Shown here one piece after another: positions 1 through 64,000 of a DNA stretch of 64,000 nucleotides. The notes under the pieces were generated by a model. That model was not told the origin of the DNA and did not search any database. It saw only the letters and a list, made by a program, of their open reading frames with translations. Source of the stretch: a virus; the IMG/VR virus record IMGVR_UViG_3300021197_001233, positions 1 to 64,000 of that record; one strand, given 5' to 3'. The translations under genes and the position numbers were made by a program. Within the stretch, counting starts at the first letter, position 1. Every line of letters begins with the position of its first letter.

Positions 1-554
1 TTGGGGATACGGAAGGCATGCATCACATAGTCGTCGATGTCAATGAAGGCATGACTGCGGTAGTACACAGAGGAGATGAAGTCCGTCAGTTGTTCGAGGC
101 CGTGAGTCGATTGGTCGTTGTCCATGACATCAGATGCTACACGGGCAACCAAGGACATACACAGGGGTTGGTAGTCCCATGCAGGGCAAGTGTCCTGTTG
201 GTCCCATGTGAGCCAGCATGACTCGGTGGAGCCACTGCGGTTGGACATATCAATCTCGATGATGCGGAACACCTCGACCGAGCAGTCGTCGCCATTGTCT
301 GCCACCCAGTCATCGTGGGTCATGTCAGATGGGACACAGGCGGCGTAGTCCTCGTACTCACGGGTCATCGTGACCTCAGCGTCACCTCCGTCTTGATGTT
401 CGATACATACACATATCTCATCCTTTCGGTAGTCGTCGAGGACTTGCTTGATGTGTTTCTCTGCGAACCCCCGCTTGGGGAAGAACTCGCAGGTGGTGTC
501 GGAGTACCCTTCGAAGAGTCCTGCGACAGCGTGGATTACTGCATATTGTTTCAT
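1..554 (-). CDS. Hypothetical early protein, truncated by left edge
   Basis: A frame reads leftward from the ATG at 554 and is still open at base 1, so about 184 residues are visible and the C-terminus is missing. It begins MKQYAVIHAVAGLFEGYS and is rich in Asp, Glu, Cys and Trp. I recognise no domain. It has its own promoter (589-620) and a leader containing AACTTCAATTCAATAACC just before the ATG. It is the last visible gene of the left early cluster. Confidence 0.75.
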   Translation of the reverse strand, partial: MKQYAVIHAVAGLFEGYSDTTCEFFPKRGFAEKHIKQVLDDYRKDEICVCIEHQDGGDAEVTMTREYEDYAACVPSDMTHDDWVADNGDDCSVEVFRIIEIDMSNRSGSTESCWLTWDQQDTCPAWDYQPLCMSLVARVASDVMDNDQSTHGLEQLTDFISSVYYRSHAFIDIDDYVMHAFRIP

Positions 555-588
555 GGTTATTGAATTGAAGTTTGTAAAAGTCTCGACA

Positions 589-620
589 CAAAGATAAGGA
601 ATTGATGTGGACAATTCCAA
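589..620 (-). promoter_or_regulatory. Early Bacteroidota-type promoter with DnaA-box-like spacer site
   Basis: Read on the minus strand, TTG (620-618) is followed after 21 bases by TATCTTTG (596-589), which fits TTG-N20-TAnnTTTG. Between them lies TTGTCCACA (614-606), one mismatch from the DnaA box TTATCCACA. The same site sits at the same place in the promoters at 2514-2544 and 3411-3440. It drives the gene starting at 554. Confidence 0.7.
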
Positions 621-656
621 ATTTTTGTTGAAAAGATTTGTTAAAGGCTTGGTTAG

Positions 657-737
657 AAGGGAGGTTGGGATTCGAACACAACCGCCGTCCGACACAAAGG
701 TCTTGGGAGTGGACGTGCGCACCGACTGCGCTCCCTT
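657..737 (-). ncRNA. tRNA-like element with expanded anticodon loop
   Basis: The minus strand has a perfect 7-bp acceptor-like stem (AAGGGAG with CTCCCTT), a D-arm-like hairpin CGC-AGTCGGT-GCG, and a T-arm-like hairpin around TTCGAAT. The five pairs CGTCC/GGACG sit where an anticodon stem belongs but enclose about 20 bases instead of 7. Positions 8-9 are missing and the T-stem has one mismatch. No clean anticodon can be assigned. It may be a degraded tRNA, a tRNA with an insertion, or a tRNA-like RNA domain. Confidence 0.4.
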
Positions 738-746
738 GAAGAAGGT

Positions 747-785
747 GAGGGGGCGGACTGACGTTTCAGCCACGCATACCCCCTC
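747..785 (-). other. Strong hairpin next to the tRNA-like element
   Basis: GAGGGGG (747-753) pairs perfectly with CCCCCTC (779-785), and an inner imperfect stem GACTGA/TCAGCC lies within. There is no U-tract, so it is not a classic terminator. It lies between the stop of the 69-residue gene at 803 and the tRNA-like element, and would be on the same leftward transcript. It could be a processing or transcript-end structure. Confidence 0.4.
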
Positions 786-802
786 GTTGGTCAAACTTCA
801 AA

Positions 803-1012
803 CTAACCAATACCGCTTACGATGTCCATCGCTTTGGTCATCGCATAAGTTCGCTGTTGCATCCCCGTCCCTGCAAGCTGTGGGGATGGCAAGTACACGA
901 AGGTAGAAAATGTTTTGTCATTCTCCAACCCTTCGATTGAATATCCTTTATCACCTCGCATAATGGCATCTGCCACGGCGTTGGTGTGGTAAATCTTTTC
1001 TTGAAGTGTCAT
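803..1012 (-). CDS. Hypothetical early protein, 69 residues
   Basis: Begins MTLQEKIYHTNAVADAIM. The ATG at 1012 overlaps the end of the upstream 144-residue gene by four bases, the usual spacing in this operon. It looks like a soluble mixed helix/strand protein and shows no recognised motif. It is the last gene before the structured non-coding stretch at 657-785. Confidence 0.65.
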   Translation of the reverse strand: MTLQEKIYHTNAVADAIMRGDKGYSIEGLENDKTFSTFVYLPSPQLAGTGMQQRTYAMTKAMDIVSGIG

Positions 1013-1443
1013 GATGTAAGTGCTTCAGTTTCAATAAGTTCCTGTTCAATGATTTGCCTCATGATGTGACTGATGATGCGGTCTATGATGTCTGCGCTAT
1101 CGGCCCAGTTGCAGTACCCTTGCGTAGTTTTCAACCAACCCCTGAACTCCTTGTGCAGGTTGTGTGGTGTGTGGTCGCGCAGGTAGTCCACCATGTCCTC
1201 GTAGTAGGAGTCCATCTTGTACTCGTCGTAGTAGGACTCGTCGCTTTCATAAACCTCCTCTGCTCTCCACAGGTTGCAGAACCCGTTGTTGTAGTAGTCG
1301 TAGCCGATTCGAGAGATAGCACGGAGGGCTTCGGGAAGTCCGTCATCTGCCTCACCTGACGTAGGGATGAGTTGCTTCCATGCGGCATCGTACTGCTCTT
1401 GATACTTGCCCTCCTTGTCCCAATATGTTCCTGTCTTACTCAT
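1009..1443 (-). CDS. Hypothetical acidic early protein, 144 residues
   Basis: Starts MSKTGTYWDKEGKYQEQYDA. The first part is rich in Tyr, Asp and Glu, including a run around YESDESYYDEYKMDSYYEDM; the C-terminal part resembles an amphipathic helix (IIDRIISHIMRQIIEQEL). No family recognised. The ATG at 1443 lies inside the end of the preceding 47-residue gene, just after an AACTTCAAAAC stretch that resembles the leader motif seen before other early genes. Confidence 0.7.
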   Translation of the reverse strand: MSKTGTYWDKEGKYQEQYDAAWKQLIPTSGEADDGLPEALRAISRIGYDYYNNGFCNLWRAEEVYESDESYYDEYKMDSYYEDMVDYLRDHTPHNLHKEFRGWLKTTQGYCNWADSADIIDRIISHIMRQIIEQELIETEALTS

Positions 1444-1579
1444 TCTCTTGTTGTTTTGAAGTTTGATATTCGTCGTGTGCTTGCTCGACCGCTTTGTTCA
1501 GCATCTCTGCCTCTGCTCGATCGATTGCCTGCCCTTGCATACGGGCAAGCTGAATGATTACGTCTACGATGTCAGTCAT
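1436..1579 (-). CDS. Hypothetical early peptide, 47 residues
   Basis: A short frame from the ATG at 1579 to the TAA at 1438-1436, beginning MTDIVDVIIQLARMQGQA and ending KQQENE. It looks mostly helical. Its last codons overlap the start of the 144-residue gene by eight bases, which fits translational coupling in this operon. Function unknown. Confidence 0.6.
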   Translation of the reverse strand: MTDIVDVIIQLARMQGQAIDRAEAEMLNKAVEQAHDEYQTSKQQENE

Positions 1580-1634
1580 GGTTGTCTCTGCTTGTTGGTG
1601 TAATTTCCATGGTCACGTCCCATATTATATTGTG

Positions 1635-1832
1635 TCATGTCAATGGTGTATGTGATTCCCAAAAGTGGATTTCTTCGTCGTGGATGCGGAAGCTCGTAGC
1701 AAATTTTAGCTCGTCGTTCCACACGCTGTCCAACCACACGCCGTGGTCGTCACGTGCTCCCATCACATGGGAGGCCTCGAACCCTTCTTTTTGCAGTGCT
1801 TTGACTGCACGTTCGCATTGTTCTTGTGTCAT
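1635..1832 (-). CDS. Hypothetical early protein, 65 residues
   Basis: Begins MTQEQCERAVKALQKEGFEA and is compact with mixed composition, including a VWLDSVWNDELKFATSF stretch likely to form strands. Its ATG overlaps the stop of the upstream 104-residue gene in the ATGA style. No family recognised; a small phage takeover protein is possible but there is no direct evidence. Confidence 0.65.
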   Translation of the reverse strand: MTQEQCERAVKALQKEGFEASHVMGARDDHGVWLDSVWNDELKFATSFRIHDEEIHFWESHTPLT

Positions 1833-2143
1833 AGGTCAATGATTACGCCCTTGTCTTTGAGGGCATTGATGATGTAGTCAGGGAGTTCGAAGCATCCGTC
1901 GTACCCCACGAGTCGCACGCTTCCGTCGTCGTCGTGCTCCGTTTCGAGCACACCCTCTGCATAGAATCGGTCGCCACCTGTGTCTAGGTCGTAGGTCTCG
2001 TACCATCCACCATATCCGTGGTCTGGGTCGATAGACACCTCGGTGTCCATGTCAACATTCTTTGCGGCATCAACGTCTACGTCGTAGGCGGTGCGCATTG
2101 ATACGAATGGGAGTGTGTGCTTGAAGCTGTGTGTGAATTTCAT
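1829..2143 (-). CDS. Hypothetical acidic early protein, 104 residues
   Basis: I place the start at the ATG at 2143 (MKFTHSFKHTLPFVSMRTAY) because it overlaps the stop of the upstream membrane peptide in the ATGA style, while the longer upstream extension looks non-coding. The protein is very Asp/Glu-rich (EVSIDPDHGYGG, TEHDDDGSV), a composition shared by many DNA-mimic or charge-mimic phage proteins, but no family is recognised. Confidence 0.65.
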   Translation of the reverse strand: MKFTHSFKHTLPFVSMRTAYDVDVDAAKNVDMDTEVSIDPDHGYGGWYETYDLDTGGDRFYAEGVLETEHDDDGSVRLVGYDGCFELPDYIINALKDKGVIIDL

Positions 2144-2244
2144 TGTGCTTTTGTTTCGTAGTGGTTCAACGTTTCGATGAGCAGTAGTCGTATGCAGGAG
2201 AGCACCATGCTCCACCCTGCGTATATCTGGATGGCTGTCATCAT
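2140..2244 (-). CDS. Small membrane peptide, 34 residues
   Basis: Frame from the ATG at 2244 (or the adjacent ATG at 2241) reading MMTAIQIYAGWSMVLSCIRL and ending HYETKAQ. The hydrophobic stretch from about residue 4 to 24 could span a membrane. It overlaps the stop of the 82-residue gene upstream and the start of the gene at 2143 downstream, so it is placed as a true operon member. Confidence 0.5.
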   Translation of the reverse strand: MMTAIQIYAGWSMVLSCIRLLLIETLNHYETKAQ

Positions 2245-2489
2245 TTTTTATCAAGCTTGAAGATGAGGTTGTTCTCTGCGTCGTTAGCGTAGTCGTCAAG
2301 CAGGTTGATGACCTCCTGAACGTGGTCAGGGTCTGCGTATTTCGTGTCTGAGAGCAGGGAGGCAAAGCCCTTCACATCCTTGGGCACAAGTCTGGCCGCT
2401 CGGTTGAGCTTGTTCAGGTTCGCACCGAAGTGGAAGTCATTGAGGAAGAGGACTGCGCGTCCTACGGGTTGTCCAAAGAAGTTGTCCAT
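2241..2489 (-). CDS. Hypothetical early protein, 82 residues
   Basis: Begins MDNFFGQPVGRAVLFLNDFH and ends NLIFKLDKK. It looks soluble and mostly helical (DPDHVQEVINLLDDYANDAEN). First gene after the promoter at 2514-2544, whose transcript would carry the leader GAACTTCAAACCCCAATACC before this ATG. No family recognised. Confidence 0.7.
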   Translation of the reverse strand: MDNFFGQPVGRAVLFLNDFHFGANLNKLNRAARLVPKDVKGFASLLSDTKYADPDHVQEVINLLDDYANDAENNLIFKLDKK

Positions 2490-2513
2490 GGTATTGGGGT
2501 TTGAAGTTCGGTG

Positions 2514-2544
2514 TAAAGATACAGCAATTTGTGGATGAATCCAA
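2514..2544 (-). promoter_or_regulatory. Early promoter with DnaA-box-like spacer site
   Basis: Minus strand: TTG (2544-2542), 20 bases, then TATCTTTA (2521-2514). TCATCCACA (2538-2530), one mismatch from the DnaA box TTATCCACA, occupies the spacer eight bases upstream of the -7 box. It precedes the gene starting at 2489 and has the same architecture as the promoters at 589-620 and 3411-3440. Confidence 0.7.
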
Positions 2545-2571
2545 ATTTCTGTTGAAAAGATTTGTTAATGC

Positions 2572-2736
2572 TCAGTAATCACGGGTCGTGATGCCGAAGC
2601 TACGCAGGTCGATGTACACGTCCTCGTCCCATGCGTCCTCGATGAGGCGCAACGCCTCCCTGTCGTCTGTGTCAGCGAAGTGTTCGTACGCGAGGACCTT
2701 TTCGTCTGCGCACAATTCTCTGAATGGATTAAACAT
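2572..2736 (-). CDS. Hypothetical acidic early protein, 54 residues
   Basis: The ATG at 2736 is chosen (MFNPFRELCADEKVLAYEHF) because the leader motif AAACTTCAAGCAA lies just upstream, as for its neighbours; the longer frame upstream runs through the preceding gene. The protein is acidic and ends LRSFGITTRDY. No family recognised. I see no clear -7 box close upstream, so it may be read from the promoter of the upstream genes. Confidence 0.6.
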   Translation of the reverse strand: MFNPFRELCADEKVLAYEHFADTDDREALRLIEDAWDEDVYIDLRSFGITTRDY

Positions 2737-2770
2737 TTGCTTGAAGTTTGATGGTGTAACTATCTGATAG

Positions 2771-2917
2771 TCAGGCCTTCCAGACCTCATCCAACATCCA
2801 ACCTTTCGTGCGTTCGATGTGCTTGATGAAGTTTGCAATGTGGCCTCCGTCCTCGAAGTCGCGGGTCATTGACCACTTCTTCCCGCAGGACATAATGAAT
2901 TGAATGGTAACTCTCAT
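2771..2917 (-). CDS. Hypothetical early protein, 48 residues
   Basis: Starts at the ATG at 2917 (MRVTIQFIMSCGKKWSMTRD) and ends MLDEVWKA. The start overlaps the stop of the upstream 34-residue membrane peptide (ATGA). Small, probably soluble and alpha/beta. Function unknown. Confidence 0.6.
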   Translation of the reverse strand: MRVTIQFIMSCGKKWSMTRDFEDGGHIANFIKHIERTKGWMLDEVWKA

Positions 2918-3018
2918 TGGTCTAGTGTGTTGAGGACATAGTCCACGAGGGCGACGAACCCGCACCCGCTTGCGAATACTACCGCGAGCGATACGAGCAG
3001 GACTACCGCCTCGCTCAT
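2914..3018 (-). CDS. Single-helix membrane peptide, 34 residues
   Basis: Reads MSEAVVLLVSLAVVFASGCG and ends YVLNTLDQ. Residues 4-27 form one strongly hydrophobic segment. It overlaps the next upstream and downstream genes by four bases each. Tiny early membrane peptides like this often act on the host envelope or on superinfection, but here that is inference only. Confidence 0.6.
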   Translation of the reverse strand: MSEAVVLLVSLAVVFASGCGFVALVDYVLNTLDQ

Positions 3019-3137
3019 GACTGCTTGTCTTTGAGGTTTGACACTGCATCCATGGCCATGCCTGTGAGCATGATGATGCCGACTACGCCGATGCCCGCCG
3101 CGAGCATGAGGTTGATGTTAAAAAGTAACTGAACCAT
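3015..3137 (-). CDS. Single-helix membrane peptide, 40 residues
   Basis: Reads MVQLLFNINLMLAAGIGVVG and ends SNLKDKQS, with a hydrophobic Gly-rich span at about residues 4-30. The leader AAACTTCAAACCCATACACA lies directly upstream of the ATG at 3137. It is followed without a gap by a second membrane peptide (2914-3018), so the two may work as a pair. Confidence 0.6.
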   Translation of the reverse strand: MVQLLFNINLMLAAGIGVVGIIMLTGMAMDAVSNLKDKQS

Positions 3138-3164
3138 TGTGTATGGGTTTGAAGTTTGATACAG

Positions 3165-3178
3165 ACCCCCGAAGGGGT
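3165..3178 (-). terminator. Short GC hairpin, weak terminator candidate
   Basis: On the minus strand ACCCC-TTCG-GGGGT, a 5-bp stem with a stable UUCG tetraloop, lies between the stop of the gene at 3210 and the leader of the gene at 3137. No U-tract follows on the minus strand, so termination would be partial at best. Confidence 0.35.
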
Positions 3179-3209
3179 TTCGTCCATTCAGGACTCGTCA
3201 GTGTACCTG

Positions 3210-3389
3210 TCAGATGGGGTCGAAGTACCTGCGAATCTCCTGCTCCGCACGCTCGTCCTCTGCATCGTCCGCACCGATGAGGTCGGCCAACGTCATGTGT
3301 GCGTCTGCGAAGTGGGTGGACACGATGTCCTGCACGATGGTGGTGAGGGCTTGTACGCGCCCCTCATGCGCTTGCTTGGAAGTAGCCAT
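3210..3389 (-). CDS. Hypothetical early protein, 59 residues
   Basis: The ATG at 3389 (MATSKQAHEGRVQALTTIVQ) follows the leader AAACTTCAACACC and the promoter at 3411-3440; the frame upstream of it covers the promoter and is not coding. Predicted all-helical and acidic at the C-terminus (DAEDERAEQEIRRYFDPI). No family recognised. Confidence 0.7.
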   Translation of the reverse strand: MATSKQAHEGRVQALTTIVQDIVSTHFADAHMTLADLIGADDAEDERAEQEIRRYFDPI

Positions 3390-3410
3390 GGTGTTGAAGT
3401 TTGATGGTCG

Positions 3411-3440
3411 CAAGATACGACCGAATTGTGGATAAAACAA
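3411..3440 (-). promoter_or_regulatory. Early promoter containing a perfect DnaA box
   Basis: Minus strand: TTG (3440-3438), 20 bases, TATCTTG (3417-3411). The spacer contains TTATCCACA (3435-3427), an exact match to the bacterial DnaA box. The equivalent position in two other early promoters of this window carries one-mismatch versions. This placement suggests an operator that could be read by host DnaA or by the phage DnaA-like protein at 61048-61482. Confidence 0.7.
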
Positions 3441-3472
3441 ATCTCTTTGTTAAGTCGCTGTGAGTCAGGAAG

Positions 3473-4087
3473 TTACAAGACGTCCTCGGCAGTCACGCCT
3501 CCGTCCATCATGTCCATGTTCACCGCACGCACCATGTCCATCACGTCCGTGTACCCCTCATCGCGCATTACCGCGTATGGTGTGGGTGGCGTGTAGTCTG
3601 CCGCGTGCTGTGGGCGGGGCTTGGGCGCAGGTGCGTCAACCTCCGTGCGTGTGCCGAATGGCGAGGCCTTGGTGGGCTTGTCGTCGCACACGACCTCGGT
3701 CTTGCGCACGTTCCGCTTGGCGCTCTCGCGGTTGCTCAGGCGTTGTGCCTGTGCCTCCAACTTGTCGTTCTTGGTCTTGCGCTTGGTCTTGCGCTTCGTG
3801 GGCTTGGGTGCGGGAGGCGTGGTGGCCTCCTGCACGTCCACGGGGGTGTACGTGTTCGCGCTCTGGCACGCATCCATGACATCGAACATTTGCTCCATCG
3901 TCATCCCGTACTGCTCGCACAGCACGTCCGCACGTGACTGCTTCGCAGTCTTGGCTTTGGCTTTGGCTTTGGGCTTGGCCGCTTGCTCCTGGGCGAACTT
4001 GGCTTTGTTCGCGGCACGGCGCTCGGCTCGGGTCAACTTGCGCCCCGTGTCGGGGCAGTGTGTGGGGGTGTAGGTCTTTGCAGACAT
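3473..4087 (-). CDS. Lys/Ala/Pro-rich low-complexity early protein, 204 residues
   Basis: I start it at the ATG at 4087 (MSAKTYTPTHCPDTGRKLTR), preceded by the leader AAACTTCAAACTTCTTACACC; the longer frame overlaps the promoter. The N-terminal half is strongly basic and repetitive (KPKAKAKAKTAKQ; KPTKRKTKRKTKNDK), the C-terminal end acidic (VMDMVRAVNMDMMDGG). A zinc-ribbon-like CPDTGRK occurs near the N-terminus but without a second Cys pair. The basic region suggests nucleic-acid binding. It is the first gene leftward from the divergent control region. Confidence 0.7.
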   Translation of the reverse strand: MSAKTYTPTHCPDTGRKLTRAERRAANKAKFAQEQAAKPKAKAKAKTAKQSRADVLCEQYGMTMEQMFDVMDACQSANTYTPVDVQEATTPPAPKPTKRKTKRKTKNDKLEAQAQRLSNRESAKRNVRKTEVVCDDKPTKASPFGTRTEVDAPAPKPRPQHAADYTPPTPYAVMRDEGYTDVMDMVRAVNMDMMDGGVTAEDVL

Positions 4088-4137
4088 GGTGTAAGAAGTT
4101 TGAAGTTTGCTCGGCCCGACTCTCGAACCGATGCCAA

Positions 4138-4168
4138 CAAAGATAGGTAAATCAATCCCTGATGTCAA
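4138..4168 (-). promoter_or_regulatory. First leftward early promoter
   Basis: Minus strand: TTGACA begins at 4168, and 20 bases after TTG comes TATCTTTG (4145-4138). This is a near-ideal Bacteroidota promoter that also has a full TTGACA box. Unlike three other early promoters it lacks the DnaA-box-like spacer site. It drives the basic protein at 4087 and probably much of the left early cluster. Confidence 0.75.
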
Positions 4169-4423
4169 GCCAACGGATGTTAACGTCAGCAATGACGGGG
4201 GATGCAGAGCCAAATTTATACGAGGTTATGTCCATTGTGTCACCCCATGAGCGGGGATGATTGGTTGCAGTAAAGGTATAGGTGAGGTATTGTCCCACCT
4301 TCGGGTAGAGCTACATGTCTGCGGTCACCTGATGCGATGATGCAGGTAACGATGCGTAAGTGACTGGGGGACAAGCGATTGCAATCTCGGAAGTAAATCT
4401 CCGTAGTATGGCAGAAACTAGGG

Positions 4424-4489
4424 AGGGGGGTTTGGAAATGTAATTTCCAAAAGATTTGCCTCCGTACATATATACATATAATCCCCCCT
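4424..4489. repeat. Nested inverted repeats
   Basis: Outer arms AGGGGGG/CCCCCCT and an inner perfect 21-base element TTTGGAAAT-GTA-ATTTCCAAA, followed by alternating TACATATATACATATA. The inner repeat could be an operator for a dimeric repressor or an RNA hairpin; the whole could fold as one large stem. Confidence 0.55.
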
Positions 4490-4647
4490 ATGTGTGGTTC
4501 TGATCGTTTTTTACGACCAAACCCGAAAAAACCGCCGATATCCGCAAAAATTTTCACGCGGTATTTTTTGATTGACTCCATCTAACCCCTCATAACTGAC
4601 TGATTTAGAGTAAGAAGCGGTATTTAGCCTCTAGTATAGCTTGAGTC

Positions 4648-4678
4648 TTGACTTTTAAAGATTTCTGTTATAACTTTG
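4648..4678 (+). promoter_or_regulatory. Rightward promoter in the control region
   Basis: TTG (4648-4650) followed after 20 bases by TAACTTTG (4671-4678) matches the Bacteroidota consensus. Transcription would start near 4685, about 155 bases before the first gene at 4840, so it would make a structured leader or a small RNA covering the palindromes at 4716-4806. Confidence 0.55.
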
Positions 4679-4827
4679 CTATACAATCAAGTGCAAAACA
4701 GTCGAAATAGTAGGGTGTGTGTACACACATTACACCATCCGATCTAGATTTAACTGTTAAATACGGGATAGCTGTGCCATGTGGGGATATTACCGACTAA
4801 TCGGTACAGGGGGACAGCATATTTGGG

Positions 4828-4835
4828 TATATTTG
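4828..4835 (+). promoter_or_regulatory. Late promoter -7 box, predicted leaderless start
   Basis: TATATTTG lies four bases before the ATG at 4840. In Bacteroidota the transcript starts only a few bases after this box, so the mRNA would begin at or next to the start codon. Confidence 0.6.
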
Positions 4836-4839
4836 CCTC

Positions 4840-5130
4840 ATGCTACTGATAAAGATCTCCGAGAGCGGTTATCGCAGAGACAGTGAGGACCAGTTCAACG
4901 ACCACAATGTGATTATGACGGGCTGCATCTCTATGGATGCGGTAGATTACCCCGTTGTAGGTATGGACGAGATAGGTAACATCAAGATTATGATGCCTGG
5001 GTCCAAGCACAACTTTGAAGGGGAGAGGGTACTGGAGGTACCGCTTAAGAATGACGAGTACAACTTCATGAGTCAGGACGACATCTATGAGCTTGTTCGC
5101 ATTAAGGCTGCAGAAACGGGTTTCTCTTAA
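4840..5130 (+). CDS. Hypothetical protein, 96 residues, first late gene
   Basis: Starts MLLIKISESGYRRDSEDQFN and ends AAETGFS. It looks like a small soluble beta-rich protein. Its ATG sits four bases after the promoter box TATATTTG, with no room for a leader. It is followed after 18 bases by a second gene with its own promoter of the same kind. No family recognised; the position suggests a virion or assembly role. Confidence 0.7.
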   Translation: MLLIKISESGYRRDSEDQFNDHNVIMTGCISMDAVDYPVVGMDEIGNIKIMMPGSKHNFEGERVLEVPLKNDEYNFMSQDDIYELVRIKAAETGFS

Positions 5131-5135
5131 TCCCG

Positions 5136-5143
5136 TATATTTG
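5136..5143 (+). promoter_or_regulatory. Late promoter -7 box
   Basis: TATATTTG, five bases before the ATG at 5149; predicted leaderless transcript. Confidence 0.6.
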
Positions 5144-5148
5144 TACTC

Positions 5149-5889
5149 ATGGACATCATCAAGGATATCGGGAAATCTCTGAACTTTAAAGAGCGCTATG
5201 ACGATCTTGAGCGTACAGGGATGGAGGATTATGATAGAAAGGAGTGCAAGGAGCTACGTGAGCTAAGTAAGAGCGGGGCACCGCTTTCAGAATCACAGAA
5301 AGAGACCCTTCACTACTGTGATACTATCAGGGGTGAGCGTCAAAGGGCTGCTATGAACCTCGGAACATCAGCCGCGAAGATTGGGGTGGGGGCATTTACT
5401 GGGAATGTTAATATGATTACTCAAGGCGTCGGTGATGCTGGAGGATATATCATGTCTGAGGCCCAGGAGGTAGACGGCCCTAACGATGGCATTGGCCAAA
5501 AGATCGGTAAGGAGGATTACATGAAGCTAGGTGCCGATGTCGTAAGCGGTGTTGGTGCATACGCCATGGGTAAGCAAGGAGCTGGTGGTGGCGAGGGTGG
5601 TGGCGTTCAGGATGTGGTGAATCAGGCAACGGGTGATACTGCTGGAGGCGCGGGGAATACATTTAATATGATGCAGACCCTTATGCAAAACCCTCAGTTT
5701 ATGCAGATGATGCAGCAGCAGATGCAGGGTCAGGAGGGAGCTCAGAATGCATTTCAGACAGGTGGCGTACAGGGGGGGCTGAACTTCTTGTCTAACTACG
5801 GCGTCAATCAGAACGCTAATGGATCAAAACTAAAGCGGTCAACACGTGACCACGACTACATCAAAGGAAACACTAGAGGCTATAAATAA
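5149..5889 (+). CDS. Gly/Gln/Met-rich probable internal virion protein, 246 residues
   Basis: Begins MDIIKDIGKSLNFKERYDDL. Residues 1-70 are charged and helical; the middle is small-residue-rich (KIGVGAFTGNVNMITQGVGD) like membrane-active or internal head proteins; the region near 170-210 is Met/Gln-rich (MMQTLMQNPQFMQMMQQQMQ). The C-terminus is basic (KLKRSTRDHDYIKGNTRGYK). It is followed by a decoration-like gene with a TAATG overlap. An ejected internal protein is my best guess; no family match is claimed. Confidence 0.6.
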   Translation: MDIIKDIGKSLNFKERYDDLERTGMEDYDRKECKELRELSKSGAPLSESQKETLHYCDTIRGERQRAAMNLGTSAAKIGVGAFTGNVNMITQGVGDAGGYIMSEAQEVDGPNDGIGQKIGKEDYMKLGADVVSGVGAYAMGKQGAGGGEGGGVQDVVNQATGDTAGGAGNTFNMMQTLMQNPQFMQMMQQQMQGQEGAQNAFQTGGVQGGLNFLSNYGVNQNANGSKLKRSTRDHDYIKGNTRGYK

Positions 5890-6359
5890 TGGCTACACTT
5901 ACAACAACTATTAAAGAAGAGCTAACGCTCAACGGCATCGAGAGGGGCTCAACAAACACCCTATCTATTACTGGGGTCAATGAGGTGTTGCAGCGTATGG
6001 TAACATGCCCTGCCAACCAGGACACAACGATAGCCACATTCAAGGCCGCTGTGAATACATCTGAAGGCGCTCTCGACCTTGACAATGTCAAGTACATCAG
6101 GGTGACTAATCTCGATAGCACCAATGAATTGGTTCTGTCTTTGCAGATCTCTGCGGCTGAGAATGGAACGGCGGATGCATCTACAAGCATCTTGGTGGCT
6201 GCGGGTAGAAGCTTTATCATGGGGTCTCCACATGACGGCATTGCTACGGACGATGACTCCACTACTGTCATCACCGACACAAACCTTAATGACCTGGAGA
6301 GTCTGATTGTGGACCCCAAGACTAGCAGCATAACAGTAGAGCTATTTATCGCAAGTTAA
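5889..6359 (+). CDS. Probable capsid decoration/head-fibre protein, 156 residues
   Basis: Begins MATLTTTIKEELTLNGIERG. Thr/Ser/Ala-rich beta pattern with alternating strands (KYIRVTNLDSTNELVLSLQI, SILVAAGRSFIMGSP, SSITVELFIAS). The order of strands resembles the two proteins at 19866-20683, where KVYIKN...GDFLFIPW and YLYIKN...GEFAFIPV occupy the same places. I infer a family of jelly-roll-like surface proteins on the capsid. Its start overlaps the preceding stop (TAATG). Confidence 0.6.
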   Translation: MATLTTTIKEELTLNGIERGSTNTLSITGVNEVLQRMVTCPANQDTTIATFKAAVNTSEGALDLDNVKYIRVTNLDSTNELVLSLQISAAENGTADASTSILVAAGRSFIMGSPHDGIATDDDSTTVITDTNLNDLESLIVDPKTSSITVELFIAS

Positions 6360-6366
6360 TACCGAT

Positions 6367-6374
6367 TATATTTG
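6367..6374 (+). promoter_or_regulatory. Late promoter -7 box
   Basis: TATATTTG, four bases before the ATG at 6379; predicted leaderless transcript. Confidence 0.6.
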
Positions 6375-6378
6375 CATC

Positions 6379-8007
6379 ATGCCAGGACTAAGAAAAATAA
6401 TGCAGCGGGGAACAAACAACCCCCTGTTCTTTCAGACTCTTCCATCTCAAACTCCGAAGCAGGTAAAGGAAGAGAAGATTCGGAAAAAGATAGATGAGGT
6501 GTACGGTAAGGGATATCAGGCCCCTTACGATGTCGATGGCGCTTACGGCCAGGAACCAAAAAGGAAGTCTGGCAACGCTGGCTTCAGAATGGTGAAAAAC
6601 AATCTAACAGGAAGACAGATGAAGATAGCAAAGCAGACTGCCCCGTTTGACGAGATCAATGGGGCCGACTTTACGAAGCTTCGCGAGGCGCTCATGGGTA
6701 GGGGCAGGGCCAATGCCAAGGTATATCAGGATGGTACTGGTTCAGGAGATCGAACGACCACTTCAGAGTACTTTGATCAGAGACGGGGTCAACAAGCACA
6801 AGCTCGTCGCGATAGTATGTCTTCTGGCCAACGCCTTGGTGAGGGTGTGTTCTCTCAGGCTGTTCAAAGCATGGATAGCAAAGCTCAGAGTGCCGTTGTT
6901 CCGTTTGCAAGAGAGATTGAAGGTGCCCTCGCCAATGAGAGTAAGTGGGCCGAGGATTTTGCTGAAGAGATTTCTGCAATGGGCTACAGTATGGATGATC
7001 TTAAGTCTGGCAAAGTCCCTGCTCACACTATTGCCTCTGTAACTGGAAGAAGCGGTCAAGCCGCCAAGTTGCTGAGAAGTTCGATGGTTAACCAAGGCGG
7101 TCTCGATATGAAGGATGCTAATTATCTGATTACGGGGCTGTCTAAGTTTGGCAGAAACATTGAGGACGGTATTATCAACGTCTCTGACATGGACAACATG
7201 ATGGGTGAACTTGGGTATACTTCTGATGATGCGGCATTTATGGGTGACGCAATATCTAAAGGCGGCCTGGGCGTAAGTCAGTTTAATACTATGCGAATGG
7301 AGGAGCTTGGCGAGGGTGGCGGTCAGAGAGATGTTTCTGGTGGTGTAGAGGCCTTCCCGAGCGCTAATGAGTTTAGAGCTTCTCAAAAGAAGAATACGAG
7401 TAGGGATGGCTCCTACAAAGGAGGGTATGGTAAAAACAACGTAACGTTTGGTAGAGAGAAGTTTAGAGAGACTGACCAGACAATGAGGCCTGACGAGGAT
7501 TTTCCAGCACAGGAGCTGCCACAGGAGGTGGTGCAGACTCAGCCAGATCCGATTGATCCAATTCAGGGCATGACTCCCGATCCTCAGCCCGTTGAAACAC
7601 CAAAGCAGATTATTGAGACGACCCCGCCGCCTCAGTTTGAGGAGAATCCTGATCCAGTTGTAGAGGAAAAGCCAGTCATCCGCGGCTGCATGGACCCAAA
7701 GTCCACGAATTACAACCCTAAGGCCACTCAGGATGATGGATCTTGTGCATACCCACAGGAAGAAGAGGAGACTCCATCAACTGGTAGATTTGGGCCTGCG
7801 TTGGATCTGTACGACTTCGAGCCGATGCCCTCAGATAAGTTGGGCACCGTGGACACTGGCGCTATGGGTAGATACAGCGATGCGATGCTTGGCTCTCAAA
7901 TGGCAGAAAGAGCTGGTGTTAATAGGATGGGATCTGCCCTCCGCGCTAAGCTTAACACCATGGGGTCGAGTAACCCTAGAGGCATGCGGTTTGTAAAGAG
8001 ACGATAA
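6379..8007 (+). CDS. Probable internal virion protein with Cys motif, 542 residues
   Basis: Starts MPGLRKIMQRGTNNPLFFQT. The first 330 residues are helical and charged; residues about 370-430 are Pro/Glu/Gln-rich (QELPQEVVQTQPDPIDPIQG). Around residue 435 is the motif GCMDPKSTNYNPKATQDDGS followed by CAY, a short Cys-bounded repeat common in secreted proteins of Bacteroidota. The C-terminus (SNPRGMRFVKRR) is basic. A terminator follows directly. Virion location is inferred from neighbours; the motif also occurs in the large tail protein at 28712-36070. Confidence 0.6.
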   Translation: MPGLRKIMQRGTNNPLFFQTLPSQTPKQVKEEKIRKKIDEVYGKGYQAPYDVDGAYGQEPKRKSGNAGFRMVKNNLTGRQMKIAKQTAPFDEINGADFTKLREALMGRGRANAKVYQDGTGSGDRTTTSEYFDQRRGQQAQARRDSMSSGQRLGEGVFSQAVQSMDSKAQSAVVPFAREIEGALANESKWAEDFAEEISAMGYSMDDLKSGKVPAHTIASVTGRSGQAAKLLRSSMVNQGGLDMKDANYLITGLSKFGRNIEDGIINVSDMDNMMGELGYTSDDAAFMGDAISKGGLGVSQFNTMRMEELGEGGGQRDVSGGVEAFPSANEFRASQKKNTSRDGSYKGGYGKNNVTFGREKFRETDQTMRPDEDFPAQELPQEVVQTQPDPIDPIQGMTPDPQPVETPKQIIETTPPPQFEENPDPVVEEKPVIRGCMDPKSTNYNPKATQDDGSCAYPQEEEETPSTGRFGPALDLYDFEPMPSDKLGTVDTGAMGRYSDAMLGSQMAERAGVNRMGSALRAKLNTMGSSNPRGMRFVKRR

Positions 8008-8028
8008 CAATCCCAGTTTACTGGGTAA

Positions 8029-8054
8029 AAAAAAGGCCCCTTTCGGGGCCTTTT
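8029..8054. terminator. Bidirectional intrinsic terminator
   Basis: GGCCCC-TTTC-GGGGCC (8035-8050) is flanked by an A-run on the left and TTTT on the right, so it can stop rightward transcription after 8007 and leftward transcription after the gene ending at 8068. Confidence 0.8.
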
Positions 8055-8067
8055 CTGTTTATCTGCA

Positions 8068-8526
8068 TCACTTGTTCCACAGTGCCTGCGACAGCAATGG
8101 TATCTCTGTGCTACCAACAGTATGAGTGCTAAGGTTTAGAATGTGGTCGTCAGTAACCATTGTCTCGTAGGGACAGTCCTCTTCTAGGTAGTAGTCGAGG
8201 TAGTCCTCATTCATTACTACGTATGATCCGAAACAAAGCGGCTTTCCCTCCTTGAAGGGTACGATAACGTATACGCCTGGATCGGTGTATGTGAAGCATG
8301 CATTCTCTGCAGGAAGGTCTGTCACGATTTCAAGGTCTTGAGTGAAAAACCCTTGCGGTGGGACGAACTTAACTCCGTTCTTGGGAATGACATCTTCTAC
8401 AACGAATACTGCAAACATGTCTGCAGAGTCTACGTTTGAGGCGAAGTTTTCGGTGAATGTCCGTGAAAGCTGCGCTGATGCGGTAGTCGCGATCAGTACG
8501 GCTAATCCTGCAAGTAAGTTCTTCAT
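8068..8526 (-). CDS. Secreted protein with signal peptide, 152 residues
   Basis: N-terminus MKNLLAGLAVLIATTASAQ is a clear signal peptide with an ASA-Q type cleavage site. The mature part has a beta-rich pattern (DMFAVFVVEDVIPKNGVKF, GVYVIVPFKEGKPLCFGSYV) with two Cys that could pair. It is encoded against the surrounding late genes and follows the lipoprotein gene at 8528-8707 after one base. It may be a host-derived periplasmic protein (moron) or part of an envelope-targeting pair. No family recognised. Confidence 0.7.
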   Translation of the reverse strand: MKNLLAGLAVLIATTASAQLSRTFTENFASNVDSADMFAVFVVEDVIPKNGVKFVPPQGFFTQDLEIVTDLPAENACFTYTDPGVYVIVPFKEGKPLCFGSYVVMNEDYLDYYLEEDCPYETMVTDDHILNLSTHTVGSTEIPLLSQALWNK

Positions 8527-8527
8527 C

Positions 8528-8707
8528 TTATTTGATTGTTTCGTTCTGTCCTGGCAGAGGTGAATTTAAGTGATTGATCGCAATGATCATCTCTTCGATC
8601 TGGGCTCCGCTGTAACGCTTATGCAAGCGGTTGTTCTTTGACGCCTCGTCGTCCACGAAAAGGCAACCGACAATTACGAGGGCTGCTGCTGCAAGTGTGT
8701 ACTTCAT
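8528..8707 (-). CDS. Small lipoprotein, 59 residues
   Basis: Reads MKYTLAAAALVIVGCLFVDD and ends SPLPGQNETIK. LVIVGC is an acceptable lipobox, giving a lipid-modified Cys at position 15 and a mature chain of about 45 residues. It is the upstream partner of the secreted protein at 8068-8526. Size and class fit an outer-membrane spanin subunit next to the endolysin at 8887, but gene direction is opposite and no inner-membrane partner is adjacent, so an exclusion or moron lipoprotein is equally possible. Confidence 0.6.
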   Translation of the reverse strand: MKYTLAAAALVIVGCLFVDDEASKNNRLHKRYSGAQIEEMIIAINHLNSPLPGQNETIK

Positions 8708-8789
8708 TTGTGATTGGATTGAATTTTGTAACTTTGTCTAAATCGCTGATCTCAGTATATGGAGAACTTTCGATACTCACAAATTTGGC

Positions 8790-8963
8790 TTGCAAAAAAA
8801 CCTTAACGACTTGAAAAAGCCGTACTTTAACGCCAAGAAGAAACGAAAGGACTCCGCTGTGGAGAACGAAAAACGAAGACTTCATAATGAAGCTATCAGA
8901 AAATCTATCACTCGCCGAATGCCTCCGCAGCAAAACAGCAACGAGGCTCGGGATAAACAATGA
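8790..8963 (+). CDS. Possible basic small protein overlapping the endolysin start
   Basis: An open frame with no ATG, entered only by the TTG at 8790, encodes a highly charged stretch (KKPYFNAKKKRKDSAVENEK) and ends with TGA at 8961-8963. It overlaps the endolysin start by about 77 bases. The composition is protein-like, but the absence of an ATG and the overlap make it doubtful. Confidence 0.25.
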   Translation: MQKNLNDLKKPYFNAKKKRKDSAVENEKRRLHNEAIRKSITRRMPPQQNSNEARDKQ

Positions 8964-9366
8964 GCCAGATGATGAATGGGTTGTCGAAAATCTCAGAGCG
9001 GTTGCAGAGCGGGTATTTCAACCTTGTCGCGACCATTTCGGAGTTCCTATATACGTGTCGTCAGGGTATCGCTCGCCTGATCTCAACCTTGCGATCGGTG
9101 GGAGCCACCGCAGTCAGCACGTGGAAGGAAGAGCACTCGACCTCGATTGCGATGTATACGGCTCTATCACAAACTCTGAGCTCTTCAACTACATTAGAGA
9201 GAATCTGGAGTTCGATCAAATGGTGTGGGAGTTTGGTGATGACGATAATCCTAATTGGGTACACGTCTCTTATGTTCATGGCGGACATAATCGCAAGAGG
9301 TGCCTACGCGCTCGCAGGGATGATAACAACAAGGTTTACTACGAAGTAATTTACAAGCAACTATGA
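8887..9366 (+). CDS. Endolysin, peptidase M15A-like
   Basis: 159 residues beginning MKLSENLSLAECLRSKTATR. It carries the signature of the M15A/VanY zinc-peptidase fold: VSSGYRSPDLNLAIGG, then SQHVEGRALDLD and, near the end, WVHVSYV. His/Asp/His in SxHxxGRAxDxD and xHVSY supply the zinc site. It would cut the peptide bridges of host peptidoglycan at lysis. No signal peptide is visible, so it would need a holin; one is at 51037-51477. It overlaps the following 44-residue gene (ATGA). Confidence 0.85.
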   Translation: MKLSENLSLAECLRSKTATRLGINNEPDDEWVVENLRAVAERVFQPCRDHFGVPIYVSSGYRSPDLNLAIGGSHRSQHVEGRALDLDCDVYGSITNSELFNYIRENLEFDQMVWEFGDDDNPNWVHVSYVHGGHNRKRCLRARRDDNNKVYYEVIYKQL

Positions 9367-9497
9367 AGGAGGAAGATTTCGACGACATCAGCTTTTTGGA
9401 TCAGGACAAACTGAAGAAGCAAGAGGCTAAAATTGAGTCTGGTGATATAACATGCAACCTCGACAGCCCCGAGGATTGCGAAAGCTGCAGCGGATAA
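9363..9497 (+). CDS. Hypothetical acidic peptide, 44 residues
   Basis: Reads MKEEDFDDISFLDQDKLKKQ and ends SPEDCESCSG. Highly acidic with three Cys near the end (CNLDSPEDCESC). The ATG overlaps the endolysin stop, and its TAA overlaps the ATG of the next gene, so it is a good operon member. Function unknown. Confidence 0.6.
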   Translation: MKEEDFDDISFLDQDKLKKQEAKIESGDITCNLDSPEDCESCSG

Positions 9498-10306
9498 TGT
9501 TAGGCCTAGGATTAAGTTTAAACTCCTCTGTACAGGAGTCGTCCGTCTCCAGGCTTCCATCCTACTCTAATAGCCACAACATTTTTGTTGACGGAACAGA
9601 GGCCGTAGGTATCCTTGACTCAACCGACATCACGAGTATCTTTGGAGGCAATTACACCTATTCGTTTTGGGTTTATGATACTGCTTATAATACTTCTTAT
9701 GCTTGCGGAACCAAGAAGAGCACAACTCCTACTTATGAAATTGGCGTTCGATTCTTAAACCTTGGCGTTATGTATCTTCAAGTATTTCATGAGGCCGATG
9801 GCACAGGGGGTAGCGCTTTCTATAATGTCGGCTCATCCCTCACGAATTCGAATTGGCATCAGATTACCGTTACATGCACGGCGGGGGCAACGGGTTCTGA
9901 CAACGCAACAATAAAGACGTATCTCAATGGAAGCCTTGTGGGTACGAACACCAGTGGCCCAACGAAGGATAAGCAAGATGCTTTTGCTGCCACAAGTGGA
10001 TCCCTGTTTGGGGTCGGGGCTAGATATAGTGACTTGAACTCCCCAACCTTCCACACAAGCTCTTACTTTGATGAGTTTGCATTCTGGAGCGCGGTCTTGG
10101 ATGCCGATGCTGTTTCGGCTATATACAACAGTGGGGACTCCATAGACCTGTCTGTGGACAGTGGGGACTATGACCGTTCCTCTGACCTTGAAAGCTGGTA
10201 TAGATTTAATAACGACTTTACCGACAGTCAAGGAAATTCAACTACAGGCACAGCTGTTGGAGATCCCCTTTTCGGTTCATCTGACAATCCACCAGGAACC
10301 CCATGA
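9497..10306 (+). CDS. LamG/concanavalin-like jelly-roll protein, 269 residues
   Basis: I choose the ATG at 9497 (MLGLGLSLNSSVQESSVSRL) because it overlaps the preceding stop (TAATG) and the in-frame extension to 9452 lies wholly inside the small gene before it. Residues about 25-225 follow a LamG pattern: YTYSFWVYDTAYN, then WHQITVTCTAGATGSDNATI, KTYLNGSLVGT, then SSYFDEFAFWSAVLDADAVS and IYNSG. Such domains bind sugars and are frequent in phage fibres and in Bacteroidota surface proteins. A receptor-binding role is inferred. Confidence 0.7.
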   Translation: MLGLGLSLNSSVQESSVSRLPSYSNSHNIFVDGTEAVGILDSTDITSIFGGNYTYSFWVYDTAYNTSYACGTKKSTTPTYEIGVRFLNLGVMYLQVFHEADGTGGSAFYNVGSSLTNSNWHQITVTCTAGATGSDNATIKTYLNGSLVGTNTSGPTKDKQDAFAATSGSLFGVGARYSDLNSPTFHTSSYFDEFAFWSAVLDADAVSAIYNSGDSIDLSVDSGDYDRSSDLESWYRFNNDFTDSQGNSTTGTAVGDPLFGSSDNPPGTP

Positions 10307-10554
10307 ACAAGTACGTAATAGTAAGCAAGTCGGAGTTAGACGACCCCAACACCACAATAGATTTTTCTCAACTGTTGTATCCAGATAAGGACAAGTTGAG
10401 GTATAGTATTGCTGGCGATAAATCAGTCATTAAGTACGAGACTCCGATTCCTAGTTTCTTTTCTGGCAAGACTACATATACCTTATCTCAGATAACCCCA
10501 ATACTTGAGGGTAGTGAGTGGACCGAGGTTATAACAGAGGACGATATACTTTAA
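10303..10554 (+). CDS. Hypothetical protein, 83 residues
   Basis: Begins MNKYVIVSKSELDDPNTTID and ends TEVITEDDIL. Overlaps the LamG gene stop by four bases (ATGA), so it is probably co-expressed and may be an accessory to that protein. Strand-rich; no recognised domain. Its stop converges with the leftward gene at 10551. Confidence 0.65.
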   Translation: MNKYVIVSKSELDDPNTTIDFSQLLYPDKDKLRYSIAGDKSVIKYETPIPSFFSGKTTYTLSQITPILEGSEWTEVITEDDIL

Positions 10555-10973
10555 TCTTCTAGTTCCCCGTAGAACCTCTGCACCAGAAGCCTTCCTTTTT
10601 GCGTTAGAGAGTATCTAACTCTATAGTTGAACTTAGTCTCATCCCTAAAAAGGTGATCCTCATACTTTTGTGAGGGGGTGAGCTTGTCAAAGTATTTGTA
10701 CACGTAACCAGCCTTAACTAGTTCGTATACAATGCGTTCGCCTATTTTTTTGGCAGAAGAATACCCGTAATCCTTGGCCGCATAAGACAGAGTCCAGAAC
10801 TCTAAATCGTAGGCCCACAGCATGAACATGAGCTCTTTTTCGAAGATGTCTCTCTTCACGCAGAACTCATTTACACTCTTTCTCAGATACTTAAGGTGAT
10901 TGTTTTTTACGTACCTTTGGTTAAGCTTAGAGAACTCGCGGAACATCTTCCCCCTTGATTTCTTTGCTGGCAT
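10551..10973 (-). CDS. Winged-helix-like DNA-binding protein, 140 residues
   Basis: Basic N-terminus MPAKKSRGKMFREFSKLNQR. Residues about 45-135 look like a winged helix of the MarR/PadR type: helices ELMFMLWAYDLEFWTLSYAA and AKKIGERIVYELVKAGYVYK, then a wing-like FNYRVRYSLTQKGRLLVQRF, where xYxLTxKGxxL is typical of these repressors. It is encoded against the late genes with its own promoter, so it is probably expressed early and may regulate the switch. Family assignment is by pattern only. Confidence 0.6.
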   Translation of the reverse strand: MPAKKSRGKMFREFSKLNQRYVKNNHLKYLRKSVNEFCVKRDIFEKELMFMLWAYDLEFWTLSYAAKDYGYSSAKKIGERIVYELVKAGYVYKYFDKLTPSQKYEDHLFRDETKFNYRVRYSLTQKGRLLVQRFYGELED

Positions 10974-10990
10974 TGAAATAAATTATACCG

Positions 10991-10998
10991 CAAAGATA
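10991..10998 (-). promoter_or_regulatory. Leftward early-type promoter -7 box
   Basis: Minus strand TATCTTTG, 17 bases before the ATG of the winged-helix gene at 10973. It has the TATCTTTG form of the early promoters rather than the TATATTTG form of late ones, and it abuts the start of the rightward gene at 10998. Confidence 0.6.
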
Positions 10999-11288
10999 TG
11001 GAAGACGAGGAATTTTTGTACAGAATCAGGGAGTTGGCGGTTGCAATGGACGACCTCGTGGACGAATACGGGGTCAGAGATCGACTAATGTCAATCATGA
11101 TTATCGGTGTGACCGAGCAGAACGAGCTAGGTGACACCAACATGAAGGCGGTGTATAGCTACAACCTCCACAACAAGGAGGAGCTGGATGAACTAATTGA
11201 ATTTATGCAAGACACATACGTTGAGAAAGAGGACGAAGGACCAGATCTGGATGACCTACTCAACGGTCTTGATATATCGCTAAACTAA
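10998..11288 (+). CDS. Hypothetical acidic protein, 96 residues
   Basis: Starts MEDEEFLYRIRELAVAMDDL and ends DLLNGLDISLN. Acidic, helix at the N-terminus, a beta-strand segment (LMSIMIIGVTEQ, KAVYSYNLHN) and an acidic C-terminal tail. It heads a tight run of small genes to 13230. No family recognised. Confidence 0.7.
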   Translation: MEDEEFLYRIRELAVAMDDLVDEYGVRDRLMSIMIIGVTEQNELGDTNMKAVYSYNLHNKEELDELIEFMQDTYVEKEDEGPDLDDLLNGLDISLN

Positions 11289-11289
11289 A

Positions 11290-11529
11290 ATGGAGGGACT
11301 TATTAGGAAGATCGTCGTGGGTAGAGACCCAAAGGACGCTATGGCATATTATGTTGGCATGAGAGCAGGTAAGGGCAAGGTTAGCGCCATTGTTCTTGAC
11401 CACGAGCACCTCCATAGGCACGGATCAAAAAGATATCTTGTATATTTGCAAGACGAGGATGATTCTCAGGTGCTGTGGAAGTCCATAGACAGCATGCCCT
11501 GCATGGTGGAGTTTGATCTAAATTTTTAA
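11290..11529 (+). CDS. Hypothetical protein, 79 residues
   Basis: Begins MEGLIRKIVVGRDPKDAMAY. Pattern suggests a small alpha/beta protein (KVSAIVLDHEHLHRHGSKRY, YLVYLQDEDD). One base separates it from the preceding stop. No family recognised; it is part of the accessory operon upstream of the packaging genes. Confidence 0.7.
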   Translation: MEGLIRKIVVGRDPKDAMAYYVGMRAGKGKVSAIVLDHEHLHRHGSKRYLVYLQDEDDSQVLWKSIDSMPCMVEFDLNF

Positions 11530-11531
11530 TT

Positions 11532-11780
11532 ATGTCACACAAAAGCTATCCTAACGGGGAGTCTATCCCTCACTCGCTTCCAGACGCATACAAAGCAGCA
11601 ACCACAAACGCAAAGTGCTCTAACTGCAACTTCTTTACGAGCAACCAGTCGTACTGCACGAAGTGGTCGGCACCTGTTAGGGGTAACTACGTTTGTGCCG
11701 CATGGAAGGCAAGGCAGCCTCAGAACAGAACATCATTTTCAAATACAACAAATAGACCTAGAAATGTCAGAGGATACTAA
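11532..11780 (+). CDS. Four-Cys small protein, possible metal site, 82 residues
   Basis: Begins MSHKSYPNGESIPHSLPDAY. Residues 28-56 hold CSNCNFF, YCTKW and YVCAAW, a CxxC...C...C pattern reminiscent of high-potential iron-sulfur proteins or a small zinc knuckle. The basic Asn/Arg-rich tail (RTSFSNTTNRPRNVRGY) is probably disordered. Function is not known. Confidence 0.6.
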   Translation: MSHKSYPNGESIPHSLPDAYKAATTNAKCSNCNFFTSNQSYCTKWSAPVRGNYVCAAWKARQPQNRTSFSNTTNRPRNVRGY

Positions 11781-11940
11781 AAAGAAGCCAGAGGGCCTCG
11801 GTGATACTATCGCGGAGATTACTAGAGCCACCAGAATCAAGAACATTGTTGACCATATCAGCAATAAGACAGGAAAGGACTGCGGTTGCGCGAAGAGGCA
11901 GAAGGCGCTCAATAAGATGTTCCCATACAGTAACAAGTGA
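11764..11940 (+). CDS. Hypothetical protein with C-terminal CxC motif, 58 residues
   Basis: I place the start at the ATG at 11764 (MSEDTKKKPEGLGDTIAEIT), inside the end of the previous gene; the longer frame is its shadow. The C-terminal part TGKDCGCAKRQKALNKMFPY is a motif often found in small phage proteins next to DNA packaging genes. It overlaps the next gene by GTGA. Confidence 0.6.
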   Translation: MSEDTKKKPEGLGDTIAEITRATRIKNIVDHISNKTGKDCGCAKRQKALNKMFPYSNK

Positions 11941-12542
11941 AGACATTTGACTTGTTTATCGTTGAACTGGAAAAAACGGTCAACGATACAATTACCACCG
12001 ACTCAGGTCTTGAGCTCTACATTGAGACAAAGTTTGAGAACGGTGAGTTCGATCACAGGGTCACTCATGGGCCAGTTGTGGCTGTACCTTTTAAGTATGA
12101 CACTGGGGTCAGCGTCGGGGATACTCTATACTTTCACCACCTTGTCGTCATGCAGGAGGGGCAAGTACTTACTGGTGTCGATAATCACTACTTTGTTCAG
12201 TACGGCAAGCAAGCTATTGGTAACCAGGCGTTTGCGTACAAAAGCAAAGAGACTGGAGAGATAAAGTGCCTTGGTGGATGGACACTTCTTGAACCTATCG
12301 AAGAGGAACCTAAAGACTCTGGAGTCATTGAGGTTGTAAGTCTTAAGGATAAGCTCCCGACAAAGGGCCGCGTCGTTTATACGTGCGGAGACGGTACAGC
12401 TGATGACGTGGTTGTAAATCCAGGCGATGTGGTGGGGTTCAAAGAGAACCGAGATTACAGAATCAAAATTGACGGTGTGGAGATGTACAGAACCCGCGCC
12501 GAAGATCTTCTATATGTCGAAGAAGAAGTTTACAACGATTGA
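11937..12542 (+). CDS. GroES-like co-chaperonin, tandem fold, 201 residues
   Basis: GTG start overlapping the previous stop (GTGA), reading VKTFDLFIVELEKTVNDTI with the first residue as Met. The C-terminal half (KGRVVYTCGDGTADDVVVNP, GDVVGFKENRDYRIKIDGVE, RTRAEDLLYVEEE) closely follows the GroES barrel, with the final RxEDLLYV strand like the REEDILAV of GroES. The N-terminal half (GPVVAVPFKYDTGVSVGDTL, DNHYFVQYG) looks like a second divergent barrel. It could replace host GroES for folding capsid proteins, as T4 gp31 does. No chaperonin gene is seen. Confidence 0.7.
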   Translation: MKTFDLFIVELEKTVNDTITTDSGLELYIETKFENGEFDHRVTHGPVVAVPFKYDTGVSVGDTLYFHHLVVMQEGQVLTGVDNHYFVQYGKQAIGNQAFAYKSKETGEIKCLGGWTLLEPIEEEPKDSGVIEVVSLKDKLPTKGRVVYTCGDGTADDVVVNPGDVVGFKENRDYRIKIDGVEMYRTRAEDLLYVEEEVYND

Positions 12543-12804
12543 CGCGGCTCAGAGCCTTATGCACAGCATGGAGGTCGCCATTAACAACATGATTGACGAG
12601 GTAAAGAAGCCTGTCGATCCAGATGCGGGTGGAGCTGCTAGAAAGGCCGAGCTTCAATCCATTAAGCAGACGGCCACGGATTGTAAGGAGCTGCTGGTTG
12701 AACGCCAGCGTCTTGAACAAATGATCAAAGACCTAAGGGACAATGGACAAATCGAACAAGCCAAAGACTACTCAGGAGGTTTTGCTGAAAGATTCTCTAA
12801 ATGA
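12514..12804 (+). CDS. Hypothetical coiled-coil protein, 96 residues
   Basis: The ATG at 12514 (MSKKKFTTIDAAQSLMHSME) is chosen because the upstream frame lies inside the GroES-like gene. Predicted helical throughout, with a likely coiled coil at VERQRLEQMIKDLRDNGQIE. It overlaps the preceding gene by 29 bases and the next small gene by 62. Confidence 0.65.
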   Translation: MSKKKFTTIDAAQSLMHSMEVAINNMIDEVKKPVDPDAGGAARKAELQSIKQTATDCKELLVERQRLEQMIKDLRDNGQIEQAKDYSGGFAERFSK

Positions 12805-12886
12805 TTGGAAGAAGATAGTTTGGCAATACAGCAGGACCGACTATAGATTCTGGGAAGATTCTTGGAATAAAGATTTTGAGGACTAA
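12743..12886 (+). CDS. Hypothetical peptide, 47 residues
   Basis: Reads MDKSNKPKTTQEVLLKDSLN and ends FWEDSWNKDFED, rich in Trp, Asp and Lys. It overlaps the preceding gene in another frame, and its TAA overlaps the ATG of the HNH gene (TAATG), which supports it as a real coupled gene. Confidence 0.55.
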   Translation: MDKSNKPKTTQEVLLKDSLNDWKKIVWQYSRTDYRFWEDSWNKDFED

Positions 12887-13230
12887 TGGCCTATAAGGAC
12901 CCAGAGGACCAGAAGAAGTTTTCCGCCGCACACTACGAGAAGTATAAGGATCAGTATAAGTCTAGATCTAAAAAGAGGAACAGAAATCAACGCAAGTGGG
13001 GTCGGGAGTTTATTCAAAGGGTTAAAAAAAATCTTCCGTGTGTGGATTGCGGTGAATCAAATCCAGTTGTTCTAGAATTTGACCACGTTTGCGGCGAAAA
13101 GCACCATAACATATCTGACATGGTGAATCAATCCTACTGTATAGACACAATAAAAAAGGAAATTCGGAAGTGTGAAGTTAGGTGCGCTAACTGCCACAGA
13201 AAGAAGACCTTTGAAAGGAGAAACACATAG
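12886..13230 (+). CDS. HNH endonuclease, 114 residues
   Basis: Begins MAYKDPEDQKKFSAAHYEKY with a basic N-terminal helix. The HNH core is CVDCGESNPVVLEFDHV, then EIRKCEVRCANCHRKKTFER: two CxxC zinc pairs frame a DH catalytic pair and a final N-CH. Nucleases of this type commonly sit next to terminase genes and are needed for genome packaging in some phages. Here terL begins about 570 bases downstream, which supports that role. Confidence 0.8.
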   Translation: MAYKDPEDQKKFSAAHYEKYKDQYKSRSKKRNRNQRKWGREFIQRVKKNLPCVDCGESNPVVLEFDHVCGEKHHNISDMVNQSYCIDTIKKEIRKCEVRCANCHRKKTFERRNT

Positions 13231-13307
13231 CCGCAAGTATCCCCTCAAGCTTATACCTTGTAGAAAGGGTAACTGGTCACATGTGGGTTCGAGTCCCACC
13301 TTGCGGA
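13231..13307 (+). tRNA. Aberrant tRNA-like gene with 8-base anticodon-type loop
   Basis: A perfect 7-bp acceptor stem CCGCAAG/CTTGCGG, discriminator A, and a perfect T-arm GTGGG-TTCGAGT-CCCAC. Between them no normal D-arm can be drawn; TACCT pairs with GGGTA (one G-T pair) around the 8-base loop TGTAGAAA. It begins immediately after the HNH stop. It may be a degraded tRNA or an unusual tRNA with a large anticodon loop. The amino acid cannot be assigned. Confidence 0.45.
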
Positions 13308-13323
13308 CAAGGTGAACGTGTCG

Positions 13324-13331
13324 TATATTTG
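13324..13331 (+). promoter_or_regulatory. Late promoter -7 box
   Basis: TATATTTG, four bases before the ATG at 13336; predicted leaderless transcript that would continue through the Arg tRNA into terL. Confidence 0.6.
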
Positions 13332-13335
13332 CGAC

Positions 13336-13590
13336 ATGCGCGTCAAGAAAAAACGCAACTACAAGAGAGAGTACCGACTCTTCCACAAAAGCAAGAACGC
13401 TAAGAAGGCTCGCGCTGGAAGAAATTTACGGCGCAGGAGGGCCGAAAGGGAAGGCAGGGTCTCTAAGGGTGACGGCAAAGATGTTCATCACTATACGGTC
13501 GGAGGGGCAACTAAGACCAGGGTCGAGCCAGCCTCAGTAAATAGAGGCAGAACCGAGGCCTCTAGGAGGCCAGGGAGTAATAGAAAATAA
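13336..13590 (+). CDS. Small basic protein, HNH-relative, 84 residues
   Basis: Starts at the ATG at 13336 right after the promoter box. MRVKKKRNYKREYRLFHKSK, KNAKKARAGRNLRRRRAERE and GDGKDVHH match a small protein family frequent in marine phages in which GDGKDVHHKDG begins a degenerate HNH motif. Here the sequence departs after GKDVHHY, so a nuclease active site is doubtful. Strongly basic, hence probably DNA-binding. It lies just upstream of the packaging genes. Confidence 0.65.
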   Translation: MRVKKKRNYKREYRLFHKSKNAKKARAGRNLRRRRAEREGRVSKGDGKDVHHYTVGGATKTRVEPASVNRGRTEASRRPGSNRK

Positions 13591-13596
13591 ACGTAT

Positions 13597-13670
13597 GCAC
13601 CTGTAGCTCAACAGGATAGAGCAGCGCACTTCTAATGCGCAGGTTTCAGGTTCGAGTCCTGACAGGTGTA
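13597..13670 (+). tRNA. tRNA-Arg, anticodon TCT
   Basis: A full cloverleaf: acceptor GCACCTG/CAGGTGT (first pair G-T), D-arm AGCTC...GAGC, anticodon stem GCGCA/TGCGC with loop CTTCTAA, T-arm TCAGG-TTCGAGT-CCTGA, discriminator A, no encoded CCA. It reads AGA/AGG-type Arg codons, which are frequent in the phage genes here. Confidence 0.9.
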
Positions 13671-13683
13671 CAAATTAAATACA

Positions 13684-13815
13684 ATGGCAAAGGTTCAAGA
13701 ATCCACGTACAAGTCCAAAAGAGTGAGACGAAAAGGAGTTCACTCAAAGAATAAGTCCTCAAAGAATAAGTCCTCAAGGAACTACACTAAGCGATATGCT
13801 GGTCAGGGTCGATGA
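13684..13815 (+). CDS. Small basic protein next to terminase, 43 residues
   Basis: Reads MAKVQESTYKSKRVRRKGVH and ends NYTKRYAGQGR, with a tandem repeat SKNKSSKNKSS. About one third Lys/Arg and without hydrophobic core, so probably nucleic-acid binding and disordered. Similar short proteins with a GQGR end occur near packaging genes of Bacteroidota phages. It overlaps terL by 20 bases. Confidence 0.6.
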   Translation: MAKVQESTYKSKRVRRKGVHSKNKSSKNKSSRNYTKRYAGQGR

Positions 13816-15910
13816 CTATGATGAGGACGTTATTGCAATTTGCCCCAAGGCTACAACGGGAAACGTTGTTTCGATTGGTGATTTATACATTGCACTTCCC
13901 TCTCAGCCTCCCGAAGAGAAAATTGAAGGATATGGACGTCCAAACAACTTGCAGTTGTGGGAAAGGGTTCCTATGCCATCGGAGCTGTCTAGGATTAAGA
14001 CTATGGACGAGTGGAGTGAGATGCCAAGAGAATTCAGACAGAAATTTTCTCCGTATATCGAGGAGGAGTTTCGTCGTCGGCGTGAAGGCTTTTGGTTTTT
14101 CAATAACGGTAGGCCTACGTATATTACGGGTAGGCACTACATGATGCTTCAATGGACCAAGATAGATATAGGATTTCCTAACTATCTTGCGTTCCAGCGC
14201 GAAATTTTTCTACATATGGCCGCGTGTGAGGCAGACCCGAGATGTATCGGGCAGCTCTATACGAAGTGCAGGCGTAGCGGGTACACGAATATCTGCTCGT
14301 CTGTGCTTTTGGACGAAGCAACGCAGGTCAAGGATAAACTTCTCGGGATTCAGTCGAAGACGGGTAAGGATGCGCAAGAGAATATATTCATGAAGAAGGT
14401 GGTGCAAATGTTTCGTCACTACCCCTTCTTCTTTAAACCAATTCAAGATGGTACCACGAATCCACGCATGGAGCTGGCTTTTCGCGAGCCGAGTAAGAGA
14501 ATCACGAAGAAGAATAAGAGTGCGCAGAAGGGCGAGGCTCTTAATACGGTAATTAACTGGAAGAACACCACCAACAACGCCTACGATGGTGAAAAGCTTC
14601 ATCTTATGTATTTGGATGAGGCTGGCAAGTGGGAGAAGCCTTCGGATATTAGGGATGCATGGAGAATCCAGCGTACTTGCCTAATCGTCGGTAGAAAAAT
14701 CGTGGGCAAGGCACTCGTGGGATCTACTGTAAACCCCATGGATAAGGGCGGTAGAGAGTACAAGGAGCTTTGGCGAGACTCAGACCCCAGCGAAAGAAAC
14801 GCCAACGGAAGAACTATATCAGGGCTATACCGCCTATTTATCCCTGCCCAGAAGTCTCTTGAAGGGTTCTTCGATGTCTTTGGCAATGCGGTTTCTTATG
14901 ATCCCCCGTCCTTAATAGAGGGGCTAGATGGGGAGGACATTCTTATTGGCGCGAAGACTTACTTGAAGAATGAGAGAGAGAGTTTGAAAGGTGATCCTTC
15001 TGAGCTTAATGAGGTTACGAGGCAGTTCCCGTTTACCACAGATGAGGCATTTCGAGACAGTATCGAGGGTAGCGTCTTCAATATCGGTAAGATCTACGAG
15101 CAGGTACAGTATAATGATGACCTATTCCCGAACCCTGTCGTTCGAGGCAACCTTATCTGGAAGGACGGCATCAAAGACGGAAAGGTTGTTTTTTCTCCTG
15201 ACGCAAAGGGTAGGTTTAGAATATCCTGGATGCCACCAGAAGATCTGAGAAATGTTTCTAAGTTCGATCGAGGCAAACGCATTGCGCCTAATGCGGTGCT
15301 GGGTGTCGGCGGTGTTGACTCCTACGACCTTGACGCCACCGTCGATGGTCGAGGGTCAAAAGGAGCGCTACACCTGTATAACAAGTTTCACATAGAGCAC
15401 CCATCGAACATGTTTGTTCTGGAGTATGCGTCTCGTCCGCCTTTAGCTAAGATTTTCTACGAAGATTGCTTAATGGCTGCGTTTTTCTACGGTTACCCAT
15501 TATTGATTGAGAACAACAAGTATGGAATTGCAAGATACTTTGAATCAAGGGGTTACGATGGCTACCTAATGGATAGGCCATCTCACCTGTCGTCAGGGTC
15601 GTCTAATTTTAAGGTCAAGACTAAAGGCATCCCGTCGAACTCTCAGGATGTCATTCAGTCCCACGCCCATTCAATCGAGTCTTATGTGCATGACCATGTA
15701 GGCATAAATAGAGATACTGGTGACTACGGAAACATGTACTTCAACAGAACCCTAGAAGACTGGATTGGTTTTCAGATAGACAACAGGACTAAGTTTGACC
15801 TTACAATATCTTCTGGGCTTGCGCTTTTGGCTGCGCAAAAAACAAAATCAAAACCAAAGAAAGACTTCTCTGAGTCTAAATTTTTTAGGCGTTATAAGCC
15901 CATAGGATGA
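13796..15910 (+). CDS. terL: Terminase large subunit
   Basis: 704 residues. The ATPase half has a degenerate P-loop region (YTKCRRSGYTNICSS) and a Walker B HLMYLDEAGKW in which DE is the catalytic pair. The C-terminal nuclease half shows AVLGVGGVDSYDLDA with metal-binding Asp residues and a late LLIENNKYGIARYFESRGYD strand-helix. Size and motif spacing fit the motor protein that cuts concatemers and pumps DNA into the head; the variant P-loop is like those of crAss-like phages. No small terminase was recognised. Confidence 0.9.
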   Translation: MLVRVDDYDEDVIAICPKATTGNVVSIGDLYIALPSQPPEEKIEGYGRPNNLQLWERVPMPSELSRIKTMDEWSEMPREFRQKFSPYIEEEFRRRREGFWFFNNGRPTYITGRHYMMLQWTKIDIGFPNYLAFQREIFLHMAACEADPRCIGQLYTKCRRSGYTNICSSVLLDEATQVKDKLLGIQSKTGKDAQENIFMKKVVQMFRHYPFFFKPIQDGTTNPRMELAFREPSKRITKKNKSAQKGEALNTVINWKNTTNNAYDGEKLHLMYLDEAGKWEKPSDIRDAWRIQRTCLIVGRKIVGKALVGSTVNPMDKGGREYKELWRDSDPSERNANGRTISGLYRLFIPAQKSLEGFFDVFGNAVSYDPPSLIEGLDGEDILIGAKTYLKNERESLKGDPSELNEVTRQFPFTTDEAFRDSIEGSVFNIGKIYEQVQYNDDLFPNPVVRGNLIWKDGIKDGKVVFSPDAKGRFRISWMPPEDLRNVSKFDRGKRIAPNAVLGVGGVDSYDLDATVDGRGSKGALHLYNKFHIEHPSNMFVLEYASRPPLAKIFYEDCLMAAFFYGYPLLIENNKYGIARYFESRGYDGYLMDRPSHLSSGSSNFKVKTKGIPSNSQDVIQSHAHSIESYVHDHVGINRDTGDYGNMYFNRTLEDWIGFQIDNRTKFDLTISSGLALLAAQKTKSKPKKDFSESKFFRRYKPIG

Positions 15911-15915
15911 TTTGT

Positions 15916-15923
15916 TATATTTG
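15916..15923 (+). promoter_or_regulatory. Promoter -7 box before portal
   Basis: TATATTTG, 17 bases before the portal ATG at 15941. Unlike most late boxes in this window it leaves a short leader. Confidence 0.55.
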
Positions 15924-15940
15924 CACTATAATCGGGATAA

Positions 15941-18358
15941 ATGTACAGCAACTCTAAGGCCAACAAATCTTTCCCTGATCCTCTGCTGCCTTCTGAAAAA
16001 AAGGAGGACAAGAGGTATGGGATGAAATACGCTAAGGCGATCGAGGCCCAGTGGAGAGGATCATCCGATAAGAACGCACTTCAAAAGAGAAGAAGAAAGA
16101 TATTTCAAAGAAACAGGAAATACTCTTTAGGCATTCAAGATACCTCTATCTACAAGAGGCTCTTGAATAATGTTGATCCAAACTCAGGGGACGGAAGTTT
16201 GATGAATCTGGACTACACCCCAGTACCGATTCTTCCTAAGTTCGTTCGTATTGTGGTAAACAAAATTCTTTCAAAGAATCCATACCCAAATCTAGAGGCT
16301 ATTGATCCGTTCTCTTCTTCAGAAAAGAACAACTACAAGCGAAGAGTAAAGAATCAAGTTGAGCTTAGGGACGAGCTGAAGAAGCTAAAGGACACTACGG
16401 GCGGCCTTGTTTTGGGTGATGATCCAGACAAGTTGCCCGAGACTATGGAGGAGGCTGAAATTTATTTGGACAGTAACGTCAAGACTGACGGTGAGATTTC
16501 TGCTCAGATTGCAACAAACCTCACTCTGTCATGGAACAACTTTAATGATGGGACATTTAGGCGCTGTGTAAATGATATCGTCGCGCTTGGAATGTCCGTC
16601 GTAAAAAGGTCCAACGATCCCAATGTAGGTATTCGCGTTGAATACGTAGATCCAGAAAAGTTTGTGCATAGCTACACAGAGGACCCTTCTTTTGATGACC
16701 TAGTTTATGCTGGTCACATTAAGACGATCACAATCTCTGAGCTAAAGCGAATGGCAGGGGATCAGCTTTCAGAGGAGGATTACGAAAAGATTTCTCAAAA
16801 GTCTAAGGGTAGTGGCGTAAGCGGTAACTCTACACAATACGATGACCTTGGAGATAGGACTATGTACGAGTATGACGAGTACACCATTGACCTACTTGAG
16901 TTTGAGTTTTTGACCGTAGACACTATGTTCTTTGAAGAGAAGGAGAATAAGTTTGGCAACAGCAACTTCTACTATCAGGGCTTCGGTGAGAAAGGCAGCA
17001 AGGACAGTGTTTTTGAGGCGTCTCCAGAGAAGCTTCAAATTGAGTGTATTTATGGTGGGGTTTACATCATGGGAACCGATCATGTGATCAACTACGGCAA
17101 ACAGACAAATATGCCTAGGAACATCCATGATTTGTCTAGGGCTAAGCTTTCATACTCTGTTGTTTCTACGAACATCAACAGGATGATGCCTAAGTCTATG
17201 GTTGATAGCTGCGTTGGCTTTGCCGACATGCTTCAGCTCACTCACCTTAAGATTCAACAGGCCATTGCAAAGGCCAAGCCAGATGGATTAATCATTGACA
17301 TTGAGGGCCTAGAAAACGTTCAGCTTGGCAAAGGCGGCGAGCTTCAGCCGCTCGATCTACACGATATCTATGAGCAGACGGGTGTCTTTTACTACAGAAG
17401 CAAGAATCCAGACGGAACGGGTCAGGCCCCACCAATTAGGGAGATTGGCAACGCCATTAGGAACATCAACGAGCTTATCGCCCTATACAACCACTACCTA
17501 AGGCTGATTAGGGATACTACAGGCATCAATGAGGCCATGGATGCTTCCTCGCCTAAGGGTGACGCTTTGGTTGGGGTCAGGCAGCAGGCTATTGCCGCAG
17601 GCAACAACGCTATCTACGACATCACCAATGCGTCTATGATCTTGTACAAAAAGGTCTGTAGCGACGTTGTTAAGTGCCTCCAGATTATTCCCGAAGGCTC
17701 TGTTATCTCTAAGGCCTATGAGAACGCTATTGGTGAGGAGAATATGGCAGCTTTGACGTCGTTCAAAGACCTGCCTATGTTCAACTTTGGCGTTCAGGTT
17801 GTAAAGGAGATGGAGACCGAGGACAAGCAGTATCTCGAACAGAGTATCCAGGTGGCGCTTGGCCAGAAAGAGATTGATCTAGAGGACGCCCTTATTGTAA
17901 GAAATATCAAAGATGTGAATCAAGCCGAGCGTCTTCTTATGGTGAAGCGTAAAAATCGCCAGAAGGAGCAGGCTAAGATTGCTCAGCAAAACTCTCAGCA
18001 ACAGGCTCAGGTGGCTCAGCAGGCAGCTCAGACTGCATCACAGGCCAAGCAGCAAGAGCTTCAGATAGAGGCGCAGCTTGAGATGCAAAAGATTCAGGCT
18101 AAGACACAGGCTGAGATGGAACTAGAGAAAGTTAAGCACGAGCACAGAAGGGAGATCGAAATGATTAGAGCCCAGGCAACTCTTGGGTTTAGGACCGAGG
18201 ACCAAGAGTTTAGAGAGAAGCTAGAGACCATGAAGGAAGAAGGTAAAGAATCTCGTGTTGATCAGCAGGCCTCGCTTACTAGTAAACTTATCGCGCAGCG
18301 TCAAGGCGAAGGCGGTCGTTTTGACAGCATGGATGAAAACATTGAAAACAGCCTATAA
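15941..18358 (+). CDS. Portal protein
   Basis: 805 residues, starting MYSNSKANKSFPDPLLPSEK. The middle follows the portal fold: PNVGIRVEYVDPEKFVHSYT, then SRAKLSYSVVSTNINRMMPK, and the long helix region NAIRNINELIALYNHYLRLI, TTGINEAMDASSPKGDALVG, VRQQAIAAGNNAIYDITNAS typical of podovirus and crAss-like portals. The C-terminal 150 residues are a Gln-rich coiled coil (QQAQVAQQAAQTASQAKQQE), probably the barrel or core-binding extension. It forms the dodecameric DNA channel at the head vertex. It overlaps the next gene by one base. Confidence 0.85.
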   Translation: MYSNSKANKSFPDPLLPSEKKEDKRYGMKYAKAIEAQWRGSSDKNALQKRRRKIFQRNRKYSLGIQDTSIYKRLLNNVDPNSGDGSLMNLDYTPVPILPKFVRIVVNKILSKNPYPNLEAIDPFSSSEKNNYKRRVKNQVELRDELKKLKDTTGGLVLGDDPDKLPETMEEAEIYLDSNVKTDGEISAQIATNLTLSWNNFNDGTFRRCVNDIVALGMSVVKRSNDPNVGIRVEYVDPEKFVHSYTEDPSFDDLVYAGHIKTITISELKRMAGDQLSEEDYEKISQKSKGSGVSGNSTQYDDLGDRTMYEYDEYTIDLLEFEFLTVDTMFFEEKENKFGNSNFYYQGFGEKGSKDSVFEASPEKLQIECIYGGVYIMGTDHVINYGKQTNMPRNIHDLSRAKLSYSVVSTNINRMMPKSMVDSCVGFADMLQLTHLKIQQAIAKAKPDGLIIDIEGLENVQLGKGGELQPLDLHDIYEQTGVFYYRSKNPDGTGQAPPIREIGNAIRNINELIALYNHYLRLIRDTTGINEAMDASSPKGDALVGVRQQAIAAGNNAIYDITNASMILYKKVCSDVVKCLQIIPEGSVISKAYENAIGEENMAALTSFKDLPMFNFGVQVVKEMETEDKQYLEQSIQVALGQKEIDLEDALIVRNIKDVNQAERLLMVKRKNRQKEQAKIAQQNSQQQAQVAQQAAQTASQAKQQELQIEAQLEMQKIQAKTQAEMELEKVKHEHRREIEMIRAQATLGFRTEDQEFREKLETMKEEGKESRVDQQASLTSKLIAQRQGEGGRFDSMDENIENSL

Positions 18359-18783
18359 TGTCTCAAGTTAATTTCGACGTATCTCAAACACTGGATATTA
18401 CGTGCGTGAAGGGGGACACCTTTTCAATGGATCTTACCCTTAAGGACTCTGCTGGTAGCGCTATCGACATAACAAATTACGAGTTCTATTTTCAGATCTT
18501 CAAGGGCTCATCAATTATGATTTCTACTACGGATGCGAAGTCCTTTGAAAGGCAAAGAATTAGCTCTGGGAACGTCTTGGTAACTAAGAATGCGGATCAG
18601 ACAGACAATAAGGGTAAGTTTAACATATCTATATCGTCTCTTGTTATGTCTAGCTTTCCAGCGGGAGGATATCTCTATGAAATGCAGATGAGCACTACTG
18701 GAGACTCTAGCGGTGTTGACACAACAATTCTCAAGGGTAATTTCATTGTGAATCCAGACCGTACATCTCCAGCCACAAGATAA
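18358..18783 (+). CDS. Beta-sandwich virion accessory protein, 141 residues
   Basis: Begins MSQVNFDVSQTLDITCVKGD. The pattern GDTFSMDLTLKDSAGSAIDI, TNYEFYFQIFKG, then GGYLYEMQMS and TILKGNFIVNPD is an Ig-like/BppU-type beta sandwich common in small fibre or head proteins of Bacteroidota phages. Overlaps the portal stop and is followed by a 37-residue gene (TAATG). Exact role unknown. Confidence 0.65.
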   Translation: MSQVNFDVSQTLDITCVKGDTFSMDLTLKDSAGSAIDITNYEFYFQIFKGSSIMISTTDAKSFERQRISSGNVLVTKNADQTDNKGKFNISISSLVMSSFPAGGYLYEMQMSTTGDSSGVDTTILKGNFIVNPDRTSPATR

Positions 18784-18896
18784 TGTCTAGTGTAACTGTA
18801 AATAGGCCTACGTTCTATCAAATTACTGTAAGCCCTGCTTCTTTATATTTGCTAACGGAAAGCAAGCCAACGACTTACATCATAACTAGACCTTAA
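18783..18896 (+). CDS. Hypothetical peptide, 37 residues
   Basis: Reads MSSVTVNRPTFYQITVSPAS and ends TTYIITRP. Beta-prone, no charged clusters. Its ATG overlaps the previous stop and its TAA overlaps the next ATG. An internal promoter box (TATATTTG at 18844) is embedded in its codons for LYL. Confidence 0.55.
   Translation: MSSVTVNRPTFYQITVSPASLYLLTESKPTTYIITRP
18844..18851 (+). promoter_or_regulatory. Internal promoter -7 box
   Basis: TATATTTG within the 37-residue gene, 44 bases before the ATG at 18896. It could raise expression of the basic protein cluster 18896-19834 independently of the portal transcript. Confidence 0.4.
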
Positions 18897-19213
18897 TGCA
18901 GCTCGTCAAAGAAAACAAAAAGGGGAGAAAAGGAAAAATGCCCAAGAAGTTTTCTGTCAAGAGCGGAGACAAGTCTCCATCTGGTGGGTTGACGGCAAAG
19001 GGCGTTAGAAGGTATAGGTCTGCAAACCCTGGCAGTAAGCTTAAGACTGCCGTTACTGGCAAAGTTAAAAAAGGCAGTAAGGCCGCTAAAAGACGCAAGT
19101 CTTTCTGCTCACGTATGTGTGGCATGAAGAAGAGGCTAACTAGTGCTAAGACCGCAAAAAACCCGAACTCACGCATCAACAAAGCGTTGCGTAAGTGGAA
19201 ATGTCGCTGCTGA
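18896..19213 (+). CDS. Basic Cys-containing protein of marine phage type, 105 residues
   Basis: Begins MQLVKENKKGRKGKMPKKFS. The core KSPSGGLTAKGVRRYRSANP, then GSKLKTAVTG and KGSKAAKRRKSFCSRMCGMK, ending KWKCRC, is a conserved sequence of unknown function that recurs in marine viruses (from memory catalogued as DUF6321; not checked). Very basic, with Cys near the C-terminus. DNA binding inside the head is plausible. First of four consecutive small basic genes. Confidence 0.65.
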   Translation: MQLVKENKKGRKGKMPKKFSVKSGDKSPSGGLTAKGVRRYRSANPGSKLKTAVTGKVKKGSKAAKRRKSFCSRMCGMKKRLTSAKTAKNPNSRINKALRKWKCRC

Positions 19214-19404
19214 TGAAAACTGTAAAAGGCAAAAAGAAGGGAAACTTTACGGTCACGAACAAGACCAAGGAGATTGATCCACCATCTGGATTTCACTGGA
19301 TGGAGGAGGGTGGTAGGTACTACCTAATGAAGGGTGATTATAAACCGCATCCTGGAGCTATAGCTAAGGCTAAGTTCAAGATGGCAGATCATGTAAAATC
19401 ATGA
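19213..19404 (+). CDS. Small basic protein, 63 residues
   Basis: The ATG at 19213 (MKTVKGKKKGNFTVTNKTKE) is chosen since it overlaps the preceding stop. Basic N-terminus followed by GFHWMEEGGRYYLMKGDYKP and a basic tail; a small beta structure is likely. Overlaps the next gene by ATGA. Confidence 0.6.
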   Translation: MKTVKGKKKGNFTVTNKTKEIDPPSGFHWMEEGGRYYLMKGDYKPHPGAIAKAKFKMADHVKS

Positions 19405-19571
19405 AGGTCTATAAAAAAGGCGGTAAGTCCAAGAAGTCTGGAAAAAAGGATGCCTGCTACCACAAAGTCAGATCTAGATACAGTGTGTGGCCATCAGCTT
19501 ACGCCTCAGGTGCTCTTGTGCGCTGCAGAAAGGTGGGGGCTGCAAACTGGGGTAATAAGTCCAAGAAGTAA
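19401..19571 (+). CDS. Small basic Cys protein, 56 residues
   Basis: Reads MKVYKKGGKSKKSGKKDACY, then HKVRSRYSVWPSAYASGALV and RCRKVGAANWGNKSKK. The block CYHKVRSRYxVWPSAYASGALVxCRK is strikingly conserved across marine phages and large viruses (I recall it as DUF5872; not checked). Both Cys may bind metal. Overlaps its neighbours on both sides. Confidence 0.65.
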   Translation: MKVYKKGGKSKKSGKKDACYHKVRSRYSVWPSAYASGALVRCRKVGAANWGNKSKK

Positions 19572-19834
19572 TGGCTAAAGAAGGTCTCAGAAAATGGTTT
19601 GGTAGAAACCAAGGCAGGGGCTGGGCTGATTGCAAGGCGTCAAAGCGAGCGGGTAAGTTTGTGCCATGCGGCAGAAAGAAGTCTAGTAAAAGCAGGGGCA
19701 CTGGATATCCTGCATGCAGACCTACTGTGGCTCAGTGCAATAGCGCTGCATCTAAGAAGACAAGCTCTAAGCGAATCTCCTGGAAGGGCAGGAAGAAGGC
19801 TACCCCAGGCATGCGATTAGTGAAGTCTAAATAA
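19571..19834 (+). CDS. Small basic Cys protein, 87 residues
   Basis: Begins MAKEGLRKWFGRNQGRGWAD. GWADCKASKRAGKFVPCGRK and RGTGYPACRPTVAQCN carry four Cys in a pattern seen with the preceding protein in marine viruses; the C-terminus KRISWKGRKKATPGMRLVKS is basic. The consistent grouping of these proteins between portal and capsid genes suggests a head or DNA-condensing role. Confidence 0.65.
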   Translation: MAKEGLRKWFGRNQGRGWADCKASKRAGKFVPCGRKKSSKSRGTGYPACRPTVAQCNSAASKKTSSKRISWKGRKKATPGMRLVKSK

Positions 19835-19838
19835 TACC

Positions 19839-19846
19839 TATATTTG
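19839..19846 (+). promoter_or_regulatory. Promoter -7 box before decoration genes
   Basis: TATATTTG, 19 bases before the ATG at 19866; leaves a short A-rich leader. It probably supplies the high level of mRNA needed for decoration, scaffold and capsid proteins. Confidence 0.6.
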
Positions 19847-19865
19847 CACAAACTAACAAATCAAA

Positions 19866-20276
19866 ATGGCTACAACTACTGTAACTCTCAGCATTTCCAG
19901 CGGTGATTTGACTGGCGATGCTCTTTCGCTCTCGTCTACGACAAACATCAACAAGGCTGGAACAACCACTGGTCTCGACCAAACGACTGGTGTCGCTCGT
20001 AAATTCTTTGCATCTGCTCAGACGAACACCGCTCTGATTCTTGCTGCAGATTACACAGATGACAAGGCTCACAAGGTGTACATTAAGAACATCTCTACTA
20101 CTGCCTCTGAATTTATCACCGTGAAGATTGGAGCAACTGAGGTTGGCCGTCTGTACGCTGGTGACTTCTTGTTTATCCCATGGGCGGCTGACACCACAGG
20201 CGACAACGCTGACATCGACATTGATACGTCTGCTGTTAACATGACCGTCGAGCACCTCGTTATTTACGAAGCGTAA
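19866..20276 (+). CDS. Probable capsid decoration protein, 136 residues
   Basis: Begins MATTTVTLSISSGDLTGDAL. Thr/Ser-rich beta pattern with KVYIKNISTTASEFITVKIG, then EVGRLYAGDFLFIPWAA and MTVEHLVIYEA. It aligns by eye with the next gene (YLYIKN...GEFAFIP...VEYGVF) and more distantly with 5889-6359. Such small beta proteins cover capsid surfaces or form head fibres. Role inferred from position before scaffold and major capsid genes. Confidence 0.65.
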   Translation: MATTTVTLSISSGDLTGDALSLSSTTNINKAGTTTGLDQTTGVARKFFASAQTNTALILAADYTDDKAHKVYIKNISTTASEFITVKIGATEVGRLYAGDFLFIPWAADTTGDNADIDIDTSAVNMTVEHLVIYEA

Positions 20277-20683
20277 TGGCGTTAGTTAGAGTCAGCTTGG
20301 CTTTGTCCAGCTCGGACGTGCTTTCATCTCCACTAAGTTTGGGGGTGGATGCAGGCCTTGTTGTTGACTCTGGTAACTTAATCAGAGCCAAGGTCAAGGG
20401 TACCGCAGCTGATACAAACGATTTGGCGATCTACATCGCAAATCAATGTACAGAAAGAGCTTACCTGTACATCAAGAACATGGAGAGTGAGCTTGAGAAC
20501 TACATCTACATTCACAACGACACTGACACTGGTCTCGTAGCCAAGATCGGTGGAGGTGAGTTTGCATTTATCCCAGTATCACCCGACAAGAAGTATGAGG
20601 TGTACGCGACGAAGGTAAACAGCTTGGTTGAATACGGTGTGTTCGGTAATGATGATTCAGACAACCCATACGGAGGTTCATAA
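20276..20683 (+). CDS. Probable capsid decoration protein, paralogue, 135 residues
   Basis: Begins MALVRVSLALSSSDVLSSPL, with AYLYIKNMESELENYIYIHN, GGEFAFIPVSPDKKYEVYA and VEYGVFGNDD. It shares strand order with the preceding gene, overlaps its stop (TAATG), and probably arose by duplication. A head-fibre or decoration role is inferred. Confidence 0.65.
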   Translation: MALVRVSLALSSSDVLSSPLSLGVDAGLVVDSGNLIRAKVKGTAADTNDLAIYIANQCTERAYLYIKNMESELENYIYIHNDTDTGLVAKIGGGEFAFIPVSPDKKYEVYATKVNSLVEYGVFGNDDSDNPYGGS

Positions 20684-20693
20684 TAAATAAGAC

Positions 20694-21035
20694 ATGGCAA
20701 CATTAGCAAATCAGGGGATGGCCTCTCAGATGGCATTAGGACAACATGGAAGCATGTTTGTAAACGCTACTGGCGACGTTGACTGCCTGCCTCCAAACGG
20801 CATGGTCTTCGTGGCAATCACGTGCCTCGCTGCAACTACGTTTGATGAGCTCGTATCAGAGGACGATACAAAATACTTTGGTAGCACAGGTACAGACAAT
20901 ACCCACAGCAGAGGTATTGGAGACTTGGTTATCAATACAGATAGCTTTCCAGCTGGTCTAACAATCTTTGGGAGGTGGACCAAGTTTGACCTTGCTGGCG
21001 GATCTGTCATCGCTTACGTCGGCCCAGCTAAGTAA
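20694..21035 (+). CDS. Probable minor capsid/decoration protein, 113 residues
   Basis: Begins MATLANQGMASQMALGQHGS. The central part GMVFVAITCLAATTFDELVS, then TIFGRWTKFDLAGGSVIAYV, is a compact beta pattern common to small surface proteins near phage capsid genes. No enzyme motif. It lies directly before the scaffold. Confidence 0.65.
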   Translation: MATLANQGMASQMALGQHGSMFVNATGDVDCLPPNGMVFVAITCLAATTFDELVSEDDTKYFGSTGTDNTHSRGIGDLVINTDSFPAGLTIFGRWTKFDLAGGSVIAYVGPAK

Positions 21036-21057
21036 TCAATAAAAACAATTTAATATA

Positions 21058-22122
21058 ATGGAAGAGCAGGAAAACACAACTGCTGGCTTCGAGGTGTTTG
21101 ACACCCCCGAGGCCATGATTGAGGCTGAGGCCCCACAACAACAAGAAGAACAATCATTTGACCAAGCACCAGCTCCAATGGAGGAGCCGCAAGGTCAAGA
21201 ACAACCGCTTCAGGAATCAGCATACGTTGACCCTGAGGCACCATCACAGCCTGAATTTAATGATTCTCAGCTGGATGATATGACCCTTATGTACTTAAGC
21301 GAAAAGCTCGGTAGACAGGTGACGTCATTCGATGAGTTTAACCAGGTTCAGGAGCAGCAGCAGGTTCTCGACGAAAGAGTCGATGCGATCTCTCGGTTTG
21401 TACAGGAGACAGGGCGTTCTCCTCAAGATTGGTTTGCGTATCAGTCACTCGATCCACAAAATATGGACGATTCTACGGCTGTTCGCGTCAAGCTTGCTAC
21501 CGACTACCCAGATCTGTCGTCTCAAGAAGTAAACATGCTGATGAAGAGCAAGTACGGTTTTGATGACACCCTCGCAACAGAGGAAGAAATCAATATCGCC
21601 AAGCTCAACCTTAAAATTGCGGCACAGGAGGCCCGTCAAGACATTGCTACCATCAGGGAGGAATACTTGGCACCCGATGTGTCCCAAGGCCAGGAGTCAT
21701 TTGTCAATGACGATTGGATTAACAACATGTCCCAGGAGGTGGATGCTCTGCAGGCTCTAGAGTTTGATGTCGCAGATGGCAAGACCTTCCAGTTCTCGTT
21801 GGATCAATCCTATCTGTCAGAGCTAAAGGACAAGCAGGCTAACCTCGATTCCTTTTTCGATCGCTTCGTTGATAACGATGGGAACTGGAATCACGATGAG
21901 CTTTCGTCAATGTTCGCTGTGCGTGACAACATTGATCGCATCGTATCCTCGGCGTACCGCCAGGGTATGAGCGATGGTCAGCGCAACGTCGTTTCGACAG
22001 CCGCAAACATTTCAACCGCATCCCCTAATACGCAAGGGATGCAACAACAAGAGAACCCCCTCGGCGCTCAGGTGAAACAGATCCTGCGCGGCGGAAGCGG
22101 TTTCTCGTTTGGTAACATCTAA
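21058..22122 (+). CDS. Scaffolding-like protein, 354 residues
   Basis: Begins MEEQENTTAGFEVFDTPEAM. The first 90 residues are disordered and rich in Glu, Gln and Pro, followed by long charged helices (VNMLMKSKYGFDDTLATEEE, KLNLKIAAQEARQDIATIRE) and a Gly/Gln-rich end. Size, low-complexity acidic N-terminus and position immediately before the major capsid gene fit a scaffold that guides procapsid assembly. I see no protease motif. Confidence 0.75.
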   Translation: MEEQENTTAGFEVFDTPEAMIEAEAPQQQEEQSFDQAPAPMEEPQGQEQPLQESAYVDPEAPSQPEFNDSQLDDMTLMYLSEKLGRQVTSFDEFNQVQEQQQVLDERVDAISRFVQETGRSPQDWFAYQSLDPQNMDDSTAVRVKLATDYPDLSSQEVNMLMKSKYGFDDTLATEEEINIAKLNLKIAAQEARQDIATIREEYLAPDVSQGQESFVNDDWINNMSQEVDALQALEFDVADGKTFQFSLDQSYLSELKDKQANLDSFFDRFVDNDGNWNHDELSSMFAVRDNIDRIVSSAYRQGMSDGQRNVVSTAANISTASPNTQGMQQQENPLGAQVKQILRGGSGFSFGNI

Positions 22123-22135
22123 ATACTAAGAAACT

Positions 22136-23584
22136 ATGGCTGATTTGAAATCAGGACAACCCAGTACTTACAGCACTACTTCAGTAGGTGATAAGACTGT
22201 GAAAAATACTCTGCTGTCTAGAGGCTTTAAGCTTACTCCAGACAGCTACACTACTGTTGATGAACTCATCAAGGCGACCCGCGAGGACGTCATGCCTGAG
22301 CTTATCCAAATCTACGGCGACCAAGGCTTGACGGGCTTCTTGAAGCTCACTGGCGCCGTAAACAGCGGTGGCTCTTCTGACCAGATCGACTGGTGGGAGG
22401 CAGGCCGTCGTCACAGAGCATACACGCTGACCGACAACTTTACGTCAGGCAGCACTGGTGCTTCTGTAACTGTTACTGACGCTACTTTCATTGCAAACGT
22501 TCAGAAGAACGATGTCGTGATGGAGGCCTCAACTGGTGTTCGTTTTATCGTACAGTCTGGTGGTGCAACCACCTCTACGAGCTCTCCATCAAACGCTGTT
22601 TTGGTGAAGATGGACAACACTTCTATTGTGGATGCTGATTTGACTGACGGCGCGAACAACTGCGTCATGTTGGTCATCGGTAACATCTACGCACAGGGCA
22701 CGAACCAGCCTACTGGTTTCACTGATCCTGGAATCAAGCGTTACACCAACCCATATATGATCGTCAAGGATCGCTACGAGGTCAACGGATCTCAGGCTAC
22801 CAACGTCGGTTACGTAAACTTGGGTGGTGGTGACTACCGCTGGTTCATGTACGGTGAGGGAGAGGCTCGTGCTCGCTTTGAGGACAAGCGTGAATTGATG
22901 ATGCTCTTCGGTGAGAAGAGAGGCGGCACCGCTGGAACTGCTTTGGATAATGCCATGGCTGGTTCTGAAGGCTACTTCTCAGCTATCGAGGATAGAGGTA
23001 TCGTCGTTCAGAACGCTTCTTCTAACCCACTCGACAGCTTCTCTGAGTTTGACGACATCATCCTGGAGTTGGATAAGCAAGGCGCCCCTTCTGAGTACGC
23101 AATGTACGTGAACAGAAAGCAGGACCTCGCTATCGACGACATGTTGGCGTCTGGTATCGCCACCCAGGTGACTGCTGGCTTGCCAGGTCAGTTCGGTGCA
23201 TTCCAGAACAACGCAGATATGGCTGTTCAGCTCGGATTTAAGAGCTTTACTCGCGGTGGCTACACCTTCCACAAGCACGACTGGAGATTGTTGAACGATC
23301 CAACGATGTTGGGTGCCGCAACAAACAACTTCCTGCAGGGCTGCATGGTGCCATTGAGAACGGTGAATGACGCTAGAAGCGGTGCTTCTGTGCCTGCCCT
23401 CTCTATGCACTACAAGGAGGCTAACGGCTACTCTCGTGAGATGGAGCACTGGGTAACTGGCGGAGGCGTGTTGGGTCACACCAACAACGGCGATGCTGGT
23501 ACGGACCAGGCTGTATTCCACTACAGATCAGAAATTGCTCTCTGCGTCCGCGCTGCAAACCAGCACGTAATGATCAAGGGCTAA
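22136..23584 (+). CDS. Major capsid protein
   Basis: 482 residues beginning MADLKSGQPSTYSTTSVGDK. The N-terminal arm is followed by helix VDELIKATREDVMPELIQIY, an inserted beta-rich region around residues 95-190 (DNFTSGSTGASVTVTDATFI), then the P-domain-like ERKELMM-type helix (ARARFEDKRELMMLFGEKRG) and a C-terminal A-domain part (VFHYRSEIALCVRAANQHVM). Placement between scaffold and decoration genes, length and HK97-like layout support the call. Size fits crAss-like major capsid proteins. Confidence 0.85.
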   Translation: MADLKSGQPSTYSTTSVGDKTVKNTLLSRGFKLTPDSYTTVDELIKATREDVMPELIQIYGDQGLTGFLKLTGAVNSGGSSDQIDWWEAGRRHRAYTLTDNFTSGSTGASVTVTDATFIANVQKNDVVMEASTGVRFIVQSGGATTSTSSPSNAVLVKMDNTSIVDADLTDGANNCVMLVIGNIYAQGTNQPTGFTDPGIKRYTNPYMIVKDRYEVNGSQATNVGYVNLGGGDYRWFMYGEGEARARFEDKRELMMLFGEKRGGTAGTALDNAMAGSEGYFSAIEDRGIVVQNASSNPLDSFSEFDDIILELDKQGAPSEYAMYVNRKQDLAIDDMLASGIATQVTAGLPGQFGAFQNNADMAVQLGFKSFTRGGYTFHKHDWRLLNDPTMLGAATNNFLQGCMVPLRTVNDARSGASVPALSMHYKEANGYSREMEHWVTGGGVLGHTNNGDAGTDQAVFHYRSEIALCVRAANQHVMIKG

Positions 23585-23620
23585 TAGTCAATCGTTTAAC
23601 TATTAAAACCCAAGATTATT

Positions 23621-24094
23621 ATGGCTACTACTAAAGTATTACCAGGAAACGCTGTGGTCTCCAACAGGATCATCAGTGATGAAGTTTTGGTAGAAGGAGG
23701 GGGTCCAATCGTAGGCCTTATCCAACCTGCAAACAGCATCATTGAAAAGATCTTTTTGAGAGTTATTGAAGCGCCCCTTATTGCTTCAGGAAACATTATG
23801 TGTGAGATCGGAACAGAAAGTGACGATCCAAACAACATTGTTACCGATGCAGGCGGAAGCGACAACATCCTCGATGGAGGCGCAACTTTGCCAGTGGGAA
23901 CGATTTTTGACTTGACAAACTCAACAGGAAGCACGTTTAGATCAAACGGGCTTGCTACGGGTAACGCAAACGCAGAAACCGCATCCGAAATTGTAACTGA
24001 CGAAACTAAGATCTATGCAAAATTCACATCAAGCACCGCTGTAACTACAGCAGGTAAGTTTGAGTTGTCTTTTACATACAGAGTCTTTGCATAA
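23621..24094 (+). CDS. Probable capsid auxiliary protein, 157 residues
   Basis: Begins MATTKVLPGNAVVSNRIISD. Beta pattern with IEKIFLRVIEAPLIASGNIM, TLPVGTIFDLTNSTGS and a final strand GKFELSFTYRVFA. No Cys pairs or enzyme motif. Downstream of the major capsid gene and before a terminator-like hairpin, so it is probably made in large amount as a decoration or head-fibre protein. Confidence 0.65.
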   Translation: MATTKVLPGNAVVSNRIISDEVLVEGGGPIVGLIQPANSIIEKIFLRVIEAPLIASGNIMCEIGTESDDPNNIVTDAGGSDNILDGGATLPVGTIFDLTNSTGSTFRSNGLATGNANAETASEIVTDETKIYAKFTSSTAVTTAGKFELSFTYRVFA

Positions 24095-24101
24095 CGCGAA
24101 T

Positions 24102-24140
24102 GGGTTGGGGAAAGTCCCCAGCCCCTTTGCTTTCTCTTTT
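24102..24140 (+). terminator. Intrinsic terminator after capsid genes
   Basis: GGGTTGGGG (24102-24110), loop AAAGT, CCCCAGCCC (24116-24124), then a T-rich stretch ending CTTTTTT. The stem has one G-T pair. It sits eight bases after the stop at 24094. Confidence 0.65.
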
Positions 24141-24165
24141 TTAAAACACAAAAACAAAAATTATT

Positions 24166-24762
24166 ATGGGACATTTTGATGAATTGTTGGCATCCAAAAT
24201 GGAGGCCGCAACAATGAACTCTAGATATCTAGATTTCTGCGGAGGATTCGTAGGAAATCTGACAACTGGAACGGCAATTACTGATGCCGTAGCTGACGCT
24301 GGAACTGGGGGTAATGCTGCAGCAATTCTTGCGGCTACTTTGGTGGACGGTGAAGTCGTTGCGTGTGCATACGACGGAGGTGCTGCTGGCACCTTGTACT
24401 TGCCTAAGGCTGTTAATGGTGCTTACTGCGCTGTCGAAATCACTGGAGATATTGACGAAGCTAATGCTTTTAACTTCGAGGCTAGAGGCGCTGCTGTAGC
24501 TACGTCTACTGCGGTTTTGGCCAAGCAGTTGATTGGACCTTTGCATGAGCACGGTGCTTCCGCTCAAACAGTGGAGACTGCAGGAACAGCTGAAGCTCCT
24601 ACGTCAGTTAAGTTGGTCTACACTGCGGCAGCAGCCGACACCAACTTCTTGGGCGCTGGTAGCGTTATTCAGTTCTACTGCCCTAAGAATGATCAGTGGT
24701 TGGTTAGAGTGACCAACATTGTAGAAGGCACAGGCGCTACTGGCGCTTTCACTGTTGCCTAA
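24166..24762 (+). CDS. Probable capsid auxiliary/head protein, 198 residues
   Basis: Begins MGHFDELLASKMEAATMNSR. Ala/Gly/Thr-rich beta pattern (TLYLPKAVNGAYCAVEITGD, SVIQFYCPKNDQWLVRVTNI). Small residues dominate and no catalytic motif is visible. Flanked by terminators on both sides, so it forms its own short expression unit and is probably an abundant virion protein. Confidence 0.65.
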   Translation: MGHFDELLASKMEAATMNSRYLDFCGGFVGNLTTGTAITDAVADAGTGGNAAAILAATLVDGEVVACAYDGGAAGTLYLPKAVNGAYCAVEITGDIDEANAFNFEARGAAVATSTAVLAKQLIGPLHEHGASAQTVETAGTAEAPTSVKLVYTAAAADTNFLGAGSVIQFYCPKNDQWLVRVTNIVEGTGATGAFTVA

Positions 24763-24792
24763 TACTGATTAACAATTTTAAGCTACGAGAAA

Positions 24793-24815
24793 GGCCCTTC
24801 GGGGCCTTTTTCTTT
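24793..24815 (+). terminator. Intrinsic terminator
   Basis: GGCCC-TTCG-GGGCC (24793-24806) with AAA before and TTTTTCTTTTT after, directly followed by the next promoter box at 24821. Confidence 0.85.
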
Positions 24816-24820
24816 TTCCT

Positions 24821-24828
24821 TATATTTG
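24821..24828 (+). promoter_or_regulatory. Promoter -7 box
   Basis: TATATTTG, 15 bases before the ATG at 24844. The preceding terminator isolates this unit from the capsid genes. Confidence 0.6.
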
Positions 24829-24843
24829 CGGTACTTTAGTACA

Positions 24844-26130
24844 ATGAACAAGTATTTTATTTTCCGTAGGGAGGAGGTTACTGAGGCCAGTATCACATCC
24901 TCGGATACAGGCGTTGGGATGAGCGTCTTTGCTGTCCCAGCAGAGAGCGTATCATACATGTCTGCGGAGAAGGGAAAGGTTTTCATTGTATTTAACAACG
25001 CCACCCTGTATCAGGAAGCGAATCTGCGAGACGGAGAGTCCATCAAAAAGTCAGCCGTAACGATTGGTTGCCCAGTGGGGGAGGAGACTCAGTTCATTGA
25101 GGACATAGCCGCGTTTATCACTGGTGAGACTCAGAGAAACATTATGAGATTCGATGTGCTGTCTAGCAAGTCCACGTTCAAGCTCGCTGACACAAAAGAT
25201 GCAGACAGCATCACGCCTGTTATTAGCACGCGACCCGTAAACATGCAGACGGGTAATATCAGTGGACATACAGTCAGGCAGACAGAGGGGGGCGACAGTG
25301 TAATCGCTGGTATCGACTTTGGGGCTAACCAGCCCATCGTAGACTACAATCACGCGGGTCTAGCTTCGTACTCTGACGGGACTGAAATTGCTCATGGTGG
25401 ACAGGCATGGGACAACGGCGGGTCTGGTGGGGCTACGTATGACATTAGCACAAACGTCGGCGGACCCGTTGTTAGAGATCCAGCGTCAAATGATAGAGGT
25501 CTTTCTCAAAAAGGCATTCAGTTTGCAGAAGGAGATCACCTAATTGTACCGACTCTTTCGGTTGAGCGTGACTACACTTTATACGTGGTCTTCAGCACGC
25601 AATATACCGCCTCCCTTTATAGCCCCTACTTCCATGTCATTTACGGGGACGCCGCAGGCGAAACCCTGGGGCCAGGAGGTAAGTTTAAAGAGAGCGGAGC
25701 AGCCAATAAGGTCTTCTTAGATAAGAATACGTTTTCGTTTAGGCATTCAGGTCAAACTGGACCAGTGGCAGAGGCCTCTGGTGACGGCAGAATTGTTGAC
25801 GATCACCTTGTAAACCATGCATTTAATCCCTGTCATGTGTTTGTCATAAGGAGAGATAAGGATGGTAACATGATCGTTCACAATAGAGACGGTGATGTTG
25901 AGGTCGTAATTCCTGCCGTATCTAGAGACAATGAGTCTGCACTACCGTCATTCACAGCGAAATCAACTACAGGAAAACTCAAGATTGAGCGCCTAGGGAC
26001 TACAGAGGACATCATAGTCGATCACTTTAGCAAGTCTACCCTCGCTAGGTTCGGCGTTATAACAGAAGACATTGGCACCAACGAGTCAGCCAAACTCGCT
26101 AAGGAGCTATTTTCACTATACAAATCTTAA
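24844..26130 (+). CDS. LamG-like virion protein, 428 residues
   Basis: I use the ATG at 24844 (MNKYFIFRREEVTEASITSS); the longer frame starts with a TTG inside the promoter box. Residues 1-110 look like a small virion-attachment domain. From about 215 to 425 a LamG/concanavalin-like domain is visible: GDHLIVPTLSVERDYTLYVV, then HVFVIRRDKDGNMIVHNRDG and KLKIERLG, with an Asp-rich possible calcium site. A fibre or capsid appendage that binds sugars is likely; compare 9497-10306. Confidence 0.65.
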   Translation: MNKYFIFRREEVTEASITSSDTGVGMSVFAVPAESVSYMSAEKGKVFIVFNNATLYQEANLRDGESIKKSAVTIGCPVGEETQFIEDIAAFITGETQRNIMRFDVLSSKSTFKLADTKDADSITPVISTRPVNMQTGNISGHTVRQTEGGDSVIAGIDFGANQPIVDYNHAGLASYSDGTEIAHGGQAWDNGGSGGATYDISTNVGGPVVRDPASNDRGLSQKGIQFAEGDHLIVPTLSVERDYTLYVVFSTQYTASLYSPYFHVIYGDAAGETLGPGGKFKESGAANKVFLDKNTFSFRHSGQTGPVAEASGDGRIVDDHLVNHAFNPCHVFVIRRDKDGNMIVHNRDGDVEVVIPAVSRDNESALPSFTAKSTTGKLKIERLGTTEDIIVDHFSKSTLARFGVITEDIGTNESAKLAKELFSLYKS

Positions 26131-26141
26131 TTCATTTTACA

Positions 26142-26981
26142 ATGGCACAACAAACTAGACGGTCTCCTGGAAGACCTAAAAAGGTCCAGGCAGAAGAGAT
26201 TCAGACTGAAGTCGCTGAGGCACCTAAGCCAAAGAAGAAGTCTGTAATCAGGCGCAAAGAGAACCTCAATACTGTTGCTGAGTACGAGATCCAGCGCGGC
26301 GGTGGGGTAGCTTACATGCTTCCTCAAAAGGGTGTAACGGTGTTTGACGAAGAGAACAACACCGTAAGAGAGATGCGGTACTGTCCTAATGAGCCATCTA
26401 TTTATGTGGATGAGCAGAGTGACAACGCGATCAAGGAATCTGTTGTCTTTAGGGAGGGGCACCTTTTTGTCCCTAAAAACAAGCCAAACCTAAAGGAGTT
26501 TCTTGACAAGCACCCATTTAACGTAGGTAACGCTGGCCACATCTTCAAACTCGTAGACAAGAAGCGCGATGCAGAGGCAGAGCTCGTTAAAGAGTTCAAG
26601 GCTTCTGAAGCCATCGGCATGGTAAGAGACAAGGATATTAACGAACTTCTACCTATTGCTCTCTACTTCAAGATTAACATCAATGTTCCGACATCGGAAA
26701 TTAGATACAATCTGTTGAATGTTGCAAAAAAGAAGCCACAGGAATTTATTGAGTCGTTTGATTCACCACAGGTACAGGCTAGATCTGTTATTCAGCAGGC
26801 AAAGGATTATCAAATCATTGGCCTTAAGGAGGACAGATGTTTCTGGTTCGATAGCAAGTCAATGATAGTGAGCGTGCCAGCGGGACAAAACCCAACGGAC
26901 GTTATGGTTCGATATTGCCTAACCGAGAAGGGCGCGCCTGTTTTAGCAGAGCTAGAGCAGCAGCTTGAGAAGCTTGCCTAA
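26142..26981 (+). CDS. AT-hook-like N-terminus head/neck protein, 279 residues
   Basis: Begins MAQQTRRSPGRPKKVQAEEI; RRSPGRPKK is a good AT-hook core (GRP flanked by basic residues) for minor-groove DNA binding. The rest is a mixed alpha/beta protein with helices KDINELLPIALYFKINI and SFDSPQVQARSVIQQAKDYQ and a C-terminal helix ending QLEKLA. Similar proteins lie between capsid and neck genes of Bacteroidota podoviruses. It ends in a strong terminator. Confidence 0.6.
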   Translation: MAQQTRRSPGRPKKVQAEEIQTEVAEAPKPKKKSVIRRKENLNTVAEYEIQRGGGVAYMLPQKGVTVFDEENNTVREMRYCPNEPSIYVDEQSDNAIKESVVFREGHLFVPKNKPNLKEFLDKHPFNVGNAGHIFKLVDKKRDAEAELVKEFKASEAIGMVRDKDINELLPIALYFKININVPTSEIRYNLLNVAKKKPQEFIESFDSPQVQARSVIQQAKDYQIIGLKEDRCFWFDSKSMIVSVPAGQNPTDVMVRYCLTEKGAPVLAELEQQLEKLA

Positions 26982-26987
26982 CAGATA

Positions 26988-27010
26988 GCCGCCCTTCGGG
27001 GCGGCTTTTT
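26988..27010 (+). terminator. Intrinsic terminator
   Basis: GCCGCCC-TTCG-GGGCGGC (26988-27005) followed by TTTTT; a perfect 7-bp GC stem with a UUCG tetraloop. Confidence 0.9.
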
Positions 27011-27018
27011 GTTTTTCG

Positions 27019-27026
27019 TATATTTG
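27019..27026 (+). promoter_or_regulatory. Late promoter -7 box
   Basis: TATATTTG nine bases after the terminator T-run and four bases before the ATG at 27031; predicted leaderless transcript for the neck/tail operon. Confidence 0.6.
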
Positions 27027-27030
27027 CCTT

Positions 27031-27828
27031 ATGATAAGCGTTATTGACGTATACAGAACCCTCGTTGATTATTGCAACAAGGATCAGAAGGGTTTTGTCA
27101 CACCCGAAGTGTTCAATTCGTTTGCGTCCTTAGCCCAGAAAAAGATCTACAACTCATTCTTTTCTGCTGTAGCTACAGCCAAGGGTGTCCGCTTGAACCA
27201 AACAGACGGAAGCAGAGAGTTCTCTACGAACAAATTCATCAAAGAGGACCTGTCTAGATACATTAAAAAGGTGCGTCTTGCGTCTTACTCAGTGGGCAAT
27301 CAATACGGATATGACAGCCCCTCTGACGGCCCACAGCCTACCACAAACACATCTGGGGTAATTGGGTCATCTAGATTTAAAAAACCAAAGGATTTAGGTA
27401 GGATTATATCCCTGTCAAATCAATACAAGAACCTGGTTGAGCTCGTCTATAACGACGACGATATAAACAACATCCTCAGGAGCAATCTATCTAGACCAAG
27501 TGTAAACTTTCCAGTTGCACTTATTGGTAAGGACATCGAGGTGTTCCCTAGTGACGCGACAAACGGGGAGCTGTCGCCAGAGGTCATCACTATGTCGTAC
27601 TACAGACAGCCTAGATCGGTATACGTAATGGGATATGGTGAATATGCATCAGGTGACGTGGATGGGAGCAGTGAGCCTGGGTATGTAGAGAAAGCAAACG
27701 CTCCAGATCCAATAAATTGTAGAGACTTCGATCTGCCCGAGCACTATAAGAATGAGCTCGTAGAGACCATTGCTGCATATATCGGGATCAGATTGAGAGA
27801 TCCAATTCTTCAAAACAAACCACAGTAA
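27031..27828 (+). CDS. Head-tail connector/ring protein, 265 residues
   Basis: Begins MISVIDVYRTLVDYCNKDQK. Helical N-terminal part (PEVFNSFASLAQKKIYNSFF), a middle with IGKDIEVFPSD and SPEVITMSYYRQPRSVYVMG, and a C-terminal helix ELVETIAAYIGIRLRDPILQ. This order matches ring/adaptor proteins located just before the tail-tube gene in crAss-like and related podoviruses. It would stack beneath the portal. Assignment rests on pattern and position. Confidence 0.65.
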   Translation: MISVIDVYRTLVDYCNKDQKGFVTPEVFNSFASLAQKKIYNSFFSAVATAKGVRLNQTDGSREFSTNKFIKEDLSRYIKKVRLASYSVGNQYGYDSPSDGPQPTTNTSGVIGSSRFKKPKDLGRIISLSNQYKNLVELVYNDDDINNILRSNLSRPSVNFPVALIGKDIEVFPSDATNGELSPEVITMSYYRQPRSVYVMGYGEYASGDVDGSSEPGYVEKANAPDPINCRDFDLPEHYKNELVETIAAYIGIRLRDPILQNKPQ

Positions 27829-28712
27829 TGGCTATACCTAGAAACGGTCATAACAACGGTCACAATTACATCTCATTGAGAGAGGTTATTGCTGACTACA
27901 TGCTCACCATGGACGAGGACGACTACGCCTCATCTGCGACAGAGTACGCCATAAGGAATATGGCCCTGCGTGGTATTAGAGAGTTTGGCTTTGATGTCCA
28001 GCCATCTGTTAGGTCTTTGAAAAGAACTTTGCAGTCCAATAACACAATTATCCTACCAGATGATTTTGTTGATGTGATTAAGATCGGCACCGTGGATGAG
28101 AACGGTATTGTTAGAGCCTTTGCCGAAAACAAAAACCTGAACATCTCTCAGGCATACAACACTGACGGGGATATTGTAAATCAAAGCCTACAGCTTGGAC
28201 TTGACGATCATCGGAGCAAAGGCAATAGAAGGCCCATACCAGACAACAAACTTCAAAACAGAAAGGATGATCTGACTGCTACTAATTCAGAGGCCAATAA
28301 CGAAGATATCGACTGGTACATCTTTGAGAACTATCTGTATCAAGGAAGTCTTGGCAGAATGTATGGGTTAGGCGGTGGAAAGCTTAGAGGTACATACCGC
28401 ATCAACTACGATCAGAACAGAATTGAGATTGACTCTGAGGCTGGCGTAACAGAGGTCGTTATAGAGTACATCTCTGACTCGGCGAGGTCTACGGACCCTG
28501 TGGTTCACGTATACGCTGAGGAGGCTCTTAGGGCCTTCATATACTATAAGATTGTAGAGCGCAAGAGCTCTGTCCCAGCTGGAGAAAAGCAGCGGGCTAG
28601 ACAGGAGTATTACAACGAGCGAAGAAAGGCTCGTGCTAGACTCAGCAACTTCTCGAAGACTGAGGCCATGAATGTAATTAGAAGAAACTTTAAGCTAGTA
28701 CCCAAGTACTAA
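27828..28712 (+). CDS. Tail tubular/ring protein, P22 gp4-like, 294 residues
   Basis: Begins MAIPRNGHNNGHNYISLREV. Features of the podovirus gp4/gp11-type adaptor: helix ATEYAIRNMALRGIREFGFD, strand LPDDFVDVIKIGTVDENGIV, later GTYRINYDQNRIEIDSEAG and TEVVIEYISD, then helix HVYAEEALRAFIYYKIVERK and a basic helical C-terminus. It overlaps the preceding stop (TAATG) and the next start. It would form the ring linking portal to the tail muzzle. Confidence 0.75.
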   Translation: MAIPRNGHNNGHNYISLREVIADYMLTMDEDDYASSATEYAIRNMALRGIREFGFDVQPSVRSLKRTLQSNNTIILPDDFVDVIKIGTVDENGIVRAFAENKNLNISQAYNTDGDIVNQSLQLGLDDHRSKGNRRPIPDNKLQNRKDDLTATNSEANNEDIDWYIFENYLYQGSLGRMYGLGGGKLRGTYRINYDQNRIEIDSEAGVTEVVIEYISDSARSTDPVVHVYAEEALRAFIYYKIVERKSSVPAGEKQRARQEYYNERRKARARLSNFSKTEAMNVIRRNFKLVPKY

Positions 28713-31700
28713 TGATTGAAAAGAAAAGACCCAGGAAGCTCAACTCTTCGAAAGACTCAAGAGTGCGGGGCGCAGACGAGATGTACGATGCGCTGAATGT
28801 GCAGGTATCTTCTGATTACGATGGCGCTGGATCTGATGCTGACGGAAACGCTGGAGGTAATGTTGGTGTTCTTAAGCCAGCATACGGGAACTCTGTAAAT
28901 CAGTATTTTGAGCAGTTTTCTGAGCAGAGCTTTGAGCGTTCTAGCTCCCTGAAAGTTCTGGGTAATGTAGTGGACGACGAGAATGATGTCATTTACTATT
29001 TTGTATGGTCGTCTGTTCCTAAGGAGCAAGGTATCTACGCCTACGACCCAAAGGGATTCCTTCCCGACGTCTCAGGTAACAGCAACATGATTAAGGTGGT
29101 GTATAAGTCACCGCTTCTAAACTTCCCATCTGACGGTTTCGTGAAGGGGGACGTTGTTGTCATTCAGGATGAGGGCGATGAGAACCAAAAGGTTAAGCCC
29201 GTCATCTATTTTACCGATGGAGTAAACGAGCCGAGAAGCATAAATGTTTTCCTTGCCTACAATAAGGTAAGGAACCGCATGACCCCTGGTGACGGAGGGG
29301 TTCAGTCTTCGAACACTTTCGCTGATGATCACTTCGATCAGCAGGACTTTATTCATGCGTGCCCCAAGACTCCAGTACACCCCCCTAAGGCTTTTTTTAG
29401 GAATGATCCTAACAGTAGGTCGTCAAATTTTGAGGGTATTTCTGGATATCAGTTCGCATATCAGTATATCTACAAGGGAGGTGAAGAGTCTGCCCTTTCT
29501 ACCTACTCAGATATTATCATACCACCAGCCTATCTACAGCAGGGGGCTAAATCATCTGCGAATCTTAGCCAGACGAATGAGTGCGTCATTAAGATCCCTA
29601 GAGGCTCTGTCAAGGACCCTGCCAGTGTCGACGCCAACGGCTATCTCACTGGTAGTGTTATTGCTGATGCGACCTCAGCCAACTCTATCATAAATAGGTA
29701 CTTGCCCCGTAACGTAGAGAAGATTCGTATCCTTGTCAGAGAGGGGAATAGGGGGGCATTTAGCGTAGTAGAAACCATTCCTTCTGGAGTTGACGACTTC
29801 GTAACAACTAGTGATGGTCAGGACCCCAGAGGGCTGTATACGGACCTTCAGTACATATTTAGAAACGATAGAGTAAAGACTGGATTCTCCAAGGACGAAG
29901 CCAATAAGCCGTTCGATAGCGTACCTCAAGTTGCTGGCGCTCAGACAGTTGCGTCAAATAGGCTTATGTATGGGGACTATGTCACAGGCTACGACAACGT
30001 GGACGTATCAGCGTCTGCTACAATTACGTACAATTCTAGGCCAGAGGATTTTAAAAGCATTGACATCACTGTCCGCCCAACCATTGACCTCCTGGATCAG
30101 GATCTTAGCGTAAACAACAGGAGATCTGGGATCTATTTTGACGTAGACAACTTCCCAGCCGATAATATCGGGCTATCTGACGACTCTACCGTTGACGTTA
30201 CAATAACCGTAAGGCCTAAGAGGAACTGGCACATATACAACGCCAATAACTCGTTCCACGGGTCTAGACATATTGGAAACCTAAGCCCAAACGTCATTGA
30301 GGATAACAACACTCAAAATCCAGGCAACCCATCGACGACCATTCAGCCTTATCAGGTCTCTCCCAACCTTGCAAGCGACGGGGTAGACGGTGTGGATGGC
30401 GTAACTGGTGAGCCTGGTACTTTTGGGTCAAGTAGGTCAAGAACAAACTTAAGCTCAAACCATAGCCTTGATACAATTTGGGGGGCCAATAATGGGGTTA
30501 CTTTGGGCCCCTCTAACCCCAAGTGGAAGACGGTGGCGTCTCAGCACGATGTAGACCCAAATGAAGACGGCACTCTTAGTACCTCGACAATCATCTCTGG
30601 ATCTAACTCTGAGGTTCCTGTCAGATACGGTACATCAGCCGCTAACCCTTTTATCCTTAGGGGAAGACCGCTTCTTTTTAGCGTAAGCATTAAGTTGAAG
30701 TCCAACATAAGCGGAAGTAACTACAAGAAGCTGCTTAGAGACTTTATATCAAGGGCGATGACGTGGGACAGGGATGCGGTAGACGCTAACGGAGACCCCC
30801 TGTACCCGAGAGAGGTGCAGTTTAATGGTACGTTTTATGATTCAAATGGAGTGTCCCCGTACTTCGAGATCCTTGATATCAAGAACGATTACTCCTACAC
30901 AATCGACGAAGGACTGGACGGGGGCAACGCCAATAGCACAATAGAGGACGTAACTGGTGGCGCAAATAAGATCAACGTAACCACAAAGGGGGACGATAGA
31001 AAGCATTTGATTGTTGCTGTCGGAAATGGCAATATCGTAAAGGAGGGGGCGAACCCTGCCGACCTGCGCTACTTGCCACCGTGTGGCTACTTTATAGTGA
31101 ATAGAGCCACCCCCACCTTTAGGCTTACGTCTCGCGACGATATTGACCCTACAGCGACGTATGGGGTCCTTCAGCTAGACCTAAGGTCTCTTAACGATGT
31201 AGAGACTCTTACCTGTGTCCCATTCGTTGATGCTGACCTGTGGGAGGATAAGGGCATGAAGCTCAGGAATGTTCCCGAGGCGGGAAGTGGATTTGGAACC
31301 ATTTTTAACCCAGGAAATGCGGAGGAGATTGCTCAAGGTCAATCTAACCAACCAAGGGGTCCTGAGGGCACGGTATATTGGTGGAACTCTGGCATATTTA
31401 ACTCTGGCAGATTTAGCGACCCTGACAACTGGGGGCTGAGGGATGTTACTGTGTGGCAGTTTCAGACAATGGTGATCGACTCGTGGTGGTGCTTCTCCAA
31501 GGAGTACCTGGTGAGAAAGCCGATTCCAGAGTTCTTGTTTACACCGCTATACTCCGACTATAAGAGAATATCAAATGGTTTTACTAGTGCCACAGAAGCG
31601 ACGGCGGCGGACATTGAAGGGGTCAGTGCTGGCGATGCCGTGGGCGCCCCAGGAGATCTTAGCGTTGACACCACAAATAACGGGGTACTTAGAAACGCTG

Positions 31701-34700
31701 CTGTAGTAAAGCAGGGTCATATCGAAAAGCTTGTCCACGAGAACCAGCTTGGCGTGGGAGGGGATGAGATGAGCACTGGAGGGTTTGGCGATGGTGTAGA
31801 TTCCCCAGAGCTTCTTGGATTTTTGCACTTTAGGCACAATATGCGCCTTCGCGTAGGAGGTGATGGTTTTTACCCAGCCATTCAAAATACGGACCTTGGC
31901 GCGTATACTGGTGAAGGAGGAGCCCATTATGGTTTGTTGGGTCTAAAAAATAAGTACGATAAAACAAGAGCAAGGATTGTAGGGTGGATTGACAGCGGTC
32001 TGGGATATATCGGAGACAACTCTGCAAACATATACAACACAGGCGGCGTCAATCAGCCCACCAACAACCCTGATCGCTGGAATAGTGGATTTACAATCCT
32101 TGACGGTGCGGGAGGTATTGGTGGAAACCCCACGGGTGGCGAGGCCATGCTTAGATATGACGCGGGTAAGTCCTGCGCCATGGGCACTGTCAATGGGATG
32201 ATGCTGTTTACGGGGTACATAGGACCTAGAGACACGGTACTCCCCTCTAAGATTAAGGACGGGACAAAGCCCCCATTTGATCTTGATGCCCCTACACTGA
32301 TTTTTTATAACGATAGATTTAGCAACTACTTCAATAAGTTCGGTCAGGACAGCATGATGGCGTTCCTTGGGCAGTTCAACTATACGTCCCTGAGCAATGC
32401 AGGCGGGTTTACCTGGGCGCCAGGCGGCATATTCCCCAACCCTCTTACGAAATCACTGTACTATACCTCGCCGCTTGATTTAGGGCTCGGGGACCAGGGG
32501 CAAAACATTCTTGACGAGGACAACTTTCAAAACCATGATTGGAGGGATGATTATAGGGATCAGGTCGTGCGCAATCAGCCCGTCGTTGAGATTCTTGATG
32601 TAGGTGGTGGTACTGTCCTTGCCGACGAAATACGGTCTGGAGGCAGGTCCTTTAAGACTAAGGCCAATCATTCCTTTGGCATTGTGTTCTATGATGAGAG
32701 AGGTCGTGCTGGCCGCGTCAATCCGATAAAGATAGACGGGAGCAGTTCCCTGTTTGTAGAGGGGTATGACGGAAGGGACAGTGACGAATTGGCTGGTAGG
32801 GTGTCTATCAAGCTCAAGCTTGACGACGTGGTGGAGAGGGTCCCCGACTGGGCCCGTCATTATCAGATCGTATATGCTGGCAACTCCACGTACTCAAACT
32901 TTATTCAGTACTCTGCAGGGGGCGCCTTTGTTGGCACCTTCAACGAGGGGGAGGCTGAGCAGGATAGTCAAAACATATATGTGTCTTTGAACTACCTGCA
33001 GGGAAACAAGGATGTGTCGTATACCGAATCGTTCGGTGCTGTATCTCCATCTGGCACTAAGCAGATGTATGTCCACAGCCCAGGCGATAAGCTCAGGGTT
33101 ATATCATACTTTGTGTCAAACCCGATTGATGAGAATGGAGACATCACTGGGAGGGTGTACCCTAGAGACTATGAGTTTGAAATAGTAGGTGTTGAAAATC
33201 TTTCAGGCAACCCAGAGATCAACCCTCTCCGCAGAACGTTCACCGACTCCTCTGACTCCGCAGTTATGTCTGACGCGAAGACTGGTCAGTTCCTTGTCCT
33301 CAAGAATAACCCTTTTGCGGCTGGATTCTCGTATGACGATGTAAAGAATGGTGAGAATGACCCATCGTCGAACAAGCACTTCTGGAACAGTATCTGCGTA
33401 GTTGAGATATACTCGCCATCTCAAGAGGTTGCGGATGAAGAGCAGAGGCTGTACTACGAGATTGGCCAGGTGTATGACATCGGCATCTCTGACGGGAATG
33501 TTGTAAGCGGCTCTGACGGGGCCACAGTAATGGATTCTGGTAGGCCATACTACAAGACTAACCCTGTGCTTCTTGAGAAGGGGGACGTATGGTTTAGGCG
33601 AGTGCCTATGGCGGTGCCTAAGTTTGATACCGATCCAGACTCTGAGACGTTTGGTAGGTTTAGGAACTTGATTACATACGATAAGGATAACGAGGTGGGC
33701 AGCACCCCAAGGTTCCAGAACTATTTCCTTGAGACAGAGGCGTTTAACGACACCTTCTCTGGGAATGATGTACTGTCTAGAGGTAAGCCAAACATCATAG
33801 ACGACGAGTTCGGCAGAAGCAGAAAGAAGGGGTCTATCGCGTTCTCCGATAAGCACGTATACGATAAGTCCAAGCTTCGCTTCTCTTCATTTAAGGAGAA
33901 CAGCTTCAAGGACTTCCCTTCTGAGCACGGACCAATTCGGTACTTGATGGACAATTACGATTCTATCGTGATGATTCAAGAGAGAAAGACCAGTGCCATT
34001 CCAGTTGAAAGATCTATTCTCAGCACCGCCGACGGGTCAAATAGCCTCGTACAGAGCAAGGAGCCGCTCGGTGTTCAGAGCTTCTACGCTGGCGACTACG
34101 GGTGCGACAAAAACCCAGAGTCGGTAATCAGGGCTGGGGGCGCGATATACTTTGCATCGCCCAAGTCCGCCGAGGTATACCGCCTCTCTATTGGCGGCGG
34201 CATCGAGGTCATCTCATCTATCGGTCTTAAGTCAGAGTTCTACAAGACGTTTAGATATGTAAATAGCTCTGCTGGCGCTAACGAAAGAGTTTACGTACCA
34301 ACGGGTTATGACCCAGTAAATGACGAGTTCCTTATCACCATTAGAAAGGAGTCGTTTACAGCCCCTTCGGGACCTGTTGAGACCCAGGGAGTCATAGGCC
34401 CTGTGGCTGAGGACACAAATGATGATGTGTTTGGGGGTGTAGATGAAGTTATCTCAGGTTGCACATACATTGCCTCTCCTAACTTCAACCCTTTTGCTCT
34501 TGAGGATGATGGGAACTGCTTCGTTTTAGGTTGTACTGACCCCATATCTCTTAACTACACGCAATCTCCGCAGTTGGGGGTTGAGGTTATATTATGTGAT
34601 TCTGGCTCGACCACCTTGGTGGGAAAAGAGTATTATAACAATCCGTTTGATTGTGCCTGCAGATACTTTAACCCGTGCATCTTTGACGCATTCTCTTTGT

Positions 34701-36070
34701 TGCCTGACGGCAAGGTTAATTACAGCGACGTAAATGAGTTCCTTGGTCTGCTAAGTAACTCAACGTTTACTGTGCCAGATATTCCAAATGAGTATTTCCC
34801 AAATAATGCTCAGCAGCTGTTTGCCACTGGGGTTATAAACAACTTAGGCCTTGACTTTATGTGGACTGCAGGCTTGGCCGTTCAGCCACCAGCGTCTCTT
34901 GCTGGTCAGCCGTCTACATCGTGGAACTTTTCAAATGACACATTTGACAGTGTGGCATATAGATTCGCTGTCGCGGCGTACACTGAAGGTCCATCTGCTG
35001 CAGAGATGCAGGATTACTACAGCAACTCTGGAGATCCAGCGTATACAGGCAGTATTGAAGAAATTTGGGCTCAATCTCCAGACGTTGAGTGGATGGACAC
35101 TTACTGGAGAGACGTCAATGAAGACGTACCTATCTGGCAGGCATCATGGCACCAGGCCAACCACGTCACACTTAGCGGAGGTGACGATCTTTCTACCTTT
35201 AACGGGGCTCCAGAGGGTTGCGTGTACATTGGATGTACCGACAATGTGGTGCCTGCCCTGAACTACGACCCTCTTGCGGACGCTAACAACCCCTGCGGGC
35301 AATCCGTCGTCGGCCCTGGAAATGATTTATTTAGGACCCCGACAGATGAAAACGGAAATTGCCCAGACGGGCTATCTGAGTGTTGTGAGCCTGGTGAATG
35401 CTACACTCCATTTGAGTGTCTTGAATGTGGGAACCCATGTTTAGATACTCCCGTGTTCCATACGTTCCCTTGCGCGGACAACCCTGTGAGTCCGCTTATG
35501 GGCTATACTAATGTCAATCCAAATGATGATACCTATGGATTGGGTAGCTTTATAACGAGTGAGCTTGGTTCATTCCCTAACGCAGATTATACATTTACGC
35601 AGGACGCTAGCAACCCAGCGGGCATGCCTGTCGGCTCTCTGTTCGCCACAAGTCAGGCCGCCCTACAGGAGCTTAGAGACCTTGTGAGCATGCACTACCA
35701 GCAGTATCAGACCAACTGCGTGTCAGATGCGACGCAGTTTGTTGGGACTTACTACACTGAGAATGTACCATGTGACGACACCTACAACCCGCCGCCGACT
35801 GCTCCGATTGATTACTACTACTGGATTGACTGCTGTCAATACAAGTGCCAGGGTAACTATCCAACGAACGCAAGCGGGGCTATGGACAACACGGGTAACG
35901 CTGATGACTCTCTTAGAACTGAAGATTTTGTGCTTCCTCTGGGTGGTGGTACGGGTATTCCTCCATGCTACAATGGCGACTATCCATCTACAGACTATAG
36001 CGTGGGGGATCTAAACCCAGACTTTGACTACAATCCTAACGTAAGCGGTAATCAGCCACAGGACGACTAA
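28712..36070 (+). CDS. Giant tail stabilisation/muzzle-type protein, 2452 residues
   Basis: Begins MIEKKRPRKLNSSKDSRVRG, typical of tail needle-hub or stabilisation proteins (P22 gp10-like) that follow the tube gene. The body is beta-rich with many Asn, Asp and Gly. Residues 1290-1330 hold SFGIVFYDERGRAGRVNPI, a signature-like stretch, and near 1790-1860 APSGPVETQGV follows a propeller-like region (GAIYFASPKSAEVYRLSIGG). From about 1915 on there are Cys-rich modules GCTYIASPNFNPFALEDDG, GCTDPISLNYTQSP and GCVYIGCTDN, and a final Cys-rich tail. It is unusually long for this role. Confidence 0.65.
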   Translation: MIEKKRPRKLNSSKDSRVRGADEMYDALNVQVSSDYDGAGSDADGNAGGNVGVLKPAYGNSVNQYFEQFSEQSFERSSSLKVLGNVVDDENDVIYYFVWSSVPKEQGIYAYDPKGFLPDVSGNSNMIKVVYKSPLLNFPSDGFVKGDVVVIQDEGDENQKVKPVIYFTDGVNEPRSINVFLAYNKVRNRMTPGDGGVQSSNTFADDHFDQQDFIHACPKTPVHPPKAFFRNDPNSRSSNFEGISGYQFAYQYIYKGGEESALSTYSDIIIPPAYLQQGAKSSANLSQTNECVIKIPRGSVKDPASVDANGYLTGSVIADATSANSIINRYLPRNVEKIRILVREGNRGAFSVVETIPSGVDDFVTTSDGQDPRGLYTDLQYIFRNDRVKTGFSKDEANKPFDSVPQVAGAQTVASNRLMYGDYVTGYDNVDVSASATITYNSRPEDFKSIDITVRPTIDLLDQDLSVNNRRSGIYFDVDNFPADNIGLSDDSTVDVTITVRPKRNWHIYNANNSFHGSRHIGNLSPNVIEDNNTQNPGNPSTTIQPYQVSPNLASDGVDGVDGVTGEPGTFGSSRSRTNLSSNHSLDTIWGANNGVTLGPSNPKWKTVASQHDVDPNEDGTLSTSTIISGSNSEVPVRYGTSAANPFILRGRPLLFSVSIKLKSNISGSNYKKLLRDFISRAMTWDRDAVDANGDPLYPREVQFNGTFYDSNGVSPYFEILDIKNDYSYTIDEGLDGGNANSTIEDVTGGANKINVTTKGDDRKHLIVAVGNGNIVKEGANPADLRYLPPCGYFIVNRATPTFRLTSRDDIDPTATYGVLQLDLRSLNDVETLTCVPFVDADLWEDKGMKLRNVPEAGSGFGTIFNPGNAEEIAQGQSNQPRGPEGTVYWWNSGIFNSGRFSDPDNWGLRDVTVWQFQTMVIDSWWCFSKEYLVRKPIPEFLFTPLYSDYKRISNGFTSATEATAADIEGVSAGDAVGAPGDLSVDTTNNGVLRNAAVVKQGHIEKLVHENQLGVGGDEMSTGGFGDGVDSPELLGFLHFRHNMRLRVGGDGFYPAIQNTDLGAYTGEGGAHYGLLGLKNKYDKTRARIVGWIDSGLGYIGDNSANIYNTGGVNQPTNNPDRWNSGFTILDGAGGIGGNPTGGEAMLRYDAGKSCAMGTVNGMMLFTGYIGPRDTVLPSKIKDGTKPPFDLDAPTLIFYNDRFSNYFNKFGQDSMMAFLGQFNYTSLSNAGGFTWAPGGIFPNPLTKSLYYTSPLDLGLGDQGQNILDEDNFQNHDWRDDYRDQVVRNQPVVEILDVGGGTVLADEIRSGGRSFKTKANHSFGIVFYDERGRAGRVNPIKIDGSSSLFVEGYDGRDSDELAGRVSIKLKLDDVVERVPDWARHYQIVYAGNSTYSNFIQYSAGGAFVGTFNEGEAEQDSQNIYVSLNYLQGNKDVSYTESFGAVSPSGTKQMYVHSPGDKLRVISYFVSNPIDENGDITGRVYPRDYEFEIVGVENLSGNPEINPLRRTFTDSSDSAVMSDAKTGQFLVLKNNPFAAGFSYDDVKNGENDPSSNKHFWNSICVVEIYSPSQEVADEEQRLYYEIGQVYDIGISDGNVVSGSDGATVMDSGRPYYKTNPVLLEKGDVWFRRVPMAVPKFDTDPDSETFGRFRNLITYDKDNEVGSTPRFQNYFLETEAFNDTFSGNDVLSRGKPNIIDDEFGRSRKKGSIAFSDKHVYDKSKLRFSSFKENSFKDFPSEHGPIRYLMDNYDSIVMIQERKTSAIPVERSILSTADGSNSLVQSKEPLGVQSFYAGDYGCDKNPESVIRAGGAIYFASPKSAEVYRLSIGGGIEVISSIGLKSEFYKTFRYVNSSAGANERVYVPTGYDPVNDEFLITIRKESFTAPSGPVETQGVIGPVAEDTNDDVFGGVDEVISGCTYIASPNFNPFALEDDGNCFVLGCTDPISLNYTQSPQLGVEVILCDSGSTTLVGKEYYNNPFDCACRYFNPCIFDAFSLLPDGKVNYSDVNEFLGLLSNSTFTVPDIPNEYFPNNAQQLFATGVINNLGLDFMWTAGLAVQPPASLAGQPSTSWNFSNDTFDSVAYRFAVAAYTEGPSAAEMQDYYSNSGDPAYTGSIEEIWAQSPDVEWMDTYWRDVNEDVPIWQASWHQANHVTLSGGDDLSTFNGAPEGCVYIGCTDNVVPALNYDPLADANNPCGQSVVGPGNDLFRTPTDENGNCPDGLSECCEPGECYTPFECLECGNPCLDTPVFHTFPCADNPVSPLMGYTNVNPNDDTYGLGSFITSELGSFPNADYTFTQDASNPAGMPVGSLFATSQAALQELRDLVSMHYQQYQTNCVSDATQFVGTYYTENVPCDDTYNPPPTAPIDYYYWIDCCQYKCQGNYPTNASGAMDNTGNADDSLRTEDFVLPLGGGTGIPPCYNGDYPSTDYSVGDLNPDFDYNPNVSGNQPQDD

Positions 36071-36079
36071 CACGAAAAG

Positions 36080-38053
36080 ATGAAGACTTTTGCATTTAAA
36101 AACTCTCAGAAGTACTGGTCTACCAGGTACTCGTTCTCCCCTAGGAACTACTCTAGGCTAGACAGGGATATGTTTACGTCTCACCCTCAGGGATCTGATG
36201 CAATGTACATCCACGGCCCGAAGGCCACGGCGGAAAAAAACACATACTACGGAAACAAGACGTCATCGAGTGTTAAGTTTACATTTAACAACGACCCAAG
36301 CCAAAACAAGATTTACAAGAACCTATCTCTTGAGGGGTCGTTTAACGATAAAAACTTTCTAGGCACATTTAAGTCGAACGACTCTACAGATCCAGGTCAG
36401 TCTAGGGTTTCTAGTGTAAGGGGATGGAAGGAGAAAGGGGCTCATCTTCATGCCAATATAGCTAGGTCGCCAAATAGCGGGAGAGCTAACATCGTGCCTG
36501 TGGGTGTGGTAAGAAGAGTTCATCAGGCCTTCTTCCCTGAGTCTACATCTGCGCTTGGGGCTATGTGGTCGGACACTGGAAGGACTCAGTCCGAGTGGCT
36601 TAATAACGACTCTATATCCAGGGTTTTGGCTGCAGATGGTGATGGGCCGAATGGATTGGCCGCCATTTTGCCCTACGGGTTGGATAAGGCTTACATGGCC
36701 AACAGCTCGTTGCTGTTATCAGACCCAGACGCGCTCGACCCAGAAAGCTCTAAATACCTGTTTATGGAGATAGACTTTTTCCCTGGGTACAAGGACTCAT
36801 CTGGAAGTGCTAAATACATATTCGCCGCGTCTGACGATTTTGATCCGTCTACGATCTATGGCACCCCATACGACTCTGTAGAGGCGCTATTTCAGAGCGA
36901 CATCGGGCTATGTGCTTTTGCAAAAAATAAGGCTACTGGTAACTTTAAAAAGAGGAGCTACACTCCGAGCAATGATGGGGGCGAAGGGTTTACTTTTGAC
37001 CCAAGTTTTCCATACTCCATTGATTTTCAGCCCACCAAAGAGGGCCTTTTTGTTTGCTACAACGGACCTATTAGTGGTGATGAAGAGCCTGGAGGTGGCG
37101 GAGACGATCCAAATACTGAGACAGAGTTCACCTGCGCCGACATCTCTATCTCAATAGCTGACGGCACGGTTGGTCAGACTGTCACTGCCACAGCAACAGG
37201 TGCAAATATTGTGTCTATCGTCCCCCCAGAGTATGCCGAAGGCACCGCCTCCTACACTATAAACTTTAACGTTCCAGGCGGATACACAAATACAGGTGAT
37301 CCGCTCTCATGCACCGCCAACGGTGTTGGAAATGAGCAGGTGGATGATCCCGACGACTCAGGAGACAATGGCGGCACAGATGGTGGTGGCGGCACAGATG
37401 GTGGCGGGGATACGGGTGCACTCCCAACATTTACTTGCACCGATGCATTCTTCCGTGTTACACCGAATGGAATTGCAGGCACCACGGCAGAGTACAACAT
37501 TGATGAGGGCACTGTAATTGGCTCGATATCCCCCGACATCTATCAAGTGGGAACTGCAGATTATACCGCTAATATCCAGGTTCCTGATGGTTATAGCAAC
37601 TCAGGTGAACAAATAGTATGCACGGGTAGTGCGACTGCTTTTGTCGAAAACGCTGAACCCACTGCCGACCTCAACGGCGACGGCGCGGTTGCAACAAATG
37701 ACCTGCTTATCTTTTTGCAAAGTTTTGGCAGCAATGAAAGCGGTCCTGCAGACCTCAACCAAGACGGGGCGGTTGCGACGGGCGACCTCCTGATATTTTT
37801 AACAGCATTTGGGTCGATTCTCAGAAGCGATATAAGAGGTGGTGCTGGTGTCCCTGCCTTTGTGTCTGCAACAAACGCTGTTATATCCTCTGCAGACCCT
37901 ATAATCGTTTATGCTGTAACCCCAGAGAATGTAAACGGGGAGGCGGCTAGAGGCAACTACGCCGATGTAACCCTTACATTCCCAGGGTCGAATTTTGAAC
38001 TAGACATCGTAAACCTTGATTATGAACCGACTCAGCTCGATCATAGCAGATAA
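36080..38053 (+). CDS. Tail protein with tandem dockerin-like repeat, 657 residues
   Basis: Begins MKTFAFKNSQKYWSTRYSFS. KYWSTRYSFSP and YYGNKT resemble an element of crAss-like stabilisation proteins, so it probably completes the same structure as the giant upstream protein. Residues 350-520 hold two related beta repeats (TFTCTDAFFRVTPNG, YTANIQVPDGYSNSGEQ). Residues about 530-578 are two EF-hand-like dockerin repeats, DLNGDGAVATNDLLIFL and DLNQDGAVATGDLLIFL. Dockerins bind calcium and cohesin partners in secreted enzymes; in a phage tail protein this is unusual. Confidence 0.65.
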   Translation: MKTFAFKNSQKYWSTRYSFSPRNYSRLDRDMFTSHPQGSDAMYIHGPKATAEKNTYYGNKTSSSVKFTFNNDPSQNKIYKNLSLEGSFNDKNFLGTFKSNDSTDPGQSRVSSVRGWKEKGAHLHANIARSPNSGRANIVPVGVVRRVHQAFFPESTSALGAMWSDTGRTQSEWLNNDSISRVLAADGDGPNGLAAILPYGLDKAYMANSSLLLSDPDALDPESSKYLFMEIDFFPGYKDSSGSAKYIFAASDDFDPSTIYGTPYDSVEALFQSDIGLCAFAKNKATGNFKKRSYTPSNDGGEGFTFDPSFPYSIDFQPTKEGLFVCYNGPISGDEEPGGGGDDPNTETEFTCADISISIADGTVGQTVTATATGANIVSIVPPEYAEGTASYTINFNVPGGYTNTGDPLSCTANGVGNEQVDDPDDSGDNGGTDGGGGTDGGGDTGALPTFTCTDAFFRVTPNGIAGTTAEYNIDEGTVIGSISPDIYQVGTADYTANIQVPDGYSNSGEQIVCTGSATAFVENAEPTADLNGDGAVATNDLLIFLQSFGSNESGPADLNQDGAVATGDLLIFLTAFGSILRSDIRGGAGVPAFVSATNAVISSADPIIVYAVTPENVNGEAARGNYADVTLTFPGSNFELDIVNLDYEPTQLDHSR

Positions 38054-38058
38054 TTCAC

Positions 38059-38066
38059 TAATTTTG
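38059..38066 (+). promoter_or_regulatory. Late promoter -7 box
   Basis: TAATTTTG, five bases before the ATG at 38072; predicted leaderless transcript for the internal/ejection protein genes. Confidence 0.5.
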
Positions 38067-38071
38067 CAATC

Positions 38072-38992
38072 ATGAGGATAATAGGCAGCAATCCGCGCCC
38101 ACAGCCAAGGGCAAAGGCATTCAACGAAGGAACAGGATTTATGAATGCACTCAATACTGCGTTTCAGCCAGGCGCAGGCAAGACTGGAGCGGCGGGATAT
38201 GCCAGCAGTGCTCTTGGATTTTTAGGAGAGAACAAGCTTAGGCAGATGCCAAAGCTCCAGCTCCAGGCGCTCGATACTGATGTAGACAGCAAGCAAAAAA
38301 TACTTGAAAGGGCCGCTGTTATGCCAGAGATTAGCAGAATGGGCCTTAACGAGACACAACGAAAGATTGAAAAGTCTGATGAGGAGGATGCGTCTACGCT
38401 CGCCACACTCATAGAGTCTGGCATGTCTCCTGCGGAGGCAAACAATGTCCTGTCTGAGAATAGGGACAACAGAACAAGCGCTTTGATTAGTCAGCTGGGC
38501 CAGATGGATGCTTTGCAGAATCAGAGAGACATGATGCAGAAGCAGGCGACCGATGCTGCGTTTGGTGAACTTGAGGCCTCTGAGGTCGCAAGGGATCAGT
38601 TCGACATTCTTGGTCAAGAAAAGGCCAACACAGATGCAATGTTTGCGTTTGGCACGCAGTTTTCAAACCTTGAGGGGTTGATTAACCCGCAGGCTGCTGC
38701 TGACAAAAAAGAAACTACTCGTGGAGCAAAGCTTGCAGAGAGAGGATACAAGCACGGGGGAATCACTCCAGGGCCGCACGATCACGATGTGCTGAATCTT
38801 ATCATCTCACATGAGGACGGTTCGCCTGCCCTTGATGGGGACGGGGATGAGATGCATGTGACTGGTAGCGAGGCAATTATCCCAGACTACATCTTCGAGG
38901 AGCTCATGGCTGCTGCAAAGGCAGGAGATAAGAACGCTCTGTTTGAGATCTTCATGGATGAGATCGCCACAGAAGAAAGATTCCAAGTATAA
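38072..38992 (+). CDS. Probable internal virion protein, 306 residues
   Basis: Begins MRIIGSNPRPQPRAKAFNEG. A Gly/Ala-rich stretch (GAGKTGAAGYASSALGFLGE) is followed by long helices (AVMPEISRMGLNETQRKIEK, MDALQNQRDMMQKQATDAAF). The C-terminal 80 residues contain RGYKHGGITPGPHDHDVLNL and SEAIIPDYIFEELMAAAKAG, a His/Asp-rich segment also common in internal proteins of such phages. It overlaps the next gene (TAATG), and the two probably assemble together. Confidence 0.6.
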   Translation: MRIIGSNPRPQPRAKAFNEGTGFMNALNTAFQPGAGKTGAAGYASSALGFLGENKLRQMPKLQLQALDTDVDSKQKILERAAVMPEISRMGLNETQRKIEKSDEEDASTLATLIESGMSPAEANNVLSENRDNRTSALISQLGQMDALQNQRDMMQKQATDAAFGELEASEVARDQFDILGQEKANTDAMFAFGTQFSNLEGLINPQAAADKKETTRGAKLAERGYKHGGITPGPHDHDVLNLIISHEDGSPALDGDGDEMHVTGSEAIIPDYIFEELMAAAKAGDKNALFEIFMDEIATEERFQV

Positions 38993-41900
38993 TGGCAAAC
39001 GGATTTGACCCAAGGAGCCAGTTCTACAAAGCCCAGGCATCACAGGTAGCGCAGAAGAGGCAGGCACTGACATACGCTAGACAGCGTCAGGACGCTGAGG
39101 ATAGAACCAAGATCCAGAACGTAAATACGCTCTCTGGATTTAATGCTGCAAAGGTGCCTGAGGGACCGATGCGCGAGATCTACGAAGACCGCATCAGGGA
39201 CGCACAGTCGTATATGAACGGTGCTGGGTCATACGAAGGTCAAGATTACAGCGCTCTTGAGGCTGCAAATAAGATCTCTGGCCTTACCACGATGTTTAAC
39301 AAGATGTCGGCCCACAACATGGGAGATGTAGCAGAGGCACAGGCCACCTACAAGAAGGGGGCATTTGAGATTGCAGAGGATAGAGAGAGGATCAATCCAT
39401 ACGGGGACCCTAGCGGGGAGGCGGTATATGCCAACAACTCACCTGACGGATACAAGGCTAGAGTGCAAAAGCACAACAATTACTTTCAGTGGACTGGTGA
39501 GTACGACGCAAATGGAGACCCTCTTGGGTACAATATCGGCGATGACGGGCAGCCTACAGGTGAGCCCACAAGTATATTTAATATGCAGCGGTATGCCAAC
39601 CCATCAGCCTTTGAGAATGACACCGTAACGGAGCCTATCCCAGCCCTTGTAGATGTGGTTCAAGATCCTAAGCTTCAGCAGAGGATGAACACGCTTGCAA
39701 CAAGGCCCTCAACACTTGAGGAGATGAAGCAGCAGGGCATAACGGACCCTGTCAAAAGACACGAGTTTGTGGTCAATAAGGTTCTAGGTGACTACATGAG
39801 TAGCACAAATACCGACATGGAGTTTCGTGAGTCTATCATTAGGGAGCTTCAAAAGAACGGCAATGAGTTCAAGCCAGAAGAGGTCGAGGCATTTATAAAC
39901 AGCCCATTATCTAATCAGGAGCTATTGTCAGACATTCAGACTCAAGCTGCGTCCGTGCTTGCTGACCTTACGTACAACGCGCCAACCGTATCTAGCCCAT
40001 TTGAGGGTAAGTTTGAGGTTCAGGGTCGTGGCGGATCTGTAGCTGATGCGCCGTATATGGTGGAGGTCGATAGACTTAGAGAGACGGTTGAGGTTGCTGG
40101 AGGCGAGAACCTTCCAGGCACATCAAATAGCTACACAATTAACGGGGTAGGGTTCGACCAAACAAACGGGGATATCCTTATACCGATTACCTATACGGAG
40201 GCAGAGGAGATTGACGATGAGCTTAGAGGGGTTGGCGTTGAGGCTGGTGAAATAACTAGAAATCAAACACTTAGGATTCCTAAGGGTAATACAGATCTGG
40301 CAGATCCATTGGCTCTTGAGGCATATAGGAACCTCCCTCCATCCGAGCAGCAAAGAATTGCAACAGAAATAAGTTTAGGTTTTTCTGAGTCAGACGAAAA
40401 CATTAGACGTGAGCTAGAGGCTCAGCAGGCTCAATCTGCGGATTCACCACAAACTCCATCCCCTACGCCAGAGCCTCGGCAGGAGGAGACTCTTGACATC
40501 GAGGAGATTCCGCTTGAAGAGGATAACCTTGATGAGGGTGTAGATGGCAGACCGCTTACACCTCTTGCAGCTATTCCAGAAGAGGACGCAGAGCTTGTGG
40601 CACAGGCTAATGCAGCCATGAATGATCCATTGATGCAGTCTGGTGACAACTACGGCCCAGAGGTGGTGGCTGCCACAGAAACATTAAGAGATCCGCAGGC
40701 CCCAGACTCAGCAAGAGAAAGGGCTAGAAATGTTCTCACGAATGCTGCTGCACAGAGAGACCAAAGGGCCGCTGGACCTGAGCGTAGAGAGCGCTCTGCG
40801 TTCGAGTCTGATACCGAGGGGGTCGAACCTCAGGTTCTAGAGCAGTACTACAATAACGTGCAGCCTAGAGAGTACGGTCTTTACCCTCTCCCCGAGGGGG
40901 CTAATATCAGGGGCGATCAGGTCGTAATGGACGGTCAGGTTGTGGGTAGCTACGAAAGCAGAATGAATCCCAACACTGGTGAATATGTCACGGGCATGAG
41001 GCCTATGGCTGTTGAGCCGCAGAGTGCTGCTGCAAGGCAGGCTGGTGAGGCGGTATCTAATATCGCTTCCAATGTGTCTGACTTCGCTGCAGACGTAAGG
41101 GACAATGCTGGAGGCAACTTTAGACGCGCCTATGACGAGGCAGTTAGCGCTCTTTCAAATACAGGCAGCGCTCTGATGAATTTCATTCGAGGCGGCGGTC
41201 CCACTCAAGAAAATGTTGATAGACAAAGGTTTGAGGCGGCAAGAGAGAGGCAGAGACTAGAGGAAGAGCAGCCTGCAGTGTCAGTGCCAGACACAGGAAC
41301 TGTGGCTACACCTGAGCCAACTAGGGGTCGTGGGGACGTAGTAGACAACATCCCAGTTAGACCAGAGCCAGGATCTCCCAGACAGGCACAGGCTGAGGGT
41401 GAGCTCAGGGAGAGGCTTGAGGCCGAAGAGGACCGTCTCATTGAAGAGCAGGGCGTGACTATGGCTACACCTATTGAAAAGGGTGGCGTTGCTTTTGGAT
41501 CTAGAGAAGAAAGAAAAGACGCTAAGAGAGAGGTCAGGACTCAGGCATTCTCTAATGCTGTTGATTTGTTCAAAAAGCTTAACGCGCCATTCCCTGTTGT
41601 TGCCGCATCACAATTTGTTCAGGAGAGCGAGCAGGGCATATCTGACCTCGTTCAAGACACAAATAATGGTTTTGGCATTAAGTACAACGAGCGCGTTGCT
41701 AAGAAGTTCAAGGAGCGCGGTATTGACGCTAGAAAGTCGGATAGGACCTATCGGGACTCAACAGAGGCTAGAACTGGGGCAGCAGACCCGAATGCATACT
41801 ACTTCTCATTCCCCAGCGTAGAGGAGGGATTTAAGGCCTATCTAGCATTTATAGAGTTGAACCCAAGATATGGAGAGGCCCTTGATTCTGGATCTGAAAT

Positions 41901-42039
41901 GGATTATCTTCGTAAACTGGTGGAAGCGGGCTACGCCACGGGCAGCGATGGTGAAGGCGGAGGTTATACTGAAGCGATCAACAAAATTGCATCGGGGTAT
42001 GGCTTTGACATCAGTGGAGATGTCCCGCCTGGCAGATAA
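38992..42039 (+). CDS. Internal protein with C-terminal glucosaminidase, 1015 residues
   Basis: Begins MANGFDPRSQFYKAQASQVA. Residues 1-480 are mixed; 480-850 are long, charged and low-complexity (EEIPLEEDNLDEGVDGRPLT). From about 840 to 1005 a FlgJ/GH73-type glucosaminidase is visible: PVVAASQFVQESEQGISD with a candidate catalytic Glu, NNGFGIKYNERV, then FPSVEEGFKAYLAFIELNPR and LRKLVEAGYATG. It would cut peptidoglycan during DNA entry. Co-transcribed with the 3001-residue polyprotein after 11 bases. Confidence 0.75.
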   Translation: MANGFDPRSQFYKAQASQVAQKRQALTYARQRQDAEDRTKIQNVNTLSGFNAAKVPEGPMREIYEDRIRDAQSYMNGAGSYEGQDYSALEAANKISGLTTMFNKMSAHNMGDVAEAQATYKKGAFEIAEDRERINPYGDPSGEAVYANNSPDGYKARVQKHNNYFQWTGEYDANGDPLGYNIGDDGQPTGEPTSIFNMQRYANPSAFENDTVTEPIPALVDVVQDPKLQQRMNTLATRPSTLEEMKQQGITDPVKRHEFVVNKVLGDYMSSTNTDMEFRESIIRELQKNGNEFKPEEVEAFINSPLSNQELLSDIQTQAASVLADLTYNAPTVSSPFEGKFEVQGRGGSVADAPYMVEVDRLRETVEVAGGENLPGTSNSYTINGVGFDQTNGDILIPITYTEAEEIDDELRGVGVEAGEITRNQTLRIPKGNTDLADPLALEAYRNLPPSEQQRIATEISLGFSESDENIRRELEAQQAQSADSPQTPSPTPEPRQEETLDIEEIPLEEDNLDEGVDGRPLTPLAAIPEEDAELVAQANAAMNDPLMQSGDNYGPEVVAATETLRDPQAPDSARERARNVLTNAAAQRDQRAAGPERRERSAFESDTEGVEPQVLEQYYNNVQPREYGLYPLPEGANIRGDQVVMDGQVVGSYESRMNPNTGEYVTGMRPMAVEPQSAAARQAGEAVSNIASNVSDFAADVRDNAGGNFRRAYDEAVSALSNTGSALMNFIRGGGPTQENVDRQRFEAARERQRLEEEQPAVSVPDTGTVATPEPTRGRGDVVDNIPVRPEPGSPRQAQAEGELRERLEAEEDRLIEEQGVTMATPIEKGGVAFGSREERKDAKREVRTQAFSNAVDLFKKLNAPFPVVAASQFVQESEQGISDLVQDTNNGFGIKYNERVAKKFKERGIDARKSDRTYRDSTEARTGAADPNAYYFSFPSVEEGFKAYLAFIELNPRYGEALDSGSEMDYLRKLVEAGYATGSDGEGGGYTEAINKIASGYGFDISGDVPPGR

Positions 42040-42050
42040 TAAACTAAGAC

Positions 42051-45000
42051 ATGGTTAACGAATTTGACAACACGGACCCATTGCAGCTGAGCGAAACGCC
42101 ACAGGCAGCGGTCCCAGAGCCAGTGCAACCGCAGCAGCCTGTACAGCAGCAACCTCAAAGAGAGCTCACTAACGATGACCGCATTGATTTCTACAGAGGC
42201 AAGGGGTACTCTGACGGCCAGATTGTTGATATACTTGGTGCGTCTGGAAAAGCCACCAGGGAGCAGGCTCAAGGTATTATGCTTGCTCAGTACGAGAACC
42301 AAAGAAGAGAGGTGCTTGCAGAAAATGAAAGGCTCAAGAAGGAACAGGCCGATGCAGAGAAGCACATGATCGAGAGGCAGCAGTCCCTCGATGCACTCTT
42401 AAAAAAAAAAGATTCAGCATCGGACCCTTCCACTTTGCCTGGTGGCGCGGAGGTCAGAGCTGATCTAGGACTTCCAGCTGCGGAACCTAGAGACGTAGAC
42501 GCAGAGGTTAACGAACTTGTACAGCAGGAGGGGTTTGAAAGCTTAAAGTACGAGAACTCTAGACCAGAGGATTACGACACTCCAGATCTTCTCAATATGT
42601 ATCAGGCTAATGGTCAGCTTGCTGATCTTGCCGTGAACATGTCTGCATCTAATGCAGCTATTGAGGCGTTGAAATCTGGTGATAATCAAGAACTTAGAGA
42701 GGCTGTAGAGGCTGCTGACAACGAGGCCGTTCAAGAGCTTTTTCAGAACTACATCACTGCTGACCCTAGGTCTAGCGACTACGGGGAGCTTAAGCAGGAG
42801 CTCAGTCAGGGACTGTTTGACCTGTACGATGAATCCAACAGGCAGTCGTCACTGGCTATGCAGCAGCTTCAGTCTATCAACGAGGAGATTGGACTGCCAT
42901 GGAACTACAGTAATGATAGTGAGATAGACAGGGCTCAGGCCATGCTTGAGTCGATGAGAATCAGAGAGGACGGGGAGCGGACAACTCAAAGGTATCAGGA
43001 CATGCTGTTTAGCCAGCGTATGGCTAGGGCTAGGTACGACGAGCTTGAGGACATGCTACCAGATTGGCTTGTGGCCAGATCGGTGGCGGCGGGCAACTTC
43101 GCCAACAACATGCTCCACGTTATGCCAAATCAAATCGCTGGTCTGGCATTCGATCAGATCGGGGACAGAGATAAGGCGAATGAGTACTTCGAAAAGGCGC
43201 GAAGAGTCTCTGACTACAACCAACAGCTCACAACAGAAAGAAACAAAAGAAGCTACGAGTTCACAGATGATGAGCTGAACACGGGAATTTGGGAGAGCAT
43301 TGTCGGAGCGTGGAACGGGGAGGAGGATAAGGGTTGGGGCCTTGTTGCAAGAAAGGCTGCATCCACCTTTGAGGACGTGTTCCCTGACGTTGCTTTTGCC
43401 GTCGCCACCATGGGTGAAGGCACGGCCATGAAGCAAGTCGCCAAAGAGGGCCTTAAAGAGGCCACGGAGGAGAGCGTCAAGAGGCAGCTTAAGAGAAAGG
43501 TTTTGCTTGGTAATGGTATTAGCGCATCTACTGCTGCGACGTTTGGTATACGCTCTATGGGGGATACATACGACTCGGTATTCGATGACCCTACAAGAAC
43601 CCTGAATGAGAAGATGTTCTTGGCCACATCTGTCGGTGTCGCCGAAGCAACAATGCAGTTTATCTTCAGGGGCGCTGAAGCTGGCCTTGCAAAGGGCGGA
43701 ACGGCCCTGAGAAATTTTGCTTCTGGCGCCGCAGAGAAGAACTGGAAGCAGGCTATGAGGGATGCACTGAAAGGAGTTACAAAGAGGCAGATTGCATTGG
43801 GTGGGGCAAAGCAGAACGCTGGTGAGTTTTTTGAAGAGGCGATTATTGAGGCTGTGGATCAGTCAGTTAGAATCGTTCAGGATAAGATGGCTGGGCGCAA
43901 GACAAAGGGTATTGATGGGAATGCCATTATGGACGCTGGTCTCGCTGGTCTTCTTGGTACGGGACCGCTTACAACACTTCAGGCCTCATCAGCTATGATG
44001 GCCAACCACAAGGTGAAAAAGACTCGGTCATACGTTGTTGAGCAGCTTAGAAATCTTGACAGAGATATGATGCTCACGACGGACGCTTCTATTCTTGGCG
44101 GAATGAAGGCTAAGCGTAGAGAGCTTGAGGGGTATCTCAATCAACTTGAGGGTATGTCCGAGGCTGAATATCACAAGCTCACAGACAACGAAAAGAAGCA
44201 GATCAACGCAATCCACAGGGAGCTTGCCACTACACGAGATCAAATCAAAAGAGAGAAGAATCCAGACACCAAAAGAAGACTGGAGGAGAGGTTTGAAGGG
44301 CTGTACAAGAGGAAGGTTGATATCGAAAAGGCGGCGGAGTCTAGAGCTTCTATGGCACCAGCACCTCCTCTTCCAGACGCTGAAGGGAATGATGTTGCTT
44401 CAAACGAAAGAGATGTAGACACGGCTACCGAGCAGGAGCACGCCGCTATGCCAGAGGAGCAGGATCAAGAGGCTTCAGATATCACAGAGGCGATTGATGA
44501 AAAAGTTGACGGGCATGTTGCGTCTCACAGGCGTGCCGTGGAAAGGGCTGCCTCAGATCCCGAGAACTCAACTAGACACGCTAGGACTGCAAAGTCAATG
44601 CGCACAAAGGCCAAGAAGCTTTTGATGGCTGAGGGAATGACCGAGGCGGAGGCTGAATCAGAGGTCGATAGAAGAATCGGTACTGCTCAGGCGGAGACAG
44701 AGACCAAGGGCGATAGACCAGCAAGGTCTGTTCGAATGGGCCTTGTTGGTGACACCGACGTAAATGCTGACTGGATTGGAGACGGTCCAGGGCAAATACC
44801 GCTTCCTGTTGTGGCTCAGATAGACCGCATGAAGCGAGCGTTTGGTAAGCCTCTCGATTCTATGGGGGTACACCTTCAGACCCACCTTGATGCAGAGTCG
44901 TTCTCGGACGCTACGGGGACGGGTAAGAACACGAGAGGGGTATACGATCCGTCTACGAAAACAATTCACCTCAACCCCAACAGCGGAGTAAAGGATGTGA

Positions 45001-48000
45001 TTGAAGAGTTTGGTCATGCTGCATTCAGATCCATCCTTAAGTCTGACTCTAAGTTCTCTCAGAAGGTTTACGATAACATCTTGTTTGAGGCTGGCATGGG
45101 CGGTGGTGCGTTCGGAAGAAAGGACCCCAAGACTGGCATGATTGTCCTTCCTAAGAACTTTAGAGAGGATGAGAATCTCCAGCAGCTTGCAAAGGAGAAT
45201 CCATTTGCATTGGCAGTTCTTAAGACGGAGGATCTTTATCCAGACTACGACAATGCTCGCCGAAGGGAGGAGACAATACTAGAGGCACTCAGGGAGTACG
45301 CCACCAACCCCAGTAAGTTCAACGCTGCGTCGAGACGTGGGCGAGGAAGAACTAGGGTTGATCAGCTCAAGGCTATCGTAAACAGGGCTATGACTAAAGC
45401 TGGGTTCAGAGGCAACTTTATTTCCCCTGACTCTGGCGTAGACTTCTACAGCTTTGCAGAGAGGTTCAAGCTTGCCACTGAAGGCGTGGAGACTGACGTT
45501 ACTATGGACGAGTCTGACTACACAGCTCAGACCAACATCGAGAACTCCACCCCCAGAAAGAGGAAGAACGCCAAGAAGAAGGCCAAAGAAAAGATTTTGG
45601 CTAGGACTGGTGAGTCACCACAGGACGCCATTAAGAGGCACAGGAGGGAGCAGGAGGCTAAGCGCAGGAGAGAGAGCGCTAAAGCGGTAGATAACTTCGA
45701 AAGCACTCTTGGACGCCCAGAGCCGTTTGAGTCGAGAGACGGTGGCGCCTTTGATTACTTGAGAGACACTGAGGTGTTCTACGAGTCCGTTCCTCCACTG
45801 AGCGGCGGTGTGGTTAATCAGGTGCCTAGAAAGAAGTCCTTCAAGGTAAAGGACTACTACCACTTCAGGAACTGGTACAACTATATGACCAGGAATCAGA
45901 CGGATGACAACATTAGACGTATGTACTACGTCAAGGATGGCGTCAAGAAAATGATCAATCCGCCTAAGATTGCAATCGACAAAGAGACTGGTAAGCCTAA
46001 GTATATCTCGGGGCCAGAGACTTGGGTTCAGCGTCAGGTTAGGCTGAACACAGAGGCGATCGAAAGAAGGGATCAGGCCAGAAGAAGGGCATTCAAAAAC
46101 TCCGATGATGTAGAGCCAGGAGAGTCTCTCGGAGACGGCAGTGTCCAGCTTGAGTCCAGAGAGGGTGGTGCGTTTGATCCTGAAACGTTTACGTTCGGAA
46201 GAGATACGTACGACATTGCTGAGGCTCAGCGCCTGTCATCTAACAATGAGGTTAAGACGATGCCGAATGAAAATCTGAAAAACCTCAGGATGCCATTCGT
46301 CCGCTTTAATCCTGAATTTGTCGACGCCGCTGATTTGTCGAGACCTATTATACTTGCCCCATACAGAGATCAGGGCCTCCTGATGATCGACGGAAATCAC
46401 AGGGTCGAGAAGGCAATCAAGGAGGGAGTGGATTTGAAGTACGTCCAACTAACTAAGGATCAGACAGATAAGATCCTCAACACTGGCGCCTTAGAGTCCA
46501 GAGAAGGCGGAGCCTTTGACCTCCCAGATGGAGTCAAAGAAGCTACAGCATCTGAATATGCTGACGCCATGGCTAAGGCCTTTGAAGCTGCAGAGAGAGA
46601 GGGCGACAAGAAGTTCCTTCAGGTAAGCAGGGTCAATGAGCAGCAGGCTCAAGAAATCCTTGATGGAGGCGGTCGTTTGTTTATCTCTGATGACGGAATG
46701 GCTGGATCGTACGTGCAGGGAGACGGCTATATGGGCGGGCTGTTTAAGTCCCCAGACTCCAAGCAGAGAGGGGTGGCAAAGGTTATGCAAGATGTGCGTG
46801 ATAAGTTTGGAGGAAAGTACTTCGACGCTTATGGCACAGAGCTGGAGTCTATCTACGTAAAGAATGGGTATAAGCCAGTAGCAAGAATAGAGTTTGTGCC
46901 TGATTACGCCCCAGAGGGATGGGATGCCCCAGACTCACCGCTTAAGAATCAGCCAGATTTGGTCTTCTTTGTGAAGGGTGATGGCGAAGTGGGTGGCGGC
47001 AAGAGGGTCGATGATTATGATGCTGGAATGGCCGAGGCCAAGAAGCTTCTGCCCGAAAGCGAAGGTAGTCTTGAGGCTAGAGCTGGCGGGGCGTTTGACT
47101 CACTGAACATGGAGGAGGCTAAGAGAAAGGGTCTCCCGACAGATAACATCGAGTCAATCAGCGGTGCTCAGATACGATTCTTTGGATTTGACAGAACCGT
47201 GCCTACGGTCATTGAGGATCTCAACCACCGAATCGCTTCAGGCATACAGTACATCTTCAATAAGCGCGTCCCGTACAAGGAGGGAGATGCTAGGCTCATC
47301 ACGGCCCATAGAAATATGGACATGGCAAAGCAGGAGTACAACGGCCTGAAGAGGCTCGCTATGGCAGACTCCAAGTCATCAAACCCCCTTGGGTACATTG
47401 CCATTGGATTTAGCCTCAACGGTGAAGCGTCTACCACTGGGAACCCAGACGTATACTCCTATCTAATCAAAAAGTTTAGGCAGAAGTTTGACGGGGACGA
47501 ACTTATCGGCAAGACAAACACTGCCGTAAACAGCATCACGAAAAAGTACAAGGCCCCCATGATCAATCGTATTCAGCAGAAGGCGATCGAGGAGGGTAGA
47601 AACGATGTGTCAAGCGCCATCGACATCGAGTTCAGCGATAACGGCCAACCAATCACCGCCTCTGCAAACATCACAACAGCAGAGCAGGCTGCTTTTGTCC
47701 TTGATATGCTTGAGGACGCATCGGCTCCATTCACATTCCAAGAGCGCAACTTCTCGTCTGGAAGGTTTACCCAGCGCATCACACCCATGAAGGACGTGAT
47801 GGACAAGGTCATTGACCCGCTGTTTAAAGACGCGGATCTCGGCACTGCGGTGGCGTTTGTAAAGGTGCCATACAAGATTGAGGATGGCCAGGTCAAGGGC
47901 TTTGATATTGTTGAGGTTCCAGGAGATCCGTTCGCTGGTGCGATTGTGGTTGAGCCTGGATTTGACAATCAGTTTGAGGGCCACCGTCTTGCCGAGAGGC

Positions 48001-51000
48001 AGTACAGACTTGAGGATATCATGCCAGACTACTCCATGGCCATGGGTACAAGGGAGGTTACAGATCCAGAGACTGGTGAGAAGACTCGCGTGCCAGCACG
48101 CCGTCGCCGCTTGAGTTCAGCTGTGGCTGCGGCTACAAGAGATGCCGAGGGGCCAATGAAAGACTTCGAGGCCAAGGTCAGGGAGAAGGTGTCCAATCAG
48201 GCCGCCAAGAATGTGTTCAAGGGTGTCGTCAATATCAACTACGGAGACGTAGGGGCGATGGAGGAGGACATCTACATGGGTAGCAAGTCAGCAGTTCAGA
48301 GACCATCCGCCACGACGGACATTGCTATGAATGCTATGGAGTCTAGAGAGGGAAGTGTCTTTGAGTCTAGGGCTGAGGATGCACCGACTCCAGGAAGACC
48401 TGACGGTCAGTTCCAGCAGAGAGATCAGACCAGATTTGGTAGATTTAAAGCCAAGTGGATTCGCAGGCTGCAGGATAAGTACAGCGACATCATGGGCTTG
48501 CAGGAGGATGTAGAGACATTCTTGGGCAAAGCCGTGAGAGAGGACGAGGACTTCAAGATGGCCGAGGAGCTCATGTATGGCAAGACAGCGAGCGACCTCA
48601 AGAAGCTTGATCAAAAGATCGAAAGGCTCACAGACAACATAAAGGCCAACGGGGTCAACGTGGGTGAGCTTACCGATTACCTCTACGCTCTCCACGCCAA
48701 GGAAAGGAACGACGTCATCTTTGAAAGAGACGGTGTTGAGAACGGCAGTGGTATGTCGAATGCAGAGGCCTCGGCAATCCTTGACGGGATCTCTGAGGGC
48801 AAGAGGGCTGCCTTAGACAGCGCCCTGAAGATCGTAAGAGAGATTCAACAGGACACTAGAAGCACGATGGTAGAGTTTGGGCTGGAGACAGCCGAGACTG
48901 TTGATGCGTGGGAGAGCCTGTTCGAGAACTACGTACCGCTTTCGGGTATTGCTACTGACGAGTTCAGCAGTGATAAGACCGCCTACCCAACAGGCGGTGC
49001 TGGTATGCAGGTACGAGGCCCTATGACCAAGAGGGCTGCGGGTAGAAAGAGCAAGGCGGACAACCTCGTGGCTCAGATCATTGCGCAAAACTCTGCCGTA
49101 AAGATCCAGGCCAGAAAGAACGAGGCGCTTGGAACGCTTCACACCCTCATTACAAACAATCCAAACCCAGCAATCTGGGAGATCGTTGAGGACGCTAAGT
49201 TCGGAGACCCGTCTGTTGTGCCAGTGAGAATTGGTGGCAGGCAGGAGTTCATCAAGTTCACTGAGCCTCAGCACGCTGAGACGTTAAAGAACATGAACAT
49301 CCCGAAGACGGTGTGGTTGGCCAAGGTGCTTTCGCCTCTCAACAACTGGCTAAGACGCTCATTTACAACGCTTAACCCCGAATTTGTAATCTCCAACTTC
49401 TCAAGGGATATCCAGTCTGCACTTTTCAATGCAGCTGCTGAGTCTGAGATTGAAGGCGGTCAGATACTTGGGGCACAGGTTATGGGCGACATGGCAAGGA
49501 TGGTTGGGCCATCTATGAAGGCTTTGTTCAAAGAGACTAATCCCAACTCACTTGGCAAACTGTTTAAGGAGAATCCAATCATTGGTAAGTACTACCAGGA
49601 GTTTGTTGAGGACGGCGGGCAGACTGGATGGGGATATCAGAAGAACCTCCAGGAGATAGCTGCAGATCTAGAAAGATCCACAACAGATAAGTCTCGGGCG
49701 CAGGAAGTGCTTGGTGGTGTGAGGGAGAACACAGTAGACATGGTGGAGGGGGTCAACGATGCATTTGAGAATGCGATTAGGCTGTCGTCATATATTGCCG
49801 CAAGAGAGAACGGAATAAGCAGATCCAAGGCCGCACAGTTTGCGAAAAACATCACGGTGAACTTTAACAAGCACGGTGAGTACGGTCAAGTTGCAAACCA
49901 GCTCTACCTATTCTTCAACGCATCGGTTCAGGGTACCTCAAGACTCGGTAGATCTCTTGTCACACTCAAGCCGCCCAAGGCTCCCGACGGGTCATCCCGT
50001 GAGTGGTATCAGAGAATTAACACCGCACAGAAGATGGCGGCTGGACTGACTGTATTCTCAGCGATGCTTGCCCAGGTGGGTAGAGCCATGTCTGACGAGG
50101 ACGAGGATGGCACCCTGTACTGGGATAAGATTCCAGACTACGTCAAAGAGAGAAACCTCGTCGTTATGTTTGACGGGAAGAACTACTTCAAGATACCGCT
50201 TCCTTATGGTTTCAACATGTTTGCCAATCTGGGTACAGGGATGGTGGATCTTGCGGCAGGGGCTAAGTCTTGGGATGAGACGGGATGGTTCTTGGCCAAC
50301 TCGTTCCTTAGCTCGTTCTCCCCGATCAGCTACGGGCAGTCAAGAGACCTTTTCACCTACGGCACCAAGGCTGTCGTGCCTACAGCACTTAAGCCAGCCA
50401 TTGAGGTAGCTACGAATGAGTCGTATTTCGGAGGTCCAGTGTATGCAGAGCAGCTGCCATTCGGCGCTCCTAAGCCAGAGTCGCAGATGTCGTTTAAATC
50501 ACCTCGTGCCGTACAGGACTTCTTTACATGGATGAACGATGCTACGGGTGGATCTGCTCAGGTACCAGGGGATGTAGATATCAACCCCGACAAGTTTTGG
50601 CACGTATTCGACTACTTTATTGGTGGCGCAGGACAATTTGTGGGCAGGACCGCATCCACAGCTAGGGACGCGGTAGTTAAAGCCACGAATGATGAGCTTG
50701 AGGTCTCGTTCAATGATGTCCCGCTCTTGCGTAAGATTTACGGCGAGCCCTCCAAGTATTACGATATGGAGAAGTTCAAGGAGCGCGAAGTGGTGATCAA
50801 GCAGCTTATGAGAGAGGCGAAGGACCCTGATGCGAGGCGTCTTGGAGAGAACAGATACAAAGGCGTAGGAACTCTTGACAAAGCGTTGAAGGCGGTAAAT
50901 AAGCGGATGAAGCTTATCAGAAAGGCCAAGCAAAACGCCAGAAACATTAAGGACTACGCTGAAAGACAGATTAGGATTCAAGAGCTTATGGATATGGAGC

Positions 51001-51056
51001 GTGGCCTCATCATGAAGTTCAACAAAATGTACGACGATGTCAGAAAAGAAAACTAA
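42051..51056 (+). CDS. Giant multidomain polyvalent virion polyprotein, 3001 residues
   Basis: Begins MVNEFDNTDPLQLSETPQAA. Visible parts: a Gln/Pro-rich start; a helical, small-residue region around 440-670 that could enter a membrane (STAATFGIRSMGDTYDSVFD); coiled coil 670-760; a degenerate metallopeptidase-like stretch near 980 (VKDVIEEFGHAAFRS); segments starting at about 1227, 1368 (ParB-like, LLMIDGNHRVEKAIKEG), 1482 (possibly GNAT-like, YVKNGYKPVARIEFVPDYAP), 1675 and 2097; and a C-terminal part like large polyvalent protein domain LPD38 (NPEFVISNFSRDIQSALFNA, NQLYLFFNASVQGTSR). Each of the last five segments is preceded by a conserved linker. It is probably ejected with the DNA. Confidence 0.8.
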   Translation: MVNEFDNTDPLQLSETPQAAVPEPVQPQQPVQQQPQRELTNDDRIDFYRGKGYSDGQIVDILGASGKATREQAQGIMLAQYENQRREVLAENERLKKEQADAEKHMIERQQSLDALLKKKDSASDPSTLPGGAEVRADLGLPAAEPRDVDAEVNELVQQEGFESLKYENSRPEDYDTPDLLNMYQANGQLADLAVNMSASNAAIEALKSGDNQELREAVEAADNEAVQELFQNYITADPRSSDYGELKQELSQGLFDLYDESNRQSSLAMQQLQSINEEIGLPWNYSNDSEIDRAQAMLESMRIREDGERTTQRYQDMLFSQRMARARYDELEDMLPDWLVARSVAAGNFANNMLHVMPNQIAGLAFDQIGDRDKANEYFEKARRVSDYNQQLTTERNKRSYEFTDDELNTGIWESIVGAWNGEEDKGWGLVARKAASTFEDVFPDVAFAVATMGEGTAMKQVAKEGLKEATEESVKRQLKRKVLLGNGISASTAATFGIRSMGDTYDSVFDDPTRTLNEKMFLATSVGVAEATMQFIFRGAEAGLAKGGTALRNFASGAAEKNWKQAMRDALKGVTKRQIALGGAKQNAGEFFEEAIIEAVDQSVRIVQDKMAGRKTKGIDGNAIMDAGLAGLLGTGPLTTLQASSAMMANHKVKKTRSYVVEQLRNLDRDMMLTTDASILGGMKAKRRELEGYLNQLEGMSEAEYHKLTDNEKKQINAIHRELATTRDQIKREKNPDTKRRLEERFEGLYKRKVDIEKAAESRASMAPAPPLPDAEGNDVASNERDVDTATEQEHAAMPEEQDQEASDITEAIDEKVDGHVASHRRAVERAASDPENSTRHARTAKSMRTKAKKLLMAEGMTEAEAESEVDRRIGTAQAETETKGDRPARSVRMGLVGDTDVNADWIGDGPGQIPLPVVAQIDRMKRAFGKPLDSMGVHLQTHLDAESFSDATGTGKNTRGVYDPSTKTIHLNPNSGVKDVIEEFGHAAFRSILKSDSKFSQKVYDNILFEAGMGGGAFGRKDPKTGMIVLPKNFREDENLQQLAKENPFALAVLKTEDLYPDYDNARRREETILEALREYATNPSKFNAASRRGRGRTRVDQLKAIVNRAMTKAGFRGNFISPDSGVDFYSFAERFKLATEGVETDVTMDESDYTAQTNIENSTPRKRKNAKKKAKEKILARTGESPQDAIKRHRREQEAKRRRESAKAVDNFESTLGRPEPFESRDGGAFDYLRDTEVFYESVPPLSGGVVNQVPRKKSFKVKDYYHFRNWYNYMTRNQTDDNIRRMYYVKDGVKKMINPPKIAIDKETGKPKYISGPETWVQRQVRLNTEAIERRDQARRRAFKNSDDVEPGESLGDGSVQLESREGGAFDPETFTFGRDTYDIAEAQRLSSNNEVKTMPNENLKNLRMPFVRFNPEFVDAADLSRPIILAPYRDQGLLMIDGNHRVEKAIKEGVDLKYVQLTKDQTDKILNTGALESREGGAFDLPDGVKEATASEYADAMAKAFEAAEREGDKKFLQVSRVNEQQAQEILDGGGRLFISDDGMAGSYVQGDGYMGGLFKSPDSKQRGVAKVMQDVRDKFGGKYFDAYGTELESIYVKNGYKPVARIEFVPDYAPEGWDAPDSPLKNQPDLVFFVKGDGEVGGGKRVDDYDAGMAEAKKLLPESEGSLEARAGGAFDSLNMEEAKRKGLPTDNIESISGAQIRFFGFDRTVPTVIEDLNHRIASGIQYIFNKRVPYKEGDARLITAHRNMDMAKQEYNGLKRLAMADSKSSNPLGYIAIGFSLNGEASTTGNPDVYSYLIKKFRQKFDGDELIGKTNTAVNSITKKYKAPMINRIQQKAIEEGRNDVSSAIDIEFSDNGQPITASANITTAEQAAFVLDMLEDASAPFTFQERNFSSGRFTQRITPMKDVMDKVIDPLFKDADLGTAVAFVKVPYKIEDGQVKGFDIVEVPGDPFAGAIVVEPGFDNQFEGHRLAERQYRLEDIMPDYSMAMGTREVTDPETGEKTRVPARRRRLSSAVAAATRDAEGPMKDFEAKVREKVSNQAAKNVFKGVVNINYGDVGAMEEDIYMGSKSAVQRPSATTDIAMNAMESREGSVFESRAEDAPTPGRPDGQFQQRDQTRFGRFKAKWIRRLQDKYSDIMGLQEDVETFLGKAVREDEDFKMAEELMYGKTASDLKKLDQKIERLTDNIKANGVNVGELTDYLYALHAKERNDVIFERDGVENGSGMSNAEASAILDGISEGKRAALDSALKIVREIQQDTRSTMVEFGLETAETVDAWESLFENYVPLSGIATDEFSSDKTAYPTGGAGMQVRGPMTKRAAGRKSKADNLVAQIIAQNSAVKIQARKNEALGTLHTLITNNPNPAIWEIVEDAKFGDPSVVPVRIGGRQEFIKFTEPQHAETLKNMNIPKTVWLAKVLSPLNNWLRRSFTTLNPEFVISNFSRDIQSALFNAAAESEIEGGQILGAQVMGDMARMVGPSMKALFKETNPNSLGKLFKENPIIGKYYQEFVEDGGQTGWGYQKNLQEIAADLERSTTDKSRAQEVLGGVRENTVDMVEGVNDAFENAIRLSSYIAARENGISRSKAAQFAKNITVNFNKHGEYGQVANQLYLFFNASVQGTSRLGRSLVTLKPPKAPDGSSREWYQRINTAQKMAAGLTVFSAMLAQVGRAMSDEDEDGTLYWDKIPDYVKERNLVVMFDGKNYFKIPLPYGFNMFANLGTGMVDLAAGAKSWDETGWFLANSFLSSFSPISYGQSRDLFTYGTKAVVPTALKPAIEVATNESYFGGPVYAEQLPFGAPKPESQMSFKSPRAVQDFFTWMNDATGGSAQVPGDVDINPDKFWHVFDYFIGGAGQFVGRTASTARDAVVKATNDELEVSFNDVPLLRKIYGEPSKYYDMEKFKEREVVIKQLMREAKDPDARRLGENRYKGVGTLDKALKAVNKRMKLIRKAKQNARNIKDYAERQIRIQELMDMERGLIMKFNKMYDDVRKEN
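45726..48368 (+). repeat. Five repeated interdomain linkers ESR(E/D)GGAFD
   Basis: Inside the 3001-residue frame: FESRDGGAFD (45726-45755), LESREGGAFD (46149-46178), LESREGGAFD (46491-46520), LEARAGGAFD (47070-47099) and MESREGSVFESR (48336-48371). The codons differ at many synonymous positions, so the peptide rather than the DNA is conserved. The intervals (about 141, 114, 193 and 422 residues, then 904 to the end) correspond to separate domains. Confidence 0.85.
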
Positions 51057-51477
51057 GATTAGAGATACTAAGCTCGGTGGCTGGTTGAGAGACAAGGCAC
51101 CGAAGATTCTAGATACTGTGGGCGATCTACTTCCTGATAGAGGTGCGCTCGGGGTTGTGAAGAATTTACTGGATAAGGAGCCTGGTGTTGATCCTGCTGA
51201 GGCTAAGGCTATAGTGGATGCTGAAGTGCAGTTCCAGAATAATGTAACGGAGAGGTGGAAGGCCGATATGAGCAGCGATGTAAAGCTGGCCAAGTACATC
51301 AGGCCAGTGACGCTTATCTGCCTTATGGTTATGTTCATGGCTACAATGGTTGCAGACAGCATGGATTCATGGCCATTCAACGTGAAAGATTCGTACGTAT
51401 CTTTGCTTGAAATCTTGATGCTCACCGCTTTCGGCGCATACTTCGCAGGAAGGACGATCGAGAAGTCCAGAAAATGA
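51037..51477 (+). CDS. Holin of the 3-TM gene-transfer-release type, 146 residues
   Basis: Begins MSEKKTKIRDTKLGGWLRDK. The C-terminal half has the family signature: ERWKADMSSDVKLAKYIRP followed by membrane helices VTLICLMVMFMATMVADS and SLLEILMLTAFGAYFAGRTI, ending EKSRK. It would open the inner membrane to release the endolysin at 8887-9366. It overlaps the end of the giant polyprotein gene by 20 bases and the next gene by four. Confidence 0.8.
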   Translation: MSEKKTKIRDTKLGGWLRDKAPKILDTVGDLLPDRGALGVVKNLLDKEPGVDPAEAKAIVDAEVQFQNNVTERWKADMSSDVKLAKYIRPVTLICLMVMFMATMVADSMDSWPFNVKDSYVSLLEILMLTAFGAYFAGRTIEKSRK

Positions 51478-52184
51478 GGATTATATCAGACGATACAAAG
51501 TTGCCACGCCGAAAGAAGCGCAGGAATGAGGATTCAAACATGGAGCCTCAGTCCGAAAGAGAGCAGAGAGAATGGAACCTTTCGGCGGCAGCAGCCAATA
51601 TGCAGAATAGATTCATTGATCCTCAGCTCGCTAAGGAGGGCTTGGTAGATCCAACCCTTATGACAGAGGCTGACCCGCAGGCTGCATCGTTTATTGAGGA
51701 AGAGCTTTTTCCTTCTGTTGGGTTTAATCCTGAGGGAGGTCAGAATGCATCTAAGTATGCATGGTCTGCTGCTACGGTAAGTGACCTCGCGTCAGCCTTT
51801 GACCCGTCATTTCAAAAAAGCGCTAGACACTCTGACTATATAAGAAGGGGATTTCAGGGTGAGGGCAACTACGAGTCGGACAAGATATCTAAAAGGACTG
51901 ATTTCAAACCAGGGGATATCCTTTTTAAAGGCAGGGTGGATGGTCAGGGCAATCCCCTCGGGCCTCAGACCTATAAGCAGTTTAAAAAAGACGCCAAAGG
52001 TAAGGGGGAGTTTGGTCAAGAGGAAGGGTATGGATCTCACTCCGACATCATCGTGGGGTCTGGTACGGACTCGCGCGGTAAATACTACGAAGTTCAGGGC
52101 GGTAACGTGGGCGATAAGCTCAGTGTAAAACGACTCTATGCCAATGAGCTTGCAAAAAAATACGCAGGAAGACTTACTCAATAA
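51474..52184 (+). CDS. DUF2272-like (NlpC/P60-fold) protein, 236 residues
   Basis: Begins MRIISDDTKLPRRKKRRNED. Residues 80-225 contain SKYAWSAATVSDLASAF, HSDYIRRGFQGEG, DFKPGDILFKGR and YGSHSDIIVG followed by YYEVQGGNVGDKLSVKR, the order seen in DUF2272 cysteine-peptidase-like proteins, where W-S-A-A and S-H-x-D-I-V flank the active site. The expected Cys is not evident, so activity is uncertain. With the holin next door, a cell-wall role at lysis or entry is likely. Confidence 0.6.
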   Translation: MRIISDDTKLPRRKKRRNEDSNMEPQSEREQREWNLSAAAANMQNRFIDPQLAKEGLVDPTLMTEADPQAASFIEEELFPSVGFNPEGGQNASKYAWSAATVSDLASAFDPSFQKSARHSDYIRRGFQGEGNYESDKISKRTDFKPGDILFKGRVDGQGNPLGPQTYKQFKKDAKGKGEFGQEEGYGSHSDIIVGSGTDSRGKYYEVQGGNVGDKLSVKRLYANELAKKYAGRLTQ

Positions 52185-52191
52185 TAGAGAC

Positions 52192-52401
52192 ATGATAGAC
52201 AACTTGACTCATTTTGAATTTTTAACAGTGGCAGGGGCCTTGGTAATGGGGTGGATTAAATTTCAGTCTGACTACAATAAGCTCAGCTCAAGGGTGCATG
52301 CACTAGAAGCCGACAGCGCTGAGTTTAAGGCTGACGTAAAGCAAATGATAAAGGACATCCAGGAGATCAAGGTTCTTCTGGCCAAGAATCAGATGCAATG
52401 A
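52192..52401 (+). CDS. Membrane-anchored coiled-coil protein, 69 residues
   Basis: I choose the ATG at 52192 (MIDNLTHFEFLTVAGALVMG), eight bases after the previous stop. One N-terminal hydrophobic segment (FEFLTVAGALVMGWIKF) is followed by a coiled coil (LSSRVHALEADSAEFKADVK). Topology resembles an inner-membrane spanin (Rz-like) or a holin partner. It is the first of three such small genes overlapping by four bases each. Confidence 0.6.
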   Translation: MIDNLTHFEFLTVAGALVMGWIKFQSDYNKLSSRVHALEADSAEFKADVKQMIKDIQEIKVLLAKNQMQ

Positions 52402-52679
52402 ATATAGACTCTAAGATTGTTACAGGACTTGCTGGAACCCTTCTTTTGGGTGTCTGTGGTTGGATTCTAAACTCTACGCTGGAGATCCAAAAGGATATAG
52501 TTGAGGTAAGAATCCAAACGGAATCTATGCGGGAGACATTATCCAAGGTGTACGAAGAAAACTGTCCGTACTGTGTACACGCTGCCCATAGTAGCTTATC
52601 ACAACACCCACTGCTGGGCCCAACTATGAAGCATTCTCATAGACACGTTGGTAGCGAAATTGTAGATGTAAACGAATGA
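52398..52679 (+). CDS. Membrane protein with CxxC/His-rich tail, 93 residues
   Basis: Begins MNIDSKIVTGLAGTLLLGVC with a membrane helix to about residue 27, a short coiled coil, then ENCPYCVHAAHSSLSQHPLL and GPTMKHSHRHVGSEIVDVNE. The CPYCVHAAH...H...HSHRH arrangement could bind zinc or another metal. Located between two other single-helix proteins after the holin. Function unknown; a lysis or envelope role is inferred. Confidence 0.6.
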   Translation: MNIDSKIVTGLAGTLLLGVCGWILNSTLEIQKDIVEVRIQTESMRETLSKVYEENCPYCVHAAHSSLSQHPLLGPTMKHSHRHVGSEIVDVNE

Positions 52680-52984
52680 AGATTGACGACAATACAGATC
52701 TTGGAATCAACATTAAGTGGCTCGTACAGATTGTCGTTGGAGTTGGAGCTGCAGTTACGCTATACTTTACCCTGATGTCTGCACTGTCTCAGCTTGAGAT
52801 AGAAACCATGCGCCACAATCAAGAGATCGAACTCAACTCAGAGTTCAGGATCAAGTGGCCAAGGGGGGAAATGGGTAGTCTTCCTGATGACGCTGAGCAG
52901 AACCTTAGGTTGAATCACCTAGAAAGAGACATAGACCAGCTTCAGGTGCTTGTCGATGAGCTGCGTCAAAAGGATTGTAAATGA
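52676..52984 (+). CDS. Membrane-anchored coiled-coil protein, 102 residues
   Basis: Begins MKIDDNTDLGINIKWLVQIV; one hydrophobic helix (LVQIVVGVGAAVTLYFTLMS) then a long charged helix ending LERDIDQLQVLVDELRQKDC. Type II topology with a periplasmic coiled coil resembles an inner-membrane spanin. It follows the previous gene with an ATGA overlap. No lipoprotein spanin partner is adjacent. Confidence 0.6.
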   Translation: MKIDDNTDLGINIKWLVQIVVGVGAAVTLYFTLMSALSQLEIETMRHNQEIELNSEFRIKWPRGEMGSLPDDAEQNLRLNHLERDIDQLQVLVDELRQKDCK

Positions 52985-52993
52985 TGCAATAAT

Positions 52994-53605
52994 ATGGCAA
53001 GAGAAAACGTATTTCCTGTATGTCAAAGCGGAGGAAGTAAGACATATATCGCTAAGGATAAGAAAGAAGGAGGTAAATATCGTTCTTCTGGGCCCATAAT
53101 TTACCGAGAAACTGAAGACCCAGATGTCGTATTTACTGAACACACCAACGGTAATTACTTAAATCAAGTTTTTTTTCTCTCAAAAAACAAGACGGAGTAT
53201 TTAATTGACCACACAGAGGCCCCTGAAACAGATCTTGTTGTAGTCAATGGGCAAGAATTTGCATCCCCGATTTTCGCCTATCAGGAACTTAATAACATTA
53301 GTTATGTAGACCTATGGCTCGACATAAACAACGAACAAAAAAAAGATTTGGCGCCTATTCCTGGCTCAATTATATGCATAGGGAGAAAGAAGAACAGCGA
53401 CGCTGCGTGGAGTGGCTCAACGTCTTTGTTTCTGTGGCTTTTATTTTCATACCAGGACCCCAAAAACAACGCTCCGTTTAAAGACGATACAGCGGCGCTT
53501 GCTTCAAACAAACTTGACGGTGCGGTCATAGAGGACGGGGAGTGGGCCACATACATGTGGATTGGTACGCGCTTTGTGTTCCTCGGCTCTAACAACTGGT
53601 ACTAA
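52994..53605 (+). CDS. Fibre-like paralogue A, 203 residues
   Basis: Begins MARENVFPVCQSGG and ends TRFVFLGSNNWY. N-terminus MARExVxPV and C-terminus WIGTRFVFLGSNNWY are shared with the genes at 54022 and 54612, while the middle is different. Near residue 125 is PGSIICIGRKK, matching GAIICIAAK in the third copy. A small beta-rich tail or capsid fibre with conserved ends for attachment and folding is likely. Confidence 0.65.
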   Translation: MARENVFPVCQSGGSKTYIAKDKKEGGKYRSSGPIIYRETEDPDVVFTEHTNGNYLNQVFFLSKNKTEYLIDHTEAPETDLVVVNGQEFASPIFAYQELNNISYVDLWLDINNEQKKDLAPIPGSIICIGRKKNSDAAWSGSTSLFLWLLFSYQDPKNNAPFKDDTAALASNKLDGAVIEDGEWATYMWIGTRFVFLGSNNWY

Positions 53606-53616
53606 ACACAATACAT

Positions 53617-53624
53617 TATATTTG
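53617..53624 (+). promoter_or_regulatory. Late promoter -7 box
   Basis: TATATTTG, four bases before the ATG at 53629; predicted leaderless transcript. It gives the last three fibre-like genes their own start. Confidence 0.6.
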
Positions 53625-53628
53625 CATC

Positions 53629-54018
53629 ATGCCACTACCACACTACAAAAAGAATGTCTTTCCATTGTTTGTGGACGACAAAGAGCCAGTTCAGGTCATT
53701 GATTCTGATGGTACAGACAAGGAATGGAACAAGAAGACAAGCAGAGTCCTCATTCAGCCAGACCCCGCAGGAGCTGTAAAGATCAAGCTCGGCAAGCCAG
53801 AGACTCCTGGGATCATGGTCGAGGTCGGTAAGGACGCTGGAAGTTTCTCTTGCATCGTAGTCCTTGGGGACTCTACTGATCAGTACGGACCATTCGATAA
53901 CGACGCTGACTTTAGAGAGGTCGAGCTTCAGTACGCGGGGGGCACTGAAGCCTCTGTGTTCACATGCTTCTGGAACGGAGAGAACTGGGTGCCGATTGGA
54001 TTGACTGCAACAACGTAA
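53629..54018 (+). CDS. Fibre-like distant paralogue, 129 residues
   Basis: Begins MPLPHYKKNVFPLFVDDKEP and ends with VFTCFWNGENWVPIGLTATT. NVFPL near the start and FxCFWNGENWVPIG near the end echo the NVFPV start and GxWxTLMxTGTRxVxxGS end of its neighbours, suggesting a shorter relative. The middle is a compact beta pattern (GSFSCIVVLGDSTDQYGPFD). A virion appendage is inferred. Confidence 0.6.
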   Translation: MPLPHYKKNVFPLFVDDKEPVQVIDSDGTDKEWNKKTSRVLIQPDPAGAVKIKLGKPETPGIMVEVGKDAGSFSCIVVLGDSTDQYGPFDNDADFREVELQYAGGTEASVFTCFWNGENWVPIGLTATT

Positions 54019-54021
54019 GTT

Positions 54022-54612
54022 GTGGCAAGGAGTCATACATATCCAGTTTCCAAAAACTCTTTCGAAAAGGTTGAGTGGGATAACAACCCGCTAGACTTAC
54101 AGATTGAGAATAGACAGTATATTTCAGGGAATAGGCGTATTATAAATTATGTCACGAGCGACCCCTCTGTTATTAGAAGCGTTTCAGTGACTCTGTCAGA
54201 AGGCGAAACGTTAATAGATCTTCCCGACACATCCTTTGACGGAGGGACTCTCCAATCGAGTTCATTCCTTACGTTGCAGCTTGGTCTAGAAGAGTCGTTT
54301 GGTACTGATTCCCTTGCAATAAATCCTCTGAAAGAAGGTAGAGATTACGGAAAATTAGAGGCAGGTCAAATAGCGTGCATAGCCGTAAAAAGGCTGGACG
54401 AAGTCTTTGACAACGACGGTAGAATTTACAACCAGGCATTTAATCATTTGTTTGGCGGAGTTAGTGGAGATGATGGATTTGGATTTAACTACCCATTCGG
54501 CAGACTTGGTGGTTTCCACGGATACGCTCAATATATAAACGAGGGTAAATGGGTTACGCTCATGTTCACTGGCACCCGATGGGTAGTCATGGGATCTAAC
54601 AACTGGTACTAA
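54022..54612 (+). CDS. Fibre-like paralogue B, 196 residues
   Basis: GTG start at 54022, three bases after the previous stop, encoding a protein that continues ARSHTYPVSKNSFEKVEWD and ends GKWVTLMFTGTRWVVMGSNN with WY. The central 130 residues do not resemble the other copies by eye. Ends overlap the next gene by one base (TAATG). Same constant-end, variable-middle plan as its neighbours. Confidence 0.65.
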   Translation: MARSHTYPVSKNSFEKVEWDNNPLDLQIENRQYISGNRRIINYVTSDPSVIRSVSVTLSEGETLIDLPDTSFDGGTLQSSSFLTLQLGLEESFGTDSLAINPLKEGRDYGKLEAGQIACIAVKRLDEVFDNDGRIYNQAFNHLFGGVSGDDGFGFNYPFGRLGGFHGYAQYINEGKWVTLMFTGTRWVVMGSNNWY

Positions 54613-55289
54613 TGGCAAGAGAACACGTATATCCTGTATGCGGGAATGGTCTCAAGACGATAAGTTTTGTAGACCTAGAGATGACGTTGGACGAAAGCGA
54701 TGTTAGTAGTAGTTCTTTTAATTTTTACAGAAACGAAGACCAATCCATCAGTATTCGAAAGAAAGTTTCTGATAGCAAGGTTATTAACCTTGTTATTTCT
54801 GGGGGCAAGGACGGGATCACGGATCAGATTTTAATTGACTTAAAAGACTCAGACTTGCCATCGGGGTTTCTTGATAGTATAGACGCGGTACCTTATTCAG
54901 CGAGCAGCTTTTCGCTTGACGTTAGAAGTTACTTTATTTACTCTCTTGGTATCCGCACTGGTCCAGAATCTTTTCTCGGATACGTGCCCCTACCCTTAAA
55001 AAATCTTCCCACACCAGGCGCGATTATATGCATTGCAGCAAAGAATTTTAAGCAATCCTCGGATGATACAGATCCTGAAAGAACTAATGATCTTCATTCG
55101 GTTTATCCATACGATTTTCCTGGAACAGAAGATAAGCCACACAGCAGAGGCTTGTTTCGCGATCAGCCCCCGTACGTATACGCTGACGTTCTTAATTTAG
55201 ATTCAGTTGGGCTTAAAATAGGCCAATGGTACACCCTAATGTACACTGGCACACGCTTCGTTCTCCTAGGCTCTAACAACTGGGTTTAA
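54612..55289 (+). CDS. Fibre-like paralogue C, 225 residues
   Basis: Begins MAREHVYPVCGNGLKTISFV and ends GQWYTLMYTGTRFVLLGSNN with WV. Contains GAIICIAAKNF like paralogue A. Last rightward gene; its stop overlaps the stop of the leftward gene at 55286 by four bases, so the late and early modules converge here with no terminator hairpin visible. Confidence 0.65.
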   Translation: MAREHVYPVCGNGLKTISFVDLEMTLDESDVSSSSFNFYRNEDQSISIRKKVSDSKVINLVISGGKDGITDQILIDLKDSDLPSGFLDSIDAVPYSASSFSLDVRSYFIYSLGIRTGPESFLGYVPLPLKNLPTPGAIICIAAKNFKQSSDDTDPERTNDLHSVYPYDFPGTEDKPHSRGLFRDQPPYVYADVLNLDSVGLKIGQWYTLMYTGTRFVLLGSNNWV

Positions 55290-55492
55290 TCGCTCTGCTT
55301 CTTGATGATCCCGAACCACTCAGGATCAATATCCTCGATCGGGTCTATGAACTTCTCGTTGCAGTGATCGTTGATCTCTTTCTGCTGCTCAGGCGTGTTC
55401 GTCACGCATACATTAGCCGCCTGGTACTTGGCGTTCTGCTCTAGAAGGGCGTCGATTTTACGCTTCAATCTCTTGTGCTTGTTAGTTTTCAT
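55286..55492 (-). CDS. Hypothetical protein, 68 residues
   Basis: Begins MKTNKHKRLKRKIDALLEQN, a basic helix, then acidic (DPIEDIDPEWFGIIKKQSD). Last gene of the right leftward module. A small alpha-helical protein, possibly DNA-binding at the N-terminus. No family recognised. Confidence 0.65.
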   Translation of the reverse strand: MKTNKHKRLKRKIDALLEQNAKYQAANVCVTNTPEQQKEINDHCNEKFIDPIEDIDPEWFGIIKKQSD

Positions 55493-55508
55493 GGACCGAT
55501 AAAGATAG

Positions 55509-56003
55509 TCAATATCTTTGATCGTACTTCCAGACTCGGTATGACATCAACGCCTTGATATCGTGCAACTTAAGCATCGTGATGACATCCTGCCTATCTC
55601 TTCGGGTATACTTTTTAAGGTAGGCATATCTCTTGTCAGACACCTTCTCGTCAAGCACATGCTTCTCGCAAAAGAAGGCGAGCTCCTCACGGTCAACAAT
55701 AGAGAACCCACCCTCCTCTGGCATATCGAATGCAATAATCGTGGCCTCCCCGTACATCCACCCTGGATCTCCGTTCACGTTCTTGAACTCCACCCATATC
55801 TCGTCGGGTAGGTTGTTGCCCTTTACGTCAACACCCCATCGCTTACCGTCTCTATTCATAGCAAGCCAGTAGTCTATGTGCTTGTGAATGTCATCCTCTT
55901 TTTTGGCATGACCTACAAGCAGGCCCTTATTTCTAGCGGCCCGTGCGAATCTAACCTCGGCCACTCTGCCCGTGGTGCTAGAGTACCGCCTACGATTGTT
56001 CAT
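55509..56003 (-). CDS. PD-(D/E)XK-like nuclease candidate, 164 residues
   Basis: The ATG at 56003 (MNNRRRYSSTTGRVAEVRFA) is chosen since it overlaps the upstream stop; the longer frame is a shadow. RVAEVRFARAARNKGLLVGH supplies a helix with an early Glu; WGVDVKGN and EIWVEFKNVNGDPGWMYGEA form the strands of a PD-(D/E)XK core (D-x-K). Similar proteins are common in Bacteroidota phages. Substrate is unknown. Confidence 0.55.
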   Translation of the reverse strand: MNNRRRYSSTTGRVAEVRFARAARNKGLLVGHAKKEDDIHKHIDYWLAMNRDGKRWGVDVKGNNLPDEIWVEFKNVNGDPGWMYGEATIIAFDMPEEGGFSIVDREELAFFCEKHVLDEKVSDKRYAYLKKYTRRDRQDVITMLKLHDIKALMSYRVWKYDQRY

Positions 56004-56214
56004 CAAAATCCTCCCTGTATTCCGAGGCAGCCGTCCTGATCGTGTCGATCTCATGATTCACCCACTCACGAAAGTCTTTGATAAGACTCTCTATACCCTC
56101 TTGGTTGTGAGTCGGTACCCCATCATCATGTATGCTCTCATAGAGATGAGTAGCTGCCTGATGAATGCGATCGCAAGAACCATGTATCAATCTACTCAGC
56201 TCAAATATCTCCAT
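55990..56214 (-). CDS. Hypothetical acidic helical protein, 74 residues
   Basis: Begins MEIFELSRLIHGSCDRIHQA and ends TAASEYREDFDEQS. Predicted all helical. Overlaps the resolvase-like gene upstream by 14 bases and the nuclease-like gene downstream by 14, so it is within one operon. No family recognised. Confidence 0.65.
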   Translation of the reverse strand: MEIFELSRLIHGSCDRIHQAATHLYESIHDDGVPTHNQEGIESLIKDFREWVNHEIDTIRTAASEYREDFDEQS

Positions 56215-56659
56215 CCTTGATAGATTTTAAGATTTCCTGTACAGCATGATCCACCTGTCTGCTGTTCTTCGCTAAAAATACTATGTAAGTTGATTGAACA
56301 CCAACTAAATGACGCAAAAAAAGCTTCCATCGCATCATAAAGTCATGGTGAGACGGTAGATACCCCTTTGTTTCTATGATCCACTTGTGGTTCTTCCCCA
56401 CAAAATCAGGGGTATACGTAATGGGGAGGACGACAGATCCTGTTCTATCTGCCATGTCCTTCCCCTTTGACGTCATCTTGAAGTACTTGTTCGGGAACCT
56501 GAATCGGTCCATCAATTCGAACTTGTGTTCTTCATAATCAAAATCTAGCCCGTATTCACGTAACTGATCCGCGCAATACTTTTCAATCGAGCTCTTATAC
56601 CGTCCGAGCTGTTTTTTTTTGCGTGTACGCTTACGAGGCGTTTTCGTTTGTCGCTTCAC
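56201..56659 (-). CDS. Endonuclease I-like (Holliday junction) nuclease, 152 residues
   Basis: GTG start at 56659 nine bases after the primase-helicase stop; N-terminus is very basic (KRQTKTPRKRTRKKKQLGR). Core motifs fit T7 endonuclease I and related PD-(D/E)XK resolvases: SSIEKYCADQL (Glu), LPITYTPDFVG (Asp) and KWIIETKGYLPSHHDFMMRW (E-x-K). It would resolve branched replication intermediates before packaging. The start lies near a second TTATCCACA in the primase gene end. Confidence 0.65.
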   Translation of the reverse strand: MKRQTKTPRKRTRKKKQLGRYKSSIEKYCADQLREYGLDFDYEEHKFELMDRFRFPNKYFKMTSKGKDMADRTGSVVLPITYTPDFVGKNHKWIIETKGYLPSHHDFMMRWKLFLRHLVGVQSTYIVFLAKNSRQVDHAVQEILKSIKDGDI

Positions 56660-56668
56660 ATTGGGAAG

Positions 56669-58495
56669 TTACACTGAATTTTCTGAAGAATCAACTCCTG
56701 TGGATAAGAAATTCGTGAAGACAGGCATTGTACCCTTCTCTTCAAACTTAATCGACTCGAACAGAGGGCGTTGTCTTGCCCACGAGAAAAAGCCTGTGTG
56801 GGAAAGATTCATGACAAGCTTGTACGGCTCGTCCAGCGGTGTAGGCCTACCGCCTGTCTCTGTCTCGCGCACCTTTCGTACGTGTAACTCGCTCAGCTTA
56901 CGGATGTTATGATCTGCCGATTGAACCTTTCGGTGAATCGTCATGAAGCAATCCGCTCTGTTTACGAACTTTCCACCGCCCTCTGTATCCTCGGCGTACG
57001 GGGCAACAGGTAGCCCGTCAGCACCCTTACGGCGCTGCGCCTCAGTGACAGCGTGCATATTCAACCATACGGCCACGTTGTTGGACTTGCTAAACGTCAA
57101 GAACTCCGACGCGGCCTCGTAGTGGTAGTCGTGTACACCGATGGATGTGTTGCGCATATCCAGCTTGAGGCTGTTGTACGGGTCAATAAATACCGCATCG
57201 ACCTCTTGCTGTCGCATGATCTTCTCCATGAAGACAATGATATCTGAGTAGGAGTACACGCTCTCGTTGCTGATAACCACGAAATGCTCCTGCACCCAGG
57301 CGTATGCCTTCTTGCGCTCGAAGTAGTTCATGTCTGCGACTTTCTTGTCCATAGCGAACTGCATGAGCTGCATCTTTACGGATGCGGTCCTGTTCTCACT
57401 GGAGTATATAATCCATTTCCACCCGTGCCTAATCGAAGCATTGGCGATAAGGTACAGGGCTGTGGTGGTCTTACCCACGTTGGAGTGCCCATTGATGATG
57501 ACGAACTCCTTCTTGTATCGGAAGTATTCGTCGAGGGCGGTGTCCCCTGTGTCAAGGCCAATCTCAATCTTGCCCTGAGAGTAGTCGTCGATCCAGCGGA
57601 AGTCCTCGTCGTCGGACGACACGAAGGACATGTCCCCGTCGTTGATAAGCATCTCGCGCTTGACGTTCTTCTCTTCATCGATGAGGTCACGTATGGGCAT
57701 AACCTTACCATTCTCAATGCCATCGCGGATCGTAAGCTTAGCCATCTCTGGCGAGTCGATGTCTCTCTTGGAGATCTCCCTGAATAGGATACGTACCGCC
57801 TCGTCCTCCTCCATCTTCCCTGCCCCGATGTATCCGCCGCATAGTCTAGCCGCATCGAAGAGCTTTCTGTGTTTGTCCCCGTCCTCGGCGTTGCGAATCA
57901 TTCGCGCGGCCAGGTTGAGCTTCATGTAGTCGGTGTAGTCGTACGCTTCGTTGGTGGGCACCTGAGCCTCGGCTCGCTCTGTGGTGAACGCCCCAAACTT
58001 CTTGTTCTCGTCCTTGATGATGATGTCTGGGTCATGCGACTCCCAACAGGCTCGTGACTCATTAACACCTGACTCGTCTAGCCCAAGGCCGTGTGTTCTA
58101 TCGAAGTACTTGATGAGGGCTCTAAAGTGATCCCTGTGCCGCTCTGGATTGGTGATCTGGACCAGTGCCTTGACCCCCTCTCCGCTAGGCGAAGTCCAGC
58201 ATGAATGAATGAAATCATCCGTTGCAAGGGCCGTCTTGGTCGCGTTAACGTCAACGTGGTCAAAGTCCAAAACAATAAATCCCGAATGCTCGAAGAGCGC
58301 GTCATCGGCACGCGACGAAAACTCCCCGCTGAAACAAACAACGGGGAGCGCCTTTTTCTTCTCTTTGTCACCAGTCCTAACATCAGCTACTAGTGTACTC
58401 GACTTCCCATCTCGAATCCTCTCCAGAGCTAACTGTAGTGGAATGTGATGAGGTGTTGTCTTGTCGAATACGTCTTTGAATATCGTTACTTGCAT
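56669..58495 (-). CDS. Primase-helicase, BT4734/VirE-like N-terminus and DnaB-like ATPase
   Basis: I start at the ATG at 58495 (MQVTIFKDVFDKTTPHHIPL) rather than the TTG at 58507. Residues 1-200: SGFIVLDFDHVDVNATK and CWTSPSGEGVKALVQI, a BT4734-like primase/polymerase-type fold. Residues 330-560: Walker A IINGHSNVGKTTTALYL, Walker B DAVFIDPYNSLKL, and EDTEGGGKFVNRADCFMTIH, a RecA-like DnaB-type helicase. One chain could prime and unwind the fork, as T7 gp4 does. No DNA polymerase is in the window. Confidence 0.8.
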   Translation of the reverse strand: MQVTIFKDVFDKTTPHHIPLQLALERIRDGKSSTLVADVRTGDKEKKKALPVVCFSGEFSSRADDALFEHSGFIVLDFDHVDVNATKTALATDDFIHSCWTSPSGEGVKALVQITNPERHRDHFRALIKYFDRTHGLGLDESGVNESRACWESHDPDIIIKDENKKFGAFTTERAEAQVPTNEAYDYTDYMKLNLAARMIRNAEDGDKHRKLFDAARLCGGYIGAGKMEEDEAVRILFREISKRDIDSPEMAKLTIRDGIENGKVMPIRDLIDEEKNVKREMLINDGDMSFVSSDDEDFRWIDDYSQGKIEIGLDTGDTALDEYFRYKKEFVIINGHSNVGKTTTALYLIANASIRHGWKWIIYSSENRTASVKMQLMQFAMDKKVADMNYFERKKAYAWVQEHFVVISNESVYSYSDIIVFMEKIMRQQEVDAVFIDPYNSLKLDMRNTSIGVHDYHYEAASEFLTFSKSNNVAVWLNMHAVTEAQRRKGADGLPVAPYAEDTEGGGKFVNRADCFMTIHRKVQSADHNIRKLSELHVRKVRETETGGRPTPLDEPYKLVMNLSHTGFFSWARQRPLFESIKFEEKGTMPVFTNFLSTGVDSSENSV

Positions 58496-58748
58496 TGTCT
58501 TTGGCAATCATTAAGAGAATCATGTATCCTGCCAGGTCTTGCAGGGTGTCTTCTGTGTCGTCGATCGGACCTGAGTTCTTGATGCGCTTGAGTTTGTCAT
58601 CAATTCTTGCTTTGATACTTGACACTGCGTTTACCTGCGAGAATATGTTGAGTGGCTCCAAGGCCGCATCCCCATACTTCGCATTCTTTTGAAGCAGTAA
58701 GTCCTCTAACTTCTTGCACTTCAATTTAATTTTCTGTCTTGTGTTCAT
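58383..58748 (-). CDS. MazG/DUF1599-like all-alpha protein, 121 residues
   Basis: Begins MNTRQKIKLKCKKLEDLLLQ. LLLQKNAKYGDAALEPLNIF, then IKARIDDKLKRIKN and DTEDTLQDLAGYMILLMIAK are the helices of a MazG-like/DUF1599 (Nmad1-type) nucleotide-binding fold, with E/D-x-x-D metal ligands. It may hydrolyse or help modify nucleotides. Its last 37 residues overlap the primase-helicase start by 113 bases in another frame, an unusually long overlap here. Confidence 0.65.
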   Translation of the reverse strand: MNTRQKIKLKCKKLEDLLLQKNAKYGDAALEPLNIFSQVNAVSSIKARIDDKLKRIKNSGPIDDTEDTLQDLAGYMILLMIAKDNASNDIQRRIRQDNTSSHSTTVSSGEDSRWEVEYTSS

Positions 58749-58971
58749 CCAAGCTTAAATTAGAGTATGAAATAAATTTCTTTGTAAGTATCTCTCGGAT
58801 GATAATCTGCTTATCAGCCTTTGCGTTCTTCCCGTACAGCTCCTCACCTAACCTCTTCATGGTCTTGGTGTCGTGAGCGGAGATCTGGTGTGGAGTATCG
58901 AATACAGATACCACCCATACGACACGCTCGGTGACCTTCTTTTTCTTTTTGAAGGCCACACGAGCGGTCAT
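58726..58971 (-). CDS. Hypothetical basic protein, 81 residues
   Basis: The ATG at 58971 (MTARVAFKKKKKVTERVVWV) is used because the upstream frame runs through the SSB-like gene. Begins with a Lys-rich patch, then strands VVWVVSVFDTPHQISAHDTK and a helix region ending NLSLDEHKTEN. Sits between the SSB-like and MazG-like genes. No family recognised. Confidence 0.6.
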   Translation of the reverse strand: MTARVAFKKKKKVTERVVWVVSVFDTPHQISAHDTKTMKRLGEELYGKNAKADKQIIIREILTKKFISYSNLSLDEHKTEN

Positions 58972-58987
58972 ATAGTATATGGGAGCC

Positions 58988-59284
58988 TTAGAACGGCAGG
59001 TCACTTGTTTCAGCCTTCTGCTTGCGCTCAACACGCTTCTGCTTGGCTGCCTCGCTGTTCGGATCGAACACGCTGCAGCATGGCTTACCATTCTTAGACA
59101 TGAATAGCTTGAGGTATACGTTACCACCCTGCCCTTCGGCATTTTTAGTGGTGGTGTACTTCTCCAGCATTTCTTTGAGCTCCGTGTCTTTAAGCTTCAC
59201 GGACCAGCTTGAGAGTTGTCCCTCGTACATACGAGGCTCTTCGGTGTACCCTACGAGTACGGAATCATAGCTTGTATCGCTCAT
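58988..59284 (-). CDS. SSB-like protein with acidic DLPF tail, 98 residues
   Basis: The ATG at 59284 (MSDTSYDSVLVGYTEEPRMY) is chosen; the longer frame reads through the A/T-rich leader. A short beta-rich domain (GGNVYLKLFMSKNGKPCCSV) is followed by a basic linker and ends AETSDLPF. The terminal D-L-P-F is the tail by which single-strand DNA-binding proteins recruit partner enzymes. Next to exonuclease and primase genes, so a replication/recombination SSB is likely. Too short for a classic bacterial SSB. Confidence 0.55.
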   Translation of the reverse strand: MSDTSYDSVLVGYTEEPRMYEGQLSSWSVKLKDTELKEMLEKYTTTKNAEGQGGNVYLKLFMSKNGKPCCSVFDPNSEAAKQKRVERKQKAETSDLPF

Positions 59285-59356
59285 GATGTAATGAAATTTG
59301 AAAAATGAATATGGAAATTGTAAAAGACGATGGCCAAGATAGACCATCTAAGTATT

Positions 59357-60118
59357 CTATACTGTAAACTCGGCAAAGAATCTTTCAGTGGGGTTGGGGT
59401 CATCTAAGTAGTTTTTAATGTTTTCTAACGCTTGGTGGAACTTCATCTCGCCCTTGAACAAAGTCTCATCAGAGCACTTGACGTCGGCGGGATAGAACGG
59501 GTACGCTTTCTCCTGCACCACCCAGTAGTATTCTTTTAGATCAAATACCTTGCAGTAGATGTACGCCTGGATGTCATAGCAGAAGCTGTTGACGTCATAC
59601 CTGAACTTGTCGATCGATCGTGAGGACTTGGAGTCAACGATGAACTGACCATCTTGTAGGCAGTCGAGGAATCCTTTAAGCGGTACCCCGTCAATGTCTA
59701 CGTTGAACTCCACCTGAAACTTACCGCCTGCAAAACGCTTGTCATACAGGCCGCAGTCCTTCAGGCGCTGGATCATCTCTTCTGCCTGCTTCCAATCTTT
59801 TTGTCCGACGATTGTTTTCCCCATGTGCTTTTCCGCTTCTTCCTTTTTCCACTCTCGATAGCGCTTAGTATTACGGGGGAACTTACCACCAATGCTACTG
59901 ACGATATCCATATCGTCCAAAACATGATATGTGTCATGTGCTTTCTCTGGTTCAAAAAGGAGCATATCGTACAAGCTCCCAAAGGTTAGTGCTTCTGACT
60001 CTTTCTTGAGCTGCCCCTTCATGTACATCTCCCAAAGACGCATGTCTCCAAGTGCATGCTTGAGTGAGGAGTAAGACAGGTGTGGCTTACCAGTTGCTGC
60101 AGTTAATTTATCTCTCAT
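59357..60118 (-). CDS. PD-(D/E)XK exonuclease (RecB/Cas4-like), 253 residues
   Basis: Begins MRDKLTAATGKPHLSYSSLK; HLSYSSLKHALGDMRLWEMY is the usual N-terminal helix of this superfamily. Core: ALTFGSLYDMLLFEP, VEFNVDIDGVPLKGFLDCLQ, then GQFIVDSKSSRSIDKF (D-x-K) and FCYDIQAYIYCKVF with the Q-x-x-x-Y motif. It probably resects DNA ends; with the annealing-type protein at 60463-61017 it would form a two-part recombination system. Confidence 0.75.
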   Translation of the reverse strand: MRDKLTAATGKPHLSYSSLKHALGDMRLWEMYMKGQLKKESEALTFGSLYDMLLFEPEKAHDTYHVLDDMDIVSSIGGKFPRNTKRYREWKKEEAEKHMGKTIVGQKDWKQAEEMIQRLKDCGLYDKRFAGGKFQVEFNVDIDGVPLKGFLDCLQDGQFIVDSKSSRSIDKFRYDVNSFCYDIQAYIYCKVFDLKEYYWVVQEKAYPFYPADVKCSDETLFKGEMKFHQALENIKNYLDDPNPTERFFAEFTV

Positions 60119-60323
60119 TATCTAGGTTGTTCCAGTGTCTTGTGCTTTTAAGAACTTGCCTTGCCCATCCCAAGTCATGCCATTCCATGTGCTTAGACAG
60201 AGCCGATCTCGCGTCCTTGTTAGACCCGAGCTTGCGCCTGTAGTAGTCGTAAAGAATTGCATGCTCGTCTTTTAGGCGCTTGTCTATGGCCTCGTTGAGC
60301 TGATGCCTTATGCCTGGAGTCAT
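60108..60323 (-). CDS. Hypothetical helical protein, 71 residues
   Basis: Begins MTPGIRHQLNEAIDKRLKDE and ends HWNNLDNER. All helical, basic. Overlaps the exonuclease start by 11 bases and the membrane peptide upstream by four. No family recognised. Confidence 0.6.
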   Translation of the reverse strand: MTPGIRHQLNEAIDKRLKDEHAILYDYYRRKLGSNKDARSALSKHMEWHDLGWARQVLKSTRHWNNLDNER

Positions 60324-60466
60324 GACTTGTTAAGAAATGAATTAAGGCCAAGAATGGTGGGGCACCAGATGCCGACATAGAGTCCAGCCATTTGACTTCC
60401 CGTAAACCATAGCGTCAACGAGATTGCCATCGACACAAAGGATGCTATTAAAAGTGCGTTTTTCAT
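60320..60466 (-). CDS. Two-helix membrane peptide, 48 residues
   Basis: Reads MKNALLIASFVSMAISLTLW and ends LNSFLNKS, with two hydrophobic spans around residues 3-22 and 26-42. It overlaps the annealing-protein stop and the next start by four bases each. A membrane peptide inside a recombination operon is odd; possible host-takeover role. Confidence 0.55.
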   Translation of the reverse strand: MKNALLIASFVSMAISLTLWFTGSQMAGLYVGIWCPTILGLNSFLNKS

Positions 60467-61017
60467 CGTACGAATTTTTTGAGTCCAGCAACCTGCTTCT
60501 CAGTGAGCTGGTCACCATACTTCTTGGTGATGGCGCTGAAGGCCTTCTGCTTGTCTGTCTGGGACTTGATGTACCCCACCGCCTTGTCCATGATGTTCTC
60601 TACTGGCGCATCGAGCGCCTTGCTAAGCTTTTGAACGTGAGGGTTCTCAATGACGGCTTGCTGTTTGGCAATGGCTTCTTCGACTTCATTAGCTGACGCA
60701 ATAGACGTGTCGATTCCGATTGCAAGCATAGCGAGGGCTCGACCAACGGCTGAGGTTTCACAGTTTTCGACATAACTTGTCTTGTTTATGTTGGATGAGC
60801 CGCGCTCCTCGTGAGCGTGACCCGTAGCTACCACTCGCTGAGATTCGTCAGCGATGGTGCATTTGCATACACAGCTCTCTCCGTCGAGGACAGGAAAGTC
60901 TGTGGCTATCGTCCAGTTCATGTAGCGCTCCTCCTGGCGGAAGAACTTGATGCGCTCATTGACCTCAACGTACTGCTTGCCACGGATGTTCGTGGTCTTG
61001 AACTTGTAGTTAGACAT
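60463..61017 (-). CDS. Putative single-strand annealing/recombination protein, 184 residues
   Basis: Begins MSNYKFKTTNIRGKQYVEVN. Strands MNWTIATDFPVLDGESCVCK and CTIADESQRVVATGHAHEER, then VENCETSAVGRALAMLAIGI and IASANEVEEAI. The ENCETSAVGRAL motif with ASANEV is characteristic of a family of phage recombination proteins related to Sak/ERF/Rad52-type annealers. The C-terminus is helical and basic (KKYGDQLTEKQVAGLKKFVR). The neighbouring exonuclease supports a Red-like role. Family placement from memory. Confidence 0.6.
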   Translation of the reverse strand: MSNYKFKTTNIRGKQYVEVNERIKFFRQEERYMNWTIATDFPVLDGESCVCKCTIADESQRVVATGHAHEERGSSNINKTSYVENCETSAVGRALAMLAIGIDTSIASANEVEEAIAKQQAVIENPHVQKLSKALDAPVENIMDKAVGYIKSQTDKQKAFSAITKKYGDQLTEKQVAGLKKFVR

Positions 61018-61047
61018 GATGATAGTGAATTGAATTGAATGTGCAAA

Positions 61048-61482
61048 TTAAGCAGAAGGCATTTGATATCCAAGCTCATCCTTGAGCTTTTCCTCCATTT
61101 CCATTAACAACTTTATGCTTTTCTGAACCTCGATTAGCCTGTCATGAGATGTCAGTTTTGTGGATATGGGCTTAATATCCATTTCTTCCGAAAGATCCAT
61201 GACTATTCTAGTGGCAAGTGAGTACTTACGTAAATAGTCGGGGGAGTGGAGCATAAGACCGCCATGCTCTTTGCTGTGATGCACAAAGGTTGAGTGGTCT
61301 TTATTGAACAGACTGCCTATTTGTGCAAGCGTGGCGTATGGACGCATGGCGTTGCCAAGAGCGGCCCTGCTCTCCACGAAGTATCTGAGTCGAGAGTTGT
61401 CCTCAATGACTTCACCTGTCTCAGACTCGAATCTAATACGAGTGCCGCGAAGCAGTGTCTCTATTTTTTGTTTTTGACTCAT
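61048..61482 (-). CDS. DnaA domain IV-like DNA-binding protein, 144 residues
   Basis: Begins MSQKQKIETLLRGTRIRFES. Residues 35-80, ESRAALGNAMRPYATLAQIG then SLFNKDHSTFVHHSKEH, follow the DnaA domain IV helix-turn-helix, whose signature is I-G-x-x-F-x-x-x-D-H-(S/T)-T-V-x-H. The C-terminal half is a long helix (IKLLMEMEEKLKDELGYQ). It lacks the DnaA ATPase. It may bind DnaA-box-like sites, of which several lie in early promoters of this phage, as initiator or regulator. Confidence 0.65.
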   Translation of the reverse strand: MSQKQKIETLLRGTRIRFESETGEVIEDNSRLRYFVESRAALGNAMRPYATLAQIGSLFNKDHSTFVHHSKEHGGLMLHSPDYLRKYSLATRIVMDLSEEMDIKPISTKLTSHDRLIEVQKSIKLLMEMEEKLKDELGYQMPSA

Positions 61483-61898
61483 GTGTGTTCTTTGATGGTT
61501 TCTTTGATGAAGTGCTGTGCAGCGAAGTACTCGCTCAGCACGTCGAACAGCTCAACCACGCGACCAGAGAAGTTGCGAAAGGTTGTTGCATTATCTAGGC
61601 GGTTCTCTTGCTCAATGCCGAGGTTGTCAAGCATGTCCTCCTGCTCAAGCATGGCCTCAATGTCTGACACAATCTCTGAGTTGAGTTCTTCTACCGCCTC
61701 CTTGAAGTTGTCAACGACAAGGTCAGGGTTCATAAAGGCCCACGCTTCGAGGCCATACTCGCGTATGTCAACGAGGATAATCTTGCGGGCAACCATTGCT
61801 GGCCTCACGCTGTCTGGCAGGTACTCGTCAAGGAAGGAGTTGACCTTCTCTTGAGTTAGTGGTTTGGTAAGGAATCGGAATCCTTCGTCGTTAGTCAT
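61479..61898 (-). CDS. Hypothetical acidic helical protein, 139 residues
   Basis: Begins MTNDEGFRFLTKPLTQEKVN. Mostly helical and acidic (VEELNSEIVSDIEAMLEQED). Overlaps the DnaA-like gene start by four bases (ATGA), so it may be its functional partner. No family recognised. Confidence 0.65.
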   Translation of the reverse strand: MTNDEGFRFLTKPLTQEKVNSFLDEYLPDSVRPAMVARKIILVDIREYGLEAWAFMNPDLVVDNFKEAVEELNSEIVSDIEAMLEQEDMLDNLGIEQENRLDNATTFRNFSGRVVELFDVLSEYFAAQHFIKETIKEHT

Positions 61899-62038
61899 TG
61901 GCTTCGGTATTTTTCTGTTTCAACAATTTTTTGATTAGTCTCTCCATCTTACGCCTTCGGTGGCGCGGGGATCGTAGCTCGTCGTTGCCGAGAACTTCGG
62001 ACATCTGCTTAGTCCCCTGTCTAGTTTTATTACCCATA
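61892..62038 (-). CDS. Hypothetical basic peptide, 48 residues
   Basis: Reads MGNKTRQGTKQMSEVLGNDE and ends KKLLKQKNTEAND, with a basic stretch SPRHRRRKMERLIKKLLKQK that could bind nucleic acid. Overlaps the neighbours on both sides (9 and 7 bases). Function unknown. Confidence 0.55.
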
Positions 62039-62422
62039 TATCTTGGCTTTTGATGTGGTTAACTTTAAGAATGTCTTGCCGTCTACATTGAAGTCCGTGT
62101 CTGTGAACCAGTGCGGATTCTTGCGCGGGTTGTACTTGTACTGCGTCAGCGTGTCCTCTCCGACGTCCTTGAACGTAGGGCTCTTGCGGTACTCGATGTC
62201 GAGGTTGTCGCAGTCCACCCATGCACACACCGTCTTGTTGGCTCCGTCAAATATCTTCCGAGCGGTAGCTACCTGGTTGCCAAGTTTGCAGTTGTACATC
62301 TTGATGTTGCACTGCTCGGGGTCGTAGTAGTCTCGATAGTGGCCGTTCTTCTTGTCCACCACCTGCCAGTGCATGTAGTTCTTACCCTTGGCTAAATGGA
62401 ATCTTACTCTAAATCTTTTCAT
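62030..62422 (-). CDS. Hypothetical protein, 130 residues
   Basis: The ATG at 62422 (MKRFRVRFHLAKGKNYMHWQ) is chosen because the upstream part is the shadow of the 53-residue gene. A beta-rich pattern with KNGHYRDYYDPEQCNIKMYN, TVCAWVDCDNLDIEYR and HWFTDTDFNVDGKTFLKLTT. Similar proteins are common in marine phages but I cannot name a function. Confidence 0.65.
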   Translation of the reverse strand: MKRFRVRFHLAKGKNYMHWQVVDKKNGHYRDYYDPEQCNIKMYNCKLGNQVATARKIFDGANKTVCAWVDCDNLDIEYRKSPTFKDVGEDTLTQYKYNPRKNPHWFTDTDFNVDGKTFLKLTTSKAKIYG

Positions 62423-62570
62423 TTTGTATTCGTAGTCTTTGTTTTGCTTCGTAGTCTCTGACCATGCATTCAAGTATCATGCGGTCTTGTGGGATGCGGT
62501 AAAGCTCGTACCTCTGCATCATGTTGTCAATGCGACGCTCAAGCTCCTGCATGTATTCGTTAGTCAACAT
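62409..62570 (-). CDS. Hypothetical helical peptide, 53 residues
   Basis: Reads MLTNEYMQELERRIDNMMQR and ends LRIQNEKI. Predicted continuous helix with heptad-like spacing. Overlaps both neighbours (11 and 14 bases), consistent with coupled translation. Function unknown. Confidence 0.55.
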   Translation of the reverse strand: MLTNEYMQELERRIDNMMQRYELYRIPQDRMILECMVRDYEAKQRLRIQNEKI

Positions 62571-63162
62571 TGTATATCATTTTGTAGTGAGTAGGTAGGA
62601 ATTCGTACTTCCATTCATTGTATGTGCTGTATTTACCATCCTTCCCCAGGTATTGCCAAAGGATTCCAGATGAGTGTGGCTTCTTCTTCCACAGGACTAT
62701 GGATTCGTCGGCCTCTAACCATGAGGGCATGTACATGAGTCCCCACTTGTTCATAAAAGACCTCTCTTTTCGGCTGTACATGTTCTTGGTTCTCCTGATG
62801 TTAAGTCTGTACACTGGATAGTTGAGTAAGTGAATGGTGCATGCCTCTCCGAGATCGAACATGTACTTCCACATGTTCTTGATTTTGCCATTAAGAAACA
62901 TGCTACGCTTGTGCTTTGGCAGCTCTTCAATCGCGTTGTTCCTACATATAGTGGCAACTTTTTTCAGAAGCTTAACCCTTTTCTCAAGCACGCGGTGAAG
63001 GGAAGAGATTGCCCACTCCTCCCAACACCCGTCGAGTTTCTGCTCATTATGCCTTCTCTCGTAGAAGCTGTAAAGCTCTCGATACTTTCTGCACTTGATG
63101 AGTCGTTCTGATTCGAGATACCAATTCAGGTTCTCTCTGTCGATATCGTCTTCGCACATCAT
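62560..63162 (-). CDS. Hypothetical protein, 200 residues
   Basis: Begins MMCEDDIDRENLNWYLESER. Basic and rich in Trp, Tyr and Lys: HRVLEKRVKLLKKVATICRN is helical, and the C-terminal part (SIVLWKKKPHSSGILWQYLG) is strand-like. No catalytic motif identified. The start overlaps the preceding gene stop by four bases. Confidence 0.65.
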   Translation of the reverse strand: MMCEDDIDRENLNWYLESERLIKCRKYRELYSFYERRHNEQKLDGCWEEWAISSLHRVLEKRVKLLKKVATICRNNAIEELPKHKRSMFLNGKIKNMWKYMFDLGEACTIHLLNYPVYRLNIRRTKNMYSRKERSFMNKWGLMYMPSWLEADESIVLWKKKPHSSGILWQYLGKDGKYSTYNEWKYEFLPTHYKMIYNVD

Positions 63163-63389
63163 TCTGGTAAGCTATCGAAGCTCTTGCTCTCCAAGTTTCT
63201 ATGCTCTTGCTTGAACTCTGGACTACTCATCAGTGCCGCACGCTTAAGCTCGTAGTTCAAGAGGTTGGCACACTGACCGACCACCTTGGACACTGCGTTA
63301 GCCTGCGCCACGTCGATTTCGTACCTATCTAACTTCTCAAGCGTCGTGCAAAGCACGTGAAATAAACTCTTTGCATTTACTGGTTTCAT
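63159..63389 (-). CDS. Hypothetical helical protein, 76 residues
   Basis: Begins MKPVNAKSLFHVLCTTLEKL. Two or three helices (VAQANAVSKVVGQCANLLNY ELKR) with a polar tail. The pattern resembles small phage proteins of unknown role found beside HTH regulators. Ten bases after the Fis-type peptide gene. Confidence 0.65.
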   Translation of the reverse strand: MKPVNAKSLFHVLCTTLEKLDRYEIDVAQANAVSKVVGQCANLLNYELKRAALMSSPEFKQEHRNLESKSFDSLPE

Positions 63390-63398
63390 AGTTTTAAC

Positions 63399-63524
63399 TT
63401 ATTTAATCTTTTGCTTTTTTAATAATCTGTAAAGGTGTCTCTCGGTTATGCCGAGTCGCTTGGCCGCAAGGCGTCGGTTACCACAGGCATCCTCAAGCGC
63501 TAACGCTATCGTCTCCTTGGTCAT
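63399..63524 (-). CDS. Stand-alone Fis-type helix-turn-helix peptide, 41 residues
   Basis: Reads MTKETIALALEDACGNRRLA then AKRLGITERHLYRLLKKQKI K. This is the Fis/NtrC C-terminal HTH almost exactly: A-L...GN...AAKxLGI...LYRLLKK. There is no N-terminal dimer or sensor domain, so the whole protein is the DNA reader. It lies inside the end of the upstream gene by 32 bases. Likely a transcription or replication-site regulator. Confidence 0.7.
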   Translation of the reverse strand: MTKETIALALEDACGNRRLAAKRLGITERHLYRLLKKQKIK

Positions 63525-64000
63525 CTACTCCGTGGATACGGCATTCGAACTCCTTGTCAGCACACAGGTTCTTGAGTGCGTCAATGGCGCTCTCTTCGGT
63601 GTAGTCCCCGCACTTGCCACGCATCCAGTCGGTATCGACGTGGTCAGATAGGTCGATATACTTGCTGAACGATACCTCGAAGTCTCCGCAGTATTCGTTC
63701 TCTTCGATGCTGATGTCAGCTGCTTCTTCAAGCTCCGTGCATGCCGCCTCTACTCCATGTTGCACACCTTCACGGAAGATGGCGATGGCTACGGCCTTGG
63801 GGATGACAGGCATGGATTGCTCCTTATTGATGTCCATAATCGAGTAGCGTTCTTTGAGGTCGCTGATGGTGCGCTGAAGCAGTTCTACCTCACCCTCTGC
63901 ACGTCCACGCGCCTCTTCGAGGTCGCGGTATGCTTGGCATCCGCATGGTCCGCTTGATGCTTCTTTCTGTTGTACCAACTTGTTGTACTCCTTGGTGTAG
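63493..64000 (-). CDS. Hypothetical protein, truncated by right edge
   Basis: The frame is open to the end of the window; visible residues begin YTKEYNKLVQQKEASSGPCG, so the start codon lies beyond 64000 and about 169 residues are seen. A helical N-terminal part with a CGC motif and possible coiled coil (YRDLEEARGRAEGEVELLQR) is followed by an acidic domain (ELEEAADISIEENEYCGDFE, YIDLSDHVDTDWMRGKCGDY). No family recognised. Confidence 0.65.
   Translation of the reverse strand, partial: YTKEYNKLVQQKEASSGPCGCQAYRDLEEARGRAEGEVELLQRTISDLKERYSIMDINKEQSMPVIPKAVAIAIFREGVQHGVEAACTELEEAADISIEENEYCGDFEVSFSKYIDLSDHVDTDWMRGKCGDYTEESAIDALKNLCADKEFECRIHGVDDQGDDSVSA

Follow-up and report, generated by a model that had tools for sequence, protein, structure and literature searches.

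DnaA-box-like sites in the spacers of three predicted early promoters of a Bacteroidota phage that encodes a stand-alone DnaA domain IV protein

Promoters and DnaA-box-like sites in the leftward gene block

The window that we analysed (64,000 nucleotides, nearly the whole of the 64,217-base virus record IMGVR_UViG_3300021197_001233) resembles podovirus-like phages of Bacteroidota. The kin of its terminase are found in Flavobacterium elemo phages and Cellulophaga phages, it contains a muzzle domain of the crAss type, and its first 8 kb have no DNA match among phage records. The rightward genes are late genes. Leftward genes run from approximately 4.6 kb through position 1, and then from 64.2 kb down to approximately 55 kb, and because these two parts are contiguous in two relatives we treat them as a single block joined across the ends of the record. 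Judging from its gene content and orientation, this leftward block is probably the early one. Its small-gene part holds three DnaA-box-like sites, and further down the same block lie the genes for a DnaA-domain-IV-like protein and a primase-helicase (Table 1).

The three sites are found at a fixed place in three of four promoter-like sequences on the minus strand (P1–P4), and each of P1–P3 contains a near-consensus DnaA box (0–1 mismatch) in its spacer, whereas P4 is box-free. We find the arrangement expected of a Bacteroidota sigma-A promoter, in which a TTG at −33 lies approximately 19–21 bp upstream of a −7 element of sequence TAnnTTTG (the −7 consensus being that of F. psychrophilum; PMC9723704), and P1, P2 and P3, which share the pattern TTTG...TATCTT, are predicted to be promoters of the sigma-A type. 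The −7 boxes of P1 and P4 match TAnnTTTG exactly, whereas those of P2 and P3 depart from it at the 3′ end; the other feature that sets these promoters apart from the Bacteroidota consensus is the TCCACA common to the spacers of P1–P3. The positions and strand of the three 9-mers, the exact match of the third to the consensus, their distances from the −7 boxes and the spacing from TTG to TATCTT were all given correctly in the original prediction.

Two further elements accompany the boxes. A degenerate box lies two helical turns upstream of the one-mismatch boxes of P1 and P2, unlike at P3, where the box is perfect and a weak second box is missing; we regard this pattern as suggestive only. An inverted repeat with 7-bp arms spans box 1 and is identical in the two closest relatives of the window (G001 and G002, see below). 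We considered this repeat as the operator of a dimeric protein and rejected the idea, as P2 and P3 lack such a repeat. We note that neither P4 nor the degenerate boxes formed part of the original prediction.

Table 1. Features of the window discussed in the text (a dash denotes the minus strand).
Feature	Coordinates	Strand	Description
Promoter P1	589..620	-	TTG 620-618, spacer 21 bp, TATCTTTG 596-589; same in G001 and G002
Box 1	606..614	-	TTGTCCACA, 1 mismatch; 9 bp upstream of −7 box
Inverted repeat at P1	598..618	-	GGAATTG-TCCACAT-CAATTCC
Degenerate box, P1	626..634	-	TTTTCAACA, 2 mismatches; same orientation as box 1 and 20 bp upstream of it
39-nt repeat unit, P1 copy	606..644	-	Upstream element, −33 region and box
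Promoter P2	2514..2544	-	TTG 2544-2542, spacer 20 bp, TATCTTTA 2521-2514
Box 2	2530..2538	-	TCATCCACA, 1 mismatch; 8 bp upstream of −7 box
Degenerate box, P2	2550..2558	-	TTTTCAACA; same orientation as box 2 and 20 bp upstream of it
39-nt repeat unit, P2 copy	2530..2568	-	90% identical to P1 copy
Promoter P3	3410..3440	-	TTG 3440-3438, spacer 20 bp, TATCTTGC 3417-3410
Box 3	3427..3435	-	TTATCCACA, exact; 9 bp upstream of −7 box
Promoter P4	4138..4168	-	TTG 4168-4166, spacer 20 bp, TATCTTTG 4145-4138; without box
Primase/DnaB-like helicase	56669..58507	-	Same leftward block, downstream of DnaA-IV gene; bait for collecting relatives
DnaA-domain-IV-like protein (DnaA-IV)	61048..61482	-	144 aa; R31 = Arg399; D62-H63-S64-T65 = equivalents of Asp433-His434-Thr435-Thr436

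A DnaA domain IV protein without an ATPase domain

Sequence comparisons of the 144-residue protein brought up DnaA only faintly. It scores 19.7 bits against the Pfam family of DnaA domain IV (PF08299, Bac_DnaA_C), below the gathering cut-off of 31.5 that eight of its relatives exceed, and it has no PHROG match. A search of the PDB with the single protein returned no match, and a search with a profile of the family returned weak matches to DnaA (1j1v, E = 0.023), so that it was the comparison of folds that decided the assignment. An AlphaFold2 model built from 25 family members (pLDDT 88.9) was compared with structures, and among 998 aligned chains the best five were all DnaA (Z 7.7–10.7), with the next non-DnaA chain at 6.5. 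At the top stood the complexes of DnaA with its box, 3pvp (Z 10.7) and 1j1v (Z 10.3), followed by full DnaA (Z 8.9–7.7). A helical repressor of the MarR type, which came ahead of DnaA by Foldseek E-value, was rejected: none of those matches was significant, the TM-score was low, and VIA-align put DnaA first.

In DnaA of Escherichia coli, Arg399 reads the TTA half of the box through the minor groove, and the helix that starts at residue 434 reads TnCACA (PMC5742627). The equivalents of these residues, taken from a profile alignment to 1J1V, are present in the phage protein as the basic-loop arginine and the DHST motif, and R31 and H63 are invariant among the 25 aligned members. The protein differs from DnaA in lacking the AAA+ ATPase and N-terminal domains, domain IV being the sole match in its 144 residues, and in having an extra C-terminal helix (residues 112–137). 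Fold, box-reading residues and missing ATPase domain were all found, and the model confirms the original prediction of a phage-encoded, ATPase-less protein of the DnaA domain IV type.

Conservation and statistics of the spacer sites

P1–P3 are all kept in G001 and G002, with the boxes at the same offsets; box 3 reads TTATCCACA in G001 and TTTTCCACA in G002. Manual counts on the three-genome promoter alignments gave 1 variable column of 27 within the boxes and 5 of 26 between box and −7 element, so that the box is conserved weakly better than its promoter neighbourhood, and not clearly so. At P3, TCCACAATTCGG is stable while the upstream flank changes, and at P2 the bases that follow the box change; TCCACA, common to all three spacers, is fixed across the three genomes. 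Fourfold-degenerate (silent) sites differ by 0.20–0.56 between the window, G001 and G002, which, set against the kept promoters, indicates that the promoters are either under selection or kept alike by recombination. The upstream sequence of P1 and P2 occurs only in G001 and G002.

The genes behind these promoters are less constant. The first gene differs in G002 at P2 and P4 and in G001 at P1 and P3 (the pair at P3 having a C-terminal LTLADLIG stretch in common), and the promoters thus act as cassettes among small genes that can be exchanged. This is reminiscent of the PeSL cassettes of T4-type phages, in which repeated early promoters lie between small genes and adjacent genes are exchanged (PMC4503421). 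The promoters here differ from those cassettes in being of the Bacteroidota sigma-A type and in that the inverted repeat at P1 is the only one seen, with no terminator stem-loop identified in the unit.

Sites within one mismatch of the DnaA box number 18 genome-wide, compared with an expected 13.3 ± 3.5, which is the level of chance; the signal is therefore the placement of the boxes. One further exact copy of TTATCCACA, absent from the original prediction, occurs at 56707-56699, within the primase-helicase gene. The chance that a random spacer of the same composition holds a box with at most one mismatch is p = 0.0024, and the occurrence of boxes in three of six spacers has p = 3e-7, which becomes 6e-5 when P1 and P2 are taken as one origin and 0.01 when P1, P2 and P3 are, all these placement values being post hoc, since the motif was picked because it had already been seen. 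P1 and P2 cannot be counted as independent cases: both contain a 39-nt repeat, 90% identical between them, which breaks off at precisely the final base of the box rather than at the −7 element. P3 in turn resembles a promoter of a more distant relative, G023 (TCCACAATT compared with TCGACAATT). Together with the P1/P2 duplication, this likeness means that the shared core may reflect common descent.

Relatives that carry the protein without the box

More distant relatives were collected through the primase, and most of them carry a member of the DnaA-IV family, at 30–45% identity, so that the family as a whole is widespread among these phages. The boxes are not. Of the 38 intergenic promoters predicted in 33 other genomes none contains one, a count that rests on simple gene and promoter predictions, with some genomes near-duplicate or partial and promoter orthology uncertain, compared with 8 of 16 in the clade of the window (a figure that leaves out one further boxed promoter of G001, dropped by the coding filter). 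Many relatives have few recognisable early promoters. The motif search in relatives proposed in the original prediction thus found the sites kept in G001 and G002 and missing beyond them.

Promoters of the same architecture without a box nevertheless exist in relatives that encode the protein. They are found in G023 (TTTGGATTCTCGACAATTTGTTCATATCTTTG, with TCGACA in the spacer), in G032 and G034 (TTTGGAAAATCGAAAACTCTGCCTTATCTTTG and two others), and in G008 and G020 (TTTGGAATTTSGTAAAGTTTGTTRTATCTTTG, where S = C/G and R = G/A), and related promoters elsewhere hold TCGACA, TCGAAA or TCGTAA in place of TCCACA. A family whose members read DnaA boxes would predict boxes in the relatives, and their absence from all 38 promoters, even those of the same architecture, largely argues against a general model of a DnaA-type reader, on the test named in the original prediction. 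The proteins themselves vary at the recognition helix: that of G023 has a canonical DHAT, those of G032 and G034 are of the DHSS type, and those of G008 and G020, in whose promoters GTAAA replaces TCCACA, have Arg at the position of His434 (DRST, DRTA). The change from His434 to Arg, a single lineage contrast, would fit co-variation of site and reader, whereas G023 and G032/G034 do not fit it.

A search with a six-row alignment turned up no further close relative whose sequence includes the early region, and bacterial genomes gave no relative at all; the 78 promoter-like sites in the loci that it did return contained zero boxes. When viral contigs were scanned for TTTG-N5/6-TCCACA-N8/9-TATCTT we obtained 113 stretches, compared with approximately 84 by a rough estimate of chance, and only G001 had two. 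On these numbers we rejected the combination of box and promoter as a widespread promoter type.

A candidate operator and competing explanations

The reading that we tentatively favour, while putting it somewhat short of even odds, is that the spacer boxes are an operator specific to this clade, through which DnaA-IV, the phage's own protein and the most likely one to bind there, shuts the early promoters off. P1–P3 of the three-genome clade would each contain a conserved operator, with the core TCCACA, between the −33 and −7 elements, and any protein on this operator would cover the spacer and obstruct RNA polymerase. For this role the stand-alone DnaA-IV protein would be the natural candidate, since it keeps the residues for the box sequence and its gene belongs to the same leftward block. 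Rising amounts of it would silence the strong early promoters that serve the small early genes, whereas transcription from P4, which has no box, and from internal promoters would continue, giving delayed negative feedback. We infer binding, repression, and DnaA-IV rather than another protein as reader; repression is the simplest effect to propose, because a bound site lies in the spacer. What speaks for an operator is the presence of three near-consensus boxes in one orientation at the same distance (8–9 bp) from the −7 box, together with their retention in G001 and G002 and the kept box-reading residues of the protein, and what speaks against it is that the G023 and G032/G034 readers coexist with promoters that have no box. 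A regulatory reading is plausible but would be limited to the clade of the window, and the pairing of box and protein would be at most a local regulatory invention. If DnaA-IV does read the spacer boxes, then the DNA-binding domain of the replication initiator has been turned into a switch for phage transcription, and all phages of this kind would also carry a protein able to occupy the DnaA boxes of their hosts.

Nearly as likely is an explanation in which the resemblance to DnaA boxes is incidental. P1–P3 would be paralogues, derived from a single strong Bacteroidota promoter and dispersed along with the shuffled early genes, and TCCACA would be an inherited piece of spacer that no DnaA-type protein reads, its persistence being due to promoter strength or to recombination between the repeats. 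What brings this explanation so close to the operator is that nearly the same stretch (TCGACAATT) occurs in related promoters, where it does not match a DnaA box, and the TCGACA, TCGAAA and TCGTAA found at the same place elsewhere put a match to the box only a few changes away. The 39-nt repeat of P1 and P2, the different first genes behind the same promoter, the box-free promoters of the relatives and the near-chance yield of the contig scan all agree with it. It accounts less readily for a TCCACA that is present in all three spacers and fixed in three genomes despite 20–56% silent divergence, and for a P1/P2 similarity that ends exactly at the box and not at the −7 element. If it is right, these promoters counsel caution over short matches to famous motifs in duplicated promoters being read as regulation.

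It was also proposed that host DnaA reads the boxes, such that early transcription depends on the state of host replication, which we consider improbable. The box of P3 is the exact consensus, transcription from many promoters is regulated by DnaA (PMC11317965), and E. coli DnaA stimulates pR of phage lambda, an early promoter with a DnaA-type site like those described here (PMC7466680). At almost all of its targets, however, E. coli DnaA needs pairs of boxes 2–3 bp apart (PMC11317965), and there are no such pairs at P1–P3. The boxes here are single, the nearest same-strand degenerate box being 20 bp away in P1 and P2 and missing in P3, which makes host DnaA the less likely reader, and boxes are missing from relatives that presumably infect similar hosts. 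In contrast to lambda pR, the sites here are single ones inside promoter spacers, and a domain IV encoded by the phage itself is the more probable reader. Nothing that we found supports a host-DnaA signal.

Least probable is that the boxes form part of an origin of phage replication, located close to where the two gene blocks diverge, with DnaA-IV as origin-binding protein: cumulative GC skew has turning points near 4 kb and near 54 kb, and within one leftward block the gene for DnaA-IV is upstream of that for the primase-helicase, but the boxes are 0.9–1.9 kb apart, gene orientation alone can give such a skew, and neither the window nor its relatives contain a box cluster or iteron array. The coupling of early transcription to replication that was originally suggested finds no footing in the absence of such arrays and of box pairs.

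A broader version of the operator reading, which strikes us as unlikely, is that in this phage family DnaA domain IV proteins without an ATPase serve to regulate transcription through early-promoter spacer operators that differ between lineages, site and recognition helix changing together. The pairs in question would be TCCACA with DHST in the clade of the window, GTAAA with DRST or DRTA in G008 and G020, and GTTAAT-N6-GTTAAT with NHAS in G026–G028.

Promoter spacers and DnaA-domain-IV-like proteins of relatives

In the related phages G026–G028 (loci L353–L358), two early promoters whose upstream flanks are unrelated have a common motif in their spacers, which reads GTTAAT-N6-GTTAAT when taken on the reverse strand; a member of the family of standalone DnaA-domain-IV-like (DnaA-IV) proteins is also present in these phages. 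The otherwise invariant equivalent of His434, a box-reading residue of E. coli DnaA, is replaced by Arg in the DnaA-IV proteins of G008, G020 and G017 (loci L019, L066 and L055), where the motif reads DRST, DRTA and DRSS, respectively.

In G003, G005, G010, G011, G012, G025 and G030, promoter-like sequences of the form TTG-N20-TAAATTTG or similar recur at the 3′ terminus of the DnaA-IV gene or immediately downstream of it. In L302, an unrelated viral contig, a TTTGGA...TATCTTTG promoter around position 3821 (minus strand) has TAATCCACA in its spacer, an occurrence that is probably due to chance.

Leaders and other elements around the early genes

Upstream of P1, the minus-strand early promoter at 589–620, lies a tRNA-like stretch that is kept in relatives and on which neither ARAGORN nor Rfam made a call. 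The candidate hammerhead ribozyme scored 22.6 bits (E = 0.044) against the Rfam type I model, under the gathering score; cores resembling it are located in early-gene leaders of G003, G005, G006, G007 and G009.

A leader motif stands a short way 5′ of most early start codons in the window, and likewise of many early ATGs across the window clade (the window, G001 and G002) and in more distant relatives. Inverted repeats of ~60 nt (GAGAGTGTTAGTATATATCTCTCT...AGAGAGATATATACAACACCTCTC) recur in the leaders of small early genes in L217, L171, L178 and further relatives; none of these was seen in the window clade. The late promoter is discernible in many relatives at their divergence.

Positions of the elements in the window
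Feature	Position	Strand	Sequence
tRNA-like stretch	about 657–738	-	GGGAGCGCAGTCGGTGCGC ... GTTCGAATCCCAACCTCCC	
Leader motif (repeated)	within 560–4110		TCAAACTTCAA	
Candidate hammerhead ribozyme	3159–3206	-	CTGACGAG...CGAAAC	
Late promoter	4646–4678	+	TTGACTTTTAAAGATTTCTGTTATAACTTTG

Follow-up and report, generated by a model that had tools for sequence, protein, structure and literature searches.

Predicted leaderless and leadered late-strand mRNAs from a shared promoter element in an environmental phage

Judging from the sequence, it is probable that a set of TATATTTG promoters on the late strand of this phage gives rise to leaderless mRNAs, and that the mRNAs from the other promoters carry leaders of about 11 nt or more. 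A single virus is thus predicted to initiate translation in two ways. That the promoters are active, where exactly transcription starts, that host RNA polymerase is used and how translation proceeds are inferred.

The window, that is, the whole stretch of DNA that was analysed, comes from an IMG/VR virus record of 64,217 bases, of which it covers 64,000. Its large terminase (TerL, 13796-15910) matches phrog_6681 and its portal (15941-18358) matches phrog_6547; the plus strand carries structural genes, and the minus strand carries a primase/helicase and an exonuclease. The annotated phage nearest in TerL is the metagenome podovirus MW202828 (46.8%), with values of 39.6% for Flavobacterium Elemovirus and 34-37% for Cellulophaga phages, and a weak match to gut crAss-like phages; nothing closely related turned up in the annotated phage collection. 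The related phages and the type of promoter point to a host within the Bacteroidota; the phage and its relatives are environmental metagenome contigs. Among the proteins scanned, which covered part of the window, no translation factors, sigma factors or bS21 were found.

Promoter boxes and their distance from the start codon

A -7 element of the form TAnnTTTG (TAHHTTTG) is present at every site listed here, as TATATTTG, TAATTTTG or TATCTTTG. The initial annotation had described seven plus-strand sites at which the ATG follows this box by 4-5 bases, and all seven are present as described; it located them by their ATGs, and the boxes are given separately here. Four nucleotides separate TATATTTG from the ATG at 4828-4835 (ATG 4840), 6367-6374 (ATG 6379; a spacing of 4 in 4/4 family members), 13324-13331 (ATG 13336, a small basic protein; 4 in 32 of 39 family members), 27019-27026 (ATG 27031, a virion protein matching phrog_14543, with a 71-member ortholog set) and 53617-53624 (ATG 53629, a gene for which no relative was found within the comparison set). 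The spacing is 5 nt for the TATATTTG box at 5136-5143 (ATG 5149; 5 in four of six family members) and for the TAATTTTG box at 38059-38066 (ATG 38072; 5 in five of eight). These seven sites make up the predicted leaderless class in the window.

The same strand also carries TATATTTG boxes of the leadered class, at 15916-15923 (17 nt to the portal ATG at 15941; family n=103, mostly 17-29 nt), 19839-19846 (19 nt to ATG 19866; family n=34, all 16-31 nt), 24821-24828 (15 nt to ATG 24844, with a terminator just upstream) and 18844-18851 (44 nt to ATG 18896), the last being leadered here and at 4 nt in most relatives. These four plus-strand promoters had been omitted from the initial annotation. On the minus strand, early-strand TATCTTTG boxes lie at 589-596 and 4138-4145, with leaders of 34 and 50 nt, and a further TATCTTTG box at 10991-10998 lies 17 nt from the ATG of the minus-strand ORF 10551-10973, in agreement with the 17-50 base leaders previously noted for early promoters. 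The TAHHTTTG boxes of the window that have a downstream ORF thus comprise seven at 4-5 nt and seven at 15-50 nt, a box inside a gene at 51398 having been excluded from this distance list.

The close layout of box and ATG is confirmed as genuine and well above chance. All 11 copies of TATATTTG in the window are on the plus strand, compared with 1.7 expected from dinucleotide shuffles, and none of the shuffles reached 11. The pattern TATATTTG-N(2-7)-ATG occurs six times in the forward direction, and neither on the reverse strand nor with the reversed-pattern control. Over 84 related contigs, an ORF-starting ATG is found at 3-5 nt from 104 of 284 copies of TATATTTG. When 168 permutations of the octamer were run as controls over the same contigs, those that came nearest or did better included ATATTTGT and GTATATTT, both of which are one-base shifts of TATATTTG. 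The permuted octamer TATTATGT (13/30) was considered as a rival signal and set aside, as its matches are mostly one conserved protein-coding motif.

The spacing bears directly on where transcription would begin. In Flavobacterium johnsoniae the -7 element lies at -12 to -5, and probable promoters have 4 or 5 nt before the start (PMC6847099); the box of F. psychrophilum occupies these same positions (PMC9723704). Since the published start lies 4-5 nt past the -7 element, a 4-nt spacer places the predicted +1 on the A of the ATG, and at the seven close-spaced sites the predicted start coincides with the start codon or is at most 1-2 nt away. The earlier proposal that the boxes are Bacteroidota sigma-A -7 elements with a +1 at the start codon is therefore backed by the published spacing, and also by conservation in the relatives. 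Leadered sites are informative here, as no ATG forces the letter: of 111 leadered TATATTTG sites, 81% have A at box+5, and separate counts give 36/40 distinct portal leaders, 23 of the 27 leaders of the 19866 family and 38/46 leadered members of the 27031 family. These raw counts include related sequences, and when the 19 families are given equal weight the signal weakens to an A frequency of 0.66, yet this is still the highest A value in the leader. A point against the leaderless reading is that a start one base further downstream (box+6 with a 4-nt spacer) would lose the A of the AUG. Another such point is that no -33 TTTG element is evident, a TTG being found in the -33 range at 3 of 15 sites. 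This was considered as the sign of a phage-activated late promoter class, an idea dropped because the element is likewise not evident in F. johnsoniae promoters (PMC6847099).

Conservation of spacing among related phages

The comparison set consists of 84 related contigs (1.25 Mb): besides the window itself, there are five long records and 78 TerL loci. Distances were measured between TATATTTG and the earliest ATG in an ORF 45 or more codons long. The distribution is sharply two-peaked, with 112 sites at 3-6 nt, five at 7-14 nt and 123 at 15-59 nt, and the near-empty zone at 7-14 nt suggests that short leaders are selected against. The 3-6 nt group spans 27 gene families. Copies of TATATTTG with an ORF number 235 on the TerL strand and five on the opposite strand, in a set whose loci are centred on TerL and which therefore samples the TerL strand more.

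The 27031 gene was traced to 79 contigs, giving 71 distinct proteins with 31 to 81% identity, and the -7 box is present in all of these orthologs. Its distance from the ATG is 4 nt in 21 members and 5 nt in four; the other 46 have 16-23 nt, and the interval of 6-15 nt is empty. For two loci, L187 and L188, the initial score of 1 nt referred to an ATG further upstream, and both were moved manually to the start codon that corresponds to the one in related sequences. The spacing is thus fixed in the 25 leaderless members and drifting in the 46 leadered ones, and on a quick maximum-likelihood tree of the family two changes are needed to account for the two states. Other promoters around the loci of this family amount to five sites with an ORF, too few to judge.

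An intrinsic terminator, consisting of a hairpin and T-tract at 26987-27016 on the plus strand, immediately precedes the 27019 box and has a folding energy of -22.7 kcal/mol (z -6.0). A terminator is found before the box in the same layout in five related genomes (G001-G005), with differing stem sequences, and by eye at most other loci of the 27031 family. A strong terminator at this position limits read-through from upstream, which counts in favour of the leaderless reading.

Several observations indicate that the promoter-proximal ATG is the start codon in use. An upstream in-frame ATG before a stop is absent at 106 of the 112 leaderless TATATTTG sites, and when GTG and TTG are also allowed, 71/112 have no upstream in-frame start. 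For six of the seven ATGs in the window there is no in-frame ATG, GTG or TTG upstream before a stop, the remaining one, ATG 13336, having in-frame GTG codons 6 and 8 codons upstream. Substitutions between orthologs at codons 2-12 fall at codon positions 1, 2 and 3 in proportions of 22, 16 and 61% (mean of eight families); in the leaderless members of the 27031 family, codons 2-15 carry 244, 183 and 615 changes, respectively (615 of 1042 at the third position). This excess at third positions from codon 2 onwards implies that coding constraint begins at the proximal ATG, and it argues, indirectly, that translation would start at the promoter-proximal AUG.

Proposed mode of initiation and competing explanations

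We propose that late-strand genes would be served by Bacteroidota sigma-A-type promoters with TATATTTG as the -7 element, from which a host-type RNA polymerase would initiate at an A five or six bases past the box. For roughly one in two of the promoters in the window this initiating A would also be the A of the start codon, leaving a leader of 0-1 nt, and ribosomes would have to bind an AUG at the very 5' end. Elsewhere transcription would begin at the equivalent A and yield a leader of about 11 nt or more; these late mRNAs would presumably undergo the ordinary Bacteroidota translation that does without Shine-Dalgarno sequences, intermediate leader lengths being avoided. Late genes of crAss001 are thought to use the host RNA polymerase (PMC8375218), and we assume the same for the late genes here. 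The rarity of leaderless mRNAs in the likely hosts counts against the proposal: in F. psychrophilum the median leader is 24 nt and leaderless mRNAs make up 5.5% of those mapped, and in B. thetaiotaomicron 3.7% of mRNAs have a leader under 10 nt.

Lack of space offers one alternative, in which genome compaction would squeeze the promoter into a short gap and the leaderless mRNA would be a passive by-product with no dedicated mode of translation. Most leaderless sites do have short intergenic gaps. However, the distance from the upstream stop to the box is about equally short in the leaderless and leadered classes, and lack of room alone therefore fails to explain to which class a site belongs; moreover, the scarcity of distances of 7-14 nt and the invariance of the 4-5 nt spacing indicate that the position of the start codon is under selection. 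Compaction as a full explanation was dropped on account of the overlapping stop-to-box distances, and we regard the by-product reading as somewhat unlikely. The short gaps also lend plausibility to read-through, whereby longer mRNAs from upstream in the late operon would be the ones mainly translated and the promoter-proximal leaderless mRNA would be a minor isoform: boxes often lie 0-12 nt past the upstream stop, and at 5149, 6379, 38072 and 53629 read-through is plausible. It is harder to reconcile with the strong terminator that each of the six related genomes has, with diverged stems, ahead of the 27019 box, or with a spacing frozen at 4-5 nt, which translation of read-through transcripts would not need, and overall we consider it unlikely. 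That TATATTTGNNNN might be a translation-initiation signal beside the start codon rather than a promoter is suggested by the octamer being fixed just ahead of the ATG in 27 gene families. This is extremely improbable, since other genes have this octamer, again with an A at box+5, 15-30 nt away from their ATG, and since it agrees with the promoter element mapped in Flavobacterium and comes after terminators.

The initial annotation drew the line between early and late genes, the former leadered and the latter leaderless. Part of this stands: 111 of the leaderless TATATTTG sites lie on the TerL strand and one on the opposite strand, and the early minus-strand promoters found, two only (596 and 4145, both TATCTTTG with leaders of 34-50 nt), are leadered. 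The strict form is contradicted by the TerL strand itself, where 26 of the families preceded by TATATTTG are leaderless and 14 leadered (one family may be in both), the leadered ones including the portal and 19866 families; in the window, the portal, 19866 and 24844 genes of this strand are leadered. A simple early-late division is thus very unlikely, and the contrast between leaderless and leadered mRNAs falls within the late genes. A more far-reaching version of the leaderless reading would make the absence of a leader a regulatory class, in which host initiation would be shifted during infection toward 5'-terminal AUGs, a subset of late genes would be translated unlike those of the host and unlike the leadered late genes, and the 7-14 nt zone would reflect a mechanistic limit of Bacteroidota ribosomes. 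We consider this extension quite unlikely.

Relation to known systems

Leaderless phage mRNAs are already known. Most middle and late mRNAs of the Thermus thermophilus phage phiYS40 have no leader, according to a review (PMC3594737) that cites Sevostyanova et al. 2007. The likeness lies in leaderless middle or late phage mRNAs, measured in phiYS40 and predicted here; the differences are the host phylum, the promoter, and the mixture of leadered and leaderless mRNAs on the late strand in the present phage. A temporal programme of the phiYS40 type, with middle and late mRNAs leaderless and early ones leadered, is not what we found, given the 14 leadered late-strand families. In Deinococcus-Thermus, a -10 motif adjoins ORFs at a specific spacing and yields leaderless mRNA (PMC12340547), which is similar in placing a promoter element directly ahead of the start codon and differs in concerning cellular genes and another motif, TANNNT. 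Bacteroidota sigma-A promoters (-7 TAnnTTTG or TAHHTTTG) share the octamer and, probably, its spacing to the start (PMC6847099, PMC9723704). The mRNAs of F. psychrophilum are mostly leadered, whereas 7/14 assigned promoters in the window lie at 4-5 nt (Fisher p about 6e-6), a comparison that is based on boxes here and on start sites there.

What is added to the known cases is a predicted class of leaderless mRNAs in phages inferred to infect Bacteroidota, together with a frozen spacing, a conserved A at the start site and leadered orthologs to compare. We found no report of such a class in Bacteroidota phages in the open-licence literature, which does not prove that none exists. Bacteroidota ribosomes do not use Shine-Dalgarno sequences, and little is understood of how they select a start codon. 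Within one phage lineage, the same promoter element is placed either right at the start codon or some 15 nt or more away, and the orthologs of a single gene, which are of both kinds, would offer natural matched pairs for comparing leaderless with leadered initiation in this phylum. The layout would also provide a simple rule for locating the starts of transcription and translation across a large set of environmental phages that are uncultured.

The TerL proteins of the crAss-like phages crAss001, Cellulophaga phi38:1 and phi13:2, and of Elemovirus, are related to that of this phage. The 4-5 nt TATATTTG layout occurs once in elemoA and not at all in phi13:2, phi38:1, crAss001 and MW202828, in stretches of 42-50 kb from each. 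A general trait of crAss-like phages and Elemovirus was rejected, the layout being absent or single in these five records, each read in part, and on the same partial records it looks like a property of the present lineage. A property of hosts at large was likewise rejected, on the basis of 58 bacterial genomes belonging to the order of a metagenome-assembled genome that carries a related TerL and so gives a tentative lead to the host. In these genomes TATATTTG-N(4-5)-ATG is just mildly commoner than other spacings, at 1.4 times N(9-10) and 1.5 times N(18-19), with 693, 509 and 465 matches, respectively. In the phage set, the same three spacings gave 110, 16 and 37 matches.

Mini-ORFs in the portal leaders

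The portal leaders of seven loci from related contigs (L015, L020, L021, L022, L025, L027 and L030) contain a mini-ORF of four codons. Downstream of the portal's TATATTTG box, the predicted -7 promoter element, the mini-ORF opens after 5-6 nt in all seven; at its other end, the stop codon and the portal ATG share bases (TAATG or TGATG). The layout resembles coupling between a leaderless mini-cistron and the start of the portal. In other relatives, mini-ORFs were longer or absent.

A repeated element before small minus-strand genes

In successive small minus-strand genes of the window, CAAACTTCAA is found 4-12 nt upstream of the ATG. The window holds eight copies versus 0.21 expected, six of them in a minus-strand cluster spanning 565-4109 (565-574, 1456-1465, 2741-2750, 3149-3158, 3394-3403 and 4100-4109). 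Among the related phage genomes, the minus strand carries six copies in G001 and eight in G003, and none was found on that of G002, G004 or G005. In early genes it may act as a leader element or have a regulatory role.

Minus-strand proteins and a tRNA-like sequence

Two minus-strand proteins of the window gave sub-threshold domain matches: a 140-aa protein within the late block (10551-10973; weakly PadR-like, E 0.0076, under Pfam's cut-off), whose gene's promoter spacing differs widely across relatives (3-23 nt), and a 144-aa protein (61048-61482; DnaA C-terminal helix-turn-helix, E 0.0009).

A plus-strand sequence that resembles a tRNA and whose ends match (GCCGCAA...TTGCGGAC) occupies 13231-13308 of the window; ARAGORN made no call there, its sole tRNA being tRNA-Arg at 13597-13671. 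Closely downstream of the tRNA-like sequence lies the -7 box at 13324.

Follow-up and report, generated by a model that had tools for sequence, protein, structure and literature searches.

Recurring linker peptides at the module borders of a phage polyvalent protein: exchanged cassettes and putative recognition sites

Which constraint keeps a nearly identical short peptide in front of each of the last five segments of one very large phage protein? This question is raised by an open reading frame (42051..51056, + strand) of the window, i.e., of the whole stretch of DNA that was analysed, which spans 64,000 bases of a virus record 64,217 bases long. As the genome corresponds to this 64,217-bp record, the term giant phage, used by the initial annotation for the protein's relatives, was found not to apply. 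The frame is open for 3001 amino acids and its product was assigned to the polyvalent proteins of phages and conjugative elements, a class described by Iyer et al. 2017 (PMC5512222), with which it shares its large size, domains of the LPD38, ParB-like, GNAT and zincin types and a position in the phage late region. The multi-domain character of this class is represented here by LPD38, a GNAT fold, a zincin-like fold and a weak ParB match, and the PHROG matches of the protein (phrog_14770, phrog_616 and phrog_10691) are all of unknown function. Its late-gene context is likewise that of a polyvalent protein, as terminase, portal and virion structural proteins are encoded upstream on the same strand, with a 1015-residue protein carrying a glucosaminidase domain and a holin being the immediate upstream and downstream neighbours. 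Among the preceding genes are those for a 2452-residue structural protein (phrog_14478; 28712-36070), devoid of Pfam domains and of ESR linkers, and for a 657-residue protein (36080-38053) with a short N-terminal match to the crAss muzzle C-domain (E 1e-8) as well as a weak one to dockerin. Elsewhere, a 612-residue primase-helicase-like protein combining BT4734-like and DnaB-type helicase domains is encoded at 56669-58507 (- strand), close to a DUF3799 PD-(D/E)XK nuclease at 59357-60118.

The five ESR-type linkers noticed initially were borne out, all on the + strand: FESRDGGAFD (linker 1, residues 1226-1235, 45726..45755), LESREGGAFD twice (linker 2, residues 1367-1376, 46149..46178, and linker 3, residues 1481-1490, 46491..46520), LEARAGGAFD (linker 4, residues 1674-1683, 47070..47099) and MESREGSVFESR (linker 5, residues 2096-2107, 48336..48371). 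All five matches to the pattern E[SA]R.G[GSA].F in the six frames of the window (frames of at least 100 codons) lie within the polyprotein, the motif being absent from the other window proteins of this length, and with a score of 75.0 the linker is the best four-site word of the polyprotein, the best words of local shuffles reaching 66-70. The protein thus possesses a recurring recognition-type peptide at its domain joints, as a self-processing polyprotein is expected to. A further ESR at residue 763 (AESRASMAPAP) may constitute a sixth joint: an automatic search identified AESRASMAPAPP (residues 762-773, 44334..44369, + strand) as the polyprotein's best match to its own last-boundary window ESRAEDAPTPGRPDGQ, and this tentative joint is kept in the two closely compared IMG/VR relatives L002 and L007. 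Whether the linkers are exposed had been left by the initial annotation to structure prediction. In two AlphaFold2 models, which cover linkers 1-4, linkers 1, 3 and 4 are predicted to be disordered, as they lie in stretches mostly of pLDDT <50 beside modelled modules, and linker 2 sits, together with the ParB cassette, within a stretch that is poorly modelled.

The linkers delimit five modules, all on the + strand, which the initial annotation had taken for separate domains. The first, D1 (45756..46148, FRNWYNYM), is modelled mostly at pLDDT 55-79, is found in all clade members and remains unnamed. It is followed by a mobile cassette (46179..46490) whose ParB-like nature, as initially proposed, is weakly supported by a match to the unnamed family phrog_17560 (E 7e-5) and a DGNHR motif. 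The next cassette (46521..47069), initially regarded as possibly GNAT-like, was confirmed by fold to be a GNAT acetyltransferase (Z 9-10.4 against GNAT enzymes), and the module of about 412 residues behind it (47100..48335) is 91.4% identical in DNA to that of L002, found no Pfam match and is the second one to stay without a name. For the C-terminal module (48372..51053), which was also recognised by an alignment (A1) and has relatives encoded on 264 stretches in IMG/VR, the LPD38-like assignment was verified by a Pfam match to LPD38 at residues 2691-2876 (50121-50678, E 9e-34). In IMG/VR, the search for further cassette relatives returned one locus for the ParB cassette and three for the GNAT cassette (L097-L099), the latter having another relative in a Microbacterium phage minor capsid protein.

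Comparison with L002 and L007, which carry the same linkers as the window and other cassettes, revealed that cassettes are exchanged at the linkers, i.e., at the module borders. L002 is organised as D1, AANQ cassette, 412-residue module and C-terminal module and lacks the ParB cassette, and in L007 D1 is followed by ParB and AANQ. The ParB cassettes of the window and L007 share 91.7% DNA identity next to 74.0% in the adjoining D1, and the AANQ cassettes of L002 and L007 share 95.1%, as compared to 76.8% in D1; the switch points between the sequences of the three phages fall inside the linker. Thus linkers do flank swapped domains in related proteins, for which the initial annotation had suggested an alignment, and its notion of a standard joint used in domain shuffling is substantiated. 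L097, which also carries the GNAT cassette, possesses KAQAM before D1 and after GNAT in place of the ESR peptides.

On the basis of these swaps the linker could be understood as an inert spacer, kept solely since homologous recombination taking place there shuffles cassettes. The abrupt change from 92-95% identity in the cassettes to 74-77% in their flanks is what such a spacer would yield, and common descent of the linkers is suggested by their codons, with the Arg codon AGA (92 of the 203 Arg codons of the polyprotein) present in every window copy and TCN common to all those retaining Ser. What speaks against it is the divergence of the remaining codons. Over the ten linker pairs of the window pS amounts to 0.64 and pN to 0.16, in line with the initial statement that codons differ at many synonymous positions, and corresponding pS/pN values were obtained for the linker copies of L021 (0.77/0.10), L008 (0.70/0.17) and L005 (0.99/0.32, with one Arg position encoded by CGT, AGA and AGG); here, pN is biased low, as the sites were chosen by peptide, and the weight rests on the saturation of pS. 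In several lineages three linkers resemble one another and differ widely in their codons. With synonymous sites near saturation it is the peptide, not the DNA, that is conserved, so DNA-level homology is not what is maintained, and recent gene conversion among the linkers was ruled out on the same ground. Judged from these codon comparisons, selection acts on the linker peptide. A role confined to recombination accounts for the swaps, not for this selection, and is considered unlikely.

A peptide under selection raises the question of what it is selected to fit, and here the more distant relatives are informative. Linker sequence varies among 14 diverged phages, yet the first and the last linker are alike within each phage: L005 uses VRFAYGKRK, IRYSAGKRK and IRRSAGKRK, L008 VRMSFGRRK, VRLSSGRRG and HSLSSGRRN, L021 three copies of ESRKF (LESRKF type), L004 RRAKG, RRAKG and RARG, and L006 FESRDGSLFD and FESRSRSVFD. 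Joints were located by borders anchored in homology (before D1 and before the C-terminal module) and by middle borders; such windows were needed because automatic word discovery recovered the linkers in the window, less clearly in L002 and not in the divergent phages. With hand-set windows the similarity between first and last linkers was 375 as compared to 256 +/- 19 upon permutation, with 0 of 20,000 permutations as high, and fixed windows gave p 5e-5 (25/55 residues), 3e-4 (30/65) and 1.3e-3 (40/80); the controls were null, both for reversed windows (p 0.94) and for windows shifted by 60 residues (p 0.52). When each of 43 proteins was searched automatically with its own last border, 13 ranked among the top four as compared to 4 expected (KS p 5e-4), and several of the best matches were the linkers themselves. 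If a single reader served all joints, they would be expected to agree within a phage even though their DNA diverged long ago.

That reader does not have to be a protease. The linker could equally be a docking tag that binds a scaffold, the portal, the internal core or a chaperone, so that every module stays anchored in the head or is guided through the tail uncut, and exposed repeats, one per module, that vary together within a phage are accounted for just as well. However, the known packaging signal of P1 DarB lies at its N terminus (PMC9024508), the linker is absent from the other window proteins and no partner that binds it was identified, which leaves this reading improbable.

A putative reader was identified within the polyprotein itself. 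Residues 1-912 contain no recognised domain, and residues 913-1160 (44787..45530, + strand) form a predicted zincin-like metallopeptidase domain, modelled by AlphaFold2 with a core pLDDT of 80-91. An alignment of 15 proteins, which mostly share 19-38% identity with that of the window, revealed E985, E986 and H989 (EExxH), Y1063, E1073 and E1074 to be invariant, an order (EExxH...Y...EE) which we take to resemble that of the HExxH-Tyr-Glu peptidases. Nearly all of the top VIA fold matches are to zincin proteases or to domains with a zincin fold, at Z 5-9, a middling range near the level reachable through a common arrangement; they comprise PPEP-2 (Z 8.6, rmsd 3.6, 141 aligned residues, 14% identity), domains of the anthrax lethal factor family (Z 7-9), collagenases (near 5) and the plasmid ArdC (5.0). 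Since these values are middling and the best Foldseek match has an E of only 0.097, the call of a zincin fold rests also on the sequence invariants. The domain is predicted to be folded like the PPEP / M34 zincin peptidases, with the difference that the first His of HExxH is a Glu in all clade members examined; with Glu as first zinc ligand throughout, peptidase activity is uncertain and the domain is referred to as zincin-like, not as an active zincin. It precedes the first linker in every protein of the D1 clade. Among 43 dereplicated wider relatives, 11, with L063 among these, contain neither HExxH nor a zincin of the D1-clade type; L023 was initially counted as zincin-less, as the regular expression missed it, yet the zincin is present.

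The joints of these wider relatives take another form. [FY]S[RK] joints were found in C-module proteins of Vibrio phages, Stx-type coliphages and others (e.g., MFSREV and GPYYSRTSS), and L063 possesses several FSR joints, for instance after ART-PolyVal and before PBECR5. Pfam-defined domains of other lineages were found to have the [FY]S[RLK] peptide beside 9 ends (1.6 expected) and 8 starts (1.8 expected), in three proteins with 25 partly homologous domain instances, and scrambled words showed no enrichment at these places. The form x[FYE]S[RLK] was considered as a universal border marker, as its count at the starts of BLAST segments was initially three times that expected (452 vs 150); upon leaving out the C-module border and clustering the starts the excess was gone (1.12-fold, p 0.19), and because of this failed test the claim of a general joint is kept modest.

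As for the route by which the protein would act, it is very likely a multi-effector protein that is carried in the head and enters the host together with the DNA, packaging and injection being judged by analogy. JC1 gp69, a DarB-like protein, was detected in virions with 51 peptides (PMC9144972), and BcepIL02 gp70, a member of the same DarB-like group of Bcep22-type phages, has a C-terminal module homologous to that of the polyprotein (E 5e-41), which suggests that the latter is packaged too. The N-terminal and middle domains of these DarB-like proteins differ from those of the polyprotein, and in BcepIL02, where the search covered the [FY]S form, no ESR linkers were noted.

Considering this, it is proposed that the linkers are exposed recognition peptides at the module borders and would serve as proteolytic processing sites which separate the modules, with the zincin-like domain before linker 1, or another phage or host protease, as the putative reader. 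As all joints would have to fit the same reader, those of one protein would shift together as lineages diverge, and since every border would bear the same peptide, recombination at the linker could add, remove or swap cassettes with processing unharmed. Indirect support for the maturation cleavage suggested by the initial annotation comes from the selection on the peptide, the co-variation within phages, the predicted disorder of the linkers, the zincin-like domain and the homology to the JC1 group. Points against processing are the change of His to Glu, zincin-less relatives such as L063 and the N4 virion RNA polymerase, an injected protein of about 3500 residues which is comparable in its features (an HExxH domain and a loose connection between its domains): this polyvalent protein, which has a motif of the metallopeptidase type, is packaged uncut (PMC5512222), and it was purified at full length (PMC12633501). 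Weighing both sides, we give an about even chance to the reading as an injected polyvalent polyprotein in which the linkers are recognised, most likely by a protease that releases the modules. A further-reaching idea, put forward tentatively as possible rather than probable, is that phages carry effector polyproteins which process themselves; cleavage peptide and protease would be adjusted jointly in each lineage, and the peptide would double as a universal socket for cassette exchange.

Instead of the embedded zincin, a protease of the host could cleave the linkers once the protein is injected, or a prohead protease could do so while the head matures. Both head proteins and ejected proteins are cleaved by prohead proteases at short motifs, such as AXE in SPN3US (PMC10052503), and a separate protease would suit those wider relatives from which the zincin is missing. 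However, the motif is not common to the other proteins of the window, as would be expected for substrates of a T4/phiKZ/SPN3US-type prohead protease, and no prohead protease was recognised among the late proteins tested, many of which match nothing; this route is seen as very unlikely.

For release by proteolysis, the reading preferred here, the linkers supply what had been missing. The 2017 report (PMC5512222) proposes, on other grounds, that embedded metallopeptidase domains process polyvalent proteins, so that the single effectors are set free; it gives no cleavage sites, the word linker does not occur in it and the passages considered name no joint peptide, whereas the present protein has lineage-specific joint peptides, i.e., exact and testable positions. 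While the protein class is already described, the joint peptides are new: neither joint peptides of the polyvalent family nor their concordance within phages nor their use as exchange points was found in the literature searched, mostly papers outside subscription. The linkers may provide a means to divide many unannotated giant proteins of phages into functional units, and they suggest how polyvalent proteins gain and lose effector cassettes with the rest of the chain intact.

Some further observations were made alongside. The sole tRNA of the phage is a tRNA-Arg(TCT) (13597-13671), which reads AGA, the commonest Arg codon of the polyprotein and present in each of its ESR linkers. The Microbacterium phage minor capsid protein (L100 1328-2902, OQ190478.1) carries its relative of the GNAT cassette C-terminally (about 40% identity), likely a case of a capsid protein extended by an effector domain. 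Limnohabitans phage DC33 (L101 4732-14109, PQ492659.1) encodes a 3125-residue polyvalent protein with a GNAT relative and a HETAH motif; its record of 39 kb is filed under Inoviridae, a taxonomy which looks wrong.
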